Shown here: positions 1-64,000 of the stretch, piece after piece
Position numbering within the stretch: position 1 is the first letter of the stretch
Layout: each line of letters opens with the position of its first letter
Assembly (NCBI GenBank): GCA_964036295.1
Contig: OZ038463.1
Location: 10,283,274 to 10,347,273, forward strand
Source: Plumapathes pennacea
Taxonomy: Eukaryota; Cnidaria; Anthozoa; Antipatharia; Myriopathidae
Reading direction: 5' to 3'
DNA: 64,000 bases
The notes under the pieces: generated by a model
The model's input: only the letters and a program-made list of their open reading frames with translations
Told to the model about the DNA's origin: nothing
Databases searched by the model: none
Translations under genes and position numbers: made by a program

Positions 1-109
1 AAAGAACACATGCAAAATAATATTACTGCAGCAAGTGTTATTTCTGGTTTTAGTGATTTGTGATAGCTATGTACTAATCACTTGCCACTACTACATGGTC
101 TTGTTATAG
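1..109 (+). other. Intron of tyrosine aminotransferase gene (partial)
   Basis: No coding signal is seen here. The stretch ends in an acceptor (TTGTTATAG) directly before the first recognisable aminotransferase exon, so it is read as intron; the rest of the gene lies left of the window. Confidence 0.6.
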
Positions 110-944
110 ACAAATGCTCAGATCTGTTTTGAAGAGCTGTCAAAGATTCCAGAACTAAAGCCAGTGATGCCATCCGGATCCATGTACATGATGGTAACAA
201 ATGCTTTTCATTTATTTGGAACATTCTTAATTTTGCAAGAAAAAACAATTTTCAGGCTATAAGGTGCACTTGCCTATTTAACACATTTGCATAACATATC
301 TGACAGTAATTCCATCATGTGTACTGTGTGTACTGTCTTCTTCTTCCAGTGGTTAAAAGTTTGGCCATGGCATTTCCTGTAATTCATTTTCTACTTTCCT
401 ATTTAGGTTGGCATAGACATGACAAACTTAAAGGATATTGACAATGATGTGGACTTTACTGAAAAGCTTGTGGCTGAGCAGTCAGTCTTCTGTTTGCCTG
501 GAAAGGTAAATCAGCCATCCTACCAAACAAAGCAAACATGCATGATTGTATTCACATACTGTACACCTCAACGACAAAAATAATATGGAAATTCAGATTA
601 CTACAAACTCTGGTACAGGCTTTAGAATATCATGAAGGCACTATGTAATAGCATTATTTCAATATTGCCTCATCCATGCAGTCAAAACTCAAAACACTTA
701 TACACTATACTTTCAGCAAAACTTCTTGTTAGTCAAATTTGTACATGCACTCACTTACCACAAATGCCATAATACTCCGGGCCTTTTCTTGCAGTGCTTC
801 TGCTATAGAGACTTCTTCCGTGTTGTCCTGACGTTACCAGAGGAGATGACAAGGACAGCATGTGCAAGAATAAAGCAGTTTTGTGCTGATCACAAACAGC
901 AGGAAACACAGCAGAAAATTTGCTTGAATGATGTGGGGTATTGA
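110..944 (+). CDS. TAT: Tyrosine aminotransferase, last three coding exons (5' partial)
   Basis: Exons are 110-193, 407-505 and 795-944, with GT-AG borders and one continuous frame of 28, 33 and 49 codons plus TAA/TGA-type stop at 942-944. The protein reads through [37 protein letters not shown] and [11 protein letters not shown], which follow the C-terminal third of animal tyrosine aminotransferase closely. This PLP enzyme transfers the amino group of tyrosine to 2-oxoglutarate, the first step of tyrosine breakdown. The Arg in FFRVVLTLP corresponds to the conserved carboxylate-binding Arg of class I aminotransferases (family knowledge). About 110 of an expected 450 or so residues are present; the catalytic lysine and the start lie outside the window. 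No frameshift or stop is seen. Confidence 0.92.
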
Positions 945-2305
945 AATGGACTAAGGTTTATTCTCAGCAGCAAAGCCTATATTTTTTTGCATTCAACCAG
1001 GAAAAATGAGTCTTTTACCATGTTAAAAAAGTTTAAAATGCTGCCTAGCATGAGCAATATTAGAGCATTACTTATAATATAAATTGATGGTGGTGTTATA
1101 ACAGCAATCTGTTTTTATGTCCATATCTCTGGTGGTTGATGCATATTTAATATATTTCTAAGCTGCACTAATGTATTATCACCTCATTGTTCTGAGAACT
1201 TATGGGTCAATCTGAACTAGGTTTGGTTTATGTGTATTAGCCCTGTCTTTGTCATAGTTACTTCTTTTCAAATTCATAAATGCAATTATTGCACAAGGGT
1301 TTTTTGAGAACCCAGCATAACAGGACTTATGGCAAGCTTCTATTTTCAAATATGGGAATCATTTTATCATATTTCATGCTTGGTGAGATGTTTTGCAAAC
1401 ACTGCACAATATTTTACTTCCAAAAATACTCAGAACTACCAGCTTACATGTATGCATTTACGTGTATGTAAATGCAAGGCTCTGGAAGTAAGTAAAGTAA
1501 ATTAATTCTATATATTTTAAAATAATATATTATTTGTCCTTGCTTGAGGGAATTGCTTAGGTATTTATCAATGTACTGCACATGTTCGAAGGAAATGCTA
1601 TTAAATTGCTATGTTTATAAACCACAAAGGCTGGATATTTGTTATTTCCAACTACTGTACAGAAGAGCAGCATAGCAGATATTGTCTGATTTCTTTTTAT
1701 TTTTGTGAAAGCGACAATCATGAAGAGACAGTATGGCTGATATAAAGATAATTCATAGTTAGCTCAGCTACCTACACTGTAAGCAATGTAATGGCAAACT
1801 ACTGTACAATCACTAAAGAAATTTGTTGCAAACAATAACAGGATTGTCTCCAGTATGGGAATTTTGACGTTGGTCCAAGCAATAGGAGTGATATTTATAG
1901 CGGCGGCCTCAACCTTGTTAACTCGTAATGATCGCAAAGCTGTAGCTATCGTCAAAGGGAACAACTTCGAAAAGTATGCGCGGCATCGAGTGAAAAGAAA
2001 CGTGGCTTTGATCTGATCTGAGCCACTTCAAATGAAAGCGAGGCAGAAATTAAACCCATGCCATGCGAGGACTTTACTGAAATATCAGCTTGGCAAAAAG
2101 GCAGTTGAGTAGATTTTCAATGCATGTTCGAAGGCCATCAGTGACTCACTCAACAGTTGTGTCTACTTGAGACTTGAGAGGTCGTGTAAAGATGGCGCAA
2201 CGCTTTGCTTTTGGCTGAATCGTTGCGGTCTAAAGAATCGAAAGAAACGTGCAGAGAGGCAAGGAAACAGGGCGAACCCTTGAACACAGAGTGCGAAGTA
2301 CTCAC
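945..2305. other. TAT 3' flank and spacer without a gene
   Basis: AT-rich sequence after the aminotransferase stop, presumably its 3' UTR followed by spacer. Short open frames occur but none has recognisable protein features. A weak stretch on the minus strand near 1780-1920 was examined and set aside. Confidence 0.5.
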
Positions 2306-2512
2306 GGCTGTATTCTCCTGAACCCCAGCACTGTTTCTCCCTCTAAACACTGCAACGAAACACTTTGCCTGTCCGGACACGCTCGCTGTTTGCTCCTGAC
2401 CGCTACTTTTTGAATGAAATTTTCGAGGCCAGCCTTCCTGTGCAGTGAAAGTAGCCTGCAAAAACACCGCACAGAGTGCCACGAAGGCTGCGAGTTGCAT
2501 GAAGCACCACAA
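2306..2512 (-). CDS. Putative first exon of a small secreted protein
   Basis: On the minus strand an ATG at 2512 (or an in-frame ATG at 2500) opens a frame with a typical signal-peptide core (MQLAAFVALCAVFLQATFTA) followed by a basic, polar stretch rich in Ser, Gln and Lys. A good donor (GTGAGTAC) at 2305-2298 closes the exon in phase 0 after about 69 codons. About 100 bases upstream on the same strand is a TATA-like box (plus-strand 2609-2615) and an inverted CCAAT box near 2632-2640. I do not recognise the family and could not place the following exon with confidence; the frame also stays open through the donor to 2150. It may be a real short gene or a chance frame. Confidence 0.33.
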
Positions 2513-2604
2513 AGGTGAAAGGCACCGAGTTAGGGTTAGATTACTGAGATTGCCTCAGCACCATAGAGGAAGCAAACAAACGAGAACGAGATTGTTGGAA
2601 ACCC

Positions 2605-2643
2605 GCGATTTATAATTCGCTGTGTCATCCATTAACCAATAAG
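2605..2643 (-). promoter_or_regulatory. TATA-like and CCAAT-like boxes upstream of the putative secreted-protein exon
   Basis: Minus strand reads TTATAAATCG at about 2617-2608 and ATTGG at about 2635-2640, some 95-130 bases before the ATG at 2512. This is pattern recognition only; the boxes could be chance in AT-rich DNA. Confidence 0.3.
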
Positions 2644-2930
2644 AACACTAGTTTCGGTCCTTCCCAGCATATTGTGAGCCCGTTGTACGTCAGCGGGAGA
2701 CAAAAGACGAGGCTCGCGGTTTGGTTCTGCGTCGCGCTTTTTTCAACAAAGAGCGTGTCACTAATAAAAAACAAAAAGAAAGCAAACAAGAATTTTGCTT
2801 ATTGCTTGGGACAAACATTCAGTAAACGGCCCTAATACTTCGTACTTCGGCGTACTTCGCAAATTTCACTCCAAAACCAAACCGGCAAAGCCGCTCCGAA
2901 GTGATCACTTTTACACACAAACAGCCAATT

Positions 2931-3235
2931 AACAATTATTCACCGAAAGTGGAGGTGAATAGCGGTGGATATTTTCCGAGCCGATTCGGCGAGGTAAATA
3001 TCCACCGCTATTCACCGACACTGAGGCGAATAATTGTTTTAGTATATACCATACAAGTTTAAGTCAGCTCCCAAATAGCTATTTTATTTCCGACAAAAGT
3101 GGGCAAAAACTGGGTTCGCGCGCCATTTTGTTTTAAAGGAAGCCACCGGGAGGTGAATAGTACTTGATATTCCGAGATTGAGGAGCTAATCAGAGCGCGC
3201 GAAAAGCACTATTCACTTGTGTGGTATATACTAAA
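2931..3235. repeat. Nested foldback repeat (MITE-like)
   Basis: GAATAGCGGTGGATATTT (about 2957-2974) is mirrored by AAATATCCACCGCTATTC (about 2996-3013), and outer AACAATTATTC (2931) pairs with GAATAATTGTT (3024). A second short inverted pair, TAGTATATACC (about 3038) and GGTATATACTA (about 3223), brackets a related GTGAATAGTACTTGATATT segment. The nesting suggests one or two overlapping copies of a short inverted-repeat element. No coding potential. Confidence 0.6.
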
Positions 3236-3346
3236 TTACGCTATCCCACTTCTCCTTTGAAGCTGAGCGAGTATAGTATTGGAATTCGTCCAAAAAGAAA
3301 AAAGATTTTGAGCAATGACGCTTATCATTATGAAGTCAAGGCTCCT

Positions 3347-3371
3347 AAAAAAAAAAAAAAAAAAAAAAAAA
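3347..3371 (+). repeat. Poly(A) run
   Basis: About 25 consecutive A. No retroelement body is recognisable 5' of it, so it is listed as simple repeat only. Confidence 0.8.
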
Positions 3372-4483
3372 ACTGCTCACCGAACAAAGAAGTTTTGATA
3401 TATTTTGTGTTTAAAAATTAGTTCTCCCTCATTGGTAAGATAAGGTTATATTTCTGGTTCACAGTCGGATACACTTTTTTCCTCGGTGTTTTAGCTATAT
3501 ATGAGCAAACATTAATTATTAAGTCTTGAACCTCCGCGAGGTGTTTTTAGAAATAGGAAGATTCGTTAGAACCATCTTTCCAAAATTCAAGACTTTCACA
3601 AAGAATGTATCAATAGTTAATACTATATTAAAAAAAGTGAAAGAATACCCTAAAAAGGACGCCGAATATGCACAAGGAAGAATAATATGATATCAGGAAC
3701 TCTCGAAAATGCAAGACGAGTGATTCAGTCAACAACTGAGCTAGCTGATTGTTTCTTGAAGAATGCATAAAAAAGACGTGAGGGCGAGTCATGTTAAAGG
3801 AGTCAATTGACTCTTGGAAAATTGCGCTTGAGTATCTAAATGTCTGAGACGTTTAAAACATATATTCCAGTCTTTGCAACTTGAAATGCAACACCATTAT
3901 GAGACAAGACACACAGAAGAAATAAACCCTTACTTGCAAATTGTCTTGCAACGAAAAATCGTAGACGGCTTGCAGAGAAAGTAGAACTGATTCTTCCCCT
4001 TACCAGTTGTAGCGTGTGACATTTGTCTTGCAACCTTTTAAAACAACTTTTACTTGATGCATCTAACGAAACAACCGAACTATGCAAATACGACGGGGAA
4101 CAATAAAAAATATAAATAAACAGACATGTTTCAATGACCCAATAAGACTAAGCGCAAACAGGACATGAGGAAGAAATCAACGTTAGGTACTTGATCAGTT
4201 TAACTTGTGAGTCTCGATGGCGTTGCAAGTCAGTTGTAACTGAAAAAAAGTGCCTCGTAAAACCAACACGAAAACCCTTCGGGTGCAGGGAGCTTGACCG
4301 CTCTCCTTTCCCCACTCCCTCCCCCTTCGGCGGGAAAGCCAGCTACGCAGGACTGCTATATAATGGGCTGCAGGCCAACAAACTGCTCGGCGCTCTTATG
4401 CACCAAATGCAGGCTGTACTGTCATAGTTCAAAGCCAGAAAACATTTTCCTTGGTCGGTGGCAGTAGCAGCGAAGTTCGTGTG

Positions 4484-7400
4484 TCAGTTCAGGCAGTTTT
4501 TGCACTGTGGATTTCCTTCGCCATAATCGAGGCAATCTCCCACGCACTGACAGCAGCTATTGTGAAACCAGCGGTACCTGTTGGCGCCCATAGTACGGCA
4601 GGAGCTCACACAATCTTCCAGCGGTTTGCAGTCGTTGTAAAACGCCACCTGGCACATGACGCTACCTGTGAAAAGGAATCGAGAGTTAACTATTGATGGC
4701 TGCCCTTGCGATTCCCGGGGGCGCCTGGTACTCTTCGGCCATTTTGGGTGGGAGTGTGCCGGAAGGTTCTCAAAAAACTGCTATCAGGATTGCCCGCGTG
4801 TTCAAAGCTCGAGTAAGCTAACCCAAGGTTAACCAAACTGCTCTTTCTCCCGTGCTTTTAGCCAGCAAACTGCAGAGTTTTGACTAACGTATAACCAAAA
4901 ACTTTCCTCCAGCTCAAAACATAGCGGGGAAGCCATTTTGTAAGCGAAAGCTTCTCAGGAACCTCAAAAATGACAACAAAGTTTAGACCTAGCCCCGGGG
5001 CTAGCCTAATCGTATTTTAAATACTCCAGCTGGGCCCATATCTTTTTACCAAAAAGACAGCGTAGAAAATCCCTGCAATATTTTCTCCTGGTTGTACCAT
5101 TAATCTGATATCAGAAAATCTCCCCTTCCTTCCACTCCCTGATTCTCAGGTAAAGTATTAAAGGGGCCCTCTCAGGTTTAGGCCAAAAGAAACTACAATA
5201 ATATTCGTCTCAAACGAGTCGGATGGAAATGGACTGCTAATTCATCTTTTGACTTTTAGACTTTCGGGCAAAAATGGCGGATTGACACGCAAAGGACTGT
5301 GCAGCATTCTCCCCTTGCCAACTGAATTACATTATTGTAATCTTCGCTGTTTGAACAGTAAAACTGAGTGACACTGATACAGTAAACTGTTGGTTTCTGT
5401 TCGTACACTTTCTATCCGCGGCTTTGATGTAGATGTATACTCATGTTGGGCTAGATGGTTCTTTCAAACCGTTTCCTAGTATAACTAATCAGTACAGGGT
5501 GTTTGCCAATTCTTGCATTGAAAACTGAGTGTCCCCTGTAGGCGCAGTAAGCCTGGGAAACTTTCTGGTTATTTTTAGCCTTTATCAGATTTAGAAGTGT
5601 TTAAATTTATTACACAATTTACTTTCGCAAAGCAGAATAACAGCCTTTGCGTCAGGGTCATTAGCCCTTGATGACAGCGGGAAAACCGGTTATCTAACAG
5701 AAAGTACAGCTTTGCCAATCACTGCGATGTCAAGAACAGGAAGGGTTGGTCGTTGTTTTTATCTGTTATTGCGCATATCTCGTTTTATCGCGAGTTCTTA
5801 TCTACCAAGAATGATAACCTTTCCAACTCTTCACATAATAATGAAAAGTAAGTCCTATTTCAAAATCCAATTTCTTATCCTTAATCCACTATCAGAAATA
5901 TTCGCTGGTGATCGGCAGTTTGGCGCCAAAGGGCACGTGTTGTATTCGCAGCGGTTAAAGGGGGCGATGCCTCACAAAATTCCCGCCATCTGGAGTCGCG
6001 CGGGTTCAGAACTGAGTAGATAGGAAGACACTTAAATGAATATCCACCAAAAGCACGACCCTCCACTTTGGAGCATGTAATAGCCAAGCCCTAAAGTGTA
6101 AACCTAAACCCTTGAATAAGACAGTTTTTGTTAGGACTAATTTAGGACTACTGTGTTTAGGTTAAGGTTCAGGACTTGGCTGGGTTGGTACAGCATTGCT
6201 TTGTGAAGAATGGCGATTAAATCAGATGTTGTCATCTGACGTTTTCTAAGCAAATAAAGTCGTTAAAAGCTTCCGTTGCACGTGTGATTAGGATGCGGTG
6301 CCGTTGAGCACAAGTGACGTTTCCGGGCAGAGTTCTGTATCGCTTCAATACATGTAATATGATTAAGACGCGGTCGCTTTATCAAGAATCCATAAGAGGA
6401 TTGCACGCTTTTGCCAAAGCATATATCGCATGCTAATGAGACAAGCCAGTGAAAGTCCACCAAGAAAAACAACACTTATCAAGGATCGCAGGCATCACTT
6501 CCAGTTGTGTCCTTCTTGATTCGTATTAATATAATCAACAGTGTGAGAAGAATACACTATTGGCTCCTTCGATGAGTCTGCTTATAACGTGCTAGGCTTA
6601 TCGGATAAGTGATGGAGTGCGGCTGTTTTCGCACAGCATTTCTCAAGGGCGAACCAGGGGGTGAACACTGGTGGAACTTAATTCTGATACAACTGACAAT
6701 CAGATATTGGCCGAGTACCGATAGAGCCGAGAAATTATATCAAATCCTTCACTTATGCATTGCGGTATTCATATCTCAACGCTGAATCATAAACTAATAG
6801 ACAGATTAAAAGGAATTGCCGGAGGCAACTTTAGTGTTGATTTGATCTTTTAGAATGGCGGCCTCGAAAAGTCAGTGAGTCAGTTTTCAGGATACCACCA
6901 GGCAAATTATAACTTACACCAAGAATATAACTAATCCTTTGAACGTGTGCACAAAGATTTATGACACGCACATTTTATAGTCCTAGGTGGTAGAATATCC
7001 TAGCAAGGATGTTTTTTTTAATTTAGCCCGCTGAACGGGATGTTTTTCCAAGGAGGCAATCAATCCCTAATTTTAAAAATGCAATTTATAGAGAAGTAGA
7101 AGTTGACAGTTGAACATTTGTTTTTCCTTTGACCTCAAATATCCCATGTCAGGACGTTTCATAATACCATAAGGATAAACATGGTTGATACGTGGCAAAT
7201 TCTCACGAAAACATTTTTAATGCTTCTATATTTTCTCCGCGATAAAATAAAGGATATGATGATAATGATGATGATGATGATGATGACTCACCGGAAGAAT
7301 TGCGTCTGTCTTGATAAACAACAGGCAGGCTGGAACCATAACTGAGCGCCTTGAACAAAGATGGGATGGCCTCTCTCAAGTCGCCAACAGTTGACATCTC

Positions 7401-7691
7401 CGTTGACATCGCCATCTCGTTGCTGGCGGTCTTGTTCGGCGGCATGCAAAGACCAACACAGTCACAGCAGTCCTTCCAGAGATTTGCAAGGCATCGCATA
7501 CAGTCCGCGCAACAGTGACACGATTCGAACGAACAATCACACTCTCCCATCAAAAGGCAGGCGGATACGCGTGACGCACAAATGTTTTCTCGACAAGAGC
7601 CGAAAGCCAAAGAGTGAGTCTTTCTGTTTTTGTGGTGATGCATAGCCACCGAAAACGTCAGGAGGCTGGTTAGGACAAGTGCATACTTCAT
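4484..7691 (-). CDS. TWSG1: Twisted gastrulation BMP signalling modulator (two coding exons)
   Basis: Coding exons are 7292-7691 and 4484-4665 (minus), joined in phase 1 by a GTGAGTC donor and a TTTTCACAG acceptor, giving about 193 residues plus stop (human about 223). A hydrophobic signal peptide starts at MKYALVLTSLL (ATG at 7691; an in-frame ATG at 7721 adds ten residues). The N-terminal cysteine domain includes CHCCADCMRCLANLWKDCC and CVGLCMPP, then EAIPSLFKAL; the C-terminal domain includes CRTMGANRYRWFHNSCCQC and ends CKNCLN. These match twisted gastrulation, a secreted protein that binds BMP ligands and chordin and tunes axial BMP signalling. An N-glycosylation site (NKT) is present. 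The linker between the two cysteine domains is much shorter than in vertebrates; a missed exon in the 2.6 kb intron is possible. Confidence 0.92.
4666..7291 (-). other. TWSG1 intron
   Basis: No further twisted gastrulation exon was recognised here. Contents are unique AT-rich sequence, a degenerate copy of an interspersed element around 4795-4970 (remnants of the family seen at 46695-46935), and an imperfect hairpin element at 6082-6181. Confidence 0.6.
6082..6181. repeat. Imperfect hairpin element (MITE-like)
   Basis: AGCCAAGCCCTAAAGTGTAA at the left mirrors a right arm ending in AGGACTTGGCT, with several mismatches. The arms meet near a short central loop. Length about 100 bp, no coding potential. 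Confidence 0.55.
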
Positions 7692-10256
7692 CGCCTCACA
7701 CTTGGAATTTATCTTGTACATCGTGAAAGATTTGGCCTGCCGCGGGTAACAAAGTCGATCACAACACTGTTAACAAACTCTTCTCTAGTAATTAATACGA
7801 TAACGACCGGACTAGTGGGTGCCAGCAGAAAGCCAGGGAAAGACGCGCACAAATTCTTGGTTGAGAGACGTGATATTCTGTAAAGTTGCGGTCGTCTGCC
7901 TTTGAATCTGACAATTACTCTGATGCAGATTATTAGATCAACAAAATGTTACAAAAGATTGGCTCTTTGTGTTCAACTTCTTTTCGCCTTTCCAAAACAA
8001 TACTGAATACGGGGTTATACATACCTAATAATGGGCACACCACCACCAAAGCATTAAACACGGTCTTCACAAAGAGCTGAGGAAACAATCTCCCCCGCGT
8101 GAGTGTCCCTCGGGTAATTAATCAAACGCACTGAAAATGCAAATACGTCATTATGCTTACTCACAAGTGAAATAGAATTGTTTGCACACGCCCCCGCCTA
8201 ATATCCCTGACCAGCCCTGCTCTGCTGAATAACAGCCACACATTTCGAAGATGCTGTCACATAGCTCTCAAGTTTTTGGCGCGACGCAGATTTACTCCGT
8301 AAGCTGACATTTCCTTCAAAAAGCCATGAGCAGCGATGAGAGTAAGAGTAAGAGTGCGAGGAGTGGGGTGGGGTAGGATGAGTGACACTGAAGCAGTGTA
8401 AACGTCCTGTCAGTTGATTCTGTGTATGTTTCGTCGACCTCCCGCAGAGCCGGTTTGTACTCCCGTTTCGGCAAATTAAAAAGATTAGATCCTCTGGGGC
8501 GACAATCTGTCCATAATTCGGAAGCGTAATCTGTAAATACACTGTGACTAAATAAATGTGTGAGAATGGATCCAAATCGAACCCGGGGAAGGAGGGGGGG
8601 GAGGTACCCCTAAGGCCTAAAAAGTCAGTGCCACTACGGCTCTCAAAAGCCTTAATTTACAACGAGGTGTACAATTGTCCGACCCTAATTTCTACTGCTC
8701 AGACCCGAATATCAAAATCTTAACCCTACAAGGCCCCATCCCCGGGACATCAAACCGGTTCGATCCCTGCCAAGACAAAAAGCTGGGCTTTGATTCCCAG
8801 TGGGCGACCAAATATTTTTCGGTGATTTCAGAGTACTTTTACCTACGGGAAACTGAAGCTAAATTATCTTCTATATCGCACTTTCAAAGAAGTAATTTGA
8901 AAAGGAGTTGGTCGCTGAGCAGGAGAATAAAATCATAAGGCAAACTTCGGCTAATCTTACTCAAGTTACTATGAAACCCAACTCGATTTTTTCCCTCGTA
9001 CTGCAAAGCGCTCCAAAAAGGCTGTGAAAAGAGGTGCGAGGTATTCTGTAGTTGCTCTTTAGTGTGATTTTATAGCCAAAATCTTAGGGGTGACACTGTC
9101 AAACCGACCAAAATGTGTACGTGAATCTGAGAATGAATTGATTTTACACCTTGAAACTGCTGATAAAAGTAGTAAAATGAATCAATTAACCTCAATAAAT
9201 TTACGGCATCCGACTGTTTGAGGGAAAGAAAGGAGACTTTTATTGTGTGGATTGGGAAGAAACAGCCGGAAGTGATCAGTAGTTCGTCTAAAAAGGACTA
9301 ATTTACACCTCCTGCAGAGGGGGTCGCTCCCGGGCAGAAGCGGCTGGTAAAGTGTTCCAAGACTTCCGATTGGGATCGTTCGCACAGGGCTATGCTTGCG
9401 CACTAGCTGGTGCGCTCTCGAAGATCGTGTTTATTTCGAACCACCGAATATGGCTAAATGTAATGACCACGTAAAATAAAAGTATTTGTATGATCCTCCG
9501 TGAATTGAACTATAGCGAAAGACTATCAAAAATGGTGGGAATTTTAGAGCGTATGCCGTTTTGCCACTGCTGCAAGGACAGTACTAGCTGACCTAATATC
9601 GGTCGCGAGTTCGAATACTATAGATAGGACCAATATATTGGTCGGGAGAGTTTAAAGTCATTCTCAAGTAATTGTCTTATTAATTCTAATCTTGGCCACT
9701 ATGGCGCCTTTTACTATCTGAATGATGCCGACCAAGTTGAAGTACCAATGCCTACGCGAAGAAAGATATTTTTATCATATCGATAACGTGTAGATGAAAA
9801 AGCGTCACTCAGCATGAATTATAGTTGACTATCTAAGATTTTTCACGATTCACGTCAAGAATGTTGCCCCGCCATCAAACGGCTGCTCACTTGGCTGCGC
9901 GGTTACTCAGTCTTTCGAAGCCTCCAATCGGGAAATGCATATGCTTGATTGTTCATTAAAAGATATTTTGAGACGGCGATGGTATGCACCCGAGAAGAGT
10001 CAATACAAAACATGCAATGCAGCGAGTGAAACGAGGTGGCAAGGAATTTCTCTTGTCGCCTGAATCAGTAATGTGCACACTAGGCGGTCCTACGGTCGAT
10101 GAGTTCTTTTGTAGTACAGGACTTTAGGGCTTTTACGACGAAGAAAGCTGCGATCAGTGAAACATGCGCGCAAAATGACGGAGACCAAAGCGATCTAAAA
10201 AAATTCTAGGGAAGTCCAACTCATGCAAGCAGCGACGCTGCGAACTGCCGAGGGGT

Positions 10257-10284
10257 CCCCCCCCCCCCCCCCCCCAACCCCCCC
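10257..10284. repeat. Poly(C) run
   Basis: About 19 C, then AA, then 7 C. Simple repeat; length in the assembly may be unreliable. Confidence 0.8.
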
Positions 10285-12699
10285 GGGCGAACTGGCGAGT
10301 GTGCATATCATCGCGATAGTGGCGTGAAGTCTCTTGGGCACTTCTGCCAGAAACATTGAGAGGGGTAAACCTCAGTATCCTGTAGTTTGTCGAAATCAGA
10401 AAGACCAGTCTTGACAAGTCGAGTGGCGGGCTTTTAGAGAGGTGTGAAAGAGGAAGTTTTCACATTACCACTTTGCGAGAGGCGTGTCATCCCCAAGAAG
10501 GAGGTTTTTAAACGTCCGCCTCGCATTAAAAACTCAACTGACGTCTTGAAAGACTAAATTTGATAAGAAATGAAATGTAGCACAGTACCACATTCTAACA
10601 CCACCCCGGAAACTCGGGAAGGTCCTCGCATGAGCCTTCTGTCCTCCATGTGTATTCTTAATCCGTTCTTAATCCGCTCCTGATATAAGTTGCTACCCAC
10701 ACCGGAACTGGTTTTAATTTCATTGGCGAATGTGGGAGGTCTACTTCGGAAAAGTTAATGTAGCGATAACGAAAAATCAGATATCGGAGATAGCTTACAT
10801 TCAGACAAATAATTAAGAGGCGCAACTTCTCGGCGATCTTTCCGGCCATGAGAGGAATACGAGAAACCAGAACTCGCGGCACGCAACTGATGAACAGAAA
10901 ATTTTCAAAAGAATCTGCTGTGGATCAGAACGTGCCACTCCGACTATGAAAATCTCTCAAATCGTTTTATCCAAATAATTAAAGGAGCGCTGGATAAAAA
11001 AAAAAAAAAGAACCAAAGGTAAAGACACTGAAAACCGATGTCGCACTGTTACGGTACGTTATATCAACGAAACTAACCGATTAATGTGGATCTTCTGAAC
11101 GGAATGAAGAGTTTCAGCCACAGCTATGACGCGCGTTTTAAGCGTTTTGTCTTCTGCGGTTAAGTGAAAAGCCTTTCTATTGTTCTGACGGGAAGCTAAA
11201 ATGCTCGAAAATCAGCCAGAGAAAAACGGTGTACTCCCATCTACCCGCATTGATCAACCTTACATTCTGGATATACTATAACTGACGTGATTCTTAATCA
11301 TCACTACGTTCACCGTTCATGCAGATCACTAAAGGCCAGCCGGCCATTGCGTATAGCCAGGTCAGTTCCTGGCGTTATTGTTTCCCAGGAATGTTGCACT
11401 AGTGTATCCGCACCGCTTCAAAAATTGGCTCAGTTGTCCCACGCCAGCCTAATCCGACTTCACTCACTGCTAAATCAGGATAATACTTTACCTTGATATC
11501 ATTGGCAATCGCCACGTATCGATCAAATATCCTGTGGTATCAGCACCGTCTTAGTTGAGAATGTGGTTTTCACAACTTTTGTGTCGAGATTGCGGTCAGT
11601 GCCAACTTGAATTATGCTGAAAGTCGTAACGAGTGTGTTGGCTGCCGTTTCGAGTGTGTGCACTTTAAAGAGCAAAGAGCGTGAACTGTTTTAGTGTTGT
11701 TTGAATCTCCCTAATAACCCTCAAAAGAGAGTTGCAAAACTACGGCTACACCGACAGGAAACTCAGAAAAAACTGACCGGAAGGTAAATCGTGCTACACT
11801 TTGTGGGTGGAGACGTTAAGCCACTCATGCGAATATTCGAGAAACACGAGCTTACGTCGAGACTACAGTGCATCCTGAACTAATCCCTGAAGGGGTTTAT
11901 TCTTATTTCAGCCACAATTATTTGAAATGTGACTTAGTAGAAGGACGAACGAGGGCATATTTCCAACAGCGACTGCAGCAGCCTTTTCGCTGCTTCTGTG
12001 ACGCTAAACTAAAAAAAAAAAAAAAAAAATTGCAGAACTCCGTTTACCTCGGCCACGTGCTCGATACCTCAACGTAAAGTTCAGTATACGACAAACAAAG
12101 CAGGCTGGCAAAATGGATAAAAGTTTGTCACAAAAGATGATGCGTTCGTAAACTTTACTTGCAAAAATTAATCGCGTCAGCTAATAAACCAGTTGGTCTG
12201 GTTCCTGACGATACGCTCCTATCTTTGCACTCGTTTTGGCCTTTATTTGCACTCGAAAATGTGAAGTCGTGTAATATTATAGGTCTTATTTGGTGGTCAC
12301 TTAGCCGGTTTGACAGCTCCAAAGACATTGAGGACTCAATACTCTCATGTTTGTCGCTATTTATTTCAATCTTTATAGTTCTATCAATTTTTAGTTTGAT
12401 TTACATAACTATCTAGTCCACACTTTTGGAAGTTTTGTTTAAACTGATTGTCGTTTATCCACGGATGCAAAGCACCACAAAACAACAAATACCGCACTGT
12501 ACATCTTCAAATATCAATTTCCAGGGAACGGGCCGGAGGAGCCCCATGCATGTGTATTGTTACATTGTATTCGAATTTCTATTTTTCATTCTATTTTCGA
12601 AGCTCGATTAAGCAAATCCATCCAGGATTGACCAAAATTCCTTCTCTTGATTTTTTGGTGAATAAAATGCAAAAATTCTATTTAAAATGCCAATATCTA

Positions 12700-13040
12700 A
12701 TTCAGGGTTAGCGTAGACTAATCCTGGATTAAGTCCAATCCCTTTTGTCATCTCTACGGTTGAAAACAAAGAGCTTTCTCTCAGAATTCAGCTTCCAGGA
12801 TAAGATTTGAGCTAAAACAAGGTTTTTATTTGGTCTTTGAACATGACCTTACAATTTGTTGACCAATAGGGTCAAGAGAAAAAATTCGGTTAGACCTCTT
12901 GGCCGATAACTGCAGAGATTTTTTTACCAAAGAACGTCTAAAAAGCTTGTTCTAGCTCTAAACATATCGAGGAAATCGTGGGGAAAACTTTCCCGTTTTC
13001 AAACTAAAGCAATACACAATTTTGACCCAATCCAGGATAA
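12700..13040. repeat. Degenerate copy of the GGGCCCGG-ended interspersed element
   Basis: Inner motifs CTAATCCTGGATTAAG near the left and CAATCCAGGATAAGCC near the right, with AAAAAGCTTGTTCTAGCTC between, follow the order seen in the better copy at 46695-46935. The outermost ends are not clear. Confidence 0.5.
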
Positions 13041-13301
13041 GCCTAGCTTATTCGAGCTACGAGCAACCAGAAATAAGTGTAATTTGACCGATTATCAACG
13101 GCTGAAGATCCGCGATAGGTGGGATTTGGGATGGACTGACATTCAAGATGATTCAGTTTCGACGAATCACGAATTTTGACTTTTGCGTACAAAGTCCGCC
13201 TTCGCATAAGGCCGTCAGGTAGGTGTGACGTCACACGCATACGTAAGCGTTTCATTGGCCACGTCTCTTAAACTGGCAGTGACGTCATTCACATCGCCAC
13301 A

Positions 13302-16300
13302 TTAGTAATCAAACAGAAGGCTCATGGCTTCAGCGGCTTTGGATCTGACCTCAGTGGATGGGTCTTTGAGCAGAAGAATCAACGCTGAAAACGCAACGGG
13401 TCGCTATGAGAAATGCGAGAGAAAATTGAAGCATGACAACAAAGGTTTATGTTTTCACTGACCTCCACAAACATGATCCTTGGAGATGACGACCCTATCT
13501 TCCTTGGGTAAGTTACCTAGAATAAACCCTGTAGAAAGAACACAAACCAAAAAATAAGAACACACACACAAACAAACAAGCAAACAAACAAACAAGAAAA
13601 TATGAGACCAGAGAAGTGTAAGAATGTGTCTTCGTCATCTTAGTTACCAAGTCGTTTTCCCTACCCCAGCCCTAGCAGGAGGCCTGCAAACTAGTACAAT
13701 TAAAAGAAAAAGGAAAGGAAGGCCAAACTCGGAGAAACGATAAAAAAAAAACACACACACACACACACCCACAAAACACAAAACACACACACCCAAAGCC
13801 AGAACAATATCAACAATAACAACAATAACAATAACAATAACAACAACAACAACAACAACAACCAAGAAAGGGGCGCTCTGCTACTTACCCACAAAAAGGG
13901 CCGCATTTGCCTTAATGTCCGCCCGAGAACTCTTGAAAAATGACACGCATCCCATGACGTAGAAACTCATCTTGTCAGTAAAGTCTGCAATCTGAAGAGA
14001 ATAAGCACAGCTGGCATTATTGCCTATTTGCGCTTCCTTCGCAAGTTTACTTGGAAAGTTTACCACCAAATTATTCTTCTCGCCTTAAAACTACAACAGT
14101 ATGCAGGCAAAAATGCACTCACAATCAACCGAGACAAAGTGTTGATGAACTCTCCGTAGTGCAACTGGCCTTCCTCCAGCAGATGTTTCTGAAACACTTC
14201 GTCGATTGACTGGGATCCCATAAGAGGTCCAACGGAACGAAGGCAGCTTTTACACGCCTACAATAACAAACAAACAAACAAATAAATAAACAATAGCAAA
14301 GGGAAATATAGAAAGATATCGCAAAGCGTGAGGTGGATTGCACGAGTCTTAATCCTTTCGTTCAATCCCGTTTTAGTCTAAAGTAAATTTGAAAACGCTA
14401 TTAGGCAGTTTCCGTAGCTCGCAAACCGGGAAAAGTGCCATGATCTGACTCACACAAAACGTTCTGCTGAAGGTGGCAAAATCCTGAAATAATAGCTTAT
14501 TGCTGCGGTATTTTACTTTTCTCTTTCTTCCTGGCGTCGAAAAAGGGACAAAATTACGGTAAATGTAAATTTTTTTCGGTTTGCGGGCTGCGGAATAAAA
14601 CAATAAATAGGCAGTCGAACATTGACGTAAACGGCAGCTCACAAACCGCAGAAAGTCGCATGATCTAACTTACACGTCCCTTTTGCTAAAGGCAACAAAT
14701 TCTGAAATAACAGAAGCTTATTGCTGCGGTATTTGACTTACCTAAGGAATGCTTCCTGGTGTTAAAAACATAACAGAAACACGGCAGACATTACGGCAAT
14801 CTTAAACTCTTGAAGTGATCATGATCATAGGAATTTAAAGGGCTAACGCCAAATTTGTACCAGCTCCAGTTTGTTCATTGGCGCTAACCCAGGATAAACA
14901 AAATTTTGTTTTCCGTTTTCCAAAAATCTCACATATCAACGAGTTCAAACAACAGACTTGGTTTTAGCTGAATAACGTTATGCCAGCTTACCCTCGCGAC
15001 TTCCGGCTCTTCGTTCAGGTGCAGTAGGACACTGATGAAGTTGGTGTGAACTTGCTCTAAAAATGGCGCCTTGGAGGGTCCGTCACCAAACCGCGACAGC
15101 TTACCAAATAAGGTAAAGGCTGCTGCGCGCACGGCGTCTTTCTCCTGCAAGAAATGGCAAAAATTTCTAAGCCCTGCATTACACAGAAACGATAACGATA
15201 AAAATAAATACAACAACAGCTCACGACCGCTTCCTGAGGTCACAACTACAACGCAGCACTTTAATCGGTATCCGAATAAAACTAGACTGGCGTTGCCAGT
15301 GAGCTCGCGGCGTGAGTTGCGTCGAGACCAGAATATACTAAAATGGAAAGTAGGGACAAGAGCGGAACTCCCAAGAGAGACGCACAGTTTCTCACCAGAA
15401 AAATATCACACAGCTATAGAGAACTTGGCTTTTGACACCTTGCTCAAATAAAACCTGATTAACCTATAAATTATCATTACAACACTCATACACTTGCTTC
15501 TTAAAGATTGAGCGACCCTGCATTTTGAGAATGCGTGACATATCTTTTATGCACAATCGATTTTGACAGTTTGACTTCGACACTTATTTCTAATCAGAGG
15601 CCACTATTAATCCAGCCTTAGCTTCAATACTTATGTGTTTTCTTTTATGAACTGAATACGTTTCTTCTATCACGCATTCGAGTATTCGTGCTGTAACAAA
15701 TGTAAAATTGAAAGCGAGGAATGTAACACGAGACATGTTTACAATATTGGTTTTGTTCACAGTGTGTTCAGTCCATTTGTGATTGCACACTCGATGCTCA
15801 GGACTATTTCGGTGTATTTTTCATTTCTAACATACAATGACCATTGCGAAACAAATGCTACATGATCGAATGAAAGAAACATTTCAACAGGCAATGTACG
15901 ATACGCAGAAGCATTTTATGAGGCAACAGATATCACGTACAGAGTAAAGCATAAATCGCCATTGTTTTACAGCTAAAGCTCATCGTAGCTTTGGTTTCCG
16001 TTTTCGGCCTGTTATCTTCCCAGAAGTATTTCGTGTCGCCACAGAAAGTTTCGTCGGGACTAAATAATTAGCGGCGACAGAGATATTTGCAATCTCCCAG
16101 CGGTATCCATTAACATTTGTTTACGGCTATTCTCAAAGTTAAGAACGCAAGCCAAAATCGTTCCCTAAAAGCCAGTTTATCCGTGCATTTTCCACAGAGC
16201 CAAACGGTGTTGAGTTTGGATGGGATGCAGTTAACTTTTACACACAAGTAACGAGCAATTCACTGGCCACATCTCGAGTTGTTTAGTGAAGTCAATTACG

Positions 16301-19300
16301 TCATCGCATATCACGTGATAATATGAACCAATCACCGTGTGCTGATTCTCGACCCAGAAGAAAAAAAAACTCCATTTTTAAGCTCGCCGCAACCGCGAGC
16401 AATAAAAATTGCACCAAAAAGACTTCACAGAAAACGCAGGCGAACTGCATCAGGCACATTAATCTAAATACCTATTGCGTCTGAGTTCTCTTTAGAGCTG
16501 GTTTTCCATTATGGTATGCATGTCTGTTTGTCTGTCTGTCTCACACACTTTCTCAAAGCAGGGTCTTGTCTTGAGGCAGATGTTTATCAGTCTCTCTTTG
16601 TCTTTCACGCAAACTTACTTTCTCATACTAAGAAGTGTCTTATTTTGAAAGAGAAGTTGATCAAAGTGTCTATCGTAGTTCTGCTCATCTTTTACATCCA
16701 CTGACTTACTTTCTCAAAGCACGGCCTTATCCTGAGGCAGATGTTGATCAGAATCTGTCTGACGTTGTTTTCATCGAGTTTGGCCAGGATTTTCGCCAGA
16801 CCAGACATGGACTCCAGGGTGATCTCGTCTTCAAGGTCGTCTCTATCATCCATGCCAGCCATCATGGCCGACAGCACTGTAGTGGAGTACCGCTCAATCT
16901 GCAGGTACAAAATGAGGTATATGGGTAGTTGAAAATCGCTGCTTGACTTGACACGGTTTGCAAAAACAAACAACACTCTCAGTCTTGTGCCACTTAGTAT
17001 ATAGTAACATGAGGAACTTAGGCCGCTTCGGGATCAAATTGCATGCATGATCAAATTACTCTACAGCTTGATCGTGTAAAGTAAGACATCAGTTAGCACC
17101 AACTCAACTTCAATCATCTTGACTGTTTTTATTAATTTACCTGTGAACCTTCAACACTTGACATATTTCCTAAGCCTCGGATACAAAACTTGCGCACCAC
17201 AAGAGAACTGTCCACGAGGCGACCCAACAAGCTGTTCATCAACAGCTCCACCACTTCGTGATGCCCTCCACATCGCTGGTCAATCAGCTAAACGAGGGAA
17301 AGTTAAAACGTTTTACTCTCAAGAGTGATCAACTTCAATTTTCTCTTTCAGTTTCTCGCCATAAATATATTATACAGTACGGAGAACTTGGTTTTGCTTG
17401 CTAAAATGAAAGTTAAATGAACTATCATTTCTCAATACATCATTCATGCATTTTCTTCTTGAAAGATTGAAAGAATTTGCTGTTTTGTGCTTGGTTGAAG
17501 AGTTGAGCCTTACGAAGAATGTATGGCTGGGTAGCATCGCTAGCACCTTTGATACGGTCGTCTCTCAAAACGTATTCAATAAGTAAACACTAAAAAAAAA
17601 AAAAAAAACGTTTCGGCAAGTCTGACATTTTCTTTCGATTTACGGAGTTTGTTTGTTTGTAGCCTAAAATGTAATGTATTCTAATAAGGAAAGTCACTAT
17701 TTATTCATGAATGTTAGGGTGATTGTATTGTAGTTGCAAAAAACACACCTCGGCAAAGAAAGCAGCCACTACGATTCTGTTATCATCATACGCAGATGAC
17801 ATGGATGGATTCAGATGGTCAGCTAGTTTGGGGATCTGCTGAGGAGCAGTGAGGCACAGAGCCCTGGGAACGAGATCGAAAATATATTCAAGTCGGCCAA
17901 TCAGTCAGTCAGTTAATCAGCCAATCAATCAGCCAGTCAGTGATTCAGTCAGCCAGCCAGTCAGTCAGCCAACCAGTCAGTTAGTTAGTCCGTCAGTCAA
18001 GCCAGTCAGTCAATCAATCAAGTTTAGTCAGTCAAGCAAACTAAAAACCAGGTCAGTTAGCAAGTCAGTCAATCAATCAGTCAGTCAGTCAGTATCTGTG
18101 TCTGTCCAATCAGTGAAGTAATATTTTCGCACCTTGCCATGAGGGATATTCCATCAGGATAGGTCTTCGGGTCCTCAAACAACGACCAGCCATCTTGTTT
18201 GTTGACGTACTCCTCAATCTTGTCGTACTGACACCTGACCAGCAGCTGTTTCATACACAAGACGGCCGTGCTGCAAATAACAACTCGGTGACGTCAGAAA
18301 GGACAACTGAATAAATATTTAAAAAGCGGCACGGTCATGAGCAAAAAGGCAACAACAAGGCTTGAAAGACTGGGCCCATGAATCTTGATGTTCTTCGGAC
18401 TTTAAGTGTCGCACTGCGTCTTTTCGATCATATTCAATCGCGGCCCTCCAATCTTCTAAGAAACGGAAACTGTAATAACCCTTAATAAAGCGGATACCTT
18501 ATATCAAGCAGACAATTGCCAAAGTCCCGAAAATCTACTTCCCAGTAAACATACTGTAAACTCTACCTGCATTAAGCGGACACTTCACAACTCCCAAGAG
18601 TGTCCGCAAATTGTATGCACGCAGTTTTCTTTTAGCAGTGGTTTTTTTTTTTTTTTTTTTTTTTGGCTGTCACAGCGTTCGAAAATTTACTATTTTGTCG
18701 CGCTTGCGTAATGCCTCACCTTTGTGGATCCACGCGCGGTGCTTTAGACTTTGCTTTGTTGTCTTTCGCGGACTCGTTTGGGTTTTCTGGAGGAAGTAGC
18801 GCGACACTGATGCCGAGTCTCAGCAGCGCCGACGAGAACAGACGATGAAAATGTTCTACAGCCAGCTCCGTGATGGCTTCCACGCGAAACATCTCAGTCA
18901 GGCCACAGCAGATCTGCAGAATGACAGCTCATCAGCTTTCTCCACTACAAGTTGGTACAAGAAACACTCACAATTCCACACAAGTTTCGACTTAGGTTCA
19001 AGGTCAAGTTAAAAAAACGGAGTTAGGTCACGAAGGAAACAATTCAAACGCCCTAAAACATTCAGTTTACTCCAGCACAAGAGAGGCAAATCGTACTTAC
19101 TCCATTTTCGGAGTAAATCTCAGTAAGCCAAAATCCTAACCCAACTCAACCCAAAATGCAGATTCTCACAACTATTCAAGAAGAAAATGCATAAGTGAAG
19201 TAGTAGGAATTGACAGTTCAATCAGCTATCATCTGAGTATGGTATCAACAGCCAAGTTCTCCATACTGTATTATATCTCTCTGACGAGAAACTGAAAGAG

Positions 19301-19793
19301 AAAATTGAAGTTGACGACGAAAACGCTCTAACAGTGGTAGCGCGCTTCACTCCATCGACCTTGGTTTCCAACGTAGGAATGCTGTTTTTATAAGGTTCAC
19401 GAGCCAGACTTGAACGTTTGATGTTTCATGCGGTTTGTTTCGAAAGATAAAACTACATAAAAAAAGAATCTCTGGGAAGAAAAAAGCTTTGTGGTTGTTT
19501 TAGAAAGTAGCACGAGTGATTGGTAAAAACGCTATCACAATACTAACTGCAGTGGGTTGGAATGTGGCCACTCTCAATGTTTCTTTCTTCTTTTTCGGGT
19601 TGGGTTTGTCCTGGTAGGGAGCAGTTCTCGTGACTAAATCCAACAAGTAATTAAATACACTCATAGCAAGACTCGACTCTCCCGCCAAGGTCTTCCAGAT
19701 CTCTACCACGTGTCTGGGGAAACAAACAAACAAACAAACAAACAAATAAAACTATTAATTCGTTTTCTTCGTTGTCACATCACAATTCTTCTT

Positions 19794-19865
<72 letters not shown>

Positions 19866-22621
19866 GATATTCTTATTATTGTTATTCATCGATTTTGTTG
19901 CTTCTTTTGTGTAGGACAGGGGAAAGAACTATCTAGAACCTGTAACGGCGGAAAACTGATAGCAACGAACTCGTGAATGGCTTCGGAAGCCCGAACTAAG
20001 ATCGACAGGACGCCGGACCAAACTAGGGCATACACTAGGTTTTTCTTTTTCAAGAGCACATAACTACTTCTGTATGTTCTTCTTTTCATAAGAAAATATA
20101 TGTCGCGATGCCGAAGAATTTACAGAGTCAACTCAAGACATCATAGCCATCTTTAGCGTCCGCAATAGCAAGAGTTAATACAATACAATGCCTTTACTAA
20201 AGAAAAGGAAAACATATTTCGATCACTCGGCCAAGAAATGAAATCGTGCGGTGCACTCACTCGTCAAATGGCATAGAAAACTGCAGGATCGCTGTTATCA
20301 GGGGCACGAGGTGATGTGACGCAATCGTCCTAAACACGCGCAGAGTCCCCGTGCGAGTTTGTTGGTGCGTGATGTAGCAGAGTTTCTGGTGCATGCCACG
20401 CACAAGTATGTCCACCTGCAACAAAGCAATCAAACACAAAGCTCACGAAAGCAACCTTTACACTGTCTAGTGAGTAGTTGTTGAAGTTGAAATATTCTGG
20501 CGGGTCACGTGACGACCACGCTTGGAGGGCAGATCCCAGTCTCTCACTTTACCTACAATCCTGATAAAAAAATATTGGGACGCTAGGACAAAGTCCTCTA
20601 ATTTTGAGTTTTTCGCACCACCCCCTCCCTCCACTTCAATGTTGAATTGTGCATCTTCCAGCCTTGAACCAACATTGGTCGGGGGGAGGGAAGGGAGGGT
20701 GCCTCTTTGGCTAACTAGGCCATTTAAAGTGGGTGGATCAGGGTGTTCCAAAGACTCTTGTCCAGGAGTGTAGTCTAGTTCCAGTCTCTCACTCTACCTA
20801 GTCTAGTCCCAGTCTCTCTCTCTCTTTACCTCTCTTCTCAGTTCCTGTCCCCTGATGCGCAGGATGCTGTTCAGCACTACGCATGATCCGCTCGCGCTGT
20901 GTGATTGGCAGTCGGTCAGGCCCTCCAGCAGAGTTTCAGTGAAGTCGGGCAGGTGATTGTTCTGCAGCTTCTTGGCCACAACCTATGACACGAGAAGAAA
21001 CGTTCGAACAAGTTGAGTGGTGAAAAATCGACTGAAACTGAAAGTCCATAACAATGATTTTTTTCGGGCTATCCTTGCAAAAGCTTCGAAGTTACCTCAT
21101 TTTCACCGTCTTTTTGTTGTATGGTGGAGAGAAAATCCCGCGAACGACCTGAATATTTCACTGAAACGGCCAAAAACTATCATACCTTAGAAAGATCACT
21201 CGCTACGCTGAACAAGATGTTGGCATCGCTTTCTGCTGCCCTCGTTTTCAGCGTCGATAACGCGTCCAAATGTTCGTCTTTGCTGTCCAATGAATATCCT
21301 GAAATGATAATTGGATAAGAAAGGGAATACATCAGCCAAACTAGCAAGCCATTTTCATCTATTTCGAAAAGTTCCAAATATAAGCCATGACATGCAAAAT
21401 GTATTCCGTAATTTCTCATCTTACCCTCAAAACACGCAGCAACTCTGAGTAAGGTCTGCACAGCTTCAATAGCCAGCTGTCTAATTTTAACGACCGGGTC
21501 TGTGCAACGAGGAATCAAGCGAGCCAACAGTTGCCCGGCGTATGAGAAAGTTGTGGGTTTCTGAAAAGAAAAAAGGGAAACCGTTTTACTTTGAAACGAC
21601 CGAAAACAAACAGAAAAACAACAACAACAACAACAACAATAACAAAACACCCAAAGCCTCTATGTTTGCCAAAATCTCTCTCAATTAAGTAGTGTAAATT
21701 CTTGAAGCTAACACGCACCCCGTCCGAGTTTGCCTGCAGGTTTACTTTGAAGACTTGCAACAACACCAAGATGGTCTGCATGGCTCTCTCTCGCTCTTCA
21801 TCTTTCTTGGATACTAACCAAGATTCTTCTAGATGCTGTTTGAATGAGAGAAAAGAGAACACGTACAGTTCTTCCTTAAAATATTGATTTTAAGAGTTTG
21901 TTACTTTTGCCCACAGAACGCACCGGCTTCTTCTAGTGTAGTACGTTTTATTGTTCTGTTTGTGTGCGTCGTCTAATTCCTAATGAACGCCGGAGTGTTC
22001 ATGTACAATCGTACAGACTACATTGCTAAAATCTGCACTAAACACTGTTAAGATTAGGCTTTAAACCAAATTGGCAAAACAAGCTCCATACTATAGTCAA
22101 CCAAAGGTATTGGGATGAAGTGTTATTGGGCACTGTAAGAACCGACTTTACCTGACGTCTGAAGTAGTAGCGGCTTTGTCAGAGAAAAACGGGGCAGTAT
22201 CCTTAGGCAATTGTATTTGTTTGTTTGTTTCTTCTTTCACAAAAACGTTAACGAAAAAACTGTCTCCGAACTCAACCCTGCCGATCAGTTTTATAATGAT
22301 GAAGACACAAAATAAGGCCACAAAAAACAAGGTGTGTTTGACTGACCTTACAGATGGACTGAAGGGTGTTCGGAAAAGGAGCTCTTAGTAGAATTTCTTT
22401 CAGCAGATTATCAAGACTCTCTAACGCCTGTCGCAGCAAATCTTCTGGGTCCTTCTCCTATGAAACAAAAAGGGACACGTGGAGTTATGCAAGCAGTAGA
22501 AAGTTGTTTTTTGTCAACTTGAAAACAACAACAACAACAAAAACAGACCTTATCGGCGATCTATAGGATTTGTTTGTGTTGTTATCGTCGTCGGCGTCGT
22601 TGCTGTTGCTGCTGCTGTTGC

Positions 22622-22652
<31 letters not shown>

Positions 22653-25360
22653 GCTGTTGTTGTTGTTGGGGGAGTTCACACACACCTGCTCACCGTCCCT
22701 GTTTTTTGCCGCCGCCGAATGTTCTGTTTGAAGGGGGTACACGCTGTCTGTGCTTGTTTTTACGATATCAAACACTTCAGCGTCGTTATATCCCGGATTT
22801 AGCTTACTGTGGGGATCACTGATTAAGGAAAATACGCAATGATTCTAAGGTTCTACCGAGCAGATAAACCACGGCGTGAAGCTATCAAATAATTGAGAAA
22901 CTTGAAAGAGACCATGATGGCTGTACCTAATTCACCATTAACTGTAATAAAACGAAAACTTTTGACGCAACAGAAATAGCAAATCTCAATCGGCCTCACT
23001 TTCTCAACTCAAGGCACACAATAACAGATCACAGCAGAACCACTGGAAAGGATACGCCAAACTCGCGCATGCGTCCATTGCTAGTGCCCGCGTCTCAGTC
23101 GTAATTGAGGTGGTTGACTCGGACTTTATGTACGCCTGCATAAAGGCAAAGAGAACTCACATGAGCACTTAGTCGTAAATCAAACATAACTTGACAATTC
23201 CCTGCACTGACGCAACGACTTCCTCAACTAGAACTCCGGTAATGAGTTCCAATTACCATATGAATAATACAAACAAGCCTTACAAGCATGTGGGAAACTA
23301 GTTGACCGCGTTTCGTGAAGGTGTATCCCGCTTCCTGCAGCCGACTAGGTTCCAGGGCCTTTCCGATAAGTTCAGTGGTGCGGATCAAGCTGTGCTTCAC
23401 AGATGTATCCTGGGAATGAAGGGCTCTGCAGTCAGCGGGGTACAGACAGCAGAACATGCTCAAAAATACTGTCGACACACAAACATTATAAACACCCTCA
23501 AAACCCATAACAAAGTTTCATAGGTCCAACGTTTATAAGCAAGATTTTGTGGCACCTATCTCAGAAAAAAAAAAAAAAAAGAAGAAAAAAAATGAAAACA
23601 TGGAAGCAACAAAGAAAACGACACAACAAAATGATCACCAGAGAAGGGAAGAACTAAAGAATAGTACACCGAACCAGCCTCACCTTGACATTGTTGAAAT
23701 ATTTACCAATGACTCTCATAACGCTGGTATCCAGCCGCGAGGTGACTTGACTGAGAAAAGAATGCAAACCTTCAGCAACTCGTGACCCAGAAAACCCGCC
23801 GCAGTGAAAACGGGCCGAGAAGAAGGCACTCGCAAGTCACGCCACGGAAACCTAATTGTGTCAGATTATAAGCATGGTCTTACACACGAGAGAGAGCATC
23901 CAAGTTTGTTTGGTTGGACAACAAGCTTCAAAACTGGCTTGTTTGTAAAAGTAGTTATATTTCTCGACTGACGAATAAGCGCGCGCTGTTTATTGGATCG
24001 ATAATCCACTTTTACAATCACCCAACAGTACGTTGTAGCACATGGTTCTAAAGTAAACATCTTTACTGACTTTGGTTTGATCCAGCAAACCTTACCTCGG
24101 GGAGGCGTAGAGAACCGAGTAGCCATAACACAACATCACCGTACTTTTGATCTTCTCTGCGTCTGATTCAGATTTATCCTGTCAACAAAGGTACAGAGAT
24201 GCAGAGACTGTCATGTAACTAAGGGGTTTGCATCAACTATAATCATGCCACTAACCAACAACAAAAGTAGTGAAATACAAGTACACCCAATTAGGTTGGA
24301 TCGTCAAACCATACCCTACTATATTCTACATACAATACGTGATGAGTGACCCGATTCTTACAAATGGTTGCAATATGTACATCTACAGATAAATCCATGC
24401 GCACCTAGTGGTGTTTGTGTACGGTTAGGTGGTGTGCGTATGTGGATGCTTGCGTACGTTTACGTGTAGTGCACGTGTACATTTGATGTGTGTGCGTGCG
24501 CGTGTACGTGTGGTGTGCGTATTGGGATGCGTGCGTGAGCGTGTTGGGTGTGTGTCCGTGTCCGTGTTTGTGTACCAGCGCCTAAAGTGATACCAATACC
24601 CATTACTCTCATTCTGCATTGGTCCAGAACCAATTTAACAGAAATGCTTACCTTCATAAATCCTAGGAGCCCAGTTGATTTTCGCACCATCTCATTCTTG
24701 GAAACCACCTCTAGTTTGGTCAACACATCGTCCAGATTTGCACCAGCACAAAAACCAAAACCGATGGCACAACCCTACACGTGACATCAGAATAGTAGGA
24801 ATGGGACACGTTTCAAATAAGTTATCGTTTACTGTTTGAGAGACACAAGACATTGCCAAAGACATACACAAACAAATACACAACAGGGAGACAGACGACC
24901 AAACACACAAATCAATGCAAGACATTAAAACTGACCCTAACAGACACATATACACTGCAGCAAGCACAAGCAAAAAACACACGCAAAACACAGGAATGAA
25001 AGAGCACAGTCATATATATTACACAGATAACACACATACTTCAACTGCACAAAACAGCGCTGAGCAGCAGATTAAAACACAATACAAAGACAAGTAACAA
25101 CAAGTTACACTGTATGTTACAATACAGAAAATTACAGATCCTCGTTCCCAGGCTCTTTTCCTTACCCCGTCAAGGGAAAAGAGCCTGGGAACGGAGACGT
25201 CGCACAAAGACGTGGAATAAAAACAGAGCGTACCTCTCGCTCCACCTGACTGGAGTGCCTTACAGCACTAAACATGGCATTGAGCAGCCCCTGAATAAAA
25301 CCCTTGTTTGTGGCTTTACGAAGAACGATACCCATGCACTTGAACAGGAAATTCTGCAGC

Positions 25361-25406
<46 letters not shown>

Positions 25407-28400
25407 GCGTTATGGTTTGTAGGCTGACGTACAAGCCTCATCTCGCACTTTAAGGATAAAACCTGCCGCACTCCCTTCTCTTCGTCGCTTTCTTGTTCTC
25501 TTGTTCTCACTCTCTCCTCTGCCAAACTCTAACACGATCCCTAGACAGACGTTTTACCAAGAGTGATCAACTTCAATTTTCCCCCTCAGTCTTTCACCAG
25601 AGATATATCATACCGTATGGAGAATTTGCTGCATGACAGTTTTTCTCAGATGAAAGCTGACATGACAATCCATTCTCATCACATCGCTGATATCATGTTT
25701 AATAAAAAGCTATGTATTTACAAGCCCTCCTCTTAATATTTCTTTATTGCTGTAGAACTACACCAAATCTATGGTTCTGTTGATTCTCTTACAAAAATAT
25801 ATCCCAACCATTAGAGAGAAATGTTTTTAGTGATGTAGTGCCACTCGACACTTTAACCCGTTCACTCCCAAGTTCAAAGTACAGATTCTCCCAACTATTC
25901 AAGAAGAAAATGTGTGAGAGATGTGGGGAGAATTAATACTTCAATCAGCTGTCATCTTAGCAAACTATCAAAAGCCAAGTTCTCCATACTGTAATGATAT
26001 ATCTTTGGTGAGAAATCAAAGGAGAAAATTGAAGTTGATCACTCTTGGGAGTGAACTAGGGTTAACAGCTTTGGCTTTCTAAGAAAGCCATAAAATGTCA
26101 AACTCTCCACGCTGTATTAAATATCGAAAGAAAAGATTGTAAAGTCAATCAGTCTCTCAAGAACTAGAGGGTAGCAACTGTTAGGGCCGATTTTTTAAAC
26201 AAAGTCTAAATTAGACCTGGTTTATCGCTAAATTGAAGTTCAGACGGACTCCGTAAATCAGGGTTAACCAAACGTTAAATTGTATTTTTAGAACATGGAT
26301 AGGCGTCAGTTTATGAAGACCACGTTTGGCCGTGGTCTGATAAGCATGGCTATCGCTGAAACATTGTTTAGACCAGGACTTTCTTACCCGCGGTCTAAAT
26401 CTTGTTTAAAAAATCGACCCTTAAAGTTTGATAGTGCTACAGAACAATGGAATGGTTGTGAAAGCGGACGAGTTCCAGACGGGTCTCTGTCCAGGGTCCT
26501 TTGCAAGCCCTACCTTTTCCTCAGATAGATTGGTGTACAGTTGGATTTGGAGTCCCATCTCTGAGCCCAGAGCTATAACCCAGTCTTCCGATTCCACTTC
26601 ATCCAAACTTTTGGATAAGAGCTACAGACAAACAAGAACAATTTAAATTGTGGTAGGTTATATCATCACAAGTTGCCTGTTTATCCGATTTGATATTCAA
26701 AGTCCAGTATTTGTAACTGTTTTTGTTGATGGTTTTCAATTGAATGTGCGATTGTCTTGCTCCTACCTTCGCTGCGCTTTTTATTGGTCCAATCCATAAA
26801 CTTCTGGTCTTTACTTCAGCGTAAAATCATTCTGCTTTTTTTTCTCTGTTTGGTCGACTGCTTTCTTACGACCTCTTAAACTAGCGCTGCATTTAATTTG
26901 GTTGTGCTTTTCAGAGCCGTTTTCGGATGACTGTCGAAAGTAATCGTGTGATTGCTTAGGTTTTGCGTTTGCTACGCCTTCGTATCGGTCCGAAACAAGT
27001 TTAGCAGCATTCTTGGTCAATCAAGAGCAAAGCAAAACTGTATTGCGATATTCTCATGCAAGCAAGCAAGTACCGATGGCGTTTCATCGCAATGCCGATT
27101 GGTTTTGTCTTCAAAGTAAAACCAAACGCGAATTAGTTTGCCTTCTGATTGGTTGAAAGTCTTTATTACAGCCTCTGTGATTGGACGGCTTTACTTACCT
27201 TTAAAACCAAGTCTTCCCAGGCTTTCTGGCTCCATTTCGCGTCACCATCTAAATTTTCTAAATCACGAGGAGTAAAAGAAGAGCAGCAGAATGAAACAGG
27301 GCAACGAACTGTTTTAATATTTACACCAGCCCTGCGAAAGAACTTGGCAAAACAAATTTCCGTTTCAGACTTAAAAGTTTAAAATCCAGTCCAGGATTAG
27401 CAGATCGTGCTTGAACAACCGTGCGCCGAACTGCTTGTGGTACAGCGGAAATACATTTTGACGTCACTTCCGTTGGTCAGCGTTCGTCGCCACTACTTTG
27501 TAACTCGGTCTAACTCGAGGTCATCCTCGGAGACCCAGGGGCAGATCGTGGAGCAGCGGTGAAAAGAACGGCGGGCAAAAAGCGGCGGAGGGGGAGGGGG
27601 AGGGGGGAGAAACGAAGAGGAGGAAAAGAGCCCCTGGGAACACAGTCTGTTCAGACCAGTATTGAAGGCGTGAGACGAGCACGCCGCCGATTGGGCGAAA
27701 AAATTTATCAATTGTATTTTTTCGCCCAATCAGCGATTGTCGTCAAATGCCGCCTGTCAAAACTCCATCAAAAGATTAAGAGATTAAGCGCGTTTACGTT
27801 TCGTTCGGCAAGATGGAAGAAGCTATTAAATTTTCTGTGTGGTTATTTCCAAATGCCAAGGAGTTGAAAGCCGAGCAATTGATCGTGGAGAATGTTGTCA
27901 AGGGAAGAGATGTGTTTGGGGAGCTGCTAACGGGATTTGGCAAGAGTTTGACCTTTCAAGTTTTGCCAGTCGTTTCGAAAGCGATGAATGCTGCGGGCCA
28001 GAACTTCCCCGCTTCTCCGCTGGTCGTTGTTCTGTCTCCGCTGTCGTCGATCATACAAGACCAGGTCGCATACCTTCGATCAATTAATTTCAAAGCTGCG
28101 TTTGTGGGGGAGAACGCAGACGAAGACCGACGTATCCTTGAAGGAAAAGGACGCTTCGACTTCTTGTACGGAAGTCCTGAAACGTTTGTCGGCAACCAAA
28201 AGTACCGTGAAATTATGATCGACGACAGCGGAGACAGAACAACGACCAGCGGAGAAGCGGGAAGTTCTGGCCCGCAGCATTCATCGCTTTCGCAACGACT
28301 GGCAAAACTTGAAAGGTCAAACTCTTGCCAAATCCCGTTAGCAGCTCCCCAAACACATCTCTTCCCTTGACAACATTCTCCACGATCAATTGCTCGGCTT

Positions 28401-31400
28401 TCAACTCCTTGGCATTTGGAAATAACCACACAGAAAATTTAATAGCTTCTTCCATCTTGCCGAACGAAACGTAAACGCGCTTAATCTCTTAATCTTTTGA
28501 TGGAGTTTTGACAGGCGGCATTTGACGACAATCGCTGATTGGGCGAAAAAATACAATTGATAAATTTTTTCGCCCAATCGGCGGCGTGCTCGTCTCACGC
28601 CTTCAATACTGGTCTGAACAGACTGTGTTCCCAGGGGCTCTTTTCCTCCTCTTCGTTTCTCCCCCCTCCCCCTCCCCCTCCGCCGCTTTTTGCCCGCCGT
28701 TCTTTTCACCGCTGCTCCACGATCTGCCCCTGGGTCTCCGAGGATGACTCGAGGTAAACTTTACCTCGTGTGCACATGTTATAGACAACGTACTGAACTA
28801 ACTTATAGTTGAGTATCGAGTCCTAGTATTGAGTTTCTTGGCTACGTTCTGAGGTTTCAGGAGCGTTACACAGAACTTCAAAATCTGCAACTTAATCCAC
28901 AGTATTGTGCATTGACCGCTGACCACACGGCCAAAAAACGTATTTCCGCAACCTCGATGTGAAGCAGCTGAAGTTTGCAGGCTCAGTCCCGAATGATACG
29001 ACTGTTGCATTCATTTTGCGCACCTTCTAAGTACTGCAGCAGTTTAGGAAGGACAGTGTCCCACATTTCCACCAGTTCTGCATTAACTATTGGACAGAGA
29101 GCCTTCATCAACTTCAGAACATGAACTCCACGACCTCTTCCTTTGGATGGATGGCCTGCCATTACCTTGACAAGGGGGGAGGGGAGGGGGGAAGAGGGAT
29201 TAGTAACTGCACTTCAGTGAGTAATCCCGGAAAACAACTACTATATATTGCTCTTTAGAAAAGTTACGACCACTCTCACAAGTTATAAGGGGAAATGTAA
29301 ACAAACAGAAACTACTAAGAATAAAGAGAACCAAGAAGGAAAGAGAGGGGAAAGAGAAACAGACAAAACAAGAAGAGAGAAGAAGAGACAACAGGAGATG
29401 AAAGAAGAAGAGAAAAGAGAAAAAGAAAAGAAAAGAAAGGAGAAAAGAGGCAGGGAAGGTGAGTGGATAGGGCAAGACAAATGAAAGAAAAGGGAAGTGA
29501 ACCAAAGAAGGAGATAAAAGAATAACTTACCAGAAGCCTAGAAATCAGAGTAACTGGCTTGGGAATGTTTCCTAAAGTAACAGAATTGTCAAACGTGAGA
29601 ATTCAAATCCACATGTAATGATGTTGAACAAACAAAAAATCGAGAATTATGAATGTCTGTTGGCAAACATCCCACTATCTCATTCCCTAATCCCCCCCCG
29701 CCTCCCCCCCCCCCCCCCAAAAAAATCAAAACAAAACAAATCAAAACAAAAAACAACACAAACAAACAAAACAAAAAACATAAAACATAAACATAAACAT
29801 AAACACAAACACCGGTGGGGGGGGGGGGGGGGGAAGGGGGCTACCCTTTGAGGTGAACAGAGAAAGTAACTGGTGCAGCTCACTGTTTGTTTCAAAGTCG
29901 ATCATGAAGTCCTCGGCTTCTTCCTCTCGCTTCTTTGAGGCGATATCGCTCAGGCTGCGGCACAGAGGAGCCATGGCGTTCGTGAACGCATCGGGAACGA
30001 CGCACTGCAACAGCGAGGGCCACAGGACCTGGACATTGGGACACAGGAAGGGTGCGTGAGTCTGGGCAATACAACATTTTCGTAAATTTGCATCATCTTG
30101 CGTTTCATGCAGCCGTTTTCGGATGACTGTCGAAAGTAATCACGTGATTTCTTTGGTTTTGTGTTTACTATGCTTTCCTATTGGTCCAAACAACTGCATT
30201 CTTGGTCAATCAGGAGCAAACTCAAAACCTGATTGCGACATCCTGACGCAAACAAGTCGTAAAGTTAGCGTCAAGCATGATTGCCCGTCAAATTGAGAGC
30301 AAAGGGGGGAGGGGGTGGATTGATGGCCAAAGTCTAATCGGTTTCTTCGTGCCATGAGAGGAAATACTGAAATGACTGACCGGTTCCATGACATCCACAG
30401 TAGTCGTGACGAGATGAAGGATGTTTTCGCACATGCTTCGTAAAGCCCGCGGGGTGACGGCATCTGCTTCCGTCGGTCTCCTTGGGTCTCGCTTCTTCAA
30501 AAGCAAATAATCGGTACAGTTATGACAAAAAAGTCTGCTCAAATATCATTTGACCACAACGAGACAATGCAGACAGAAAAACAGCTCATAAGGAAGCCAG
30601 TGAACCTACCTCACCGTCCTCCTCAAGAGCACACTGCCGGACAATGAATTCCACCAGCTTCTGTCCTCCGTCTAGTTCTAAGTAACGGTGGTAAGCCATG
30701 GCCGTGATGGCCTGGGCAAACACGCTGCGAACCTGAGACAACAACAGAGACAGAAAGAGAGAAAAGAGAGATTTCTGGTTGGAATTGCATCTGAACCAGC
30801 ATGGAACCTGCGGCTAATATATTTGTTCAATGCACAATGGAAGGCTATTACTTGGGAAAACTGCTTTTCACTGCGTCGGCGTGGAGAAACAGGTGTGATG
30901 AATCGACTAAGAGTCGAGGTGTGAAAACTGGGAGCCGTTAAAAAGTTTTAACTGACGTTTCGAGCGTTAGCCCTTCATTGGAGCAAGTCTGTTCACGAGT
31001 AAGTCTGTTTCTTACTGATGAGTTTATATACACAAAACTAAGAGCTGTTTGACAGATGGATGCAGGCGGCAGTACGAGATGAAGGGGTGTGAATATCACC
31101 GACTGGCCACACAACGTCTATTTGCACTATAGCTCAGATTGCGTTAGCCTACGAAAACAGACGGATTTTCCGCCTGTTGCTTTGCGTGGTATTTTTCGGC
31201 CTCGCAAAGCAACAGGCGGAAAATCCGTCTGTTTTCGTAGGCTAAGATTGCGTGTACTGTGCTTACACTGTGTCTGAACCAGCAGTGAAGACAAATGCAC
31301 ATATAGGTAGTCTGAGTAGAGGACACTAATCAGCTACACCCTTGGACAAGACAAGACGAGACAAGAGAAAAACCTGATGGTCTCCCCCTCTCACTCCTTT

Positions 31401-34400
31401 CAATGTTTAACTTTGAATGACATATTTGTTGGGAGAGAGGCGGGGTTGACGGGCCTCAAATATGTCGCCAAGATTGCTGACCAACCATTGTGTATGTATA
31501 AGAACACTGGAAAAGCTAGCGAGTAAAACCCGACTTTTTCTCCGATCGACAACTCAAAGCTGTTCGAACTCGGACAGAAGTGAAATTCCGTCATAAACCA
31601 TCCACTCCTTCTCATCGTGTTATACCTGTCTGAAAGTATAAGTCTGACAAGTTACATATGAAAAGACGCATAAAGTGTTTACCTTCAGATTTTGCTCAGA
31701 CAGGAGAATTTGAACTCCATTAACGATAAGTCCCTCTTTGTTTTCCAAGTGAGAACCTACGAGGAAAAAACAAAACACTCGTGCGAATCAGGATAGAAAC
31801 TACGTTGAAATAACGAATAATTTTATCGTGTCAAGCACCTATACTCTAAATAATGAAACCGAGTACGCATAGATAGTCAAAGGGGGGGAATAATAATCTT
31901 TGTTTATCAAGCAGAAACTCCACGATCACTGCGATTCTGGCGATTTGCGATAGAGTACCAATCAACTGAAAACGTGGCATAGTAATCGAAGTTTTCTTAA
32001 AATAAATTACGTTTCGCCACTTTTTACGGGCGACTTTTGAACTTTACACTAAAAGTGAAAGACTTGACCGTTCAGCACGTGCTTTGGACCACACCCATTT
32101 CAACCCCGTGTGAAGAATCGGCACGTGCTTTGGACCACACCCATTTCAACCCCGTGTGAAGAATCGGCATGTGATTTGGACCACACCCACTTCAGCCTCG
32201 TGTGAAAATCTGTTCGAGAATTCTATTGGTTAGAATACCTGAGGAGTTGATGAGATGTTTGAGGACTGCCAGTGAACCAAGGCGCGTGCGTTCATTATTA
32301 GCCTCCATCTTCATCAGCAGGAATCCTATTACCCGGTCGGAAAACGACGGCGCTGAAGGAGGGAATAGATACTCAGGTTGTATTGTAGTTTTATTTAAAT
32401 ACATGTTCAGTTATGGGCCCTACATTTGTTCCTTCGAAACTTCAACAATCTGAGAAGTCAAGCCTTCCATCGTTTTCTCTCTTTAATTCTTTTACTCCCA
32501 AGAGTAATCAACTTCAATTTTCTCTTGCAGTTTCTCAACAGAAATATATGATACCGTAAGGAGAACTTGGCTTTTGGTACGTGTTCAGATGATAGCTGAT
32601 TAAATTATTAGTTCTCACCACATCACTCATACATTTCCTTCTTAAAAGGTTAAAAGAATCTGTACTTTGAGCTTGGCAGTAAAAGGGTTAATCTCAGACT
32701 AAAGAACGAGGACAACTATCAGCTCAGCTTGACTTTTGAGTCTGGAGATCTACAAATTGCCAACACGACGTGCCGAATGCAGATTTACGGATCTCGACAG
32801 GCATTGTACATGATGAATTCATTACGTCCACGAGATTCTGGTAGAATCAACTTACCTATGACGGAAAAGCACCTCAGGACTTCATTATGATTTTTAAACG
32901 AGGCTGGGTTGGAGAAATCGGGCATATTACACACCTGAAGCAAACGACAAAAACATACAATTACTCGGTGCAGCCAAACTTCATACTTTTACAATTATTC
33001 AGGGTTTTTTTTACGGCAAGCTCTTCGAATACGTTAAAGATGGCTCGACAAAACTGTATGTTGTTTTCGCAAACTGGTTCAAGTTCGAGCTACAATTTTC
33101 ACGGCAAAAATTTCCGCGTGCGACCTTCCTGTACGGTACTCAAAAAATGCACAACGGCCTTTGAGGCCACGTTGCCAGACAAGTTGCAGAAGAAATCGCG
33201 CTTGTGACACCACCTCTTTGCAACTTGAAACGCAACGGAAACTGCGAAACAAGTTGCAGGAAAAGTTGAACAGTCTTGTACTTTTTACAACAGCATAACT
33301 TAAATCGACTGAGGGTCAATGTGTGAAAGCTGGACGCCGTGAAAGAATCCAGCTTTCACACATCGACCCTCAGTCGATTCAAGTTATACGTATTTCTCCA
33401 CGCCGACGCAGTCAATCTAGTTCTCTTTAGAGCTGGTTTTCCGAAGTAGGATTTAACCTCGTAACTTACCATGCCATGAAGTCCGTTCAATAAAGTGTCC
33501 AAATGCTGTGACAATAAGCCCCCTCCCCCTGCACAAGCTGCATCCAGTACCATGCAAAGGCTCTGATAATAGATAAACAATAATTGTGTTTACAAACAAA
33601 CAAGCAAACAAAATGCTAGGAACAATCCAAATCATATAGGTCAACAAAACAAGCAAAGCGCCATGATTTATATGGATTTTGCATTTGATCAAGGTCTGCA
33701 GGGGTGAGGCCGTTTTGCGGCAAATACAAAAATTCAAAATTCATTCCACCTAACTATGCATGTCGACTCTGTACACCTATTTTCAGGTTAAATTAATGAA
33801 TATTTGTAGAGAAATACTTGGTGTCAGATAACAAAAACAGACAAACTTCAATCTACCACCTTGCAACAATGATTTTGTAGCAAATACTCATGGGTTGGAC
33901 CTGAAAATCACCGTGCAGAGTTGACATGCATAGATCTTTGCTATGAACTATGGATATTGCATTTGATCAAAGTCTGCAGGGTTAAGGGTCTCATACCCAC
34001 GTTTTCCATGGCAACAGAACTATTTTGCAATAAATAAATAATTTATAATCATTTATTGTACAGAACTATGCATGCTGATTTTGTGCTATGAACTATGGAT
34101 TTTCCATCTGTCTGCAGAGTTAAGAGTCATACATTAGGGATCTTACCTGAGTTATCTGGTAGTGTTCTGTGTGTCGCTTGTACAGAGCTGTTATTCCTGC
34201 TAATATTTTAGACAACTGGTCCCCCAGCTTATCAGGAGACATGATGTGAGCCATGTGACCCACAGCACTCACAACTGTCAAGCGGATCTGGAAATTTGGA
34301 TCACATATCACTATAATATTATAAGCACATGCAAGGGTGCACACTCACCAAATCCTGCTCCACATAAAACTAATTACTGCAAAATTTAATTATTAACAAA

Positions 34401-37400
34401 AGACAGGAATACATGCATGTATTTTTATGTGATTACGCCCTCATGTAAGAGAAACATTTGTTAGAACCAAGTAAATCATTATCATTAATACCATCCTGTT
34501 AAAATCTGGAATTCACCAAGGAATGGAATCCTGAATCCAAAAGCTGAAATTCAAAAAGCAGCCGATTTGCTTTACATGGAGTAGAGTGACATTAGGACTG
34601 TGGAATGAGTGTTTGGATATGTTGAATATTGTAACACTGTACTGCACCTTTGGTTCATTTGATTTTAACCACACATTGAAAAGTACATCATATGCAGAGA
34701 AGATTTCTCCATAGAATCTGTCGAGTGTGATGTCTGGATAAGGTGCAGCCTCGATATTAGCTACATAATCCAAGATGCTCTCTGAAAACCTGGCCAAACC
34801 TGACAAAAGAATAAGAGAATGCATGAAAAAAATCATGAACAAAGGGAGCAGAGGCATGGACATTAAATTCCAACAATACAGTGCTAATTATTGTATTAGA
34901 CCTCATACGGAATCAGAGGTAGAAGATAACTCTGAAATGGCCCTGGCCATCTGTCCTGACTATCTGGGAAAACAGTAGGACTAGTCCATGCAGAAACTGG
35001 ACATCGCAGTTAATTGGCTAAGAGGGATTTGTGTGGGAGTCTGCTTAAATCGTGCTTTACTCTAAAACATTGGTAAAATATCAGAACAAGTCCTTGTACT
35101 TACTGTAAAGGAATGACTATTTCAAGGCCACTGGTGTCATTGTTAAGTAAGATGTATAATCTATATTTTCTTGCATACAACTTGATTTGATAAACAGACT
35201 CCCTTGTACAAATCTCTGTAATTAGCCAATTGGCCACAACATGTGTTCATGCTTCAGCCCTCTAGGCTGCCTGTAGGAAAACTGATTACACATTGACTTA
35301 CAGTTTGCAAAAACCCATTTCATGTTGTCATGTTTAGCCATTCCCAGCATGGGTAACATCCTGCCAAGAATGTCTTTCAAAAAAGGAACAACACCAAAAG
35401 CTGGGGGAGAGATGCATATGACAAGTTAATACAAACCCATAATAATATATAGCAACATGCAACCACATGACAACTACATATTGACCACACAACAACATAC
35501 CGACCACATTATATTGACCACACAACAACATACCGACCACATTACCAGCCACATACAGACCATGATACTGATCACAAACAATTTAACTTAATAATAATAA
35601 TTTATTATTACTATTCACCACTCTTGATTTTCATGATGACATAACCAATGAAACTGTACTTTTGTAAGCAATATTGCATTCAGCATTGTAACAGCTTCAC
35701 AGTAGAGGGGAGGCACTGTCAAATCTCACCATTTGTGCTTGAAAATGAAGCCAGGGTTTGAATTACAAAGTAGTGAGGTAGGCTCCCTGGAGCAAGTTTT
35801 TCCAACAATTCAGCCATCACTTCATGGTCAAACCTTCCACCCAGAGCAACCAAAACTTCCGATGCTGCCGACTGCCACTCTGGTTCAACTTCCTGTGATT
35901 CAAACATACAAACATGTAAATAATACCTGTGTGTTTGCAATATCTGGTGTACCGAGTAAAAAATATGAATTATTATATGTCAAACCAAACGTTGATGCCA
36001 ATAGGCTGAACACTACTAAAAATGACAGCTTCCTGATGGCCAAGAGCTTAGGATGTCAGGGGCTAGTTGTTCAAAAGTTGATTAAGCTATACCAAAGGAT
36101 TAACAAAAGGCTTTCTCCACTAAACTTTAGACTTATTAACCCAGGATTATCCTTATCATTTTTTTGAACAATCAGGCCTAGAACCAGTAATCTATGATTG
36201 CATACATCATGTACCTTTTAAAGACAATCAAAGATTGAACAACATTCAAGGGCAGTCTTTTGTGCTCTACCTTATTTCGGGTCATTTCTATAGATGCTAG
36301 CTTGACCATTTGCTTAGCCATATCAACTGGCATGGAATCCATAGTATCCTTGATGATCCTTGAAGCTGCTTTCAGTAAAACCACTCTGTGGCCCAAGTTC
36401 AGCTGCAAAAAAAAAAAAAAAAAAAAAAAAAAAACATCAAATATTAGTGTACATAGGAGAGAGGGATCACTAAGAAGAAAAGCTGCTACTGACAGTTTTT
36501 TTAATACAAAATCAGAATACGATAAAATGAGAACTTTTCACACTGATGGTGCTAAAAACAGAAAAGGTTTTTTTACTTTATACCAAACTGCGTACACAAA
36601 TGGACCAAAAAACATGTCCCTTTGGCTCACTTTGACTAGTATCCAAAATATAAAATTTGTATATGATCTGAATGCTAACATTAAGTATACATTAGAAAGA
36701 AAAACCTCTCAGAGAAAGAAAGCTCAAAATAAATCTTTGAACCCCAACTCAAACTCTCCTTCATAATTTTAGATCTGCTCCAGACACATGCACACACACC
36801 TACAATCCTGGTCACAAGTGTAATAGGACACTGAACCTTTTCTTCTGGAAATTATGACACTTTGACCTTTTCTATCACCCTCGATGCCCTCCCCCCCCCT
36901 CCCCCCCTCCCCCCCCCCCCCCTCCATACAATGTTAAATCAGTGTGTTCAAAGTGCACTCCTTTATGCAACATTGTATGGGGGGATATGGGGGAAGAGAG
37001 AGGTGTTTAAGTTTTGAAAAATGAGTCACTTCATTGTCGAAGAGAGTGATGGTGAAAGCATAGCAATATTTCAGAGTGTACCACATACTTTTAACCAAGA
37101 TTGTAGCTTCTAATACCTTCCTTACAAGTGGCATAAATTACCTTTTGGTGTTTAACAAGGTATGCCTTGATTGTACTCAGAACCAGCTCAGATTGTTTCT
37201 TGCCAATCTCATGCAGTGATGTGATTATCATCTGCCGCACCTCTACTTGTTTGTCATTGGCTGCATCAATCAGAGCCATAGTGAGCTCTGCAAACAAACA
37301 ATATCAAATATTAATCAAAAACCCTCCAGGGCATAAAATAAAGTCACATGATCAACAGCAACTGAAAAAATAAACATGAAAATCAAAGCAGATATAGTTG

Positions 37401-38627
37401 GAGGTGTGTGTGTATGTGAGGGGGGAGGGGGGAGAGGGTAGTCCACAAAACTCCCTGCTTTCTAGGCTTCCAAAAGTTGCAGCCTCATATGAATATCACA
37501 CCCTATCCCTTTCCTAGACAAAAAAAGGCAAAATCTATATCCCACATTCCAGATTAAAAAGACAAAACATATACTGTGCTTTTTACACCAAAATGCTCAA
37601 AATAATATTGATGGTTCATACCTACCAGTTTTATATATGGCTTGTATATGGCAGTACCCCCCCCCCCCCCCCCCCCCCCCCCCTCTCAACACCCTTTTCC
37701 CTTCCCCTTCCTTCCCCTCCTGCTTCCAGGACATCTCCTTCAAAGTACATGGCAGAAATAGCCAACACAGTAATTCTGTAGATCAATCTTATTTACCATG
37801 TACTAAGTACCAGTGTATACTGAAGAAACAGCAGATAGACTCAAACTTAGGGATGATGTACTGTATATGCAAAGCCTGAGTTGCCATTATCAAGGTTCCA
37901 AATAAAATGTCATGTATACATTTTGTTAATAATGTCCTTCTGTTTCACCTAATCCACCCCCATCCCCCTCTGTCCCCTTCTCCCATTCTGGGCAGCCTCT
38001 GTCCAGGTCTCAAGGTAGCTGTCATGGAGGAGGCAGCAGGGGGAGGGGGATTTTGCTGCCATAAACAGAAGAAAGATAGTAGGACACGGAGGTTTGACAG
38101 TTTTTTCATGTTCCAATGGTGAGGAATGTGTGGCAAACGTAAAACACACTAAAGACAGGAATTGATTAAAAAAAGCGTAATCGATTGTACAATCATATAG
38201 ATCATATTAAATAATGTATCATGATACACTCTATTACTTCTCAGTTGTACCGTTGCTAATGATTCATAACTGATAATATTTAATAATCAAGCTGGACAAG
38301 GATAAAGGACATAATTTGTTCAGGTTGAATTGCAATGTACGAATATAGTGTTGTTCGGTTAATGATGATACAATGAAATCGCGTTTCTCCTACTGATCGA
38401 CGGATCAATTGATCAAAGAAATCCAAAGAAACCTGAAATTGAATCATTACAGCCACCTATAAACACACTCTACAAATACGTGGAACATCAGAAGCAATGC
38501 ATCCTGACGAAATTACTAAGAAAAATACACGAGTCACCACCCCCAAGTCCGCACCAGAGAAATCCGATAACATATCTGACTTACCATCAACTTGGCCGCC
38601 TGTTTTCCGCACTTGTTCCGCTTGCAT
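13302..38627 (-). CDS. MROH1: Maestro heat-like repeat-containing protein family member 1 (complete, 42 coding exons)
   Basis: Minus-strand exons, 5' to 3': 38585-38627, 37142-37287, 36271-36402, 35730-35892, 35302-35400, 34648-34799, 34147-34287, 33470-33562, 32856-32934, 32239-32352, 31683-31756, 30610-30732, 30381-30491, 29845-30028, 29531-29571, 29024-29165, 27199-27248, 26514-26621, 25234-25353, 24652-24774, 24096-24178, 23684-23750, 23284-23409, 23056-23135, 22686-22818, 22347-22457, 21719-21835, 21425-21560, 21186-21298, 20830-20982, 20261-20415, 19548-19713, 18720-18913, 18133-18270, 17749-17863, 17141-17287, 16710-16898, 14992-15144, 14123-14257, 13889-13991, 13463-13528, 13302-13384. 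All are GT-AG and phase-compatible; they total 5001 nt (1666 residues plus TAA; human about 1640). The product follows human MROH1 nearly end to end: ELTMALIDAANDKQVEVRQ, GEIFSAYDVLFNVWLKS, NNERTRLGSLAVLKHLINS, KNFLFKCMGIVL, DAVRAAAFTLFGKLSRFG, LLLKDPSTEVRSKAAEAM. It is an all-helical HEAT-repeat scaffold without catalytic motif; MROH1 has been linked to lysosomes (family knowledge). Exon 1 rests on frame, ATG and donor only. Confidence 0.94.
13751..13862. repeat. (CA)n followed by (AAC/AAT)n in an MROH1 intron
   Basis: CA dinucleotides from about 13752 to 13796, then AAC/AAT triplets from about 13806 to 13862, just downstream of exon 13889-13991. Simple repeats. Confidence 0.85.
15386..15532 (+). 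repeat. Partial copy of the ACTCCCAAG-ended intronic MITE family
   Basis: Shares CAGTTTCTCACCAGAAA, GAGAACTTGGCTTTTGACA and a TCATACACTTGCTTCTTAA segment with the copies at 17311, 25861 and 32491. Outer ends are missing. Confidence 0.6.
17311..17505 (+). repeat. Copy of the ACTCCCAAG-ended intronic MITE family
   Basis: Begins TTTTACTCTCAAGAGTGATC and runs through AACTTCAATTTTCTCTTTC, ACAGTACGGAGAACTTGG and TTTTCTTCTTGAAAGATTG to a degraded right end. Plus orientation, within an MROH1 intron. Confidence 0.7.
17885..18118 (+). repeat. (TCAG)n-type tandem repeat in an MROH1 intron
   Basis: Irregular array of TCAG/CAGT tetramers with TCAA and CCAG variants, between exons 17749-17863 and 18133-18270. 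It fills almost the whole intron and ends about 15 bases before the next exon border. It reads as an open Ser/Gln/Val frame, which is a by-product of the repeat. Confidence 0.85.
19135..19320 (-). repeat. Copy of the ACTCCCAAG-ended intronic MITE family (degraded)
   Basis: Minus-oriented: GCAGATTCTCACAACTATTC and CAAGAAGAAAATGCATAAG at the left, GCCAAGTTCTCCATACTG in the middle, GAGAAAATTGAAGTTGACG at the right. Confidence 0.65.
19787..19864 (+). repeat. (TTC)n then (TTA)n microsatellite
   Basis: About 11 TTC units pass directly into about 15 TTA units in an MROH1 intron. Confidence 0.9.
22587..22667 (+). repeat. (TTG/CTG)n triplet repeat in an MROH1 intron
   Basis: TGTTGTTGC-type triplets run up to about 20 bases from the donor of exon 22686-22818. 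Simple repeat. Confidence 0.85.
25141..25196. repeat. Short hairpin element with CTCGTTCCCAGG arms
   Basis: CTCGTTCCCAGGCTCTTTTC (25141-25160) is mirrored by GAAAAGAGCCTGGGAACGGAG-like sequence ending at 25196, around a 13-base loop. It lies 40 bases outside exon 25234-25353 in an MROH1 intron. The CTCGTTCCCAGG motif recurs at 39788 and, inverted, inside the palindromic element at 27521-28747. Confidence 0.75.
25364..25403 (+). repeat. (CA)n microsatellite beside an MROH1 exon
   Basis: About 20 CA units begin ten bases upstream (in transcription sense) of the acceptor of exon 25234-25353. On the transcribed strand this is a (TG)n tract, in the place where a pyrimidine tract would be expected. 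Confidence 0.9.
25558..25700 (+). repeat. Partial copy of the ACTCCCAAG-ended intronic MITE family
   Basis: AAGAGTGATCAACTTCAATT, TTTCACCAGAGATATATCAT and CCGTATGGAGAATTTG are shared with the other copies; plus orientation, right end missing. Confidence 0.65.
25861..26055 (-). repeat. Best copy of the intronic MITE family, with matching ends
   Basis: Left end TTCACTCCCAAG (25861-25872) and right end CTTGGGAGTGAA (26044-26055) are perfect inverted repeats; the inside carries CAAGAAGAAAATGTGTGAGA and GTTCTCCATACTGTAATGA. Length 195 bp. This copy defines the family termini. Confidence 0.8.
26183..26421. repeat. Inverted-repeat element with AGGGCCGATTTTTTAAAC ends
   Basis: AGGGCCGATTTTTTAAACAA at the left pairs with TTGTTTAAAAAATCGACCCT at the right. 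It lies in the MROH1 intron right of exon 26514-26621 (upstream direction reversed) and ends about 90 bases from that exon. Confidence 0.75.
27521..28747. mobile_element. Palindromic transposon-like element made from the 5' end of a RecQ-like helicase gene
   Basis: Left arm 27521-28055 and right arm 28214-28747 are near-perfect inverted copies (by eye only one substitution near 27987 and one C-run length difference near 28010), around a 158-bp unique centre. Direct repeats CTCGAGG abut both ends (27514-27520 and 28748-28754), read as a target duplication of 7 bp, or 8 if the shared A is counted. Each arm holds about 290 bp of 5' flank plus the first 81 codons of a RecQ-like reading frame. The element sits in MROH1 intron 16 (27249-29023), so the MROH1 transcript would include a stem of about 535 bp. 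Confidence 0.85.
27813..28370 (+). pseudogene. RecQ-like helicase, 5' fragment running into the inverted arm
   Basis: ATG at 27813 follows CAAG. Residues 1-81 come from the left arm and 82-134 from the unique centre; residues 135-185 are antisense of the arm and not real protein. Visible helicase features are a Q-motif-like LKAEQ (19-22), Walker A GFGKSLTFQ (41-49), a motif Ia region VVLSPLSSIIQDQV (71-84) and YGSPE (119-123). The fragment stops before the DExH box, so it cannot be an active helicase. The right arm repeats residues 1 to about 66 on the minus strand (ATG at 28453-28455) with a frameshift after AGQNFP. The family is superfamily 2, RecQ-type. Confidence 0.8.
29280..29490 (+). 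repeat. Purine-rich low-complexity tract
   Basis: Long A/G stretch (GAGAAAAAGAAAAGAAAAGA-like) in an MROH1 intron, directly upstream (in sequence) of exon 29531-29571. Simple low complexity. Confidence 0.75.
29693..29836. repeat. Poly(C) and poly(G) runs about 100 bp apart
   Basis: C-runs at about 29693-29717 and a G-run at about 29817-29834, separated by A-rich CAAAA/CATAAA repeats. They lie next to the donor of exon 29845-30028 (GTAGCCCCC). See findings. Confidence 0.85.
31144..31245. mobile_element. Small perfect hairpin element with target duplication
   Basis: Arms 31144-31186 and 31203-31245 are perfect 43-bp inverted repeats (TTAGCCTACGAAAACAGACG at the outside) around a 16-base loop. 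GATTGCG flanks both sides (31137-31143 and 31246-31252), or AGATTGCG if the terminal A is shared. It sits in the MROH1 intron between exons 31683-31756 and 30610-30732. Confidence 0.88.
32075..32212 (+). repeat. Three-copy 46-bp tandem repeat
   Basis: Units start at 32075, 32121 and 32167. The first two are identical by eye; the third has several changes. Key core GCACGTGCTTTGGACCACAC contains an E-box (CACGTG). The array ends about 27 bases from the donor of MROH1 exon 32239-32352. Confidence 0.9.
32491..32684 (+). repeat. Copy of the ACTCCCAAG-ended intronic MITE family
   Basis: Begins TTTACTCCCAAGAGTAATCA and ends GAGCTTGGCAGTAAA; the interior order matches the copies at 17311 and 25861 (reversed). 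Within an MROH1 intron. Confidence 0.75.
33295..33387. repeat. Hairpin element with 40-bp arms
   Basis: Arm 33295-33334 (ATAACTTAAATCGACTGAGG at the outside) mirrors 33348-33387 with two mismatches around a 13-base loop. A related single arm with GAATCGACTAAGAGTCGAGG occurs near 30899-30940, both next to a CTGCGTCGGCGTGG-type motif. Confidence 0.75.
33665..34130 (+). repeat. Diverged tandem repeat, two to three copies
   Basis: GGATTTTGCATTTGATCAAG near 33674, GGATATTGCATTTGATCAAA near 33952 and GGATTTTCCATCTGTCTGCA near 34090 head similar blocks that also share AACTATGCATG. Located in the MROH1 intron between exons 34147-34287 and 33470-33562. Confidence 0.6.
35484..35551 (+). repeat. Short tandem repeat with ACCACACAACAACATACCG units
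   Basis: Two adjacent units, ACCACACAACAACATACCG and following CACATTA spacer, in an MROH1 intron just beyond exon 35302-35400. Confidence 0.7.
36058..36179. repeat. Inverted-repeat element with TTGTTCAAAAG ends
   Basis: AGGGGCTAGTTGTTCAAAAG at the left pairs imperfectly with TTTTTTTGAACAATCAGGCC at the right. Same class as 26183-26421 and 46695-46935. In an MROH1 intron next to exon 36271-36402. Confidence 0.65.
36888..36922 (+). repeat. C-rich run
   Basis: Runs of C interrupted by T, next to the start of exon 37142-37287's downstream intron. A similar 26-base C-run lies at about 37657-37682 and an A-run at 36405-36434 directly upstream of the acceptor of exon 36271-36402. Confidence 0.8.
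38585..38627 (-). CDS. MROH1: MROH1 first coding exon
   Basis: ATG at 38627 opens MQAEQVRKTGGQVD plus one base, followed by a strong donor (GTAAGTCAG). The phase fits exon 2, whose first two bases complete the Glu codon of ELTMALIDAA. Too short to be found by frame length. The start lies 182 bp from the start codon of the divergent F-box gene. The sequence is not conserved enough with human to prove it by homology. Confidence 0.75.
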
Positions 38628-38809
38628 GTTTGTATTTTGAGTTATTAGATATCTACGTGGTAGTAATGGCGGAAAAAAAGAAGGATTTGCTGACCAAAAA
38701 GCTCGAACAACCCAACCGAGCCGACCATACTTCCTGTCTGTGCTCTAACGAGAAACCGCAGGCCAAATATACCGTGGTTTCACAAAAATATTTGGCGCGC
38801 TTTTAGAAA
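38628..38809. promoter_or_regulatory. Shared bidirectional promoter region of MROH1 and the F-box gene
   Basis: The two start codons point away from each other with only 182 bp between them, so both core promoters must lie within or overlap this interval. It contains GTAATGGCGGAAAA (an ATGGCGG box) near 38665 and no TATA box at a clear position. A short upstream reading frame (ATG near 38669, MAEKKKDLL) runs into the interval before the F-box start. Confidence 0.55.
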
Positions 38810-39478
38810 ATGGAGAGCTTGAGTGACGATAGTTTGCTGTACATTTTCTCTTTTCTTGATGCAAGGACGCTATCCTCGGTCAGCCTGGTTTGCCGTCGCT
38901 GGTGCGAAGTGTCAAATTCCAATTTTTTGTGGAAATCGCTCGTTAAAAGGGTCTGCAGCGAACGAAGTCGTGCTTTTCACCTTGGCAGAGCAGATAGTTG
39001 GAAGCTTCGCTACGCACAGATCGTTGCAGGCAGATTGTATCCACGAGTGACTTCGTCAGGGAAGGAAACTCCAGTGCCGTTTGAAGCTCTGAGAGAATCA
39101 CTCTCTCCAGTTGAAGAGGGCACATGTATCCAGCTTGACGTTCCGAGGTATTTATCGAAAAGCCGTCTAACTATACGAGATTTTGTTGAGAGCTGCGGGC
39201 ATGTTTACATTGTTGGGAAGGCATTCTATCAACACACAAAGAGCGAAACGATTAGCATTAAGAAGAAGATCATACTTGAGTGTAGAGAAACTGGGAAGCT
39301 GTACGCTGGCTCCTGTGTAAGGAAAATGCTGGGATTGACAAAAAATGTGTCCGACTGGAATATCCATCCCTCCACTCTCGACAACCGTGTTACGCAGGAG
39401 TTCCACGTATTTGTACAAAGTACCTCAGTGAATAGAGTTCTTGTCAGAAATACTAAACTGCTACTCGTTCCTACCTAG
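38810..39478 (+). CDS. F-box domain protein, single exon
   Basis: A 222-residue frame with an N-terminal F-box at about residues 3-45: LSDDSLLYIFSFLDARTLSS, then VSLVCRRWCEVSNSNFLWKS. F-box proteins are substrate receptors of SCF (SKP1-CUL1) ubiquitin ligases; the part after residue 50 would choose the substrate but matches no family I can name. It is rich in beta-like segments (HVYIVGKAFYQH, ETISIKKKIILECRETGKLY). The start follows an in-frame-independent stop three bases upstream (TAG at 38804-38806), leaving little 5' UTR if transcription starts in the shared promoter. The stop TAG is at the outer end of an inverted-repeat element, so the natural C-terminus may have been altered. Confidence 0.8.
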   Translation: MESLSDDSLLYIFSFLDARTLSSVSLVCRRWCEVSNSNFLWKSLVKRVCSERSRAFHLGRADSWKLRYAQIVAGRLYPRVTSSGKETPVPFEALRESLSPVEEGTCIQLDVPRYLSKSRLTIRDFVESCGHVYIVGKAFYQHTKSETISIKKKIILECRETGKLYAGSCVRKMLGLTKNVSDWNIHPSTLDNRVTQEFHVFVQSTSVNRVLVRNTKLLLVPT

Positions 39479-39699
39479 GGTGCGTTCGATTGGGTCTATT
39501 CCGGGAATAGCTGTTAAAATGACCCGAAGTATTGCTTGTTCTGGGGGAGATTTTGTTCAAAATTGTTTTAAAAACATTCATGCTTGCATTTTGAACAGCT
39601 CCCGATTCACCCTATCCTAAATCAGCTCCAAACCAAAGAATTTTACCGATCAGCAGCGCTATTCTTATTCCGGAATAGACCCAATTGAACGCGCCTTTA
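39476..39699. mobile_element. hAT-like MITE abutting the F-box stop codon
   Basis: Left end TAGGGTGCGTTCGATTGGG (39476 on) pairs with CCCAATTGAACGCGCCTTTA at the right (ending 39699); inside them TCTATTCCGG and CCGGAATAGA also pair. TAGGG termini of this style are typical of hAT-derived MITEs (family knowledge). No clear 8-bp target duplication is left. Length about 224 bp. Confidence 0.7.
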
Positions 39700-42342
39700 A
39701 TGTCTATAAAACTCAAGACGTTGAGTTTTTGGCAAATATATAATGACAAAATGAAATAACTACGTCATCGTGAAGGTCCCAGTATCCTCGTTCCCAGGGC
39801 CATCCGTACGAGAGACGTCAACTTTGTGCAGAATTTTGGACTCTTCTTATTTTGTTGTACCGCGATGGGCAAATGCTGCATTGTGCAAAAACTGTGCTGC
39901 TACAAACCAAGACTAAAGGGCTCTCCTGCACACTCAATCATTGCCAATTTAATGCGAAATTTTTACTTGAACTCTCAAAAACGTTCAGATTTGTGTGACC
40001 ATTCAAATAATAGCTCTCTGGGTTCTGATTTTACGTTTTTTAGCAAGACAAAACGAGGACACATTAATGTGGTGGCAACATTGTGTGGCCTTCGATATTT
40101 CCAGTTAGGGTGGCAAAACGTGCGGCAAGTTGCGCTCAACAAATGTTTCTCGTGTGACAAAACGGGGAAACATGCTCGCACCAATAAGTTGACGCCACAA
40201 TGTCATAATTTTGCCAGGCCTTAACATTTGTAAGAATTCAGGCAGGGAAACATGTAATATGGGGTCAGAAAACGTGCTCTTTGAAATGTTTACACCCTAC
40301 AAATTTTTAGAATCTGTATAAGATGAAATTTTAATGTCGTGTAGAATATATACTTAGGTGTGTTCTGTGATTTCTTGATGGTATATGACATGCACGGGGA
40401 TAAACATTGACACCGGAAGACGCCAGTGAGTATTAATCTGTAAACTTGTTACAGGCCGGTTTTTATGCGACTACGGCCAGTGGCGGATTTAGGGGGGGGG
40501 GGGGGGGGGGGGGGCCTTTTGTCTGGGTCTCGGATTTTATCAGACAACGTAGACCTCTACAATCGTACACGGGCTTTGTTTTTCGTCTTTTGTTGTTGTT
40601 GTTGTTTATATCAATCAATTCAGAACTTTTGTTCAGTTTCGTTACCAGTAATATTATTATAAAGAAAATTGAGAAACAAGCAGCAATGTGGAATGGCGTG
40701 CTGCGTGCGAAGAACACTCTGGCATTCATCCGGCCCGGGATGCGGCCCAGGCGTACTTGTGTAATTGTGTTGCAAAATTAATCCGTCTGAAAAGAGCTCT
40801 AGAGCCAATGAGAGAAAATGGGTTTGTTGAGAACGAGACATTCTCTCCTTGTTCACAAGGATATACCTTTGGATTACAGTGCAATTGTTGACGATTATGC
40901 CACGTGTAACCAGAGAAGGATGACATTCATCAATGTGACTCTTACTTATATCATCTGCATGGGATTGATGATTGCAACAGGGTGACCCTAGTTTGTTGGC
41001 TCCTATACTATTAGCGCGCTGCAACAGATTTATCTGTAGTTTGGCCAATTGGGGGTGTGCGTTAGGCAGCAAAGTGTTTTATTACGCGTTCGATGCGGCG
41101 CCGAACTTACCGGCAGTACCTGAAAGATAAATTTCCTTCCAAAAGCTTAAATGGTCTAAAAATGCAGGAAATCGCTGTTTTAGGAGGTTTAGATTTCAAA
41201 ATTTTCCGGGGGGGGCATGCCCCCGGACCCCCCTACCGGCGCTCGGCCCCCCCTTTCTCAATTTCCTGGATCCGCTCCTGACGGCCTTGAGCGACGGCTA
41301 TGTTTTGGGGTCAGGAGCAAAGTAGATCTGTCCGGAAAGAAGTGAAAGTCGAAAGGACAAACAAATGTATATTAGTCCCAATTATTGTTCATACATTTAT
41401 TTATTAGCTGATTAATTCAAATTCGAGAAAAAAGTCACAGACGTCAATCAGTGACGGACGCTTGATCGAGTTTCACTCAGTGATTATTCTTGTTGTTTTA
41501 TTCTTCTTCCGAAAAGCAGGTCTAGCTGGTATTATCATTTGGATCTGCACGCGGTTTTTGCAGGTAGAATGTTTGTTTTTGCTACTTTTGATATTAATTC
41601 GACGTCATAAACTCATGACTATTCCGTCACACTGTGAACTTCTGTTCTCTCTCGTCAAGTCCCCGAGCAAGGATCAGCTATTCTTTTCCAGTATAAAAGG
41701 TTGATGGGCTACTCGTTCTAAAATTTATCACGTGTTTATAATACAAAATGACAGCTACGTCTGTGTACCGTCGGTTTATTTACGGCCGACCCTCAGTACT
41801 GTGACACGTCAGCATTGCCTACTCGCGTTATCGCACCATAGGTGTTTTACTCTTCCAGCATTCAAAATCATGAATATTTGTTTTTACTTCAGTTTCACGG
41901 CGTCCTTTTATTTCGTTTTGTGAACTAAAGTACTCTCCTTTGAGAATCAACAATCGCGTCGTTGTCACGCAACGACCCAGTCGTTTATATTGGTCTTCGA
42001 GAAAGGACACGAACGGCTTTAAAACACGTACTGTACTTTTTTCTCGCTTCCCGATCTTCATTCAATCCATTGCCAAAATATCAGCTAAGGACAGTAAAAT
42101 ACAGCTACAGTATATAGTAAATATGTGTATAGCTCGGACAGGTCAATTACATACAGTTGATGACAGGTGTATAGCAGTAGAGGACGGTACAGGTATAAAG
42201 TACATAAAGACAGGCAAGAAAAGTAAAGCTATGTGCAGCTAGGGACTGGCAAGTACAGTAAGTAAAGAAAAAACGTGTTCCTTTGAACGTAACAACGCAA
42301 CCATGTATAATTATTGTAATGTAAATTACTAAAAGTATCAGA
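39700..42342. other. Spacer with repeats between F-box and tRNA genes
   Basis: No gene is supported. Several open frames (for example 39826-40224 plus, 132 codons, cysteine-containing) have no recognisable domain. A repeat of about 800 bp spans 40478-41279. From about 42070 to 42260 the sequence is low in complexity with repeated GACAGGTGTA/GACAGTAAA words. Confidence 0.5.
40478..41279. mobile_element. Inverted-repeat element with AGTGGCGGATTT / GGATCCGCTCCTG ends
   Basis: Left end CAGTGGCGGATTTAGG precedes a G-run (40491-40514); the right end CCTGGATCCGCTCCTG pairs with it imperfectly and follows a GC-rich stretch with CCCCCGGACCCCCC. ACGGC(C) flanks both sides (about 40473-40478 and 41280-41285), a possible 5-6 bp target duplication. 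No transposase reading frame is seen, so it would be non-autonomous. Confidence 0.5.
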
Positions 42343-42414
42343 TCCTCGGTAGTATAGTGGTGAGTATCCCCGCCTGTCACGCGGGAGACCGGGGTTCGAT
42401 TCCCCGCCGGGGAG
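42343..42414 (+). tRNA. tRNA-Asp (GTC)
   Basis: A 72-base cloverleaf: acceptor stem TCCTCGG pairs with CCGGGGA before discriminator G; D-arm with the A box TAGTATAGTGGTGAG; anticodon arm CCGCCTGTCACGCGG with anticodon GTC; T-arm CGGGGTTCGATTCCCCG holding the B box. It differs from the vertebrate tRNA-Asp at very few positions. No intron. CCA is not encoded, as usual for eukaryotic tRNA genes. A T-run follows within ten bases as RNA polymerase III terminator. Confidence 0.97.
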
Positions 42415-42420
42415 AGAGGA

Positions 42421-42429
42421 TCTTTTTTC
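42421..42429 (+). terminator. RNA polymerase III terminator of tRNA-Asp
   Basis: TCTTTTTTC, six T on the coding strand, starting nine bases after the tRNA 3' end; a second T-run follows at about 42432. Confidence 0.85.
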
Positions 42430-42756
42430 TTTTCTTCATTTACTACATTTTCACTACCCTGCTGCTCCTCTGTTATCCCTATGCTAACCCAAATCGTAGG
42501 ACGGTGAAATACTGGAAACAAACTGCCTTTTGTCACTCAGTGCATAAATACAACAATATTTTCTGTTTATGTTCTATTAAACGGACCGATAGACTGGAAT
42601 GATGAGCGAGATACTGGCAGGTATTTGTGAAAAACAGCAATATAAAAAAAGCGGGTCACTCCACTGAACAAAAGCTATTTTACAGGTCTGAAAGGAAACA
42701 CGTCCCAGACTTCCGCTCTGCACGGGCCCGCTCAGCACGGCGTCCAAACGAGGCAT

Positions 42757-42772
42757 AAGAAAGATGGCGGCT
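42757..42772 (+). promoter_or_regulatory. YY1-like box at the C1GALT1 start codon
   Basis: AAAGATGGCGGCTGCG contains the AAGATGGCGGC consensus known from YY1-bound metazoan promoters, where the ATG is often the translation start, as here (42764). This is motif recognition only. Confidence 0.4.
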
Positions 42773-43789
42773 GCGAAGGTCACGTTTTTTGCTTTTGCGA
42801 TCGGCCTTTCCTTTGGTGGATTTATGGCTTACTTAGTCATGAGTTACGTAAGTCCAGACGGTGCTTTGAATCAGTTCATTAAGAGAACAAGTGGACCTAG
42901 AAGGGACGTTACCACAACAATTGTTCACAGACACGGCCAGTTTAACATCACGGCACCAGTAGATTTCAGCGGAGACGAAAATGACCCCCACCACCTCATG
43001 AACGATAAACGGGCGAAAGAAGAAGCGAAGCGAATCAGAATACTGTGCTGGGTTATGACCAGTCCGAAGACACTTCACGAGAAAGGCAAGCCGATCATGG
43101 AAACGTGGGCAAAGCGTTGCAACACTTTTCTCTTCATGAGCTCTAAGGTAGATCCCGATTTTTCTCCAGACGTTGTTGGTTTGGATGTTGGAGAAGGACG
43201 GGACAAGCTGTGGCACAAAACGCGTGCTGCTTGGCAGTATGTGTTTGACAACCACCTCAACGATGCTGATTGGTTCATCAAAGTGGATGATGACACATAT
43301 CTGATAGTGGAAAACCTTCGTCATTTTGTATCTAAGTTCAATTCGGATGAGGCACACTACTTTGGCCGACACTTCAAGACGTTTGGTGGCTACTGCAGTG
43401 GTGGTGCAGGCTACGTCTTCAGTCGCAAGACACTTCGTGCCTTTGCAGAATTGTTGAAAGATACAAGTCTTTGTCCAAAGGACAGCTGGGCTGAAGACAT
43501 GGAAGTTGGCAAATGCTTGGCTAAAAAAGGGATTCATCCTGGGGACTCTCGCGACTCTCTTGGAAGGAAAACCTTTCATCCATTTCCTCCTGAACATCAC
43601 CTCATTCCAGGTTTTGTACCAAAGGACTTCTGGATTTATAGCTATGATAAGCATCCTTACAAAGAAGGCCCTGAATGCTGCTCAGACCATTCAATAACAT
43701 TTCACTATATCAGCCCTAAGATGATGTATCAATTGGAATATTTTGTTTATCACCTTCGCCCATTTGGTATAGAACACTCTGATGTTTAA
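42764..43789 (+). CDS. C1GALT1: Core 1 beta-1,3-galactosyltransferase (T-synthase-like), intronless
   Basis: A 341-residue type II Golgi membrane protein: short cytosolic tail, membrane anchor at about residues 7-28, stem, then a GT31 catalytic domain. Marked features are ILCWVMTSPKTLHEKGKP (93-110), TWAKRCN, LFMSSK, the metal-binding DDD at 175-177 inside DWFIKVDDDTYLIVENLRHF, GGYCSGGAGYVFSRK, EDMEVGKCL, GDSRD, FHPFPPEHHLIPG and the C-terminal CCSDHSITFHYISP and YHLRPFG. These follow human C1GALT1 along the whole domain. The enzyme adds galactose to GalNAc-Ser/Thr to make the core 1 O-glycan. One N-glycosylation site (NIT) lies at 61. The whole frame is one exon, while vertebrate genes are split. 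C1GALT1 fits better than the chaperone COSMC because the DDD motif is intact. Confidence 0.94.
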   Translation: MAAAKVTFFAFAIGLSFGGFMAYLVMSYVSPDGALNQFIKRTSGPRRDVTTTIVHRHGQFNITAPVDFSGDENDPHHLMNDKRAKEEAKRIRILCWVMTSPKTLHEKGKPIMETWAKRCNTFLFMSSKVDPDFSPDVVGLDVGEGRDKLWHKTRAAWQYVFDNHLNDADWFIKVDDDTYLIVENLRHFVSKFNSDEAHYFGRHFKTFGGYCSGGAGYVFSRKTLRAFAELLKDTSLCPKDSWAEDMEVGKCLAKKGIHPGDSRDSLGRKTFHPFPPEHHLIPGFVPKDFWIYSYDKHPYKEGPECCSDHSITFHYISPKMMYQLEYFVYHLRPFGIEHSDV

Positions 43790-44964
43790 ATGTTCTACTT
43801 ATGATCTTGAACTGTGCCGTAAGTACCATTTTATTATACTGTATTTTGTTTTAGACTACTGTAAACTATCTTCAGGATTCATTCCTGAGGTTTTCTACGT
43901 AGGCCACAAAGCAACATCGGTGGGTTGTGAAGTGGATAGGCAAAGAAAACCTTTGGAATCAGTGGTACTGAATGTCACATCCATGCAGCTGACAGCTGTC
44001 AAATATGTCACTTGACTAATATACCTGTTTAATCAAAATTATTGTGGAGGTGTTTTTCACATTCCAACCAATCAAGAGTGAGAGTCAGGTTCTGACCCAA
44101 CTGAAATCCAGTTGTGCAGCATGATTAGTCAATAACATTGACCACCAATAATTGACCACTGGTTCCAAAGGTTTTCTTTACCTCACTGGTACCGATTGCA
44201 GCTACAGTACAGTATGCTAGAAAACCTCTCCAAGCAAGGATCATTTTCTTGCACACCTGTCAAGAAGATTTGCCATCTCCTATCAGATTTGAAAACTAGA
44301 TTGAGCAAAGTATTGCGATTTGCCAGTGGCACACAGATCAATATTATTTGGCAGAGGCAAATAACTGATCTACAAGACACTGACAAATCATGATATTTTT
44401 TGCAATAAATGAGTTCAATAATATTGTTTTATCATACTTGCATTTCACAAAGTATTTGGCATAAAATGTTTTGGGAAGGGTGCATTGCAGCAAAAATAAG
44501 CCTGCCATTTTCACACAGGTGGAGAAAACTGTGCATGAGTAGAATAGTATTTGCAGTTGACATACTGAAAACAGTGGTGTGCATGAGCCAACACTTATTT
44601 GTAGGCAGTTATTTTGAGGTGACATAGCAGTCTCTGGGCCAATCAAAACAGGAAAAAGAGCATTGAATGATCATACAGTTTCTCACACAATATCTAACCA
44701 GCACAGTTTAAATGAGAAAGTAACAGCTACTGTAGTTGACACATCTTACAATAATAATTTCAATGTCATAAGTTAATATATAATATTGTAGTTAAATATC
44801 AACAACAAAATAAAATATTAGTGGTATTTCAGATAATGTTCTGACCACAGATAAGCTGCACCCTCAATATTTGCCAAGAATTTAAGTAAACTACAGTTTT
44901 TTGTTTTTGTTTGTTGTTTGGTACTTTTAAGTTAAAATAACAAAAGCAAGTTCATGTGTCACTA

Positions 44965-45320
44965 TTCCCAGGGGAGGGGACTCCCATATAGAAAAGGACG
45001 GGGATGCTCGTCGTACCTCTTAGGGGTCAAAATCATGGGTTTTGTTGCCGCTTGGAGTGCTCAACATCAAACGCTGACATTTTTATGTGACATGGTACTG
45101 TTTAGGGGTCAGATGTCAGTCGAATGAGACATTTCTTTAAAAACAGCAAGGGATTAAGTGTTTCATGATATCATAAAAAGGCATCAGAACTTTAAATTGT
45201 TGGTTTGCTCTTATTGGTACCTTTTAGGGGTCAAAATAAGCTCGAGCCACGCCCATTTTAGTACCTCTTAGGGGTGAAAACGAAATTTTTTGACGAGCAT
45301 CCCCATCATGTTTATGTTTG
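44965..45320. repeat. Inverted-repeat element with GGGGATGCTCGTCG arms
   Basis: ACGGGGATGCTCGTCG near 44998 pairs with GACGAGCATCCCCAT near 45292; TACCTCTTAGGGGTCAAAAT occurs three times with small changes (45016, 45221 region, 45258). No coding potential. Confidence 0.65.
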
Positions 45321-46694
45321 GGTCAATATTATGGTACCATCATGTTTAGTCATGTACAACTGGGAATACTCATTAGTCAAACAGAGAGGCAGGGATAAAA
45401 GCATCTGAGTATCTCATTTAAAATGTGTTCATGTTAATCCATCAAGCTGATACAAACATGAATTATAAACCAAAACATGATAAGCTCAATGTTGCTATTT
45501 TAGGTCAGGAAAATTTGCTTTTAAACAAATGGGAGCAAAATGGGTGTAAATTATTAGGTGGAAAGGTAGTTAGTTGAAACAAAACAATGCATTAAATCTG
45601 CCAGCAATAAATACAAAGAATATGAGATACATGCGTTTTTGTGAGACATGTTGTTTTAACAGTATTTCAGAAGAGAACACTTTATTTGTAATAATAACCT
45701 GTAGGTTTTGAAAATGTGATCGTTCCAGCCTTATATAGCCACAGATATATAGCACAGTAAGGAGATTGTGGCATTTGATATCTTGCAAATTGTGTTGTGT
45801 TTATCATTTTATCAGAGATCTGTTAATCCAAATTTGATATTATTATTTGTGGAAAAAACCAACTTCACAACTTGCTTTTTATGTTGTACCAAAATGAAGT
45901 TACAAATCGGTTCTTAAATCAGGGATAAATACTAGTTATTGGTTGATATGTTACCTACAGGTGTTTACTATTGGTAAAAAGAGTTACACCTGTTCGCAGA
46001 TTGCTTTTCAGCGTCTACCAGTTTCTCCATTCAATGATGAGAAATTGGGCTGATTTTTTTTTTTTTTTTTAATTACAGTGGAACGCCGAAACTCCTCGAC
46101 TACTCCACAATTTAAAAATTCCGCTTATGTGAATCCAGTGCAACGTCGAGGCCAGCTAATGACTACAATATATCATGTTGTATCAGTAGTTACAGATATT
46201 GGGTTTTAGATACTTGGCATTCTGAGTGAAACGAAGTGTGTAACCCCCAATGAAGCCGACATTTTGATCCCAGTTAGAATTTAGATTTTATTGGAACACA
46301 CTCTGTTACGCCCAGAAGTGTACTGACCCCGGTACAGACTAACCTATTTCGCAACGATGGATCAACTCCGTAAGACTACACTATGACTACATAAAAATAC
46401 ACTTTATCAAAAAAATTACCCTGAACATATCCATAATTCCTACACCAGAAATATACATTCAAATGTTACTTAATAACCTTTAACAGTATGAAGTGTGATG
46501 CTTCATGAAAATACACCTTCGACGAAAAGTAAGAGTAAAAAAAACTTGTAATGGTTGTACTTTGTTACTTATAACTTTAACTGATATAGCCCTTCTTTTA
46601 TAAACAATTACTTCGCAGGCAATTCCGCAGGACCTAATCTATAATATAGTTTTGAGTAATGTTGGTCTCCTTGAAAATAAGTTTCTAAAGACCA

Positions 46695-46935
46695 GGGCCC
46701 GGTTTTTCGAAAGTCGCTTAAACTAATCCAGGATTAACGAAATTCTTTCTCTCGACCTCTCTGCCAATAAACTGGAGGGTTTTGTTCAAAGATGGATTAA
46801 AAAGCTCGTTCCAGCTTAAATCGTTACCAAGAAAGCCGTTGTGGACGAAACTTTCACGTTTTCAGGCTTACATAAGGCCAGAAAGTTTATACCTAATCCA
46901 GGATTAGCCTAATCGTGCTTTGAAAAACCGGGCCC
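46695..46935. repeat. Inverted-repeat element with GGGCCCGGTTTTTCGAAAG ends
   Basis: GGGCCCGGTTTTTCGAAAG at the left and CTTTGAAAAACCGGGCCC at the right; inner TAATCCAGGATTA motifs also pair. Best copy of a family whose degraded members occur at 12700-13040 and near 4795-4970, and which resembles those at 26183 and 36058. About 241 bp. Confidence 0.85.
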
Positions 46936-47257
46936 ACTATAAGACAGTGAATATTAACCCAAAATTAGCAGGGCGTAGCTTCCCTTACGCATAAACGCAC
47001 GTGCGTACTTCCGTATTCGTCCTTCTTTTTACCTTGACTCACTATCCATTATAAATATTGAATACCTTCTATTAAAACTAGCTCATGTAACGATTTTCAT
47101 CCTCGCCTGCCTTTAAAATACCCGCGAGTTTTACTTGTGAGATCCATGTTTTGCCTGTGCGGTGATCTACGTAATTTTGATCAGAAACACACACACACAA
47201 AGAAAAGCAAGCCTTCATATTACCGCTCTTAACGTCACTACTGGACATTTAACTGCA

Positions 47258-50200
47258 TCATGGCTTTGGAAAAGGAATCACATCTTCACCCAGGAGGACA
47301 AAAGGAGCCCAGTAGCGTGGATGCTCGAACCCCTTGTGTTCTCTCACGTCTTGCATGGCATTATTGAGTGCCACGTTTGCACTTTCGCCATCTTTAAGGT
47401 ACTCGTAGAAACGAAACATAAAGCACAAAGTGGCCTTATCGTCAACCGCCCACAATGTTGCAAGAACCGCTCTAGCTCCAGCTCCAAGAAACGCACGAGC
47501 TATACCGACTACACCCTCTCCTTTCATGACGTCACCACAGCCGCTGTGACAGCAACTAAGAACAACCAACTTTGCGTTTATGCGTTTACGTTCGAGATCG
47601 GAAACGAGAAGCATGAGATTTGTAGCCTGGAGAATTCCAGTCATTCCAGGAGGACGGGCAAGCAAGATCTCTCCCCTATCTTTATTTCCGTGTGCTGCAA
47701 CATGAATCAAACTGGCACTTTCGACTCTATGTAGAAACCTCCTTTTCGTCGCCTTGTTTCCCACAAGGGGCTGAACGCGGAGAATTTGACCGATTAATTC
47801 CACTTCTTTTGCTGCGCATGGTAGTCCTGGCGCAGTAGTAACTTTACCTTTGTACTTAACTGTGCCCACTTCTGGCTCTCCCACTATTAAGGGTTTAGAC
47901 CGGCCTGGTGATTTTTCTGGGCTTTCTTTGATTATCTTTGCTGTTGTTAGTGATGGAATTAGTCTCACTCGTAAGGATTCTGCCACAAAGAGCCCGTTCT
48001 CATCCATGAGGGCGGCAAATGGAACCAGAGCGAGTCGTCCATCAGGGACGACAATTACCTGCGACCCCACCACATATTGCCGAACAGGCTCCAGAAGAAT
48101 CCGATAAAGATCGTGTAGTAAACCGTTCATTTCTAAATCATCCGCTGTTTTAGAGGACTCAGCCTTGCCTAGAGGTCCGGATATTGTTGTCATGGCTACG
48201 TCCTGTTTTTGCGTAGATGCGGGTTGTGGAGCCCTGAGCTGAGATGATACTAGTTGTTGAACAGTCCAACAGACAGGCATAGCGGCACGAGCTGGCATCG
48301 ATTCTGGTTTCTTCTTAATGGGTTTTGACAACTCTTTTGAATAAAGAAACGACAGTGAGCGATCTTCACATCTGTCATTCTTGCTTGGTTGCATCAACTT
48401 TATAGCCTTGTTAACAAGAAAGTCTACATCTTCAGTACAAGTTTTGTGATGCAGCAAGACTTCTCCATTCGGCTGTATCACCCAAGTACAAATATCATGG
48501 TTAAGTAAGGCAAAAAAGAGGACTGTACTATCCAGGGCTTTGACCACTGCACAGATTTCATTGAGGTTTCTTACTCTGGATTCGTATTTAACAGGGCAAG
48601 TGGACAGAAGGTCAACTAAAGCTCGTGAACGTCCGTTTTCAGCAAAAACAAGGGCTTCGGCGCTTCTTTTCTCTTGATGCAGAAGAGTTTTAATCAGATT
48701 TTTATACGTGTCCACAAATTTCTCGATGAAAGAAACTTTACTTTTATCCCAGTTTGGTACAGTCTCAAGCAGTTTATGGTAACACTTTATACTTTTTCTT
48801 AAATTGCTCTCAACATCTCCATACTGGCCGCGAGCGGTATATATAACACCAAAGTTCCTGTAAGCTGCTCCTTCTCCGTTTTTGTCTCCAATCTCCTTTG
48901 CAATAGTAAAGCACATTTTCTGATACTCAATAGCCTTGTCGTACTGGCCGAGAAAGTGAAAGCAGCTACTAAGATTGCCGTAAGCTGTTCCTTCTCCGCT
49001 TTTGTCTCCAATCTCTTTTGCCATAGCAAGGCCTATTTTCTGATACTCAATAGCCTTGTCGAACTGGCCGAGATACTGATAGCAACAACCAAGATTGCCG
49101 TAAGCTGTTCCTTCTCCCCTTTTGTCTCCAATCTCTTTTGCGATAGTAAGGCACATTTTCTGATACTCAATAGCCTTTTCGTACTGGCCGAGAGATTTAT
49201 AGCAACAACCAAGATTGCCGTAAGCTGATCCTTCTCCGCGTTTGTATCCAATCTCTTTTGTGATAGTAAGGCACATTTTCTGATACTCAATAGCCTTTTC
49301 GTACTGGCCGAGAGATTCATAGCAACAACCAAGATTGCCGTAAGCTGTTCCTTCTCCGCTTTTGTCTCCAATCTCTTTTGCGATAGTAAGGGACATTTTC
49401 TTATACTCAATAGCCTTGTTGTACTGGCCGAGAGATTGATAGCAACTACCAAGATTGCCGTCTGTGGTTCCTTCTCCGCATTTGTCTCCAATCTCTTTTG
49501 CGATAGAAAGGCACATTTTCTGATACTCAATAGCCTTGTCGTACTGGCCGAGAGATTGATAGCAACTACCAAGATTGCCGTCTGTGGTTCCTTCTCCGCA
49601 TTTGTCTCCAATCTCTTTTGCGATAGAAAGGCACATTTTCTGATACTGAATAGCCTTGTCGTACTGGCCGAGAGATCGATAGCAACTACCAACATTGCCG
49701 TAAGCTGTTCCTTCTCCGCGTTTGTCTCCAATCTCTTTTGCGATAGTAAGACAAATGTTGTGATACTCAATAGCCTTGTCGTACTGACCGAGAGAGCCAT
49801 AGCAGCTACCAAGATTGTTGTAAGATATACTTTCTCCCCTTTTGTCCCCAATCTCTTTTGCGATAGAAAGGCACATTTTCTGATACTGAATAGCCTTGTC
49901 GTACTGGCCGAGAGATTGATAGCAGCCACCAAGATTGCCGTAAGCTGTTCCTTCTCCGTCTTTGTCTCCAGTCCCTTCTTCGATAGTAAGACAAATGTTG
50001 TGATACTGAATAGCCTTGTCGTACTGGCCGAGAGAGTGATAGCAGCCACCAAGATTGCCGTAAGCCTTTCCTTCTCCCCTTTTGTCTCCGATTTTTTTTG
50101 CGATAGTAAGGGACATTTTCTGATACTCGATAGCCTTGCCGTACTGGCCGAGAGAGTGATAGCAATTACCAAGATTGCCGTAAGCCGTTCTTTCTCCCCT

Positions 50201-52528
50201 TTTGGCTCCAATCTCTTTTGCGATAGTAAGGGACATTTTCTGATAATCAATAGCCTTATCGTACTGACCGAGAGATTCATAGCAACAACCAAGATTGCCG
50301 TAAGCTGATCCTTCTCCGCGTTTGTTTCCAATCTCTTTTGCGATAGTAAGGCGCATTTCCTGATACTCAATAGCCTTGTCGTACTGGCCGAGAGAGTCAT
50401 AGCAGCTACCAAGATTCCCGTAAGCTACTCCTTTTCCCCTCTCGTCTCCAATCTTTTTTGCGCTAGTAAGGAACATTTTCTGATACTCAATAGCCTTGTC
50501 GTACTGGCTGAGAGATTTATAGCAACTACCAAGATTGCCGTAAGCTGTTCCTTCTCCCCTTTTGTCTCCAATCTCTTTTGCGATAGTAAGGGACATTTTC
50601 TGATAATCAATAGCCTTGTCGTACTGACCGAGAGAGTGATAGCAACAACCAATATTGCCGTAAGCGGTTCCTTCTTCGCGTTTGTCTCCAATCTCTTTTG
50701 CGATAGTAAGAAAAATTTTGTGATACTCAATAGCCTTGTCGTACTGGCCGAGAGAGTCATAGCAGCTACCAAGATTGCCGTAAGCTGTTCCTTCTCCGTC
50801 TTTGTATCCAATCTCTTTTGCGATAGTAAGGAATAATTTCTGATACTCAATAGCTTTGTCGTACTGGCCGAGTAAGTAATAGCAAACACCAAGATTGCCG
50901 TAAGCTGTTCCTTCTTCCCTTTTGTCTCCAATCTCTTTTGCGATAGTAAGGAACATTTTCTGATAATCAATAGCCTTGTCGTACTGGCCGAGAAATTTAT
51001 AGCAACAACCAAGATTGCCGTAAGCTGTTGCTTCTCCGCGTTTGTCTCCAATCTCTTTTGTGATAGTAAGGCACATTTTGTGATACTCAATAGCCTTGTC
51101 GTACTGGCCGACAGAGTCATAGCAGCTACCAAGATTCCCGTAAGCTGCTCCTTTTCCCCTCTCGTCTCCAATCTTTTTTGTGCTAGTAAGGCACATTTTC
51201 TGATACTCAATAGCCTTGTCGTACTGGCTGAGAGATTTATAGCAACTACCAAGATTGCCGTAAGCTGTTCCTTCTCCCCTTTTGTTTCCAATCTCTTTTG
51301 CGATAGTAAGGGACATTTTCTGATAATCAATAGCTTTGTCGTACTGACCGAGAGAGTGATAGCAACAACCAAGATTGCCGTAAGCGGTTCCTTCTTCGCG
51401 TTTGTCTCTAATATCTTTTGCGATAGCAAGACGTAATTTCAGATATTCAATAGCCTTGTCGTACTGGCCGAGAGAGTGATAGCAGCTACCAAGATTGCCG
51501 TAAGCTGTTCCTTCTCCGTCTTTGTATCCAATCTCTTTTGCGATAGTAAGGCATAATTTCTGATACTCAATAGCCTTGTCGTACTGGCCGAGTAAGTAAT
51601 AGCAAACACCAAGATTGGCGTAAGCTGTTCCTTCTTTCCTTTCGTCTCCAATCTCTTTTGCACTAGTAAGGCACATTTTCTGATACTCAATAGCCTTGTC
51701 GTACTGGCCGAGAGAGTGATAGCAATTACCAAGATTGCCATAAGCGGTTCCTTCTCCGTCTTTGTCTCTAATCTCTTTTGCGATAGAAAGGCGCATTTTC
51801 TGATACTGAATAGCCTTTTCGTACTGGCCGAGAGAGTGATAGCAGCTACCAAGATTGCCGTAAGCTGCTCCTTCTCCGTCTTTGTATCCAATCTCTTTTG
51901 CGATAGTAAGGCATAATTTCTGATACTCAATAGCCTTGTCGTACTGGCCGAGTAGGTAATGGCAAACACCAAGATTACCGTAAGCTGTTCCTTCTTCCCT
52001 TTCGTCTCCAATCTTTTTTGCACTAGTAAGGCACATTTTCTGATACTCAATAGCCTTGTCGTACTGGCCGAGAGAGTGATAGCAATTACCAAGATTGCCA
52101 TAAGCGGTTCCTTCTCCGTCTTTGTCTCTAATCTCTTTTGCGATAGAAAGGCGCATTTTGTGATACTCAATAGCCTTTTCGTACTGGCCGAGAGAGTGAT
52201 AGCAACTACCAAGATTACCGTAAGTTGTTCCTTGTCCGTCCTTGTCACCAATCTCTTTTAGGATTGCAAGCAATACTTCAAAATGTTGCGCAGCTTTTTC
52301 ATATTTTCTAGTAGAGTAGTAGTGAAGACCAAATTTAGTATGAACCTGTTGTTCAAGTTCCTTGTTCTTAGTTTGCTCTGCGAAATTTAAGGCGACGGTG
52401 AGAATAGACAGTTCATCCATTGATTGCTTCCAGCTGGTGTTTTCTCCTGTATAAGCAAAGAACGATGATGTAAGGACGGATCCGTTTTTCTCGTGTTTTG
52501 TTTCTGTAATTTTGCTACGCAAGATCAC
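47258..52528 (-). CDS. TPR-CHAT protein: about 29 TPR units plus CHAT caspase-like protease domain
   Basis: One uninterrupted frame of 1756 residues, similar to proteins annotated as TTC28-like in cnidarians. A first TPR (FGLHYYSTRKYEKAAQHFEV) leads into 28 near-identical 40-residue TPR units of the form GTAYGNLGxCYxSLGQYDKAIEYxKMxLxIAKEIGDKxGE and one degraded unit. A helical linker with AENGRSRALVDLLS follows, then the CHAT domain: VIVVPDGRLALVPFAALMD, GEPEVGTVKYKGK, LIHVAAHG (His at residue 1613), VVLSCCHSGCG (Cys at residue 1660), ARAFLGAGARAVLATLWAVDD, WAPFVLLGE. His and Cys match the catalytic dyad of CHAT, a relative of caspases and separase; TPR-CHAT proteases are known in bacteria. 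The TPRs probably bind partner proteins or regulate the protease. The start is uncertain: an acceptor-like TTTGCTTATACAG precedes residue 29, so an upstream exon may replace the first residues; a second ATG is at 52420 (MDELSILTV). No stop or frameshift breaks the array. Confidence 0.92.
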   Translation of the reverse strand: MILRSKITETKHEKNGSVLTSSFFAYTGENTSWKQSMDELSILTVALNFAEQTKNKELEQQVHTKFGLHYYSTRKYEKAAQHFEVLLAILKEIGDKDGQGTTYGNLGSCYHSLGQYEKAIEYHKMRLSIAKEIRDKDGEGTAYGNLGNCYHSLGQYDKAIEYQKMCLTSAKKIGDEREEGTAYGNLGVCHYLLGQYDKAIEYQKLCLTIAKEIGYKDGEGAAYGNLGSCYHSLGQYEKAIQYQKMRLSIAKEIRDKDGEGTAYGNLGNCYHSLGQYDKAIEYQKMCLTSAKEIGDERKEGTAYANLGVCYYLLGQYDKAIEYQKLCLTIAKEIGYKDGEGTAYGNLGSCYHSLGQYDKAIEYLKLRLAIAKDIRDKREEGTAYGNLGCCYHSLGQYDKAIDYQKMSLTIAKEIGNKRGEGTAYGNLGSCYKSLSQYDKAIEYQKMCLTSTKKIGDERGKGAAYGNLGSCYDSVGQYDKAIEYHKMCLTITKEIGDKRGEATAYGNLGCCYKFLGQYDKAIDYQKMFLTIAKEIGDKREEGTAYGNLGVCYYLLGQYDKAIEYQKLFLTIAKEIGYKDGEGTAYGNLGSCYDSLGQYDKAIEYHKIFLTIAKEIGDKREEGTAYGNIGCCYHSLGQYDKAIDYQKMSLTIAKEIGDKRGEGTAYGNLGSCYKSLSQYDKAIEYQKMFLTSAKKIGDERGKGVAYGNLGSCYDSLGQYDKAIEYQEMRLTIAKEIGNKRGEGSAYGNLGCCYESLGQYDKAIDYQKMSLTIAKEIGAKRGERTAYGNLGNCYHSLGQYGKAIEYQKMSLTIAKKIGDKRGEGKAYGNLGGCYHSLGQYDKAIQYHNICLTIEEGTGDKDGEGTAYGNLGGCYQSLGQYDKAIQYQKMCLSIAKEIGDKRGESISYNNLGSCYGSLGQYDKAIEYHNICLTIAKEIGDKRGEGTAYGNVGSCYRSLGQYDKAIQYQKMCLSIAKEIGDKCGEGTTDGNLGSCYQSLGQYDKAIEYQKMCLSIAKEIGDKCGEGTTDGNLGSCYQSLGQYNKAIEYKKMSLTIAKEIGDKSGEGTAYGNLGCCYESLGQYEKAIEYQKMCLTITKEIGYKRGEGSAYGNLGCCYKSLGQYEKAIEYQKMCLTIAKEIGDKRGEGTAYGNLGCCYQYLGQFDKAIEYQKIGLAMAKEIGDKSGEGTAYGNLSSCFHFLGQYDKAIEYQKMCFTIAKEIGDKNGEGAAYRNFGVIYTARGQYGDVESNLRKSIKCYHKLLETVPNWDKSKVSFIEKFVDTYKNLIKTLLHQEKRSAEALVFAENGRSRALVDLLSTCPVKYESRVRNLNEICAVVKALDSTVLFFALLNHDICTWVIQPNGEVLLHHKTCTEDVDFLVNKAIKLMQPSKNDRCEDRSLSFLYSKELSKPIKKKPESMPARAAMPVCWTVQQLVSSQLRAPQPASTQKQDVAMTTISGPLGKAESSKTADDLEMNGLLHDLYRILLEPVRQYVVGSQVIVVPDGRLALVPFAALMDENGLFVAESLRVRLIPSLTTAKIIKESPEKSPGRSKPLIVGEPEVGTVKYKGKVTTAPGLPCAAKEVELIGQILRVQPLVGNKATKRRFLHRVESASLIHVAAHGNKDRGEILLARPPGMTGILQATNLMLLVSDLERKRINAKLVVLSCCHSGCGDVMKGEGVVGIARAFLGAGARAVLATLWAVDDKATLCFMFRFYEYLKDGESANVALNNAMQDVREHKGFEHPRYWAPFVLLGEDVIPFPKP
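48860..52240 (-). repeat. 120-bp tandem repeat array encoding the TPR units
   Basis: About 28 units of 120 bp, each starting with a version of TACCAAGATTGCCGTAAGC on the plus strand. Because 120 is a multiple of three, long open frames appear on both strands and are shadows. Units 1-3 resemble units 4-6, and units 6-11 resemble units 12-17, so blocks of 360 and 720 bp seem to have been duplicated within the array. Confidence 0.92.
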
Positions 52529-52983
52529 GCGTTGAAAACTTCACATGAAAATTCAGAGTGCTGCTTAATCTTTTAACAGGCAGAATGAGGTTGTTCGTCA
52601 GTTATTGACAGTCGCAAACATAAACTGAAATGACAGGAAGTTTAGTCTCGGGCCCTGAAGTTACATTTCCGGCGTTTGCTTCAAATGTCATATACTCCTC
52701 GATATTTATCATAATAATGACACTTGTGTGACACACCATACATTTTTTCTTATTTTAAAAGCGGGTGCGCACTATTTAAGGAAACCCCCGTTCCCCCCCA
52801 GGCCCCCGATGGACAAATTTGTTGATATTAAACACAGAATGGCAAGCAAGACCTTTCGCTTACGAACAGAACTGTTAACTAAATAAATGGCTTTACACAG
52901 GCAAAATTAATATTTAGGTTTACAATTCGCCGATTGTGGGTTTTCACGTTGTGTTCGTTAGCAATACTACAGAACAACAGATA
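52529..52983. other. Upstream region of the TPR-CHAT gene
   Basis: About 455 bp of AT-rich unique sequence between the TPR-CHAT frame and the palindromic element; it should hold the 5' UTR and promoter, and possibly a small upstream exon. No box could be assigned with confidence. Confidence 0.4.
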
Positions 52984-53030
52984 CAGCGTGGTATGAGGTG
53001 CCGTTACCGCCAATATTCAGCCCTGTTTGA

Positions 53031-53168
53031 TTTTGTAAAATGGTGCCCTAAGTTTATAAAATGGTGGGTAACATTTACTAAATGCTCAGAATATTTCATA
53101 AAATGATGTTACCAGTTTCGAAAATGATGACAATGATTTAGAAAATGGAGCGTCCGTTTCATAAAATG
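53031..53168 (+). repeat. Seven AAAATG-type boxes at exact 21-bp spacing, left arm
   Basis: AAAATG starts at 53037, 53058, 53100, 53121, 53142 and 53163, with a TAAATG variant at 53079; every step is 21 bp. Each box is preceded by TTT six bases upstream, giving TTTNNNAAAATG plus nine variable bases. Confidence 0.92.
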
Positions 53169-53433
53169 GAGCCCCGTTTATTCAGCAGTCTGGTGACAAC
53201 CTGCGGCTTATGCGGCCGAGCAAACCTGGGACCCAGACCGTCAATCCAACATGGCAGACGATTGTCATCTCAATGATCTTCGAAAGCTTGTGATAGAAAA
53301 AAATGGAAGAAATCTGCTCCAGTCTTTTACACCCTTCTGAGATCCTAGATGTTGACGATGCACTGGAGATGATTGACCAAATTATAGAAGCTGTAAATTG
53401 TTTGGATTGTTCGGTGAGATTGCCAGAAGAAAT

Positions 53434-54108
53434 TTATTGAGACATCTCTGCTGCTAAAAGAATCATCGAAAACTCCAGCACAACTTCTACGAGAATCCCA
53501 CGAATCCAGACCGGTATGGCAGATACACCAAGAGGGTCGACTCTTTGTAAGGACTGTCTCAATCGTTGCCTCGGTACTTTGATGTCACGAGCGGCAAGAT
53601 ATCCAACGAGATTCTTTGATCCACAGTTAGGATTGAAAGTTTTTATCTCGAGAACTTGAATGTCTAATTCCTCATCCATGATGTTGCTGTATGGCCTTGC
53701 TGAAATGTTGTATTGTGCGAGACGTCGTTCAATAGTCCTGGTTGACAAGCAAAGCAACTCTGAAATTTGTGGAACTTTAAACCCCAGATCTATTAATGCT
53801 TGTAGCTGTTCTTGAGAAATGTCACAGGAAGGGCGTCCTGCCATACCGGTCTGGATTTGTGGGGTTCTTGAAGAAAATGTGCTGGAGTTTTCGATTATTC
53901 TCTTGGCAGCAGAGATGCCTTGATAAATTTCTTCTGGCAATCTCACCGAACAATCCAAACAATTTACAGCTTCTATGATTTGGTCGATCATCTCCAGTGC
54001 ATCGTCGACATCTAGGATCTCAGAAGGGTGTAAAAGACTGGAGCAGACTTCTTCAATTTTTTCTATCGCTAGCTTTCGAAGATCATCGAGATGACCATCG
54101 TCCGCCAT
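53434..54108 (-). pseudogene. 5' half of an HTH/integrase-type element gene, running into the inverted arm
   Basis: ATG at 54108 (MADDGHLDDLRKLAIEKIEE). Residues 1-90 lie in the right arm and 91-195 in the unique centre; residues 196-224 are antisense of the left arm and not genuine. The centre encodes a helix-turn-helix segment (GRPSCDISQEQLQALIDLGF, VPQISELLCLSTRTIERRLA, about 91-131) and then NPNCGSKNLVGYLAARDIKV and PRQRLRQSLQRVDPLG. This order is what I know from animal mobile-element proteins that continue into an rve-type integrase core; that core and its DDE residues are absent here. The left arm holds a second copy of the N-terminus on the plus strand (ATG near 53251) broken by a one-base insertion near 53302 and a TGA near 53438. 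Confidence 0.75.
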
Positions 54109-54190
54109 GTTGGATTGACGGTCTGGGTCCCAGGTTTGCTCGCCCGCATAAGCCGCAGGTTGTCACCAGACTGCTGAATAAACGGGGCTC

Positions 54191-54322
54191 CATTTTATGA
54201 AACGGATGCTCCATTTTCTAAATCATTGTCATCATTTTCAAAACTGGTAACATCATTTTATGAAATATTCTGAGCATTTAGTAAATGTTACCCACCATTT
54301 TATAAACTGAGGGCACCATTTT
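54191..54322 (-). repeat. Seven CATTTT-type boxes at exact 21-bp spacing, right arm
   Basis: Complement of the left-arm array: CATTT starts at 54191, 54212, 54233, 54254, 54275, 54296 and 54317, each 21 bp apart. The spacing is intact although the two arms have diverged elsewhere. Confidence 0.92.
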
Positions 54323-54373
54323 ACAAAATCAAACAGGGCTGAATATTGGCGGTAACGGCACCTCACAGCGTGG

Positions 54374-55439
54374 CGGCCTATTTTCAAATCACGCGCCATT
54401 CTCTTCAGTCATAAACTCGCTTTATTGACCAGCCGAAGGACAACATTTCATGTTTCTTGTCACTTTCCCGTTTCGACGGAGTTTTCAACTTTTTTTTTTT
54501 TTTTTTTTTGCGAATACTTTAGTTAAATTGTGTTTTGAATCAGGAAGTGAGGTTATTTGTCCTGGATGATTCGCCCATATATCGAAAAGTGGACACCTGG
54601 TCAGCAAATTTCCAATGGTATTAAAACTTCAGCTTGACCGAAGGAAGTCGGGCCATTCGCCTTTTGGTCACAGAAACTAAATTGCTTCGTGTATTTTGGT
54701 TTCATAACTCATTATTGAGAGAACTTTTATTATTGGTCAGTGTCTTCATATATATAAATAACACCATTCAACTATAAGGAAATATACACAAAAACCGGGT
54801 GATACGGGATTTTTATGAAGAAAAAATAAACTAAACTATATATTAGCAGTTTATTAGCAGACGATTATTTTAATTTCCTTTCAGGTTCAGCTGTGCCACT
54901 TCAGGAGGGAACCGAACGACCGAAACATTGAAACAACAAGGACCCTCACTATAAAAGGAGCTCCGAAACTGTTCGAGACGTCAATCAGTTTCAATCTTTT
55001 CACTCTAGCCTAGCAAGTAAAAAAGATACGGCTATGAAGTATAAAGTTGTGTCAGTTGTAGTTGTCGCGCGCGTTAATAAAGTTCAAAGTGGCTAGAAGA
55101 TACAGACACATCTTCATTAAGTTCACATTTCAGTACTTTTAGCTTGACGGTATTTATTGAGAGCATCAGTTTTGTTTTTATTTGGATACAAGATACAAGA
55201 AAGTTTTTATTTGGATACAAATGCCTAGATTGAACTGCTCTTCGATACCACTCGAAAGGTCTTTCTTCGCTGTTGGTAATTAACAGCACAACACTGTCAA
55301 AATTTGGCCACCGTCGAATTTTCCCCGACAGCTATTACGCACACAAGGCGAATACCTGTTAGCGTGCAAGCATTTGATCGGTTAAACGGAAGTGAAAGTC
55401 GACTCGACACTTTTCTTGCTCCTCAAAAGGCTGAAGCAG
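54374..55439. other. Spacer without a recognised gene
   Basis: AT-rich sequence with a T-run (54491-54510). A first partial copy of the duplicated block occurs near 55245-55460, sharing CCACTCGAAAGGTCTTTCTT with later copies. Confidence 0.5.
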
Positions 55440-58400
55440 CTGAAGCAACTCATATGATTACGACTTAATTGTGTTTTGTTGGTAGATAACTAGAAAAAAA
55501 ATCTCAAATTGTTTTGTTTTTGCCAGTCTGAAGATCGTTAAGTGGTTTTCCGGCTTTCGACGCAGTCGGCCTCGTGCTAATTCACTCGCAAACAAAATAC
55601 TCTATTGCACGTTCCGTGAATTATAAAACGAATTCGACAAGAGCACAAGCTACTATTGAATGGCTTTTCGGTGCCACTCGAAAGGTCTTTCTTCGATTTG
55701 TTTGTCAAGATTGACAGACACGATAAAACGTCACTAATCACAATGGACACAGCACAAAACTGTCAAAATTTGCCAGTAGGGTAGGCAAAATGGTACCTAG
55801 AATATCGTCCAATCTCGGCAACCTTTTTGATGGGTCTCGAAGTCCCATTGTTTTCGTTTCTTTCTGTCTCGGGCTCGGAGCGGTTAAAGTCTCGTTGTCG
55901 GATTTTTTAAACATTAGGGGTCTCGGCGTCTCTGCGAGTCTCGGATTTTACCATTCGCCACCCCTGCCAGTCCATGGTGTTTTCCCCGACGGCTACCTGT
56001 CACCGTGCACGCGTTTGATTGGTTGAATGGAAGTGAAACTCGACTCGACAAGTAACTTCCGGCTTTGTTTTCTTGCTCCTAAAAAGGCAAAGCAGCTGAA
56101 GCAACTCATATTATTACTGATACATATGTTTTGTTGGTATATAAATAAAAGAAAAGAAGACTCAAGGAGCATCGATAATAAAAGTTAATCATGGCAAATC
56201 GTATAAAGGTTTTCCGGTGTCTTAGTTCAGTGTAACACCGAAAAGATAATTCACATAACTCTCCAAGATACACTGCCAACGAATATTCCTATCAAACTCT
56301 TATTTTGTAGTATTATTTTATATTACAATCATTCAAAATACGTGATTGCACTTTCTACGAACTTGAATCAAGTTTCAATAATTATAGGACTCGCCATTTG
56401 CCCAATAACCAAGAAATAAGACTAGGCCGAAATAAGACCGGTGTAAGAGTCTTTTTTGCCCCCCTGGCAAAAATGCCTCCCCGGGCTTTTTTGCCCAGGT
56501 AAAAATGCCTCCCCGGGCGTTTTTGCCCAGGCAAAAAGGCCCTCTCTGGGCAAAAATGCCCCCCCCCCCCCCCCCCCCCCCTTCGCAAAATCATCGATTT
56601 CGAGTAACAGGTAATTCTGATCAACAAATCCGTGCGCAGCTCGTCCGTGCGTAAACATACGACACTAAATGATCAAATTCAGAACAGTGAACTCTAGCCA
56701 GACATCTGGATGTAATCAATTCATACTGTCAAGTGCTGCGTGACCTGCGGTCTCTTTGATGAACTGTTTCGGAGGGGTGAGGTGGGCGGACGGAGAGGTC
56801 TCTCTCGGAAGACATTTCAGTTCAGCGATCTGGGAACTTTTCAACTAATACTGTATCGAATAATAGCTTACCCACGTTGTGCCTCTAATAGTACACTTTT
56901 ACCATTTCAATTGCGTTTAGTAACTTGACAGCCGGATACACTAATTATTCAGTGGTGGACGAGAAACAGGTACTCCAAACGTTAAATATTTCACGTTCAA
57001 ACTTTACCCTGTACAGAATGTCATTGAAGTCGTTTGTTTCTAAATACAACGGCAAATATTTATTTGGTCTTTGTTGAAATACATTTCCAGTTGAGTGGGA
57101 AAAGCACAAGTTGCGACCCTTAATATGATTATTGTACTTTGATTAGCAATTGTAACTTGACATATCATGTCGGATACAATTGACTATCATAGGCGAAAGC
57201 CAGATTGTCCAAAACGGCACAAATTTGTAACGCTTGCCGAGGGCACGGAGCAGAACGAACTCGCAGGTCACTAACATAACACTTCACTAATTACAAACGG
57301 TCTGATCGCTACGAGGAACCTCAGAAATCCCCTTCACAAGTCTAAAGTACACGTACAGTCATACAGTAGAACAAAGGCTATACAAAAAAGCGAAACAATA
57401 AAGAAAGGCTAGTTCACAATAATAATCAAGTATTGTACTAAACGGATATTCCAAAGATATCTGAGTTGTGACTCAATAGATTCAGACACGTACTGTATTG
57501 TAATCACTAACTAAACGCAACACAGTGATCAGTGTTGGTTACAATATGATTAAACAAAATAAAAGAACGAACTTTTTAAATAATAGCTTGCCCGAAAGAC
57601 TATCAAAACAGCAATTTGAAATTTGCTGTCGAAGATGACAAAGGTTTTGCCCTCGGAAATGCCAAGACAATCAATGACAGAGAAATCGCAGGCAGCCCAC
57701 AATTTATTTTAGAAAAGTCACAAAGCAAACCGCAAACCTGAATTTCAAAGTTCTCGAAATGGAAGGGAAAGAATATAAAAAAGTGAGGAGGGTAGTACCC
57801 TCCTTCCCCTTCTCCCCTGAGTTCTATTTTTTTTTTTTTTGCGTGTTTTCTTTTCTCTCCATTGGCCCTCCCCTTGTGGTCAACCAGCGTGACGCGCGTC
57901 ACGGAAGGTGCACGTTCCCTGTGAAGTAAGATAAGAAAGTCCGGAATCGGTGTCATATTTTGGCGCAACCGAATAATTCTCTTTTATGACGCCTTAGAAG
58001 AGTCCTGGTATTGTGCTAGCCTTTTTGAATATGCCTTTGTTTGTATTTAAGTATCCTTGTTTGGCTAGAGTTATTAGTAACTATTGAAACGACCTTTCTG
58101 AACGCCGGGCATTTTAGCCCAGGGGGGGAACTTTAGCTAGAGCATTTTTGCCTGGGCGGAAATGCCCGGGGAGGCAAAATATTGGGGGGGGGGGGGCATT
58201 TTTGCCCACTACACCGGCTTTACGAAACTACGAACCATTTCATTGAGTGATCAAACTCGAAATAGTTCCAAAACGATCAGCAAAATCCTAGTAACCTGGA
58301 AAATTTCCTAGTATTATTTATCAGCAGAACACACGAACAAAAGCTTCACCCGCCAGCCTTTTTTGGTATAGTGGTCGCAGACTCAAATTTAGAAGCCAAG

Positions 58401-58870
58401 ATTAAAATATGCAGTAGATCGAAACGAGCAGGATACTTACTTTTGATTTCACAAGGGAGTCTTATCTTTGTCGATCGATGTTCATCCAATCATGCCAATC
58501 ACAGATTTTGATAGTTATAAAGAGAAGAAGCCTTTTGATTATATATCATGTCAGACTTTAATCATGCCAAAAATAAAATACTCACCTTCGCAGAGGTTTA
58601 TCTTTGCTGAGTTTCTCTTAACTGTAGAATGACGTTCAAATGAGTAAAATGCTTCTAGAATAGTTTTTAAGTGGAAAGTGTTTACCCAAGATCATAACAC
58701 ATGCATGATTGCACGTTTTGAGCTGGGAAGGCAACCAAAATCCTTCACATCTTCCCTGGCCTATGTTCCTTGACTGCAGTCTTGGTGTTACTTACATTTG
58801 ATCATCTTACAGAGTCAAACTAGAAATCGAAATAAATCATAGAGATAAGGCTTCTTTTTCTAGTGATTAT
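55440..58870 (+). repeat. Duplicated block, copy A (interrupted)
   Basis: Shares long ordered segments with 58953-60800: TTTTGTTGGTAGATA, CCACTCGAAAGGTCTTTCTT, GAAGACTCAAGGAGCATC, AATTATAGGACTCGCC, then after the inserted element ACGATCAGCAAAATCC, TTATCTTTGTCGATCGATG, CTCACCTTCGCAGAGGTTTA and, last, GCACGTTTTGAGCTGGGAAG. Percent identity not computed. No protein-coding gene was recognised in either copy. Confidence 0.8.
56434..58220. mobile_element. Inverted-repeat element splitting duplicated block A
   Basis: Ends ACCGGTGTAAGAGTC (left) and CACTACACCGGCTT (right) pair; both subterminal regions are full of GGCAAAAATGCC / GGGCATTTTTGCCC words and C- or G-runs (56560-56581 and about 58183-58196). 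The matching sequence in copy B runs straight from GGACTCGCC to ACGATCAGC, so the extra 1.85 kb is an insertion. No transposase frame was recognised. Confidence 0.65.
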
Positions 58871-58952
58871 TACCTGCGCTTACGCTCGGGGACAAACTCG
58901 ATAGCATAATGTCTACAGTTTCTTCGAAGCAGTAGACACAAAAATGGACACG

Positions 58953-60800
58953 TGAAGCAATTCATATGATTACTAGATATGTTTTGTTGGTAGATATATT
59001 AACTAGAAGAATAAAATCTCAAATCGTTTTGTTTTTGTCTGAAGATTGTTTAGTGGTTTTCCGGCTTTCGCCGCAGTTCTCTCGTACTAATTCACTCGCA
59101 CGTTCCGCGCCGGAGTTGTAAAACCAGAATTCGGCAAGAGCACAAGCTACTATATTGAACGGTTTTAATCGGTGCCACTCGAAAGGTCTTTCCTCGCATG
59201 TTAGTCAAGATCAATAGACACAAAGTTTAAACAGGATAAAACGTCATTAGTTACAATGGACAGAGCACAAAAATCCCTATCAAAATTTACCAGTAGGGGT
59301 GGCGAGTGGTGCCTAGAAAATAGTGGGTCTAGGAAAGTTTTGGTCCGATCTCGGAATCTCGGCAGCCTTTTTGAGTCTCGGAGTCTGGTTGTTTTCGTTT
59401 CTTTCCGTCTCGAGCTCGGAGTGGTTAAAGTCTCGTACTCGGATTTTTAAACAAGGGTCTCGTTGTCTCGACGAGTCTTGGATTTTACCATTTGCCATCG
59501 CTCCAGTCCATGGTGTTTTTCCCGACGGCAAATACGTAACACAGGGAAAATACCTGTTACCGTGTGCACGCGTTTGATTGGTTGAATGAAAGTAAAACTC
59601 GACTCGTCAAGTAGCTCCCTGCGTCGTTTTCGTGCTCCTAAAAAGGTTGAAGCAGCTGAAGCAATTCATATTATTACTGATACATATGTTTTGCAGGTAT
59701 ATAAATAGAAGAAAAGAAGACTCAATGAGCATCCGATAATAAAAGTTAATCATGGCAAATTGTTCAAAGGTTTTCAAAGGTATTGGAGCACACCTGTATT
59801 TACGAAATGTCCGGTAAAAGGATGCAATTGCTGCGATAAGACATGTAAACTTTTCATGTCTTATTGCAACAATTGCAAAAATAGAACAAAAGAATCTAAA
59901 GGAGCATCGATAATAAAAGCTAATCATGGCAAAATCGTTCAACGGTCTTCCGGCATCTTTCAATGTACACCGAAAGATAATTCTTATGGCTTTCCAAGAA
60001 AAAGGAGGACGAATATAATTTCTATCAAACTCTTTTTTCTGTAATCATAACACATGCATGATTGCACGTTTTGAGCTGGGAAGGCAACCAAAATCCTTCA
60101 CATCTTTCCTGGCCTATGTTCCTTGACTGCAGTCTTGGTGTTACTTACATTTGATCATCTTACAGAGTCAAACTAGGAAATCGAAATAAATCATAGAGAT
60201 AGGGCTTCTTTTTCTAGTACAGACTTTTTAATTTGCGTTTATTATTCTAATAAATCTCAAGGAATTTCGAATATCTAAAACTCACCAACATAGATAAATC
60301 GTTTTCTTGATCCTATAATGTAAAAGTTTGACTCCGGTGGTTTGCTTTCAACACAACTGTCTCGCATTTGTTAAAAACACGTGACTTACACTTTCTACGA
60401 ACTTGGCTGAATCAAGTTTTAATAACTATAGGACTCGCCTTGCCCAAGACGATCAGCAAATTTTTAGTGACCTGGAAAATCCCCTAGTATTATCTCAGAA
60501 CCACACACGAAAAAAAGCTTAACTCGGGTTAAGTTTAGAAGTCAGGATATAATTATGCAGTGGATCGAAACCGCGGAGCAGGATACGTATTTTGATTTCA
60601 CAAAGCTTCCCCTTATCTTTGTCGATCGATGTTCATCCAATCATGCCATTTCACACATTTTGCACATTTTGATAGTAAAGCAGAGAAGAAGCCTTTAGAT
60701 TATGTCATGTCAGATTTTAATCATGCCAAGAATAAAATACTCACCTTCGCAGAGGTTTATCCTTGCTGAGTTTCTCTCAATTGTAGAATGACGCTCTCGG
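58953..60800 (+). repeat. Duplicated block, copy B
   Basis: Starts GTGAAGCAATTCATATGATT and follows copy A to GTAGAATGACG near 60793. A 170-bp segment (60045-60222, GCATGATTGCACGTTTTGAG to TTCTTTTTCTAG) that lies at the far end of copy A is in the middle of copy B, so order has changed. Confidence 0.75.
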
Positions 60801-63800
60801 TGCAGATACTCGTTATATTATGTTCGGCAATCTGTTGGTACGGAAAGAACCTTAAAATAGCGCCACATAAAAACTATCCACAGCAAATTGCCCTTTTTAA
60901 ATCCCAATTTGAAGTTGACTTGTGAAAGTTGCTTTTAACAATATTTTTAAAACTGACCCCACTACAAATGGTTCAAAGGAGTTTTAGATCTAGAGGTTAG
61001 GTCATACGTGCAATGGTCACAACAAAGAGTCTGTTTCACGAAAGTAGATTGAATTGATGAAAACAAACTATGTGATAATTCCATGCAACCAAAAATATTA
61101 CTTAAACAGTAAATATCAGAAAAGAGTTTTTATACTTCGTAGTTTATACTGAAATCAGCATATTTAAACCGAGCACGAGTTTGAAACTTGCAGACTGAAT
61201 AAGTAGTTTGGTTTCATTAAGCGTACAAGTTAAGACACAGGGCCAACACCAGGAAGTTAAAACACATAAATGCTCACCCGAGCCAAGGACACTATATCCC
61301 GAGCCTCCTTCAATGGCAGAAATCAGTTTAACTTCACTGAATGGACACGGTGATGATGGCGACTAACAGGTTCTGTTGATATAAATCAGAGTATATCTAT
61401 GACACATTGTTTTCTCCCTCCTGGTCTGCTGCTAACTTGTGGTTTGCGGTCAGTGAAGTCACTCGCGCGTCATCAGTGAAAAGCAGCGATCTTTCAATTT
61501 TGTGAGGTTCGTAGAGAAATGAGTTCAGTACGCGGGAAATTTTCATAGGATCTAAGCGGTTCTAATATAATACAAACGCTAAATTTAAATTACCGGCAAA
61601 TTTGTCAAGACGACAATCATGGTCAAAATCCGTCAGGTGAACAGGCTCGAACTGATGCCAATTCACGTTTCTCGTCTCAGAAGAGCAGTTATAACTGTTT
61701 TTTCTGGGAAAATTACACGTTTAAAAACCAAAAGTGTTTGCTTCCAGAATAGTTCGCAAGTGAAGAGTGTTTGCCTAAGCCAGCGATGTCTGTGCACTTT
61801 CCGTTAATATGTCACGAGATGATCCGACACATAACTTCAAGGCCAAATGACAGTTATCTACGACTGCTTCTGGGCGAGTTGCCCGGTTTTGTGTGTGCTA
61901 GGCACTGTTTGCGACTGATATTTCAGCGATGATCTGCAGAGAGAGGAGGAAATTGGTATAATGAACCACTTTCACAATCATGCGCATTGGGAAATAACAC
62001 TTTTTACTCCGCACATAAACAAGTGTCTGCCAAGTAAATCTCTCTGCTACTTGGTTTTGTGTCTATTTAATTTCATTACAAACATAAAAAAAAGTTATAC
62101 ACTCTGCCCGCCACGTTTTATCGTCTGGTGGCCCGCCAGAAAATGTGCGCCCTACGAACTGCGCCTGATTGTGAAAGTGGCCTATTCGATCCAAACACTT
62201 TTGGCCATGATTTTAGCTGGATACCATTCTCTAATATCTTATAAAACATAATCTGATGAATAGAGTTTGAGTGCAACCTGATCGTAGTGATCTTGCTTCG
62301 TGAGGTTTTTACAAAGGAATACGAGCAAGTCACGCTTTAATGACACAAACTCTAAAAATACCTTATTGCACCGGATGATTGATCGTAAAAATCCAAGATG
62401 GCCGCCAAAGAAGAGCTCGTCTAAGTCATTCCGCACTTCTACCGACTAGTGCGTTTGCAGAAACGAAAAATATATTTCAAATTGAAGAGGTGAAACTCAA
62501 CTATGAACACAGAACCGACACGGCATAGTGTTCGAACTCCAAGGCAAGTCATCACTTCGACAAACGCGGCCGGGAACGGGGAATTTGTAGTCCCACGAAA
62601 TTCTTTTTGCAAATCCCCGTGGGTGGGCCAGGGGGAAGGGGGGGAAGGGGGGGGGGGGGGGATGATAACAGCTGGAATTGATAGGTGTATTACTGAACAC
62701 AAACGAGCTACCAGAACTAAAGGCAACATCAGAAATCACATTTCTGATTTATAACCGACAGACTGAACACGACATTAATTGCCTCTGCTGAATGTATCAA
62801 CCACAACACTAACTACTACCAAACACTTACACTGGAACGGAGAACGGAAACCCCTCGATCATGCCCTACTTTGTATCCAAGACTTATTATGAGTAACCGC
62901 TGACCAGTTAAAGGTGTCAGGCTCTCCAAGTGAAAGGGGAGAAGAGAAAAGAGAGCCCCCCTCACGCGCCCCCACATTTGTGGCCAATTATGTGTGTCAC
63001 GTCGCACGTCGGCGCGCCCGCTACACGGAGTATTTTTGCGGGATGTAAATCGTCAATAGCGAGTAAAAAAGAAGTTTTGCGGCCTCCGCAAAGAGACCTA
63101 AAAAGTACGTCTCCTGTGCAGCTACAGTTGAAATGTTTCCTAAGACTCGAATTAAAAAAGATTACTTCGATAGATGTTTTTGACGGCATGGATTCAACAT
63201 CCGGATTTGGATTTCAATCGAGAAACACTCTGTTTTTGGATTTGTAATCCGGGTTTGGATTCTTAAAAAGAAACGCAGCACTAGTTTTTAGCTCGCGAAT
63301 CGATTTGCGAGGTATAGTAATCACTTTCCCTTCCCTACTTCCCTACTTCCCTACTTCCCTATTCCCTCTGTTGTCAACAATGGATTTCCAAATAAAGCAG
63401 TTGCGGTTTCCCCAATTTGGGCATGATGAAGGCGCGTAACAGGGTGTGTCGAACAACGCAGTTTAAAAGCAAGATGTTGTCGTAGTTGTTGCGACCATAT
63501 TTTTGTTCGGAACGTGTTCTCATTTTGAAGGTTTGTCATGCGATCGAAGTTTGTTTGGCCATTGATTGTGAACTTGGTTTTGTTTCACTCTGTTGTGTTT
63601 TGCGTTGTTATTGCGACATTTTGGCGCGGTGCCATGAAAGTCAAGCAATCAGTGGCAGCGATGGCGTTATCGCAAACAAATCTAAAGCCGTTGGTTTGGT
63701 ATCCGCCAAAATTTCTGTAGTGACAGTAAATGCGGCTTGGAAGATACTAGGCCGAAAGATATTGAATCTAGGCTTTAAAAAGGCCAAACATCCATTTCCG

Positions 63801-64000
63801 GTGAATGTTTACAAGTTCATAAGTATGCAAATTAGTCAGGTATTTCAATTCTTGGTGACGTATGTGACGTTATAAAAAGCCATCTCAAAAGTAACGTATC
63901 CTATAAGTCCAATACATTGATATGTTCAACACTATCATAATCAGTGGCAATTTCCGGCAATTCTACTTTTTTGTTGAAACTTGAATTTGGAATCACGAAA
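60801..64000. other. Right-hand spacer without a supported gene
   Basis: Contains a G-run (62637-62660), a CTTCCCTACTTCC-type tandem repeat (63331-63362) and an AAGATGGCCGCC box near 62394 that starts only an eight-codon frame. An open frame at 63538-63720 (plus) begins with a hydrophobic segment (FVWPLIVNLVLFHSVVFCVV) but has no other support. Confidence 0.45.

Follow-up and report, generated by a model that had tools for sequence, protein, structure and literature searches.

One parental end in duplicate: transposon-derived palindromes arose at least four times in the genome of Plumapathes pennacea

U1 and U2, two near-palindromic, non-autonomous DNA transposons of Plumapathes pennacea, carry the 5' end of a parental element at both of their ends, and within this one genome the 5'-5' plan has originated on four or more separate occasions, in two superfamilies (U1, U2 and two further palindromes, L062 and L064). 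Our preferred explanation, held with moderate confidence, is that U1 and U2 derive from two-gene DNA transposons and were born by repair templated on the element's own opposite end. Both lie in the window, i.e., the whole stretch of 64,000 nt that was analyzed (GCA_964036295.1, contig OZ038463.1, 10,283,274 to 10,347,273), and coordinates without a prefix are positions in it. A preliminary description had reported two inverted units, and both are present where it placed them; in each, the arms include a start codon together with the region upstream of it.

U1 (27522-28746) consists of two arms of approximately 534 nt each (27522-28055 and 28214-28746), whose outer 490 nt are complementary at 100%, and of a loop of 158 nt. 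Each arm is made of a terminal inverted repeat (TIR) that reaches to about the start codon, followed by some 81 codons of a reading frame that begins MEEAIKFS... and matches the Pfam family DEAD. The left arm, on the plus strand, was assigned by alignment to the parent on C5 (L050); it runs from the terminus CATCCTCGG through the TIR and 5' region, which harbors an ATTGG...CCAAT inverted repeat, to the ATG at 27813 and on into a RecQ-like helicase, of which it covers the initial ~81 codons. The loop (28056-28213, plus strand) continues the helicase by ~52 codons and breaks off after GTGAAATT, where the helicase exon is joined to its inverted copy with an overlap of at most 1 nt, as determined partly by inspection. 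The right arm (minus strand) is the helicase end copied inverted, and the unit is flanked by ACTCGAGGT on both sides (27513-27521 and 28747-28755), a 9-bp target-site duplication (TSD).

The parent of U1 was recognized at 2 places and long derivatives at 25, both counts being lower bounds. At C5:13895144-13902614, a 7471-bp element with CAGCAAATT on each side, an exact 9-bp duplication, contains two convergent genes that code for a RecQ-like helicase and a DUF6589 protein. Its TIR is 233 bp long at 98.3% identity and continues, with interruptions, up to ~263 nt on the helicase side, with the ATG at nt 267. The second parent (C3:7602904-7625305) includes other inserted sequence, and 8 of 9 flanking bases are alike. 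In the intact element the helicase gene starts right at the TIR and that of DUF6589 ~70 nt further in. As the parental genes start at or just inside the long TIRs, the TIRs double as the upstream regions of these genes. U1 is thus the parent's helicase end doubled, in place of its DUF6589 end, which is what the preliminary description had proposed in terms of an inverted 5' end substituted for the 3' end.

The helicase of the U1 parent matches DEAD and Helicase_C in Pfam, with RecQ_Zn_bind slightly below the cut-off. When the DUF6589 exons of the C5 parent and those of L071, which is related to L064 and intact, were scanned against Pfam, they gave DUF6589 and no MULE domain. The association of the two genes extends to other loci: a RecQ match occurs within 15 kb of 23 of the 32 DUF6589 loci, where ~0.35 would be expected by chance, and the arrangement is convergent in all 23. 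The predicted fold of DUF6589 resembles that of DDE transposases, and this family, of unknown function so far, is likely to be a transposase paired with a RecQ-like helicase. The DUF6589 profile had no match up to an E value of 1 among sequences of solved structures, the family was not found by name in the literature searched, and a piece of the second gene at locus L018 gave no Pfam match in the frame scanned.

U2 (52992-54367) is built on the same plan from another type of element. Its arms (52992-53522 and 53838-54367) are ~530 nt long, ~95% identical, and separated by a loop of 315 nt; each consists of a TIR up to about the start codon, then of ~90 codons. The left arm (plus strand), with its terminus TATGAGG, TIR, start codon and ~90 codons, is the inverted, degenerate copy. 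The right arm (minus strand) comprises the TIR and the start of a frame, MADDGHLDD..., with its ATG at 54108 on the minus strand, and this frame runs on into the loop (53523-53837, minus strand), which holds the next ~105 codons of an integrase-like frame (HTH part). The protein is represented by its N-terminal part only, and its sole Pfam match, HTH_23, is below the cut-off. The TSD is GCGTGG, 6 bp (52986-52991 and 54368-54373). U2-type TIRs are ~258-271 nt long and extend into the first codons. A full-length parent of U2 was not encountered in this genome, which holds more distant relatives, the closest at ~31-39% identity.

Several claims of the preliminary description can be adjusted in light of these structures. 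The flanking repeats that it gave as 7-8 bp are in fact 9 bp in U1 and 6 bp in U2. The longer flank match of the window copy of U2 is due to its right end, which has CCTCACA, versus CCTCATA in the other seven copies. As to its view that the long repeats are made of promoter plus N-terminal coding sequence, long TIRs already existed in the parent types of both elements (~263 nt on the helicase side of the U1 parent, ~258-271 nt in the U2 type), and what is new in the arms is confined to coding sequence.

Copies related to U1 are found at at least 40 places, 25 of them longer than 1 kb, and copies related to U2 at 27 places, including seven near-full palindromes; because of these related copies, the long self-complementarity of the two units is not a product of chance. 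Of 24 U1 copies tested, 22 have an exact 9-bp duplication, one has it with one mismatch and one lacks it, and none of 552 cross-pairings matched at 9 bp with at most one mismatch. For U2, the 6-bp duplication is exact in five of eight copies tested, with one mismatch in one and absence in two, and the termini are TATGAGG...CCTCATA in 7/8 copies with both ends. Each multicopy family looks like one amplified founder rather than many separate events, and the demonstrable independent events are therefore four, not dozens.

The arms of U1 have continued to evolve together. Separate origins of its subtypes A and B are unlikely: the helicase-side break after GTGAAATT is common to both, identical to the base. 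More simply, subtype B is subtype A minus 27-28 nt at the base of the stem, and subtype C is subtype A without the loop. Of 25 substitution columns, 13 set both subtype A arms apart from both subtype B arms, the arms of subtype A are less than 1% apart in seven of nine copies, and copies L036, L008, and L006 represent earlier or mixed stages of homogenization. The opposite arm has thus been used as a template later, homogenizing the U1 arms after their birth. Arm conversion reaching into the flank of copy L042 was considered and rejected, as its I arm retains I-type states. The flanks of L042 are inverted copies of each other over 45 bp.

Further palindromes were sought by convergent-hit searches, whose reach is limited to families related to the queries. 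Three candidate lists were scored (best 150 of 243, best 150 of 264, and best 150 of 254, the last inspected by eye only), and the 117 RecQ matches used came from the best 150 of 264, with U1 copies removed, plus 12 entries of the best 150 of 243. L062 is a single-copy palindrome with arms of 1.02 kb at 97% and flanks matching at 8/9 bases; L064 has arms of 0.83 kb at 99-100% and an exact 9-bp duplication, CATGTCCTG. Both have the helicase side doubled. L071, the intact relative of L064, carries both genes, TIRs of just 75 bp and the exact 9-bp duplication AGAAGGCTG. With the U1 parent identified, L062 and L064 independent, and L071 devoid of long repeats, the suggestion of a recurring plan, as opposed to a pair of accidents, is supported. 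The doubled gene is the helicase in U1, L062, and L064, not the transposase-like DUF6589, and U2 doubles the integrase side; no palindrome of the DUF6589 end was seen.

Other candidates were set aside. L067 (C12:11153280-11153946) was dropped as a fifth event, as its ~250-nt arms lie inside the TIR once it is recognized that the GGCCATAAATAGATTA segment also occurs at the DUF6589 end, preceded there by ~36 additional bp; L069 ([1-513]+[242-1]) is ambiguous, the DUF6589 end sharing this segment; and L065 (C2:26974300-26979700), a third convergent RecQ pair, is not palindromic. The class is not universal either. The L061 family (four copies), picked regardless of palindromes, yielded no coding palindrome among the best 40 of 74 candidates scored: helicase-end DNA past query position 175 (ATG at 188) occurs there at four places in one orientation each, the second TIR lying ~7.6 kb off in three copies and ~2.3 kb off in one (C6). 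The same 40 candidates include short relatives and small facing pairs that contain terminal regions only and no coding sequence. Similarly, with another IS3EU-like integrase as the query, no further convergent pair was detected by eye among the 78 candidates, all scored.

Gap repair would account for the birth of the palindromes as follows. A break or transposition gap would arise in a two-gene element, and on either side of it repair synthesis would take the helicase (or integrase) end as its template; on the wrong side, priming would be possible through the TIR, which is nearly identical. Joining of both newly extended ends would then require hardly any homology. The product has two genuine termini and the parent's TSD, and the U1 and U2 palindromes were amplified; it would still move with the parent's machinery, probably a DUF6589 or IS3EU-type transposase. 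Replication-fork switching, in which a polymerase stalled inside the element swaps strands in the neighborhood of the TIR or of a short inverted repeat, then snaps back to the terminus before transposition, is a less probable route. The minimal homology at the U1 junction is compatible with it, the ATTGG...CCAAT repeat could stall a fork, and fork stalling, template switching, then transposition (FoSTeST) has been proposed for multicopy Pack-TIRs of animals (PMC8277862); by itself, however, it leaves the exact stop at the terminus and the duplications on both sides unexplained, unless transposition follows immediately.

A composite origin, whereby the outer helicase or integrase ends of two nearby head-to-head copies are used as one element and the inner ends deleted, appears unlikely. 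The U2 arms are 3.8-5.4% apart in 5/6 copies, with same-side arms closer to each other, as if the founder had comprised two copies. Against this stand the near-identical arms of L064 and of U1 subtype A, the lack on inspection of a second inner TIR in L064 between the center and the inverted arm, and the need for an inverted neighboring insertion plus a deletion on each of four occasions. Least probable is retention of the doubled form as a silencer of the Mu killer type, in which hairpin RNA against the parent would explain why the gene start is doubled: the precedent of Mu killer, in which the two TIRs derive from the mudrA side, part of mudrA is present in inverted form, and MuDR is silenced (PMC3440606), and the at least 25 long derivatives to at least 2 parents of U1 speak for it, but the doubled gene is mostly the helicase, both arms read inward so that a hairpin would need read-through of the whole unit, and a 5'-5' derivative whose arms exceed the TIR inevitably includes a gene start, its presence being therefore no sign of selection. 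The preliminary description had suggested that such elements would titrate the transposase as well as make hairpin RNA against the parent. It is similarly improbable that two-gene transposons with promoter TIRs repeatedly shed, by end-swapped repair, mobile and self-amplifying 5'-5' derivatives that would serve in an animal as natural suppressors of the Mu killer type and drive the parent toward extinction.

MuDR has two convergent genes and TIRs that bear promoters. It has convergent genes and a 9-bp TSD in common with the U1 parent, in whose DUF6589 exons no MULE domain was detected. In Mu killer, both TIRs stem from the end that lies next to one gene, and two partial copies of the gene meet as an inverted duplication, as described for this locus (PMC3440606). 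It has the same architecture: both TIRs from one gene side and an inverted partial gene are features of U1, L062, L064, and U2 as well. In contrast with that single silencing locus of maize, U1 and U2 are multicopy, dispersed elements with their own TSDs, in an animal and in other superfamilies, and the doubled gene is a helicase in three of the four cases.

IS3EU elements are described as having TA..TA termini and 6-bp TSDs (PMC10045372), and U2 resembles IS3EU/GingerRoot by its TA..TA termini (7/8 copies) and 6-bp TSD, with the N-terminal part of the protein as the only part compared. The same source attributes a helicase gene and TSDs of 9-10 bp to AcademH (PMC10045372). The U1-parent type is similar by description, with a superfamily II helicase and a 9-bp TSD (exact on C5 and in L071, 8/9 on C3), yet its helicase is partnered by a DUF6589 protein, which resembles DDE transposases in predicted fold. 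Very long TIRs and varied structures also characterize the foldback-like Galileo, for whose long-TIR variety aborted or switched repair was suggested (PMC4168063), and Bari1 of D. rhopaloa, of which a variant with two identical long TIRs was reported (PMC4877112). Here, in contrast, the arms are a doubled gene start added to an ordinary TIR, and the U1 parent and the relative of L064 show the state without doubling. For most of the terms that describe doubled same-end transposon derivatives, no paper was found in the literature searched.

The birth of non-autonomous elements and MITEs from their parents has so far mostly been inferred. Here, one genome shows the parent, the derivative, the shared junction, the termini, and the stepwise homogenization of the arms, and what was one famous locus, Mu killer, becomes a testable class in an animal.

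The two near-palindromic elements of the window, U1 (27522-28746) and U2 (52992-54367), are long inverted repeats located where the preliminary description had placed them. Each arm runs from the transposon terminus to a start codon and through approximately 81 (U1) or 90 (U2) codons, to which the loops add approximately 52 and 105 codons, respectively. In the eukaryotic assembly searched (290 Mb, 24 contigs), copy counts are lower bounds in most searches, only the best-scoring candidates having been scored. U1 matches at least 40 distinct places (best 40 of 186 candidates scored), including the two parental helicase ends, and at least 25 of them span 1 kb or more. U2 matches 27 places (all 27 candidates scored); the eight of at least 1 kb comprise locus L018, described below, and seven palindromes, six of them 97-100% identical to the window copy and one 86%.

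The flanking repeats of 7-8 bp reported initially have to be revised, as the target-site duplications (TSDs) measure 9 bp for U1 and 6 bp for U2. An exact 9-bp TSD adjoins CATCC...GGATG in 22 of 24 U1 copies, with one mismatch in another and none in L042, and 0 of 552 cross-pairings matched at 9 bp with at most one mismatch. The copies tested were 24 of a set of 28 places, the two parents (L050, L051) and two copies with one end missing (L045, L052) being excluded and the remaining 12 of the 40 places lying outside it. For U2, an exact 6-bp TSD adjoins TATGAGG...CCTCATA in five of eight copies, with one mismatch in a sixth and none in L012 and L018; L015, L016, and L017, each with one unrecognised end, were excluded. 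The flanks of L042 (C3:1446915-1448090) are 45-bp inverted copies of one another. A 667-bp relative of U1 reduced to its terminal inverted repeats (TIRs) and approximately 160 nt of unrelated filler (L067, C12:11153280-11153946) carries the exact 9-bp TSD CCTAAGAAT.

Two single-ended U1 matches led to the parent of U1, a 7471-bp element (C5:13895144-13902614) flanked on each side by CAGCAAATT and bounded by TIRs of 233 bp that are 98.3% identical. It encodes, in convergent orientation, a RecQ-like helicase from one end (DEAD and Helicase_C domains, with RecQ_Zn_bind slightly under the cut-off) and a DUF6589 protein from the other. On the helicase side the repeat covers approximately 263 nt and the ATG lies at nt 267. 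At the DUF6589 end the repeat resumes past an extra ~36 bp and ends at nt 298, with the ATG at nt 371. An ATTGG...CCAAT inverted repeat is present in the U1 TIR upstream of the start codon (window ~27690-27735), and the same pair also precedes both genes of the C5 parent. A second parent (C3:7602904-7625305) contains other inserted sequence; its flanks agree at 8 of 9 positions. With the DUF6589 end as query, only these two parents matched beyond the TIR (best 40 of 168 candidates scored). U1 therefore consists of the helicase end joined to an inverted helicase end, the DUF6589 half having been lost. The forward break falls in exon 1, directly after GTGAAATT, with at most 1 nt common to the inverted copy at the join.

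The Pfam family DUF6589 (unknown function) has a RecQ-like helicase encoded opposite it at 23 of 32 loci, and the fold predicted for it (L071:2065-3930) resembles those of the Hermes, RAG1, and ISCth4 transposases. RecQ helicases have been described in transposons, as in KolobokH of fungi and in Kolobok-1_CCri of a red alga, where the helicase is on the complementary strand (PMC9587614), and AcademH elements combine a helicase with 9-10 bp TSDs (PMC10045372). Our best guess, from its helicase and TSD length, is that the U1 parent is an AcademH element.

The ends and 6-bp TSD of U2 fit the description of IS3EU, which has TA..TA ends and TSDs that are usually 6 bp (PMC10045372). A full-length U2 parent was not found in searches of this assembly. 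L018 (C5:14732216-14734003), which has no clear TSD, carries a TIR at both ends with a different frame behind each, both beginning with a MADD start, one integrase-like and the other starting MADDLANAARILS; the U2 parent type therefore probably also has two genes, starting at the inner TIR edges. The second-gene end of a U2-type element occurs in ten segmental copies along C4:22.0-26.3 Mb (including L063), each with a single TIR match.

The recurrent plan put forward in the preliminary description gains two further examples. Among 105 RecQ N-terminal loci, counted without U1 copies and with palindrome halves taken separately, three convergent pairs were seen among the matches listed; one of them, L065, was rejected as not palindromic. 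L062 (C12:8588783-8591418), a palindrome present in one copy (8 of 8 candidates scored), has arms of 1.02 kb at 97% identity and is flanked by AACAAACCT/AATAAACCT. L064 (C5:12611200-12616500, element at 150-5228) has arms of 0.83 kb at 99-100% identity and an exact 9-bp repeat, CATGTCCTG; its left arm is interrupted by a ~2.2-kb insertion, and its centre retains the remainder of the helicase gene. Its intact relative L071 (73% DNA identity across the helicase end) carries the two genes and a TIR of only 75 bp. Because protein families, termini, and breakpoints differ, U1, U2, L062, and L064 are counted as four independent cases in two superfamilies. Another IS3EU-like integrase used as query gave no additional pair by eye (78 of 78 candidates scored), and the control family L061, chosen regardless of palindromes, yielded none carrying coding sequence (best 40 of 74 candidates scored).

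The arms of U1 have been copied onto one another as the family spread, since its subtypes A and B descend from one founder junction. With ten indel columns put aside, the group consensuses differ at 25 substitution columns; at 13 of these both A arms (nine copies) have one state and both B arms (11 copies) the other, and at eight the change is in one B arm only. At ten diagnostic sites, both arms of L036 are ancestral at nine, L008 and L006 show mixed states, and in the remaining six A copies and the three C copies both arms have the derived state at every site. The arm tree is consistent with these states, many of its forks being weak. Unlike in U1, the I arms of U2 group in a single clade, and divergence between the two arms is 3.8-5.4% in five of six copies and 1.9% in L012.

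The simplest account of the doubled ends is probably templated repair primed at the wrong TIR. A break or excision gap in an element would be repaired by templated synthesis, one side would prime at the wrong TIR so that the same gene end is copied, and the two sides would then be joined; as both termini remain genuine, the product could continue to transpose and generate TSDs. Aborted or switched repair has been proposed for defective Galileo copies (PMC4168063), and deletion derivatives in Medicago have been explained by gap repair that was abortive (PMC2213677). The main rival is fork switching, proposed along with gap filling for animal Pack-TIRs (PMC8277862). No DUF6589-end palindrome was found with the DUF6589-end query (best 40 of 168 candidates scored), which counts against the simple form of the gap-repair account: either helicase-end doubles are more mobile, or the doubled end is picked by some other factor.

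Elsewhere in the window, a tRNA-Asp gene (42343-42414) is followed by an intronless glycoprotein-N-acetylgalactosamine 3-beta-galactosyltransferase-like frame (42692-43789; best match 88% identical), whose nearest named homologues are from Orbicella and Nematostella, then Porites and Acropora, then other animals; these matches point to a probable cnidarian source. In a 1760-aa open frame on the minus strand (47258-52540), a 120-nt unit recurs 28 times in register; we take these repeats to be TPR-like, and the C-terminal part is presumably CHAT-like. Direct repeats pair 58691-58826 with 60044-60179 (99% over 136 nt) and 19152-19270 with 25875-25993 (82% over 119 nt).

The doubled-end architecture is already known from Mu killer, described as having the mudrA-side TIR at both ends and an inverted duplication made of two partial copies of mudrA (PMC3440606). 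Like Mu killer, U1 and U2 have one gene-side end at both termini and an inverted partial gene; unlike it, they are mobile, multicopy, and recurrent, and they occur in an animal. As far as searches of openly licensed papers go, it is this mobile, multicopy, and recurrent form in an animal that is new.
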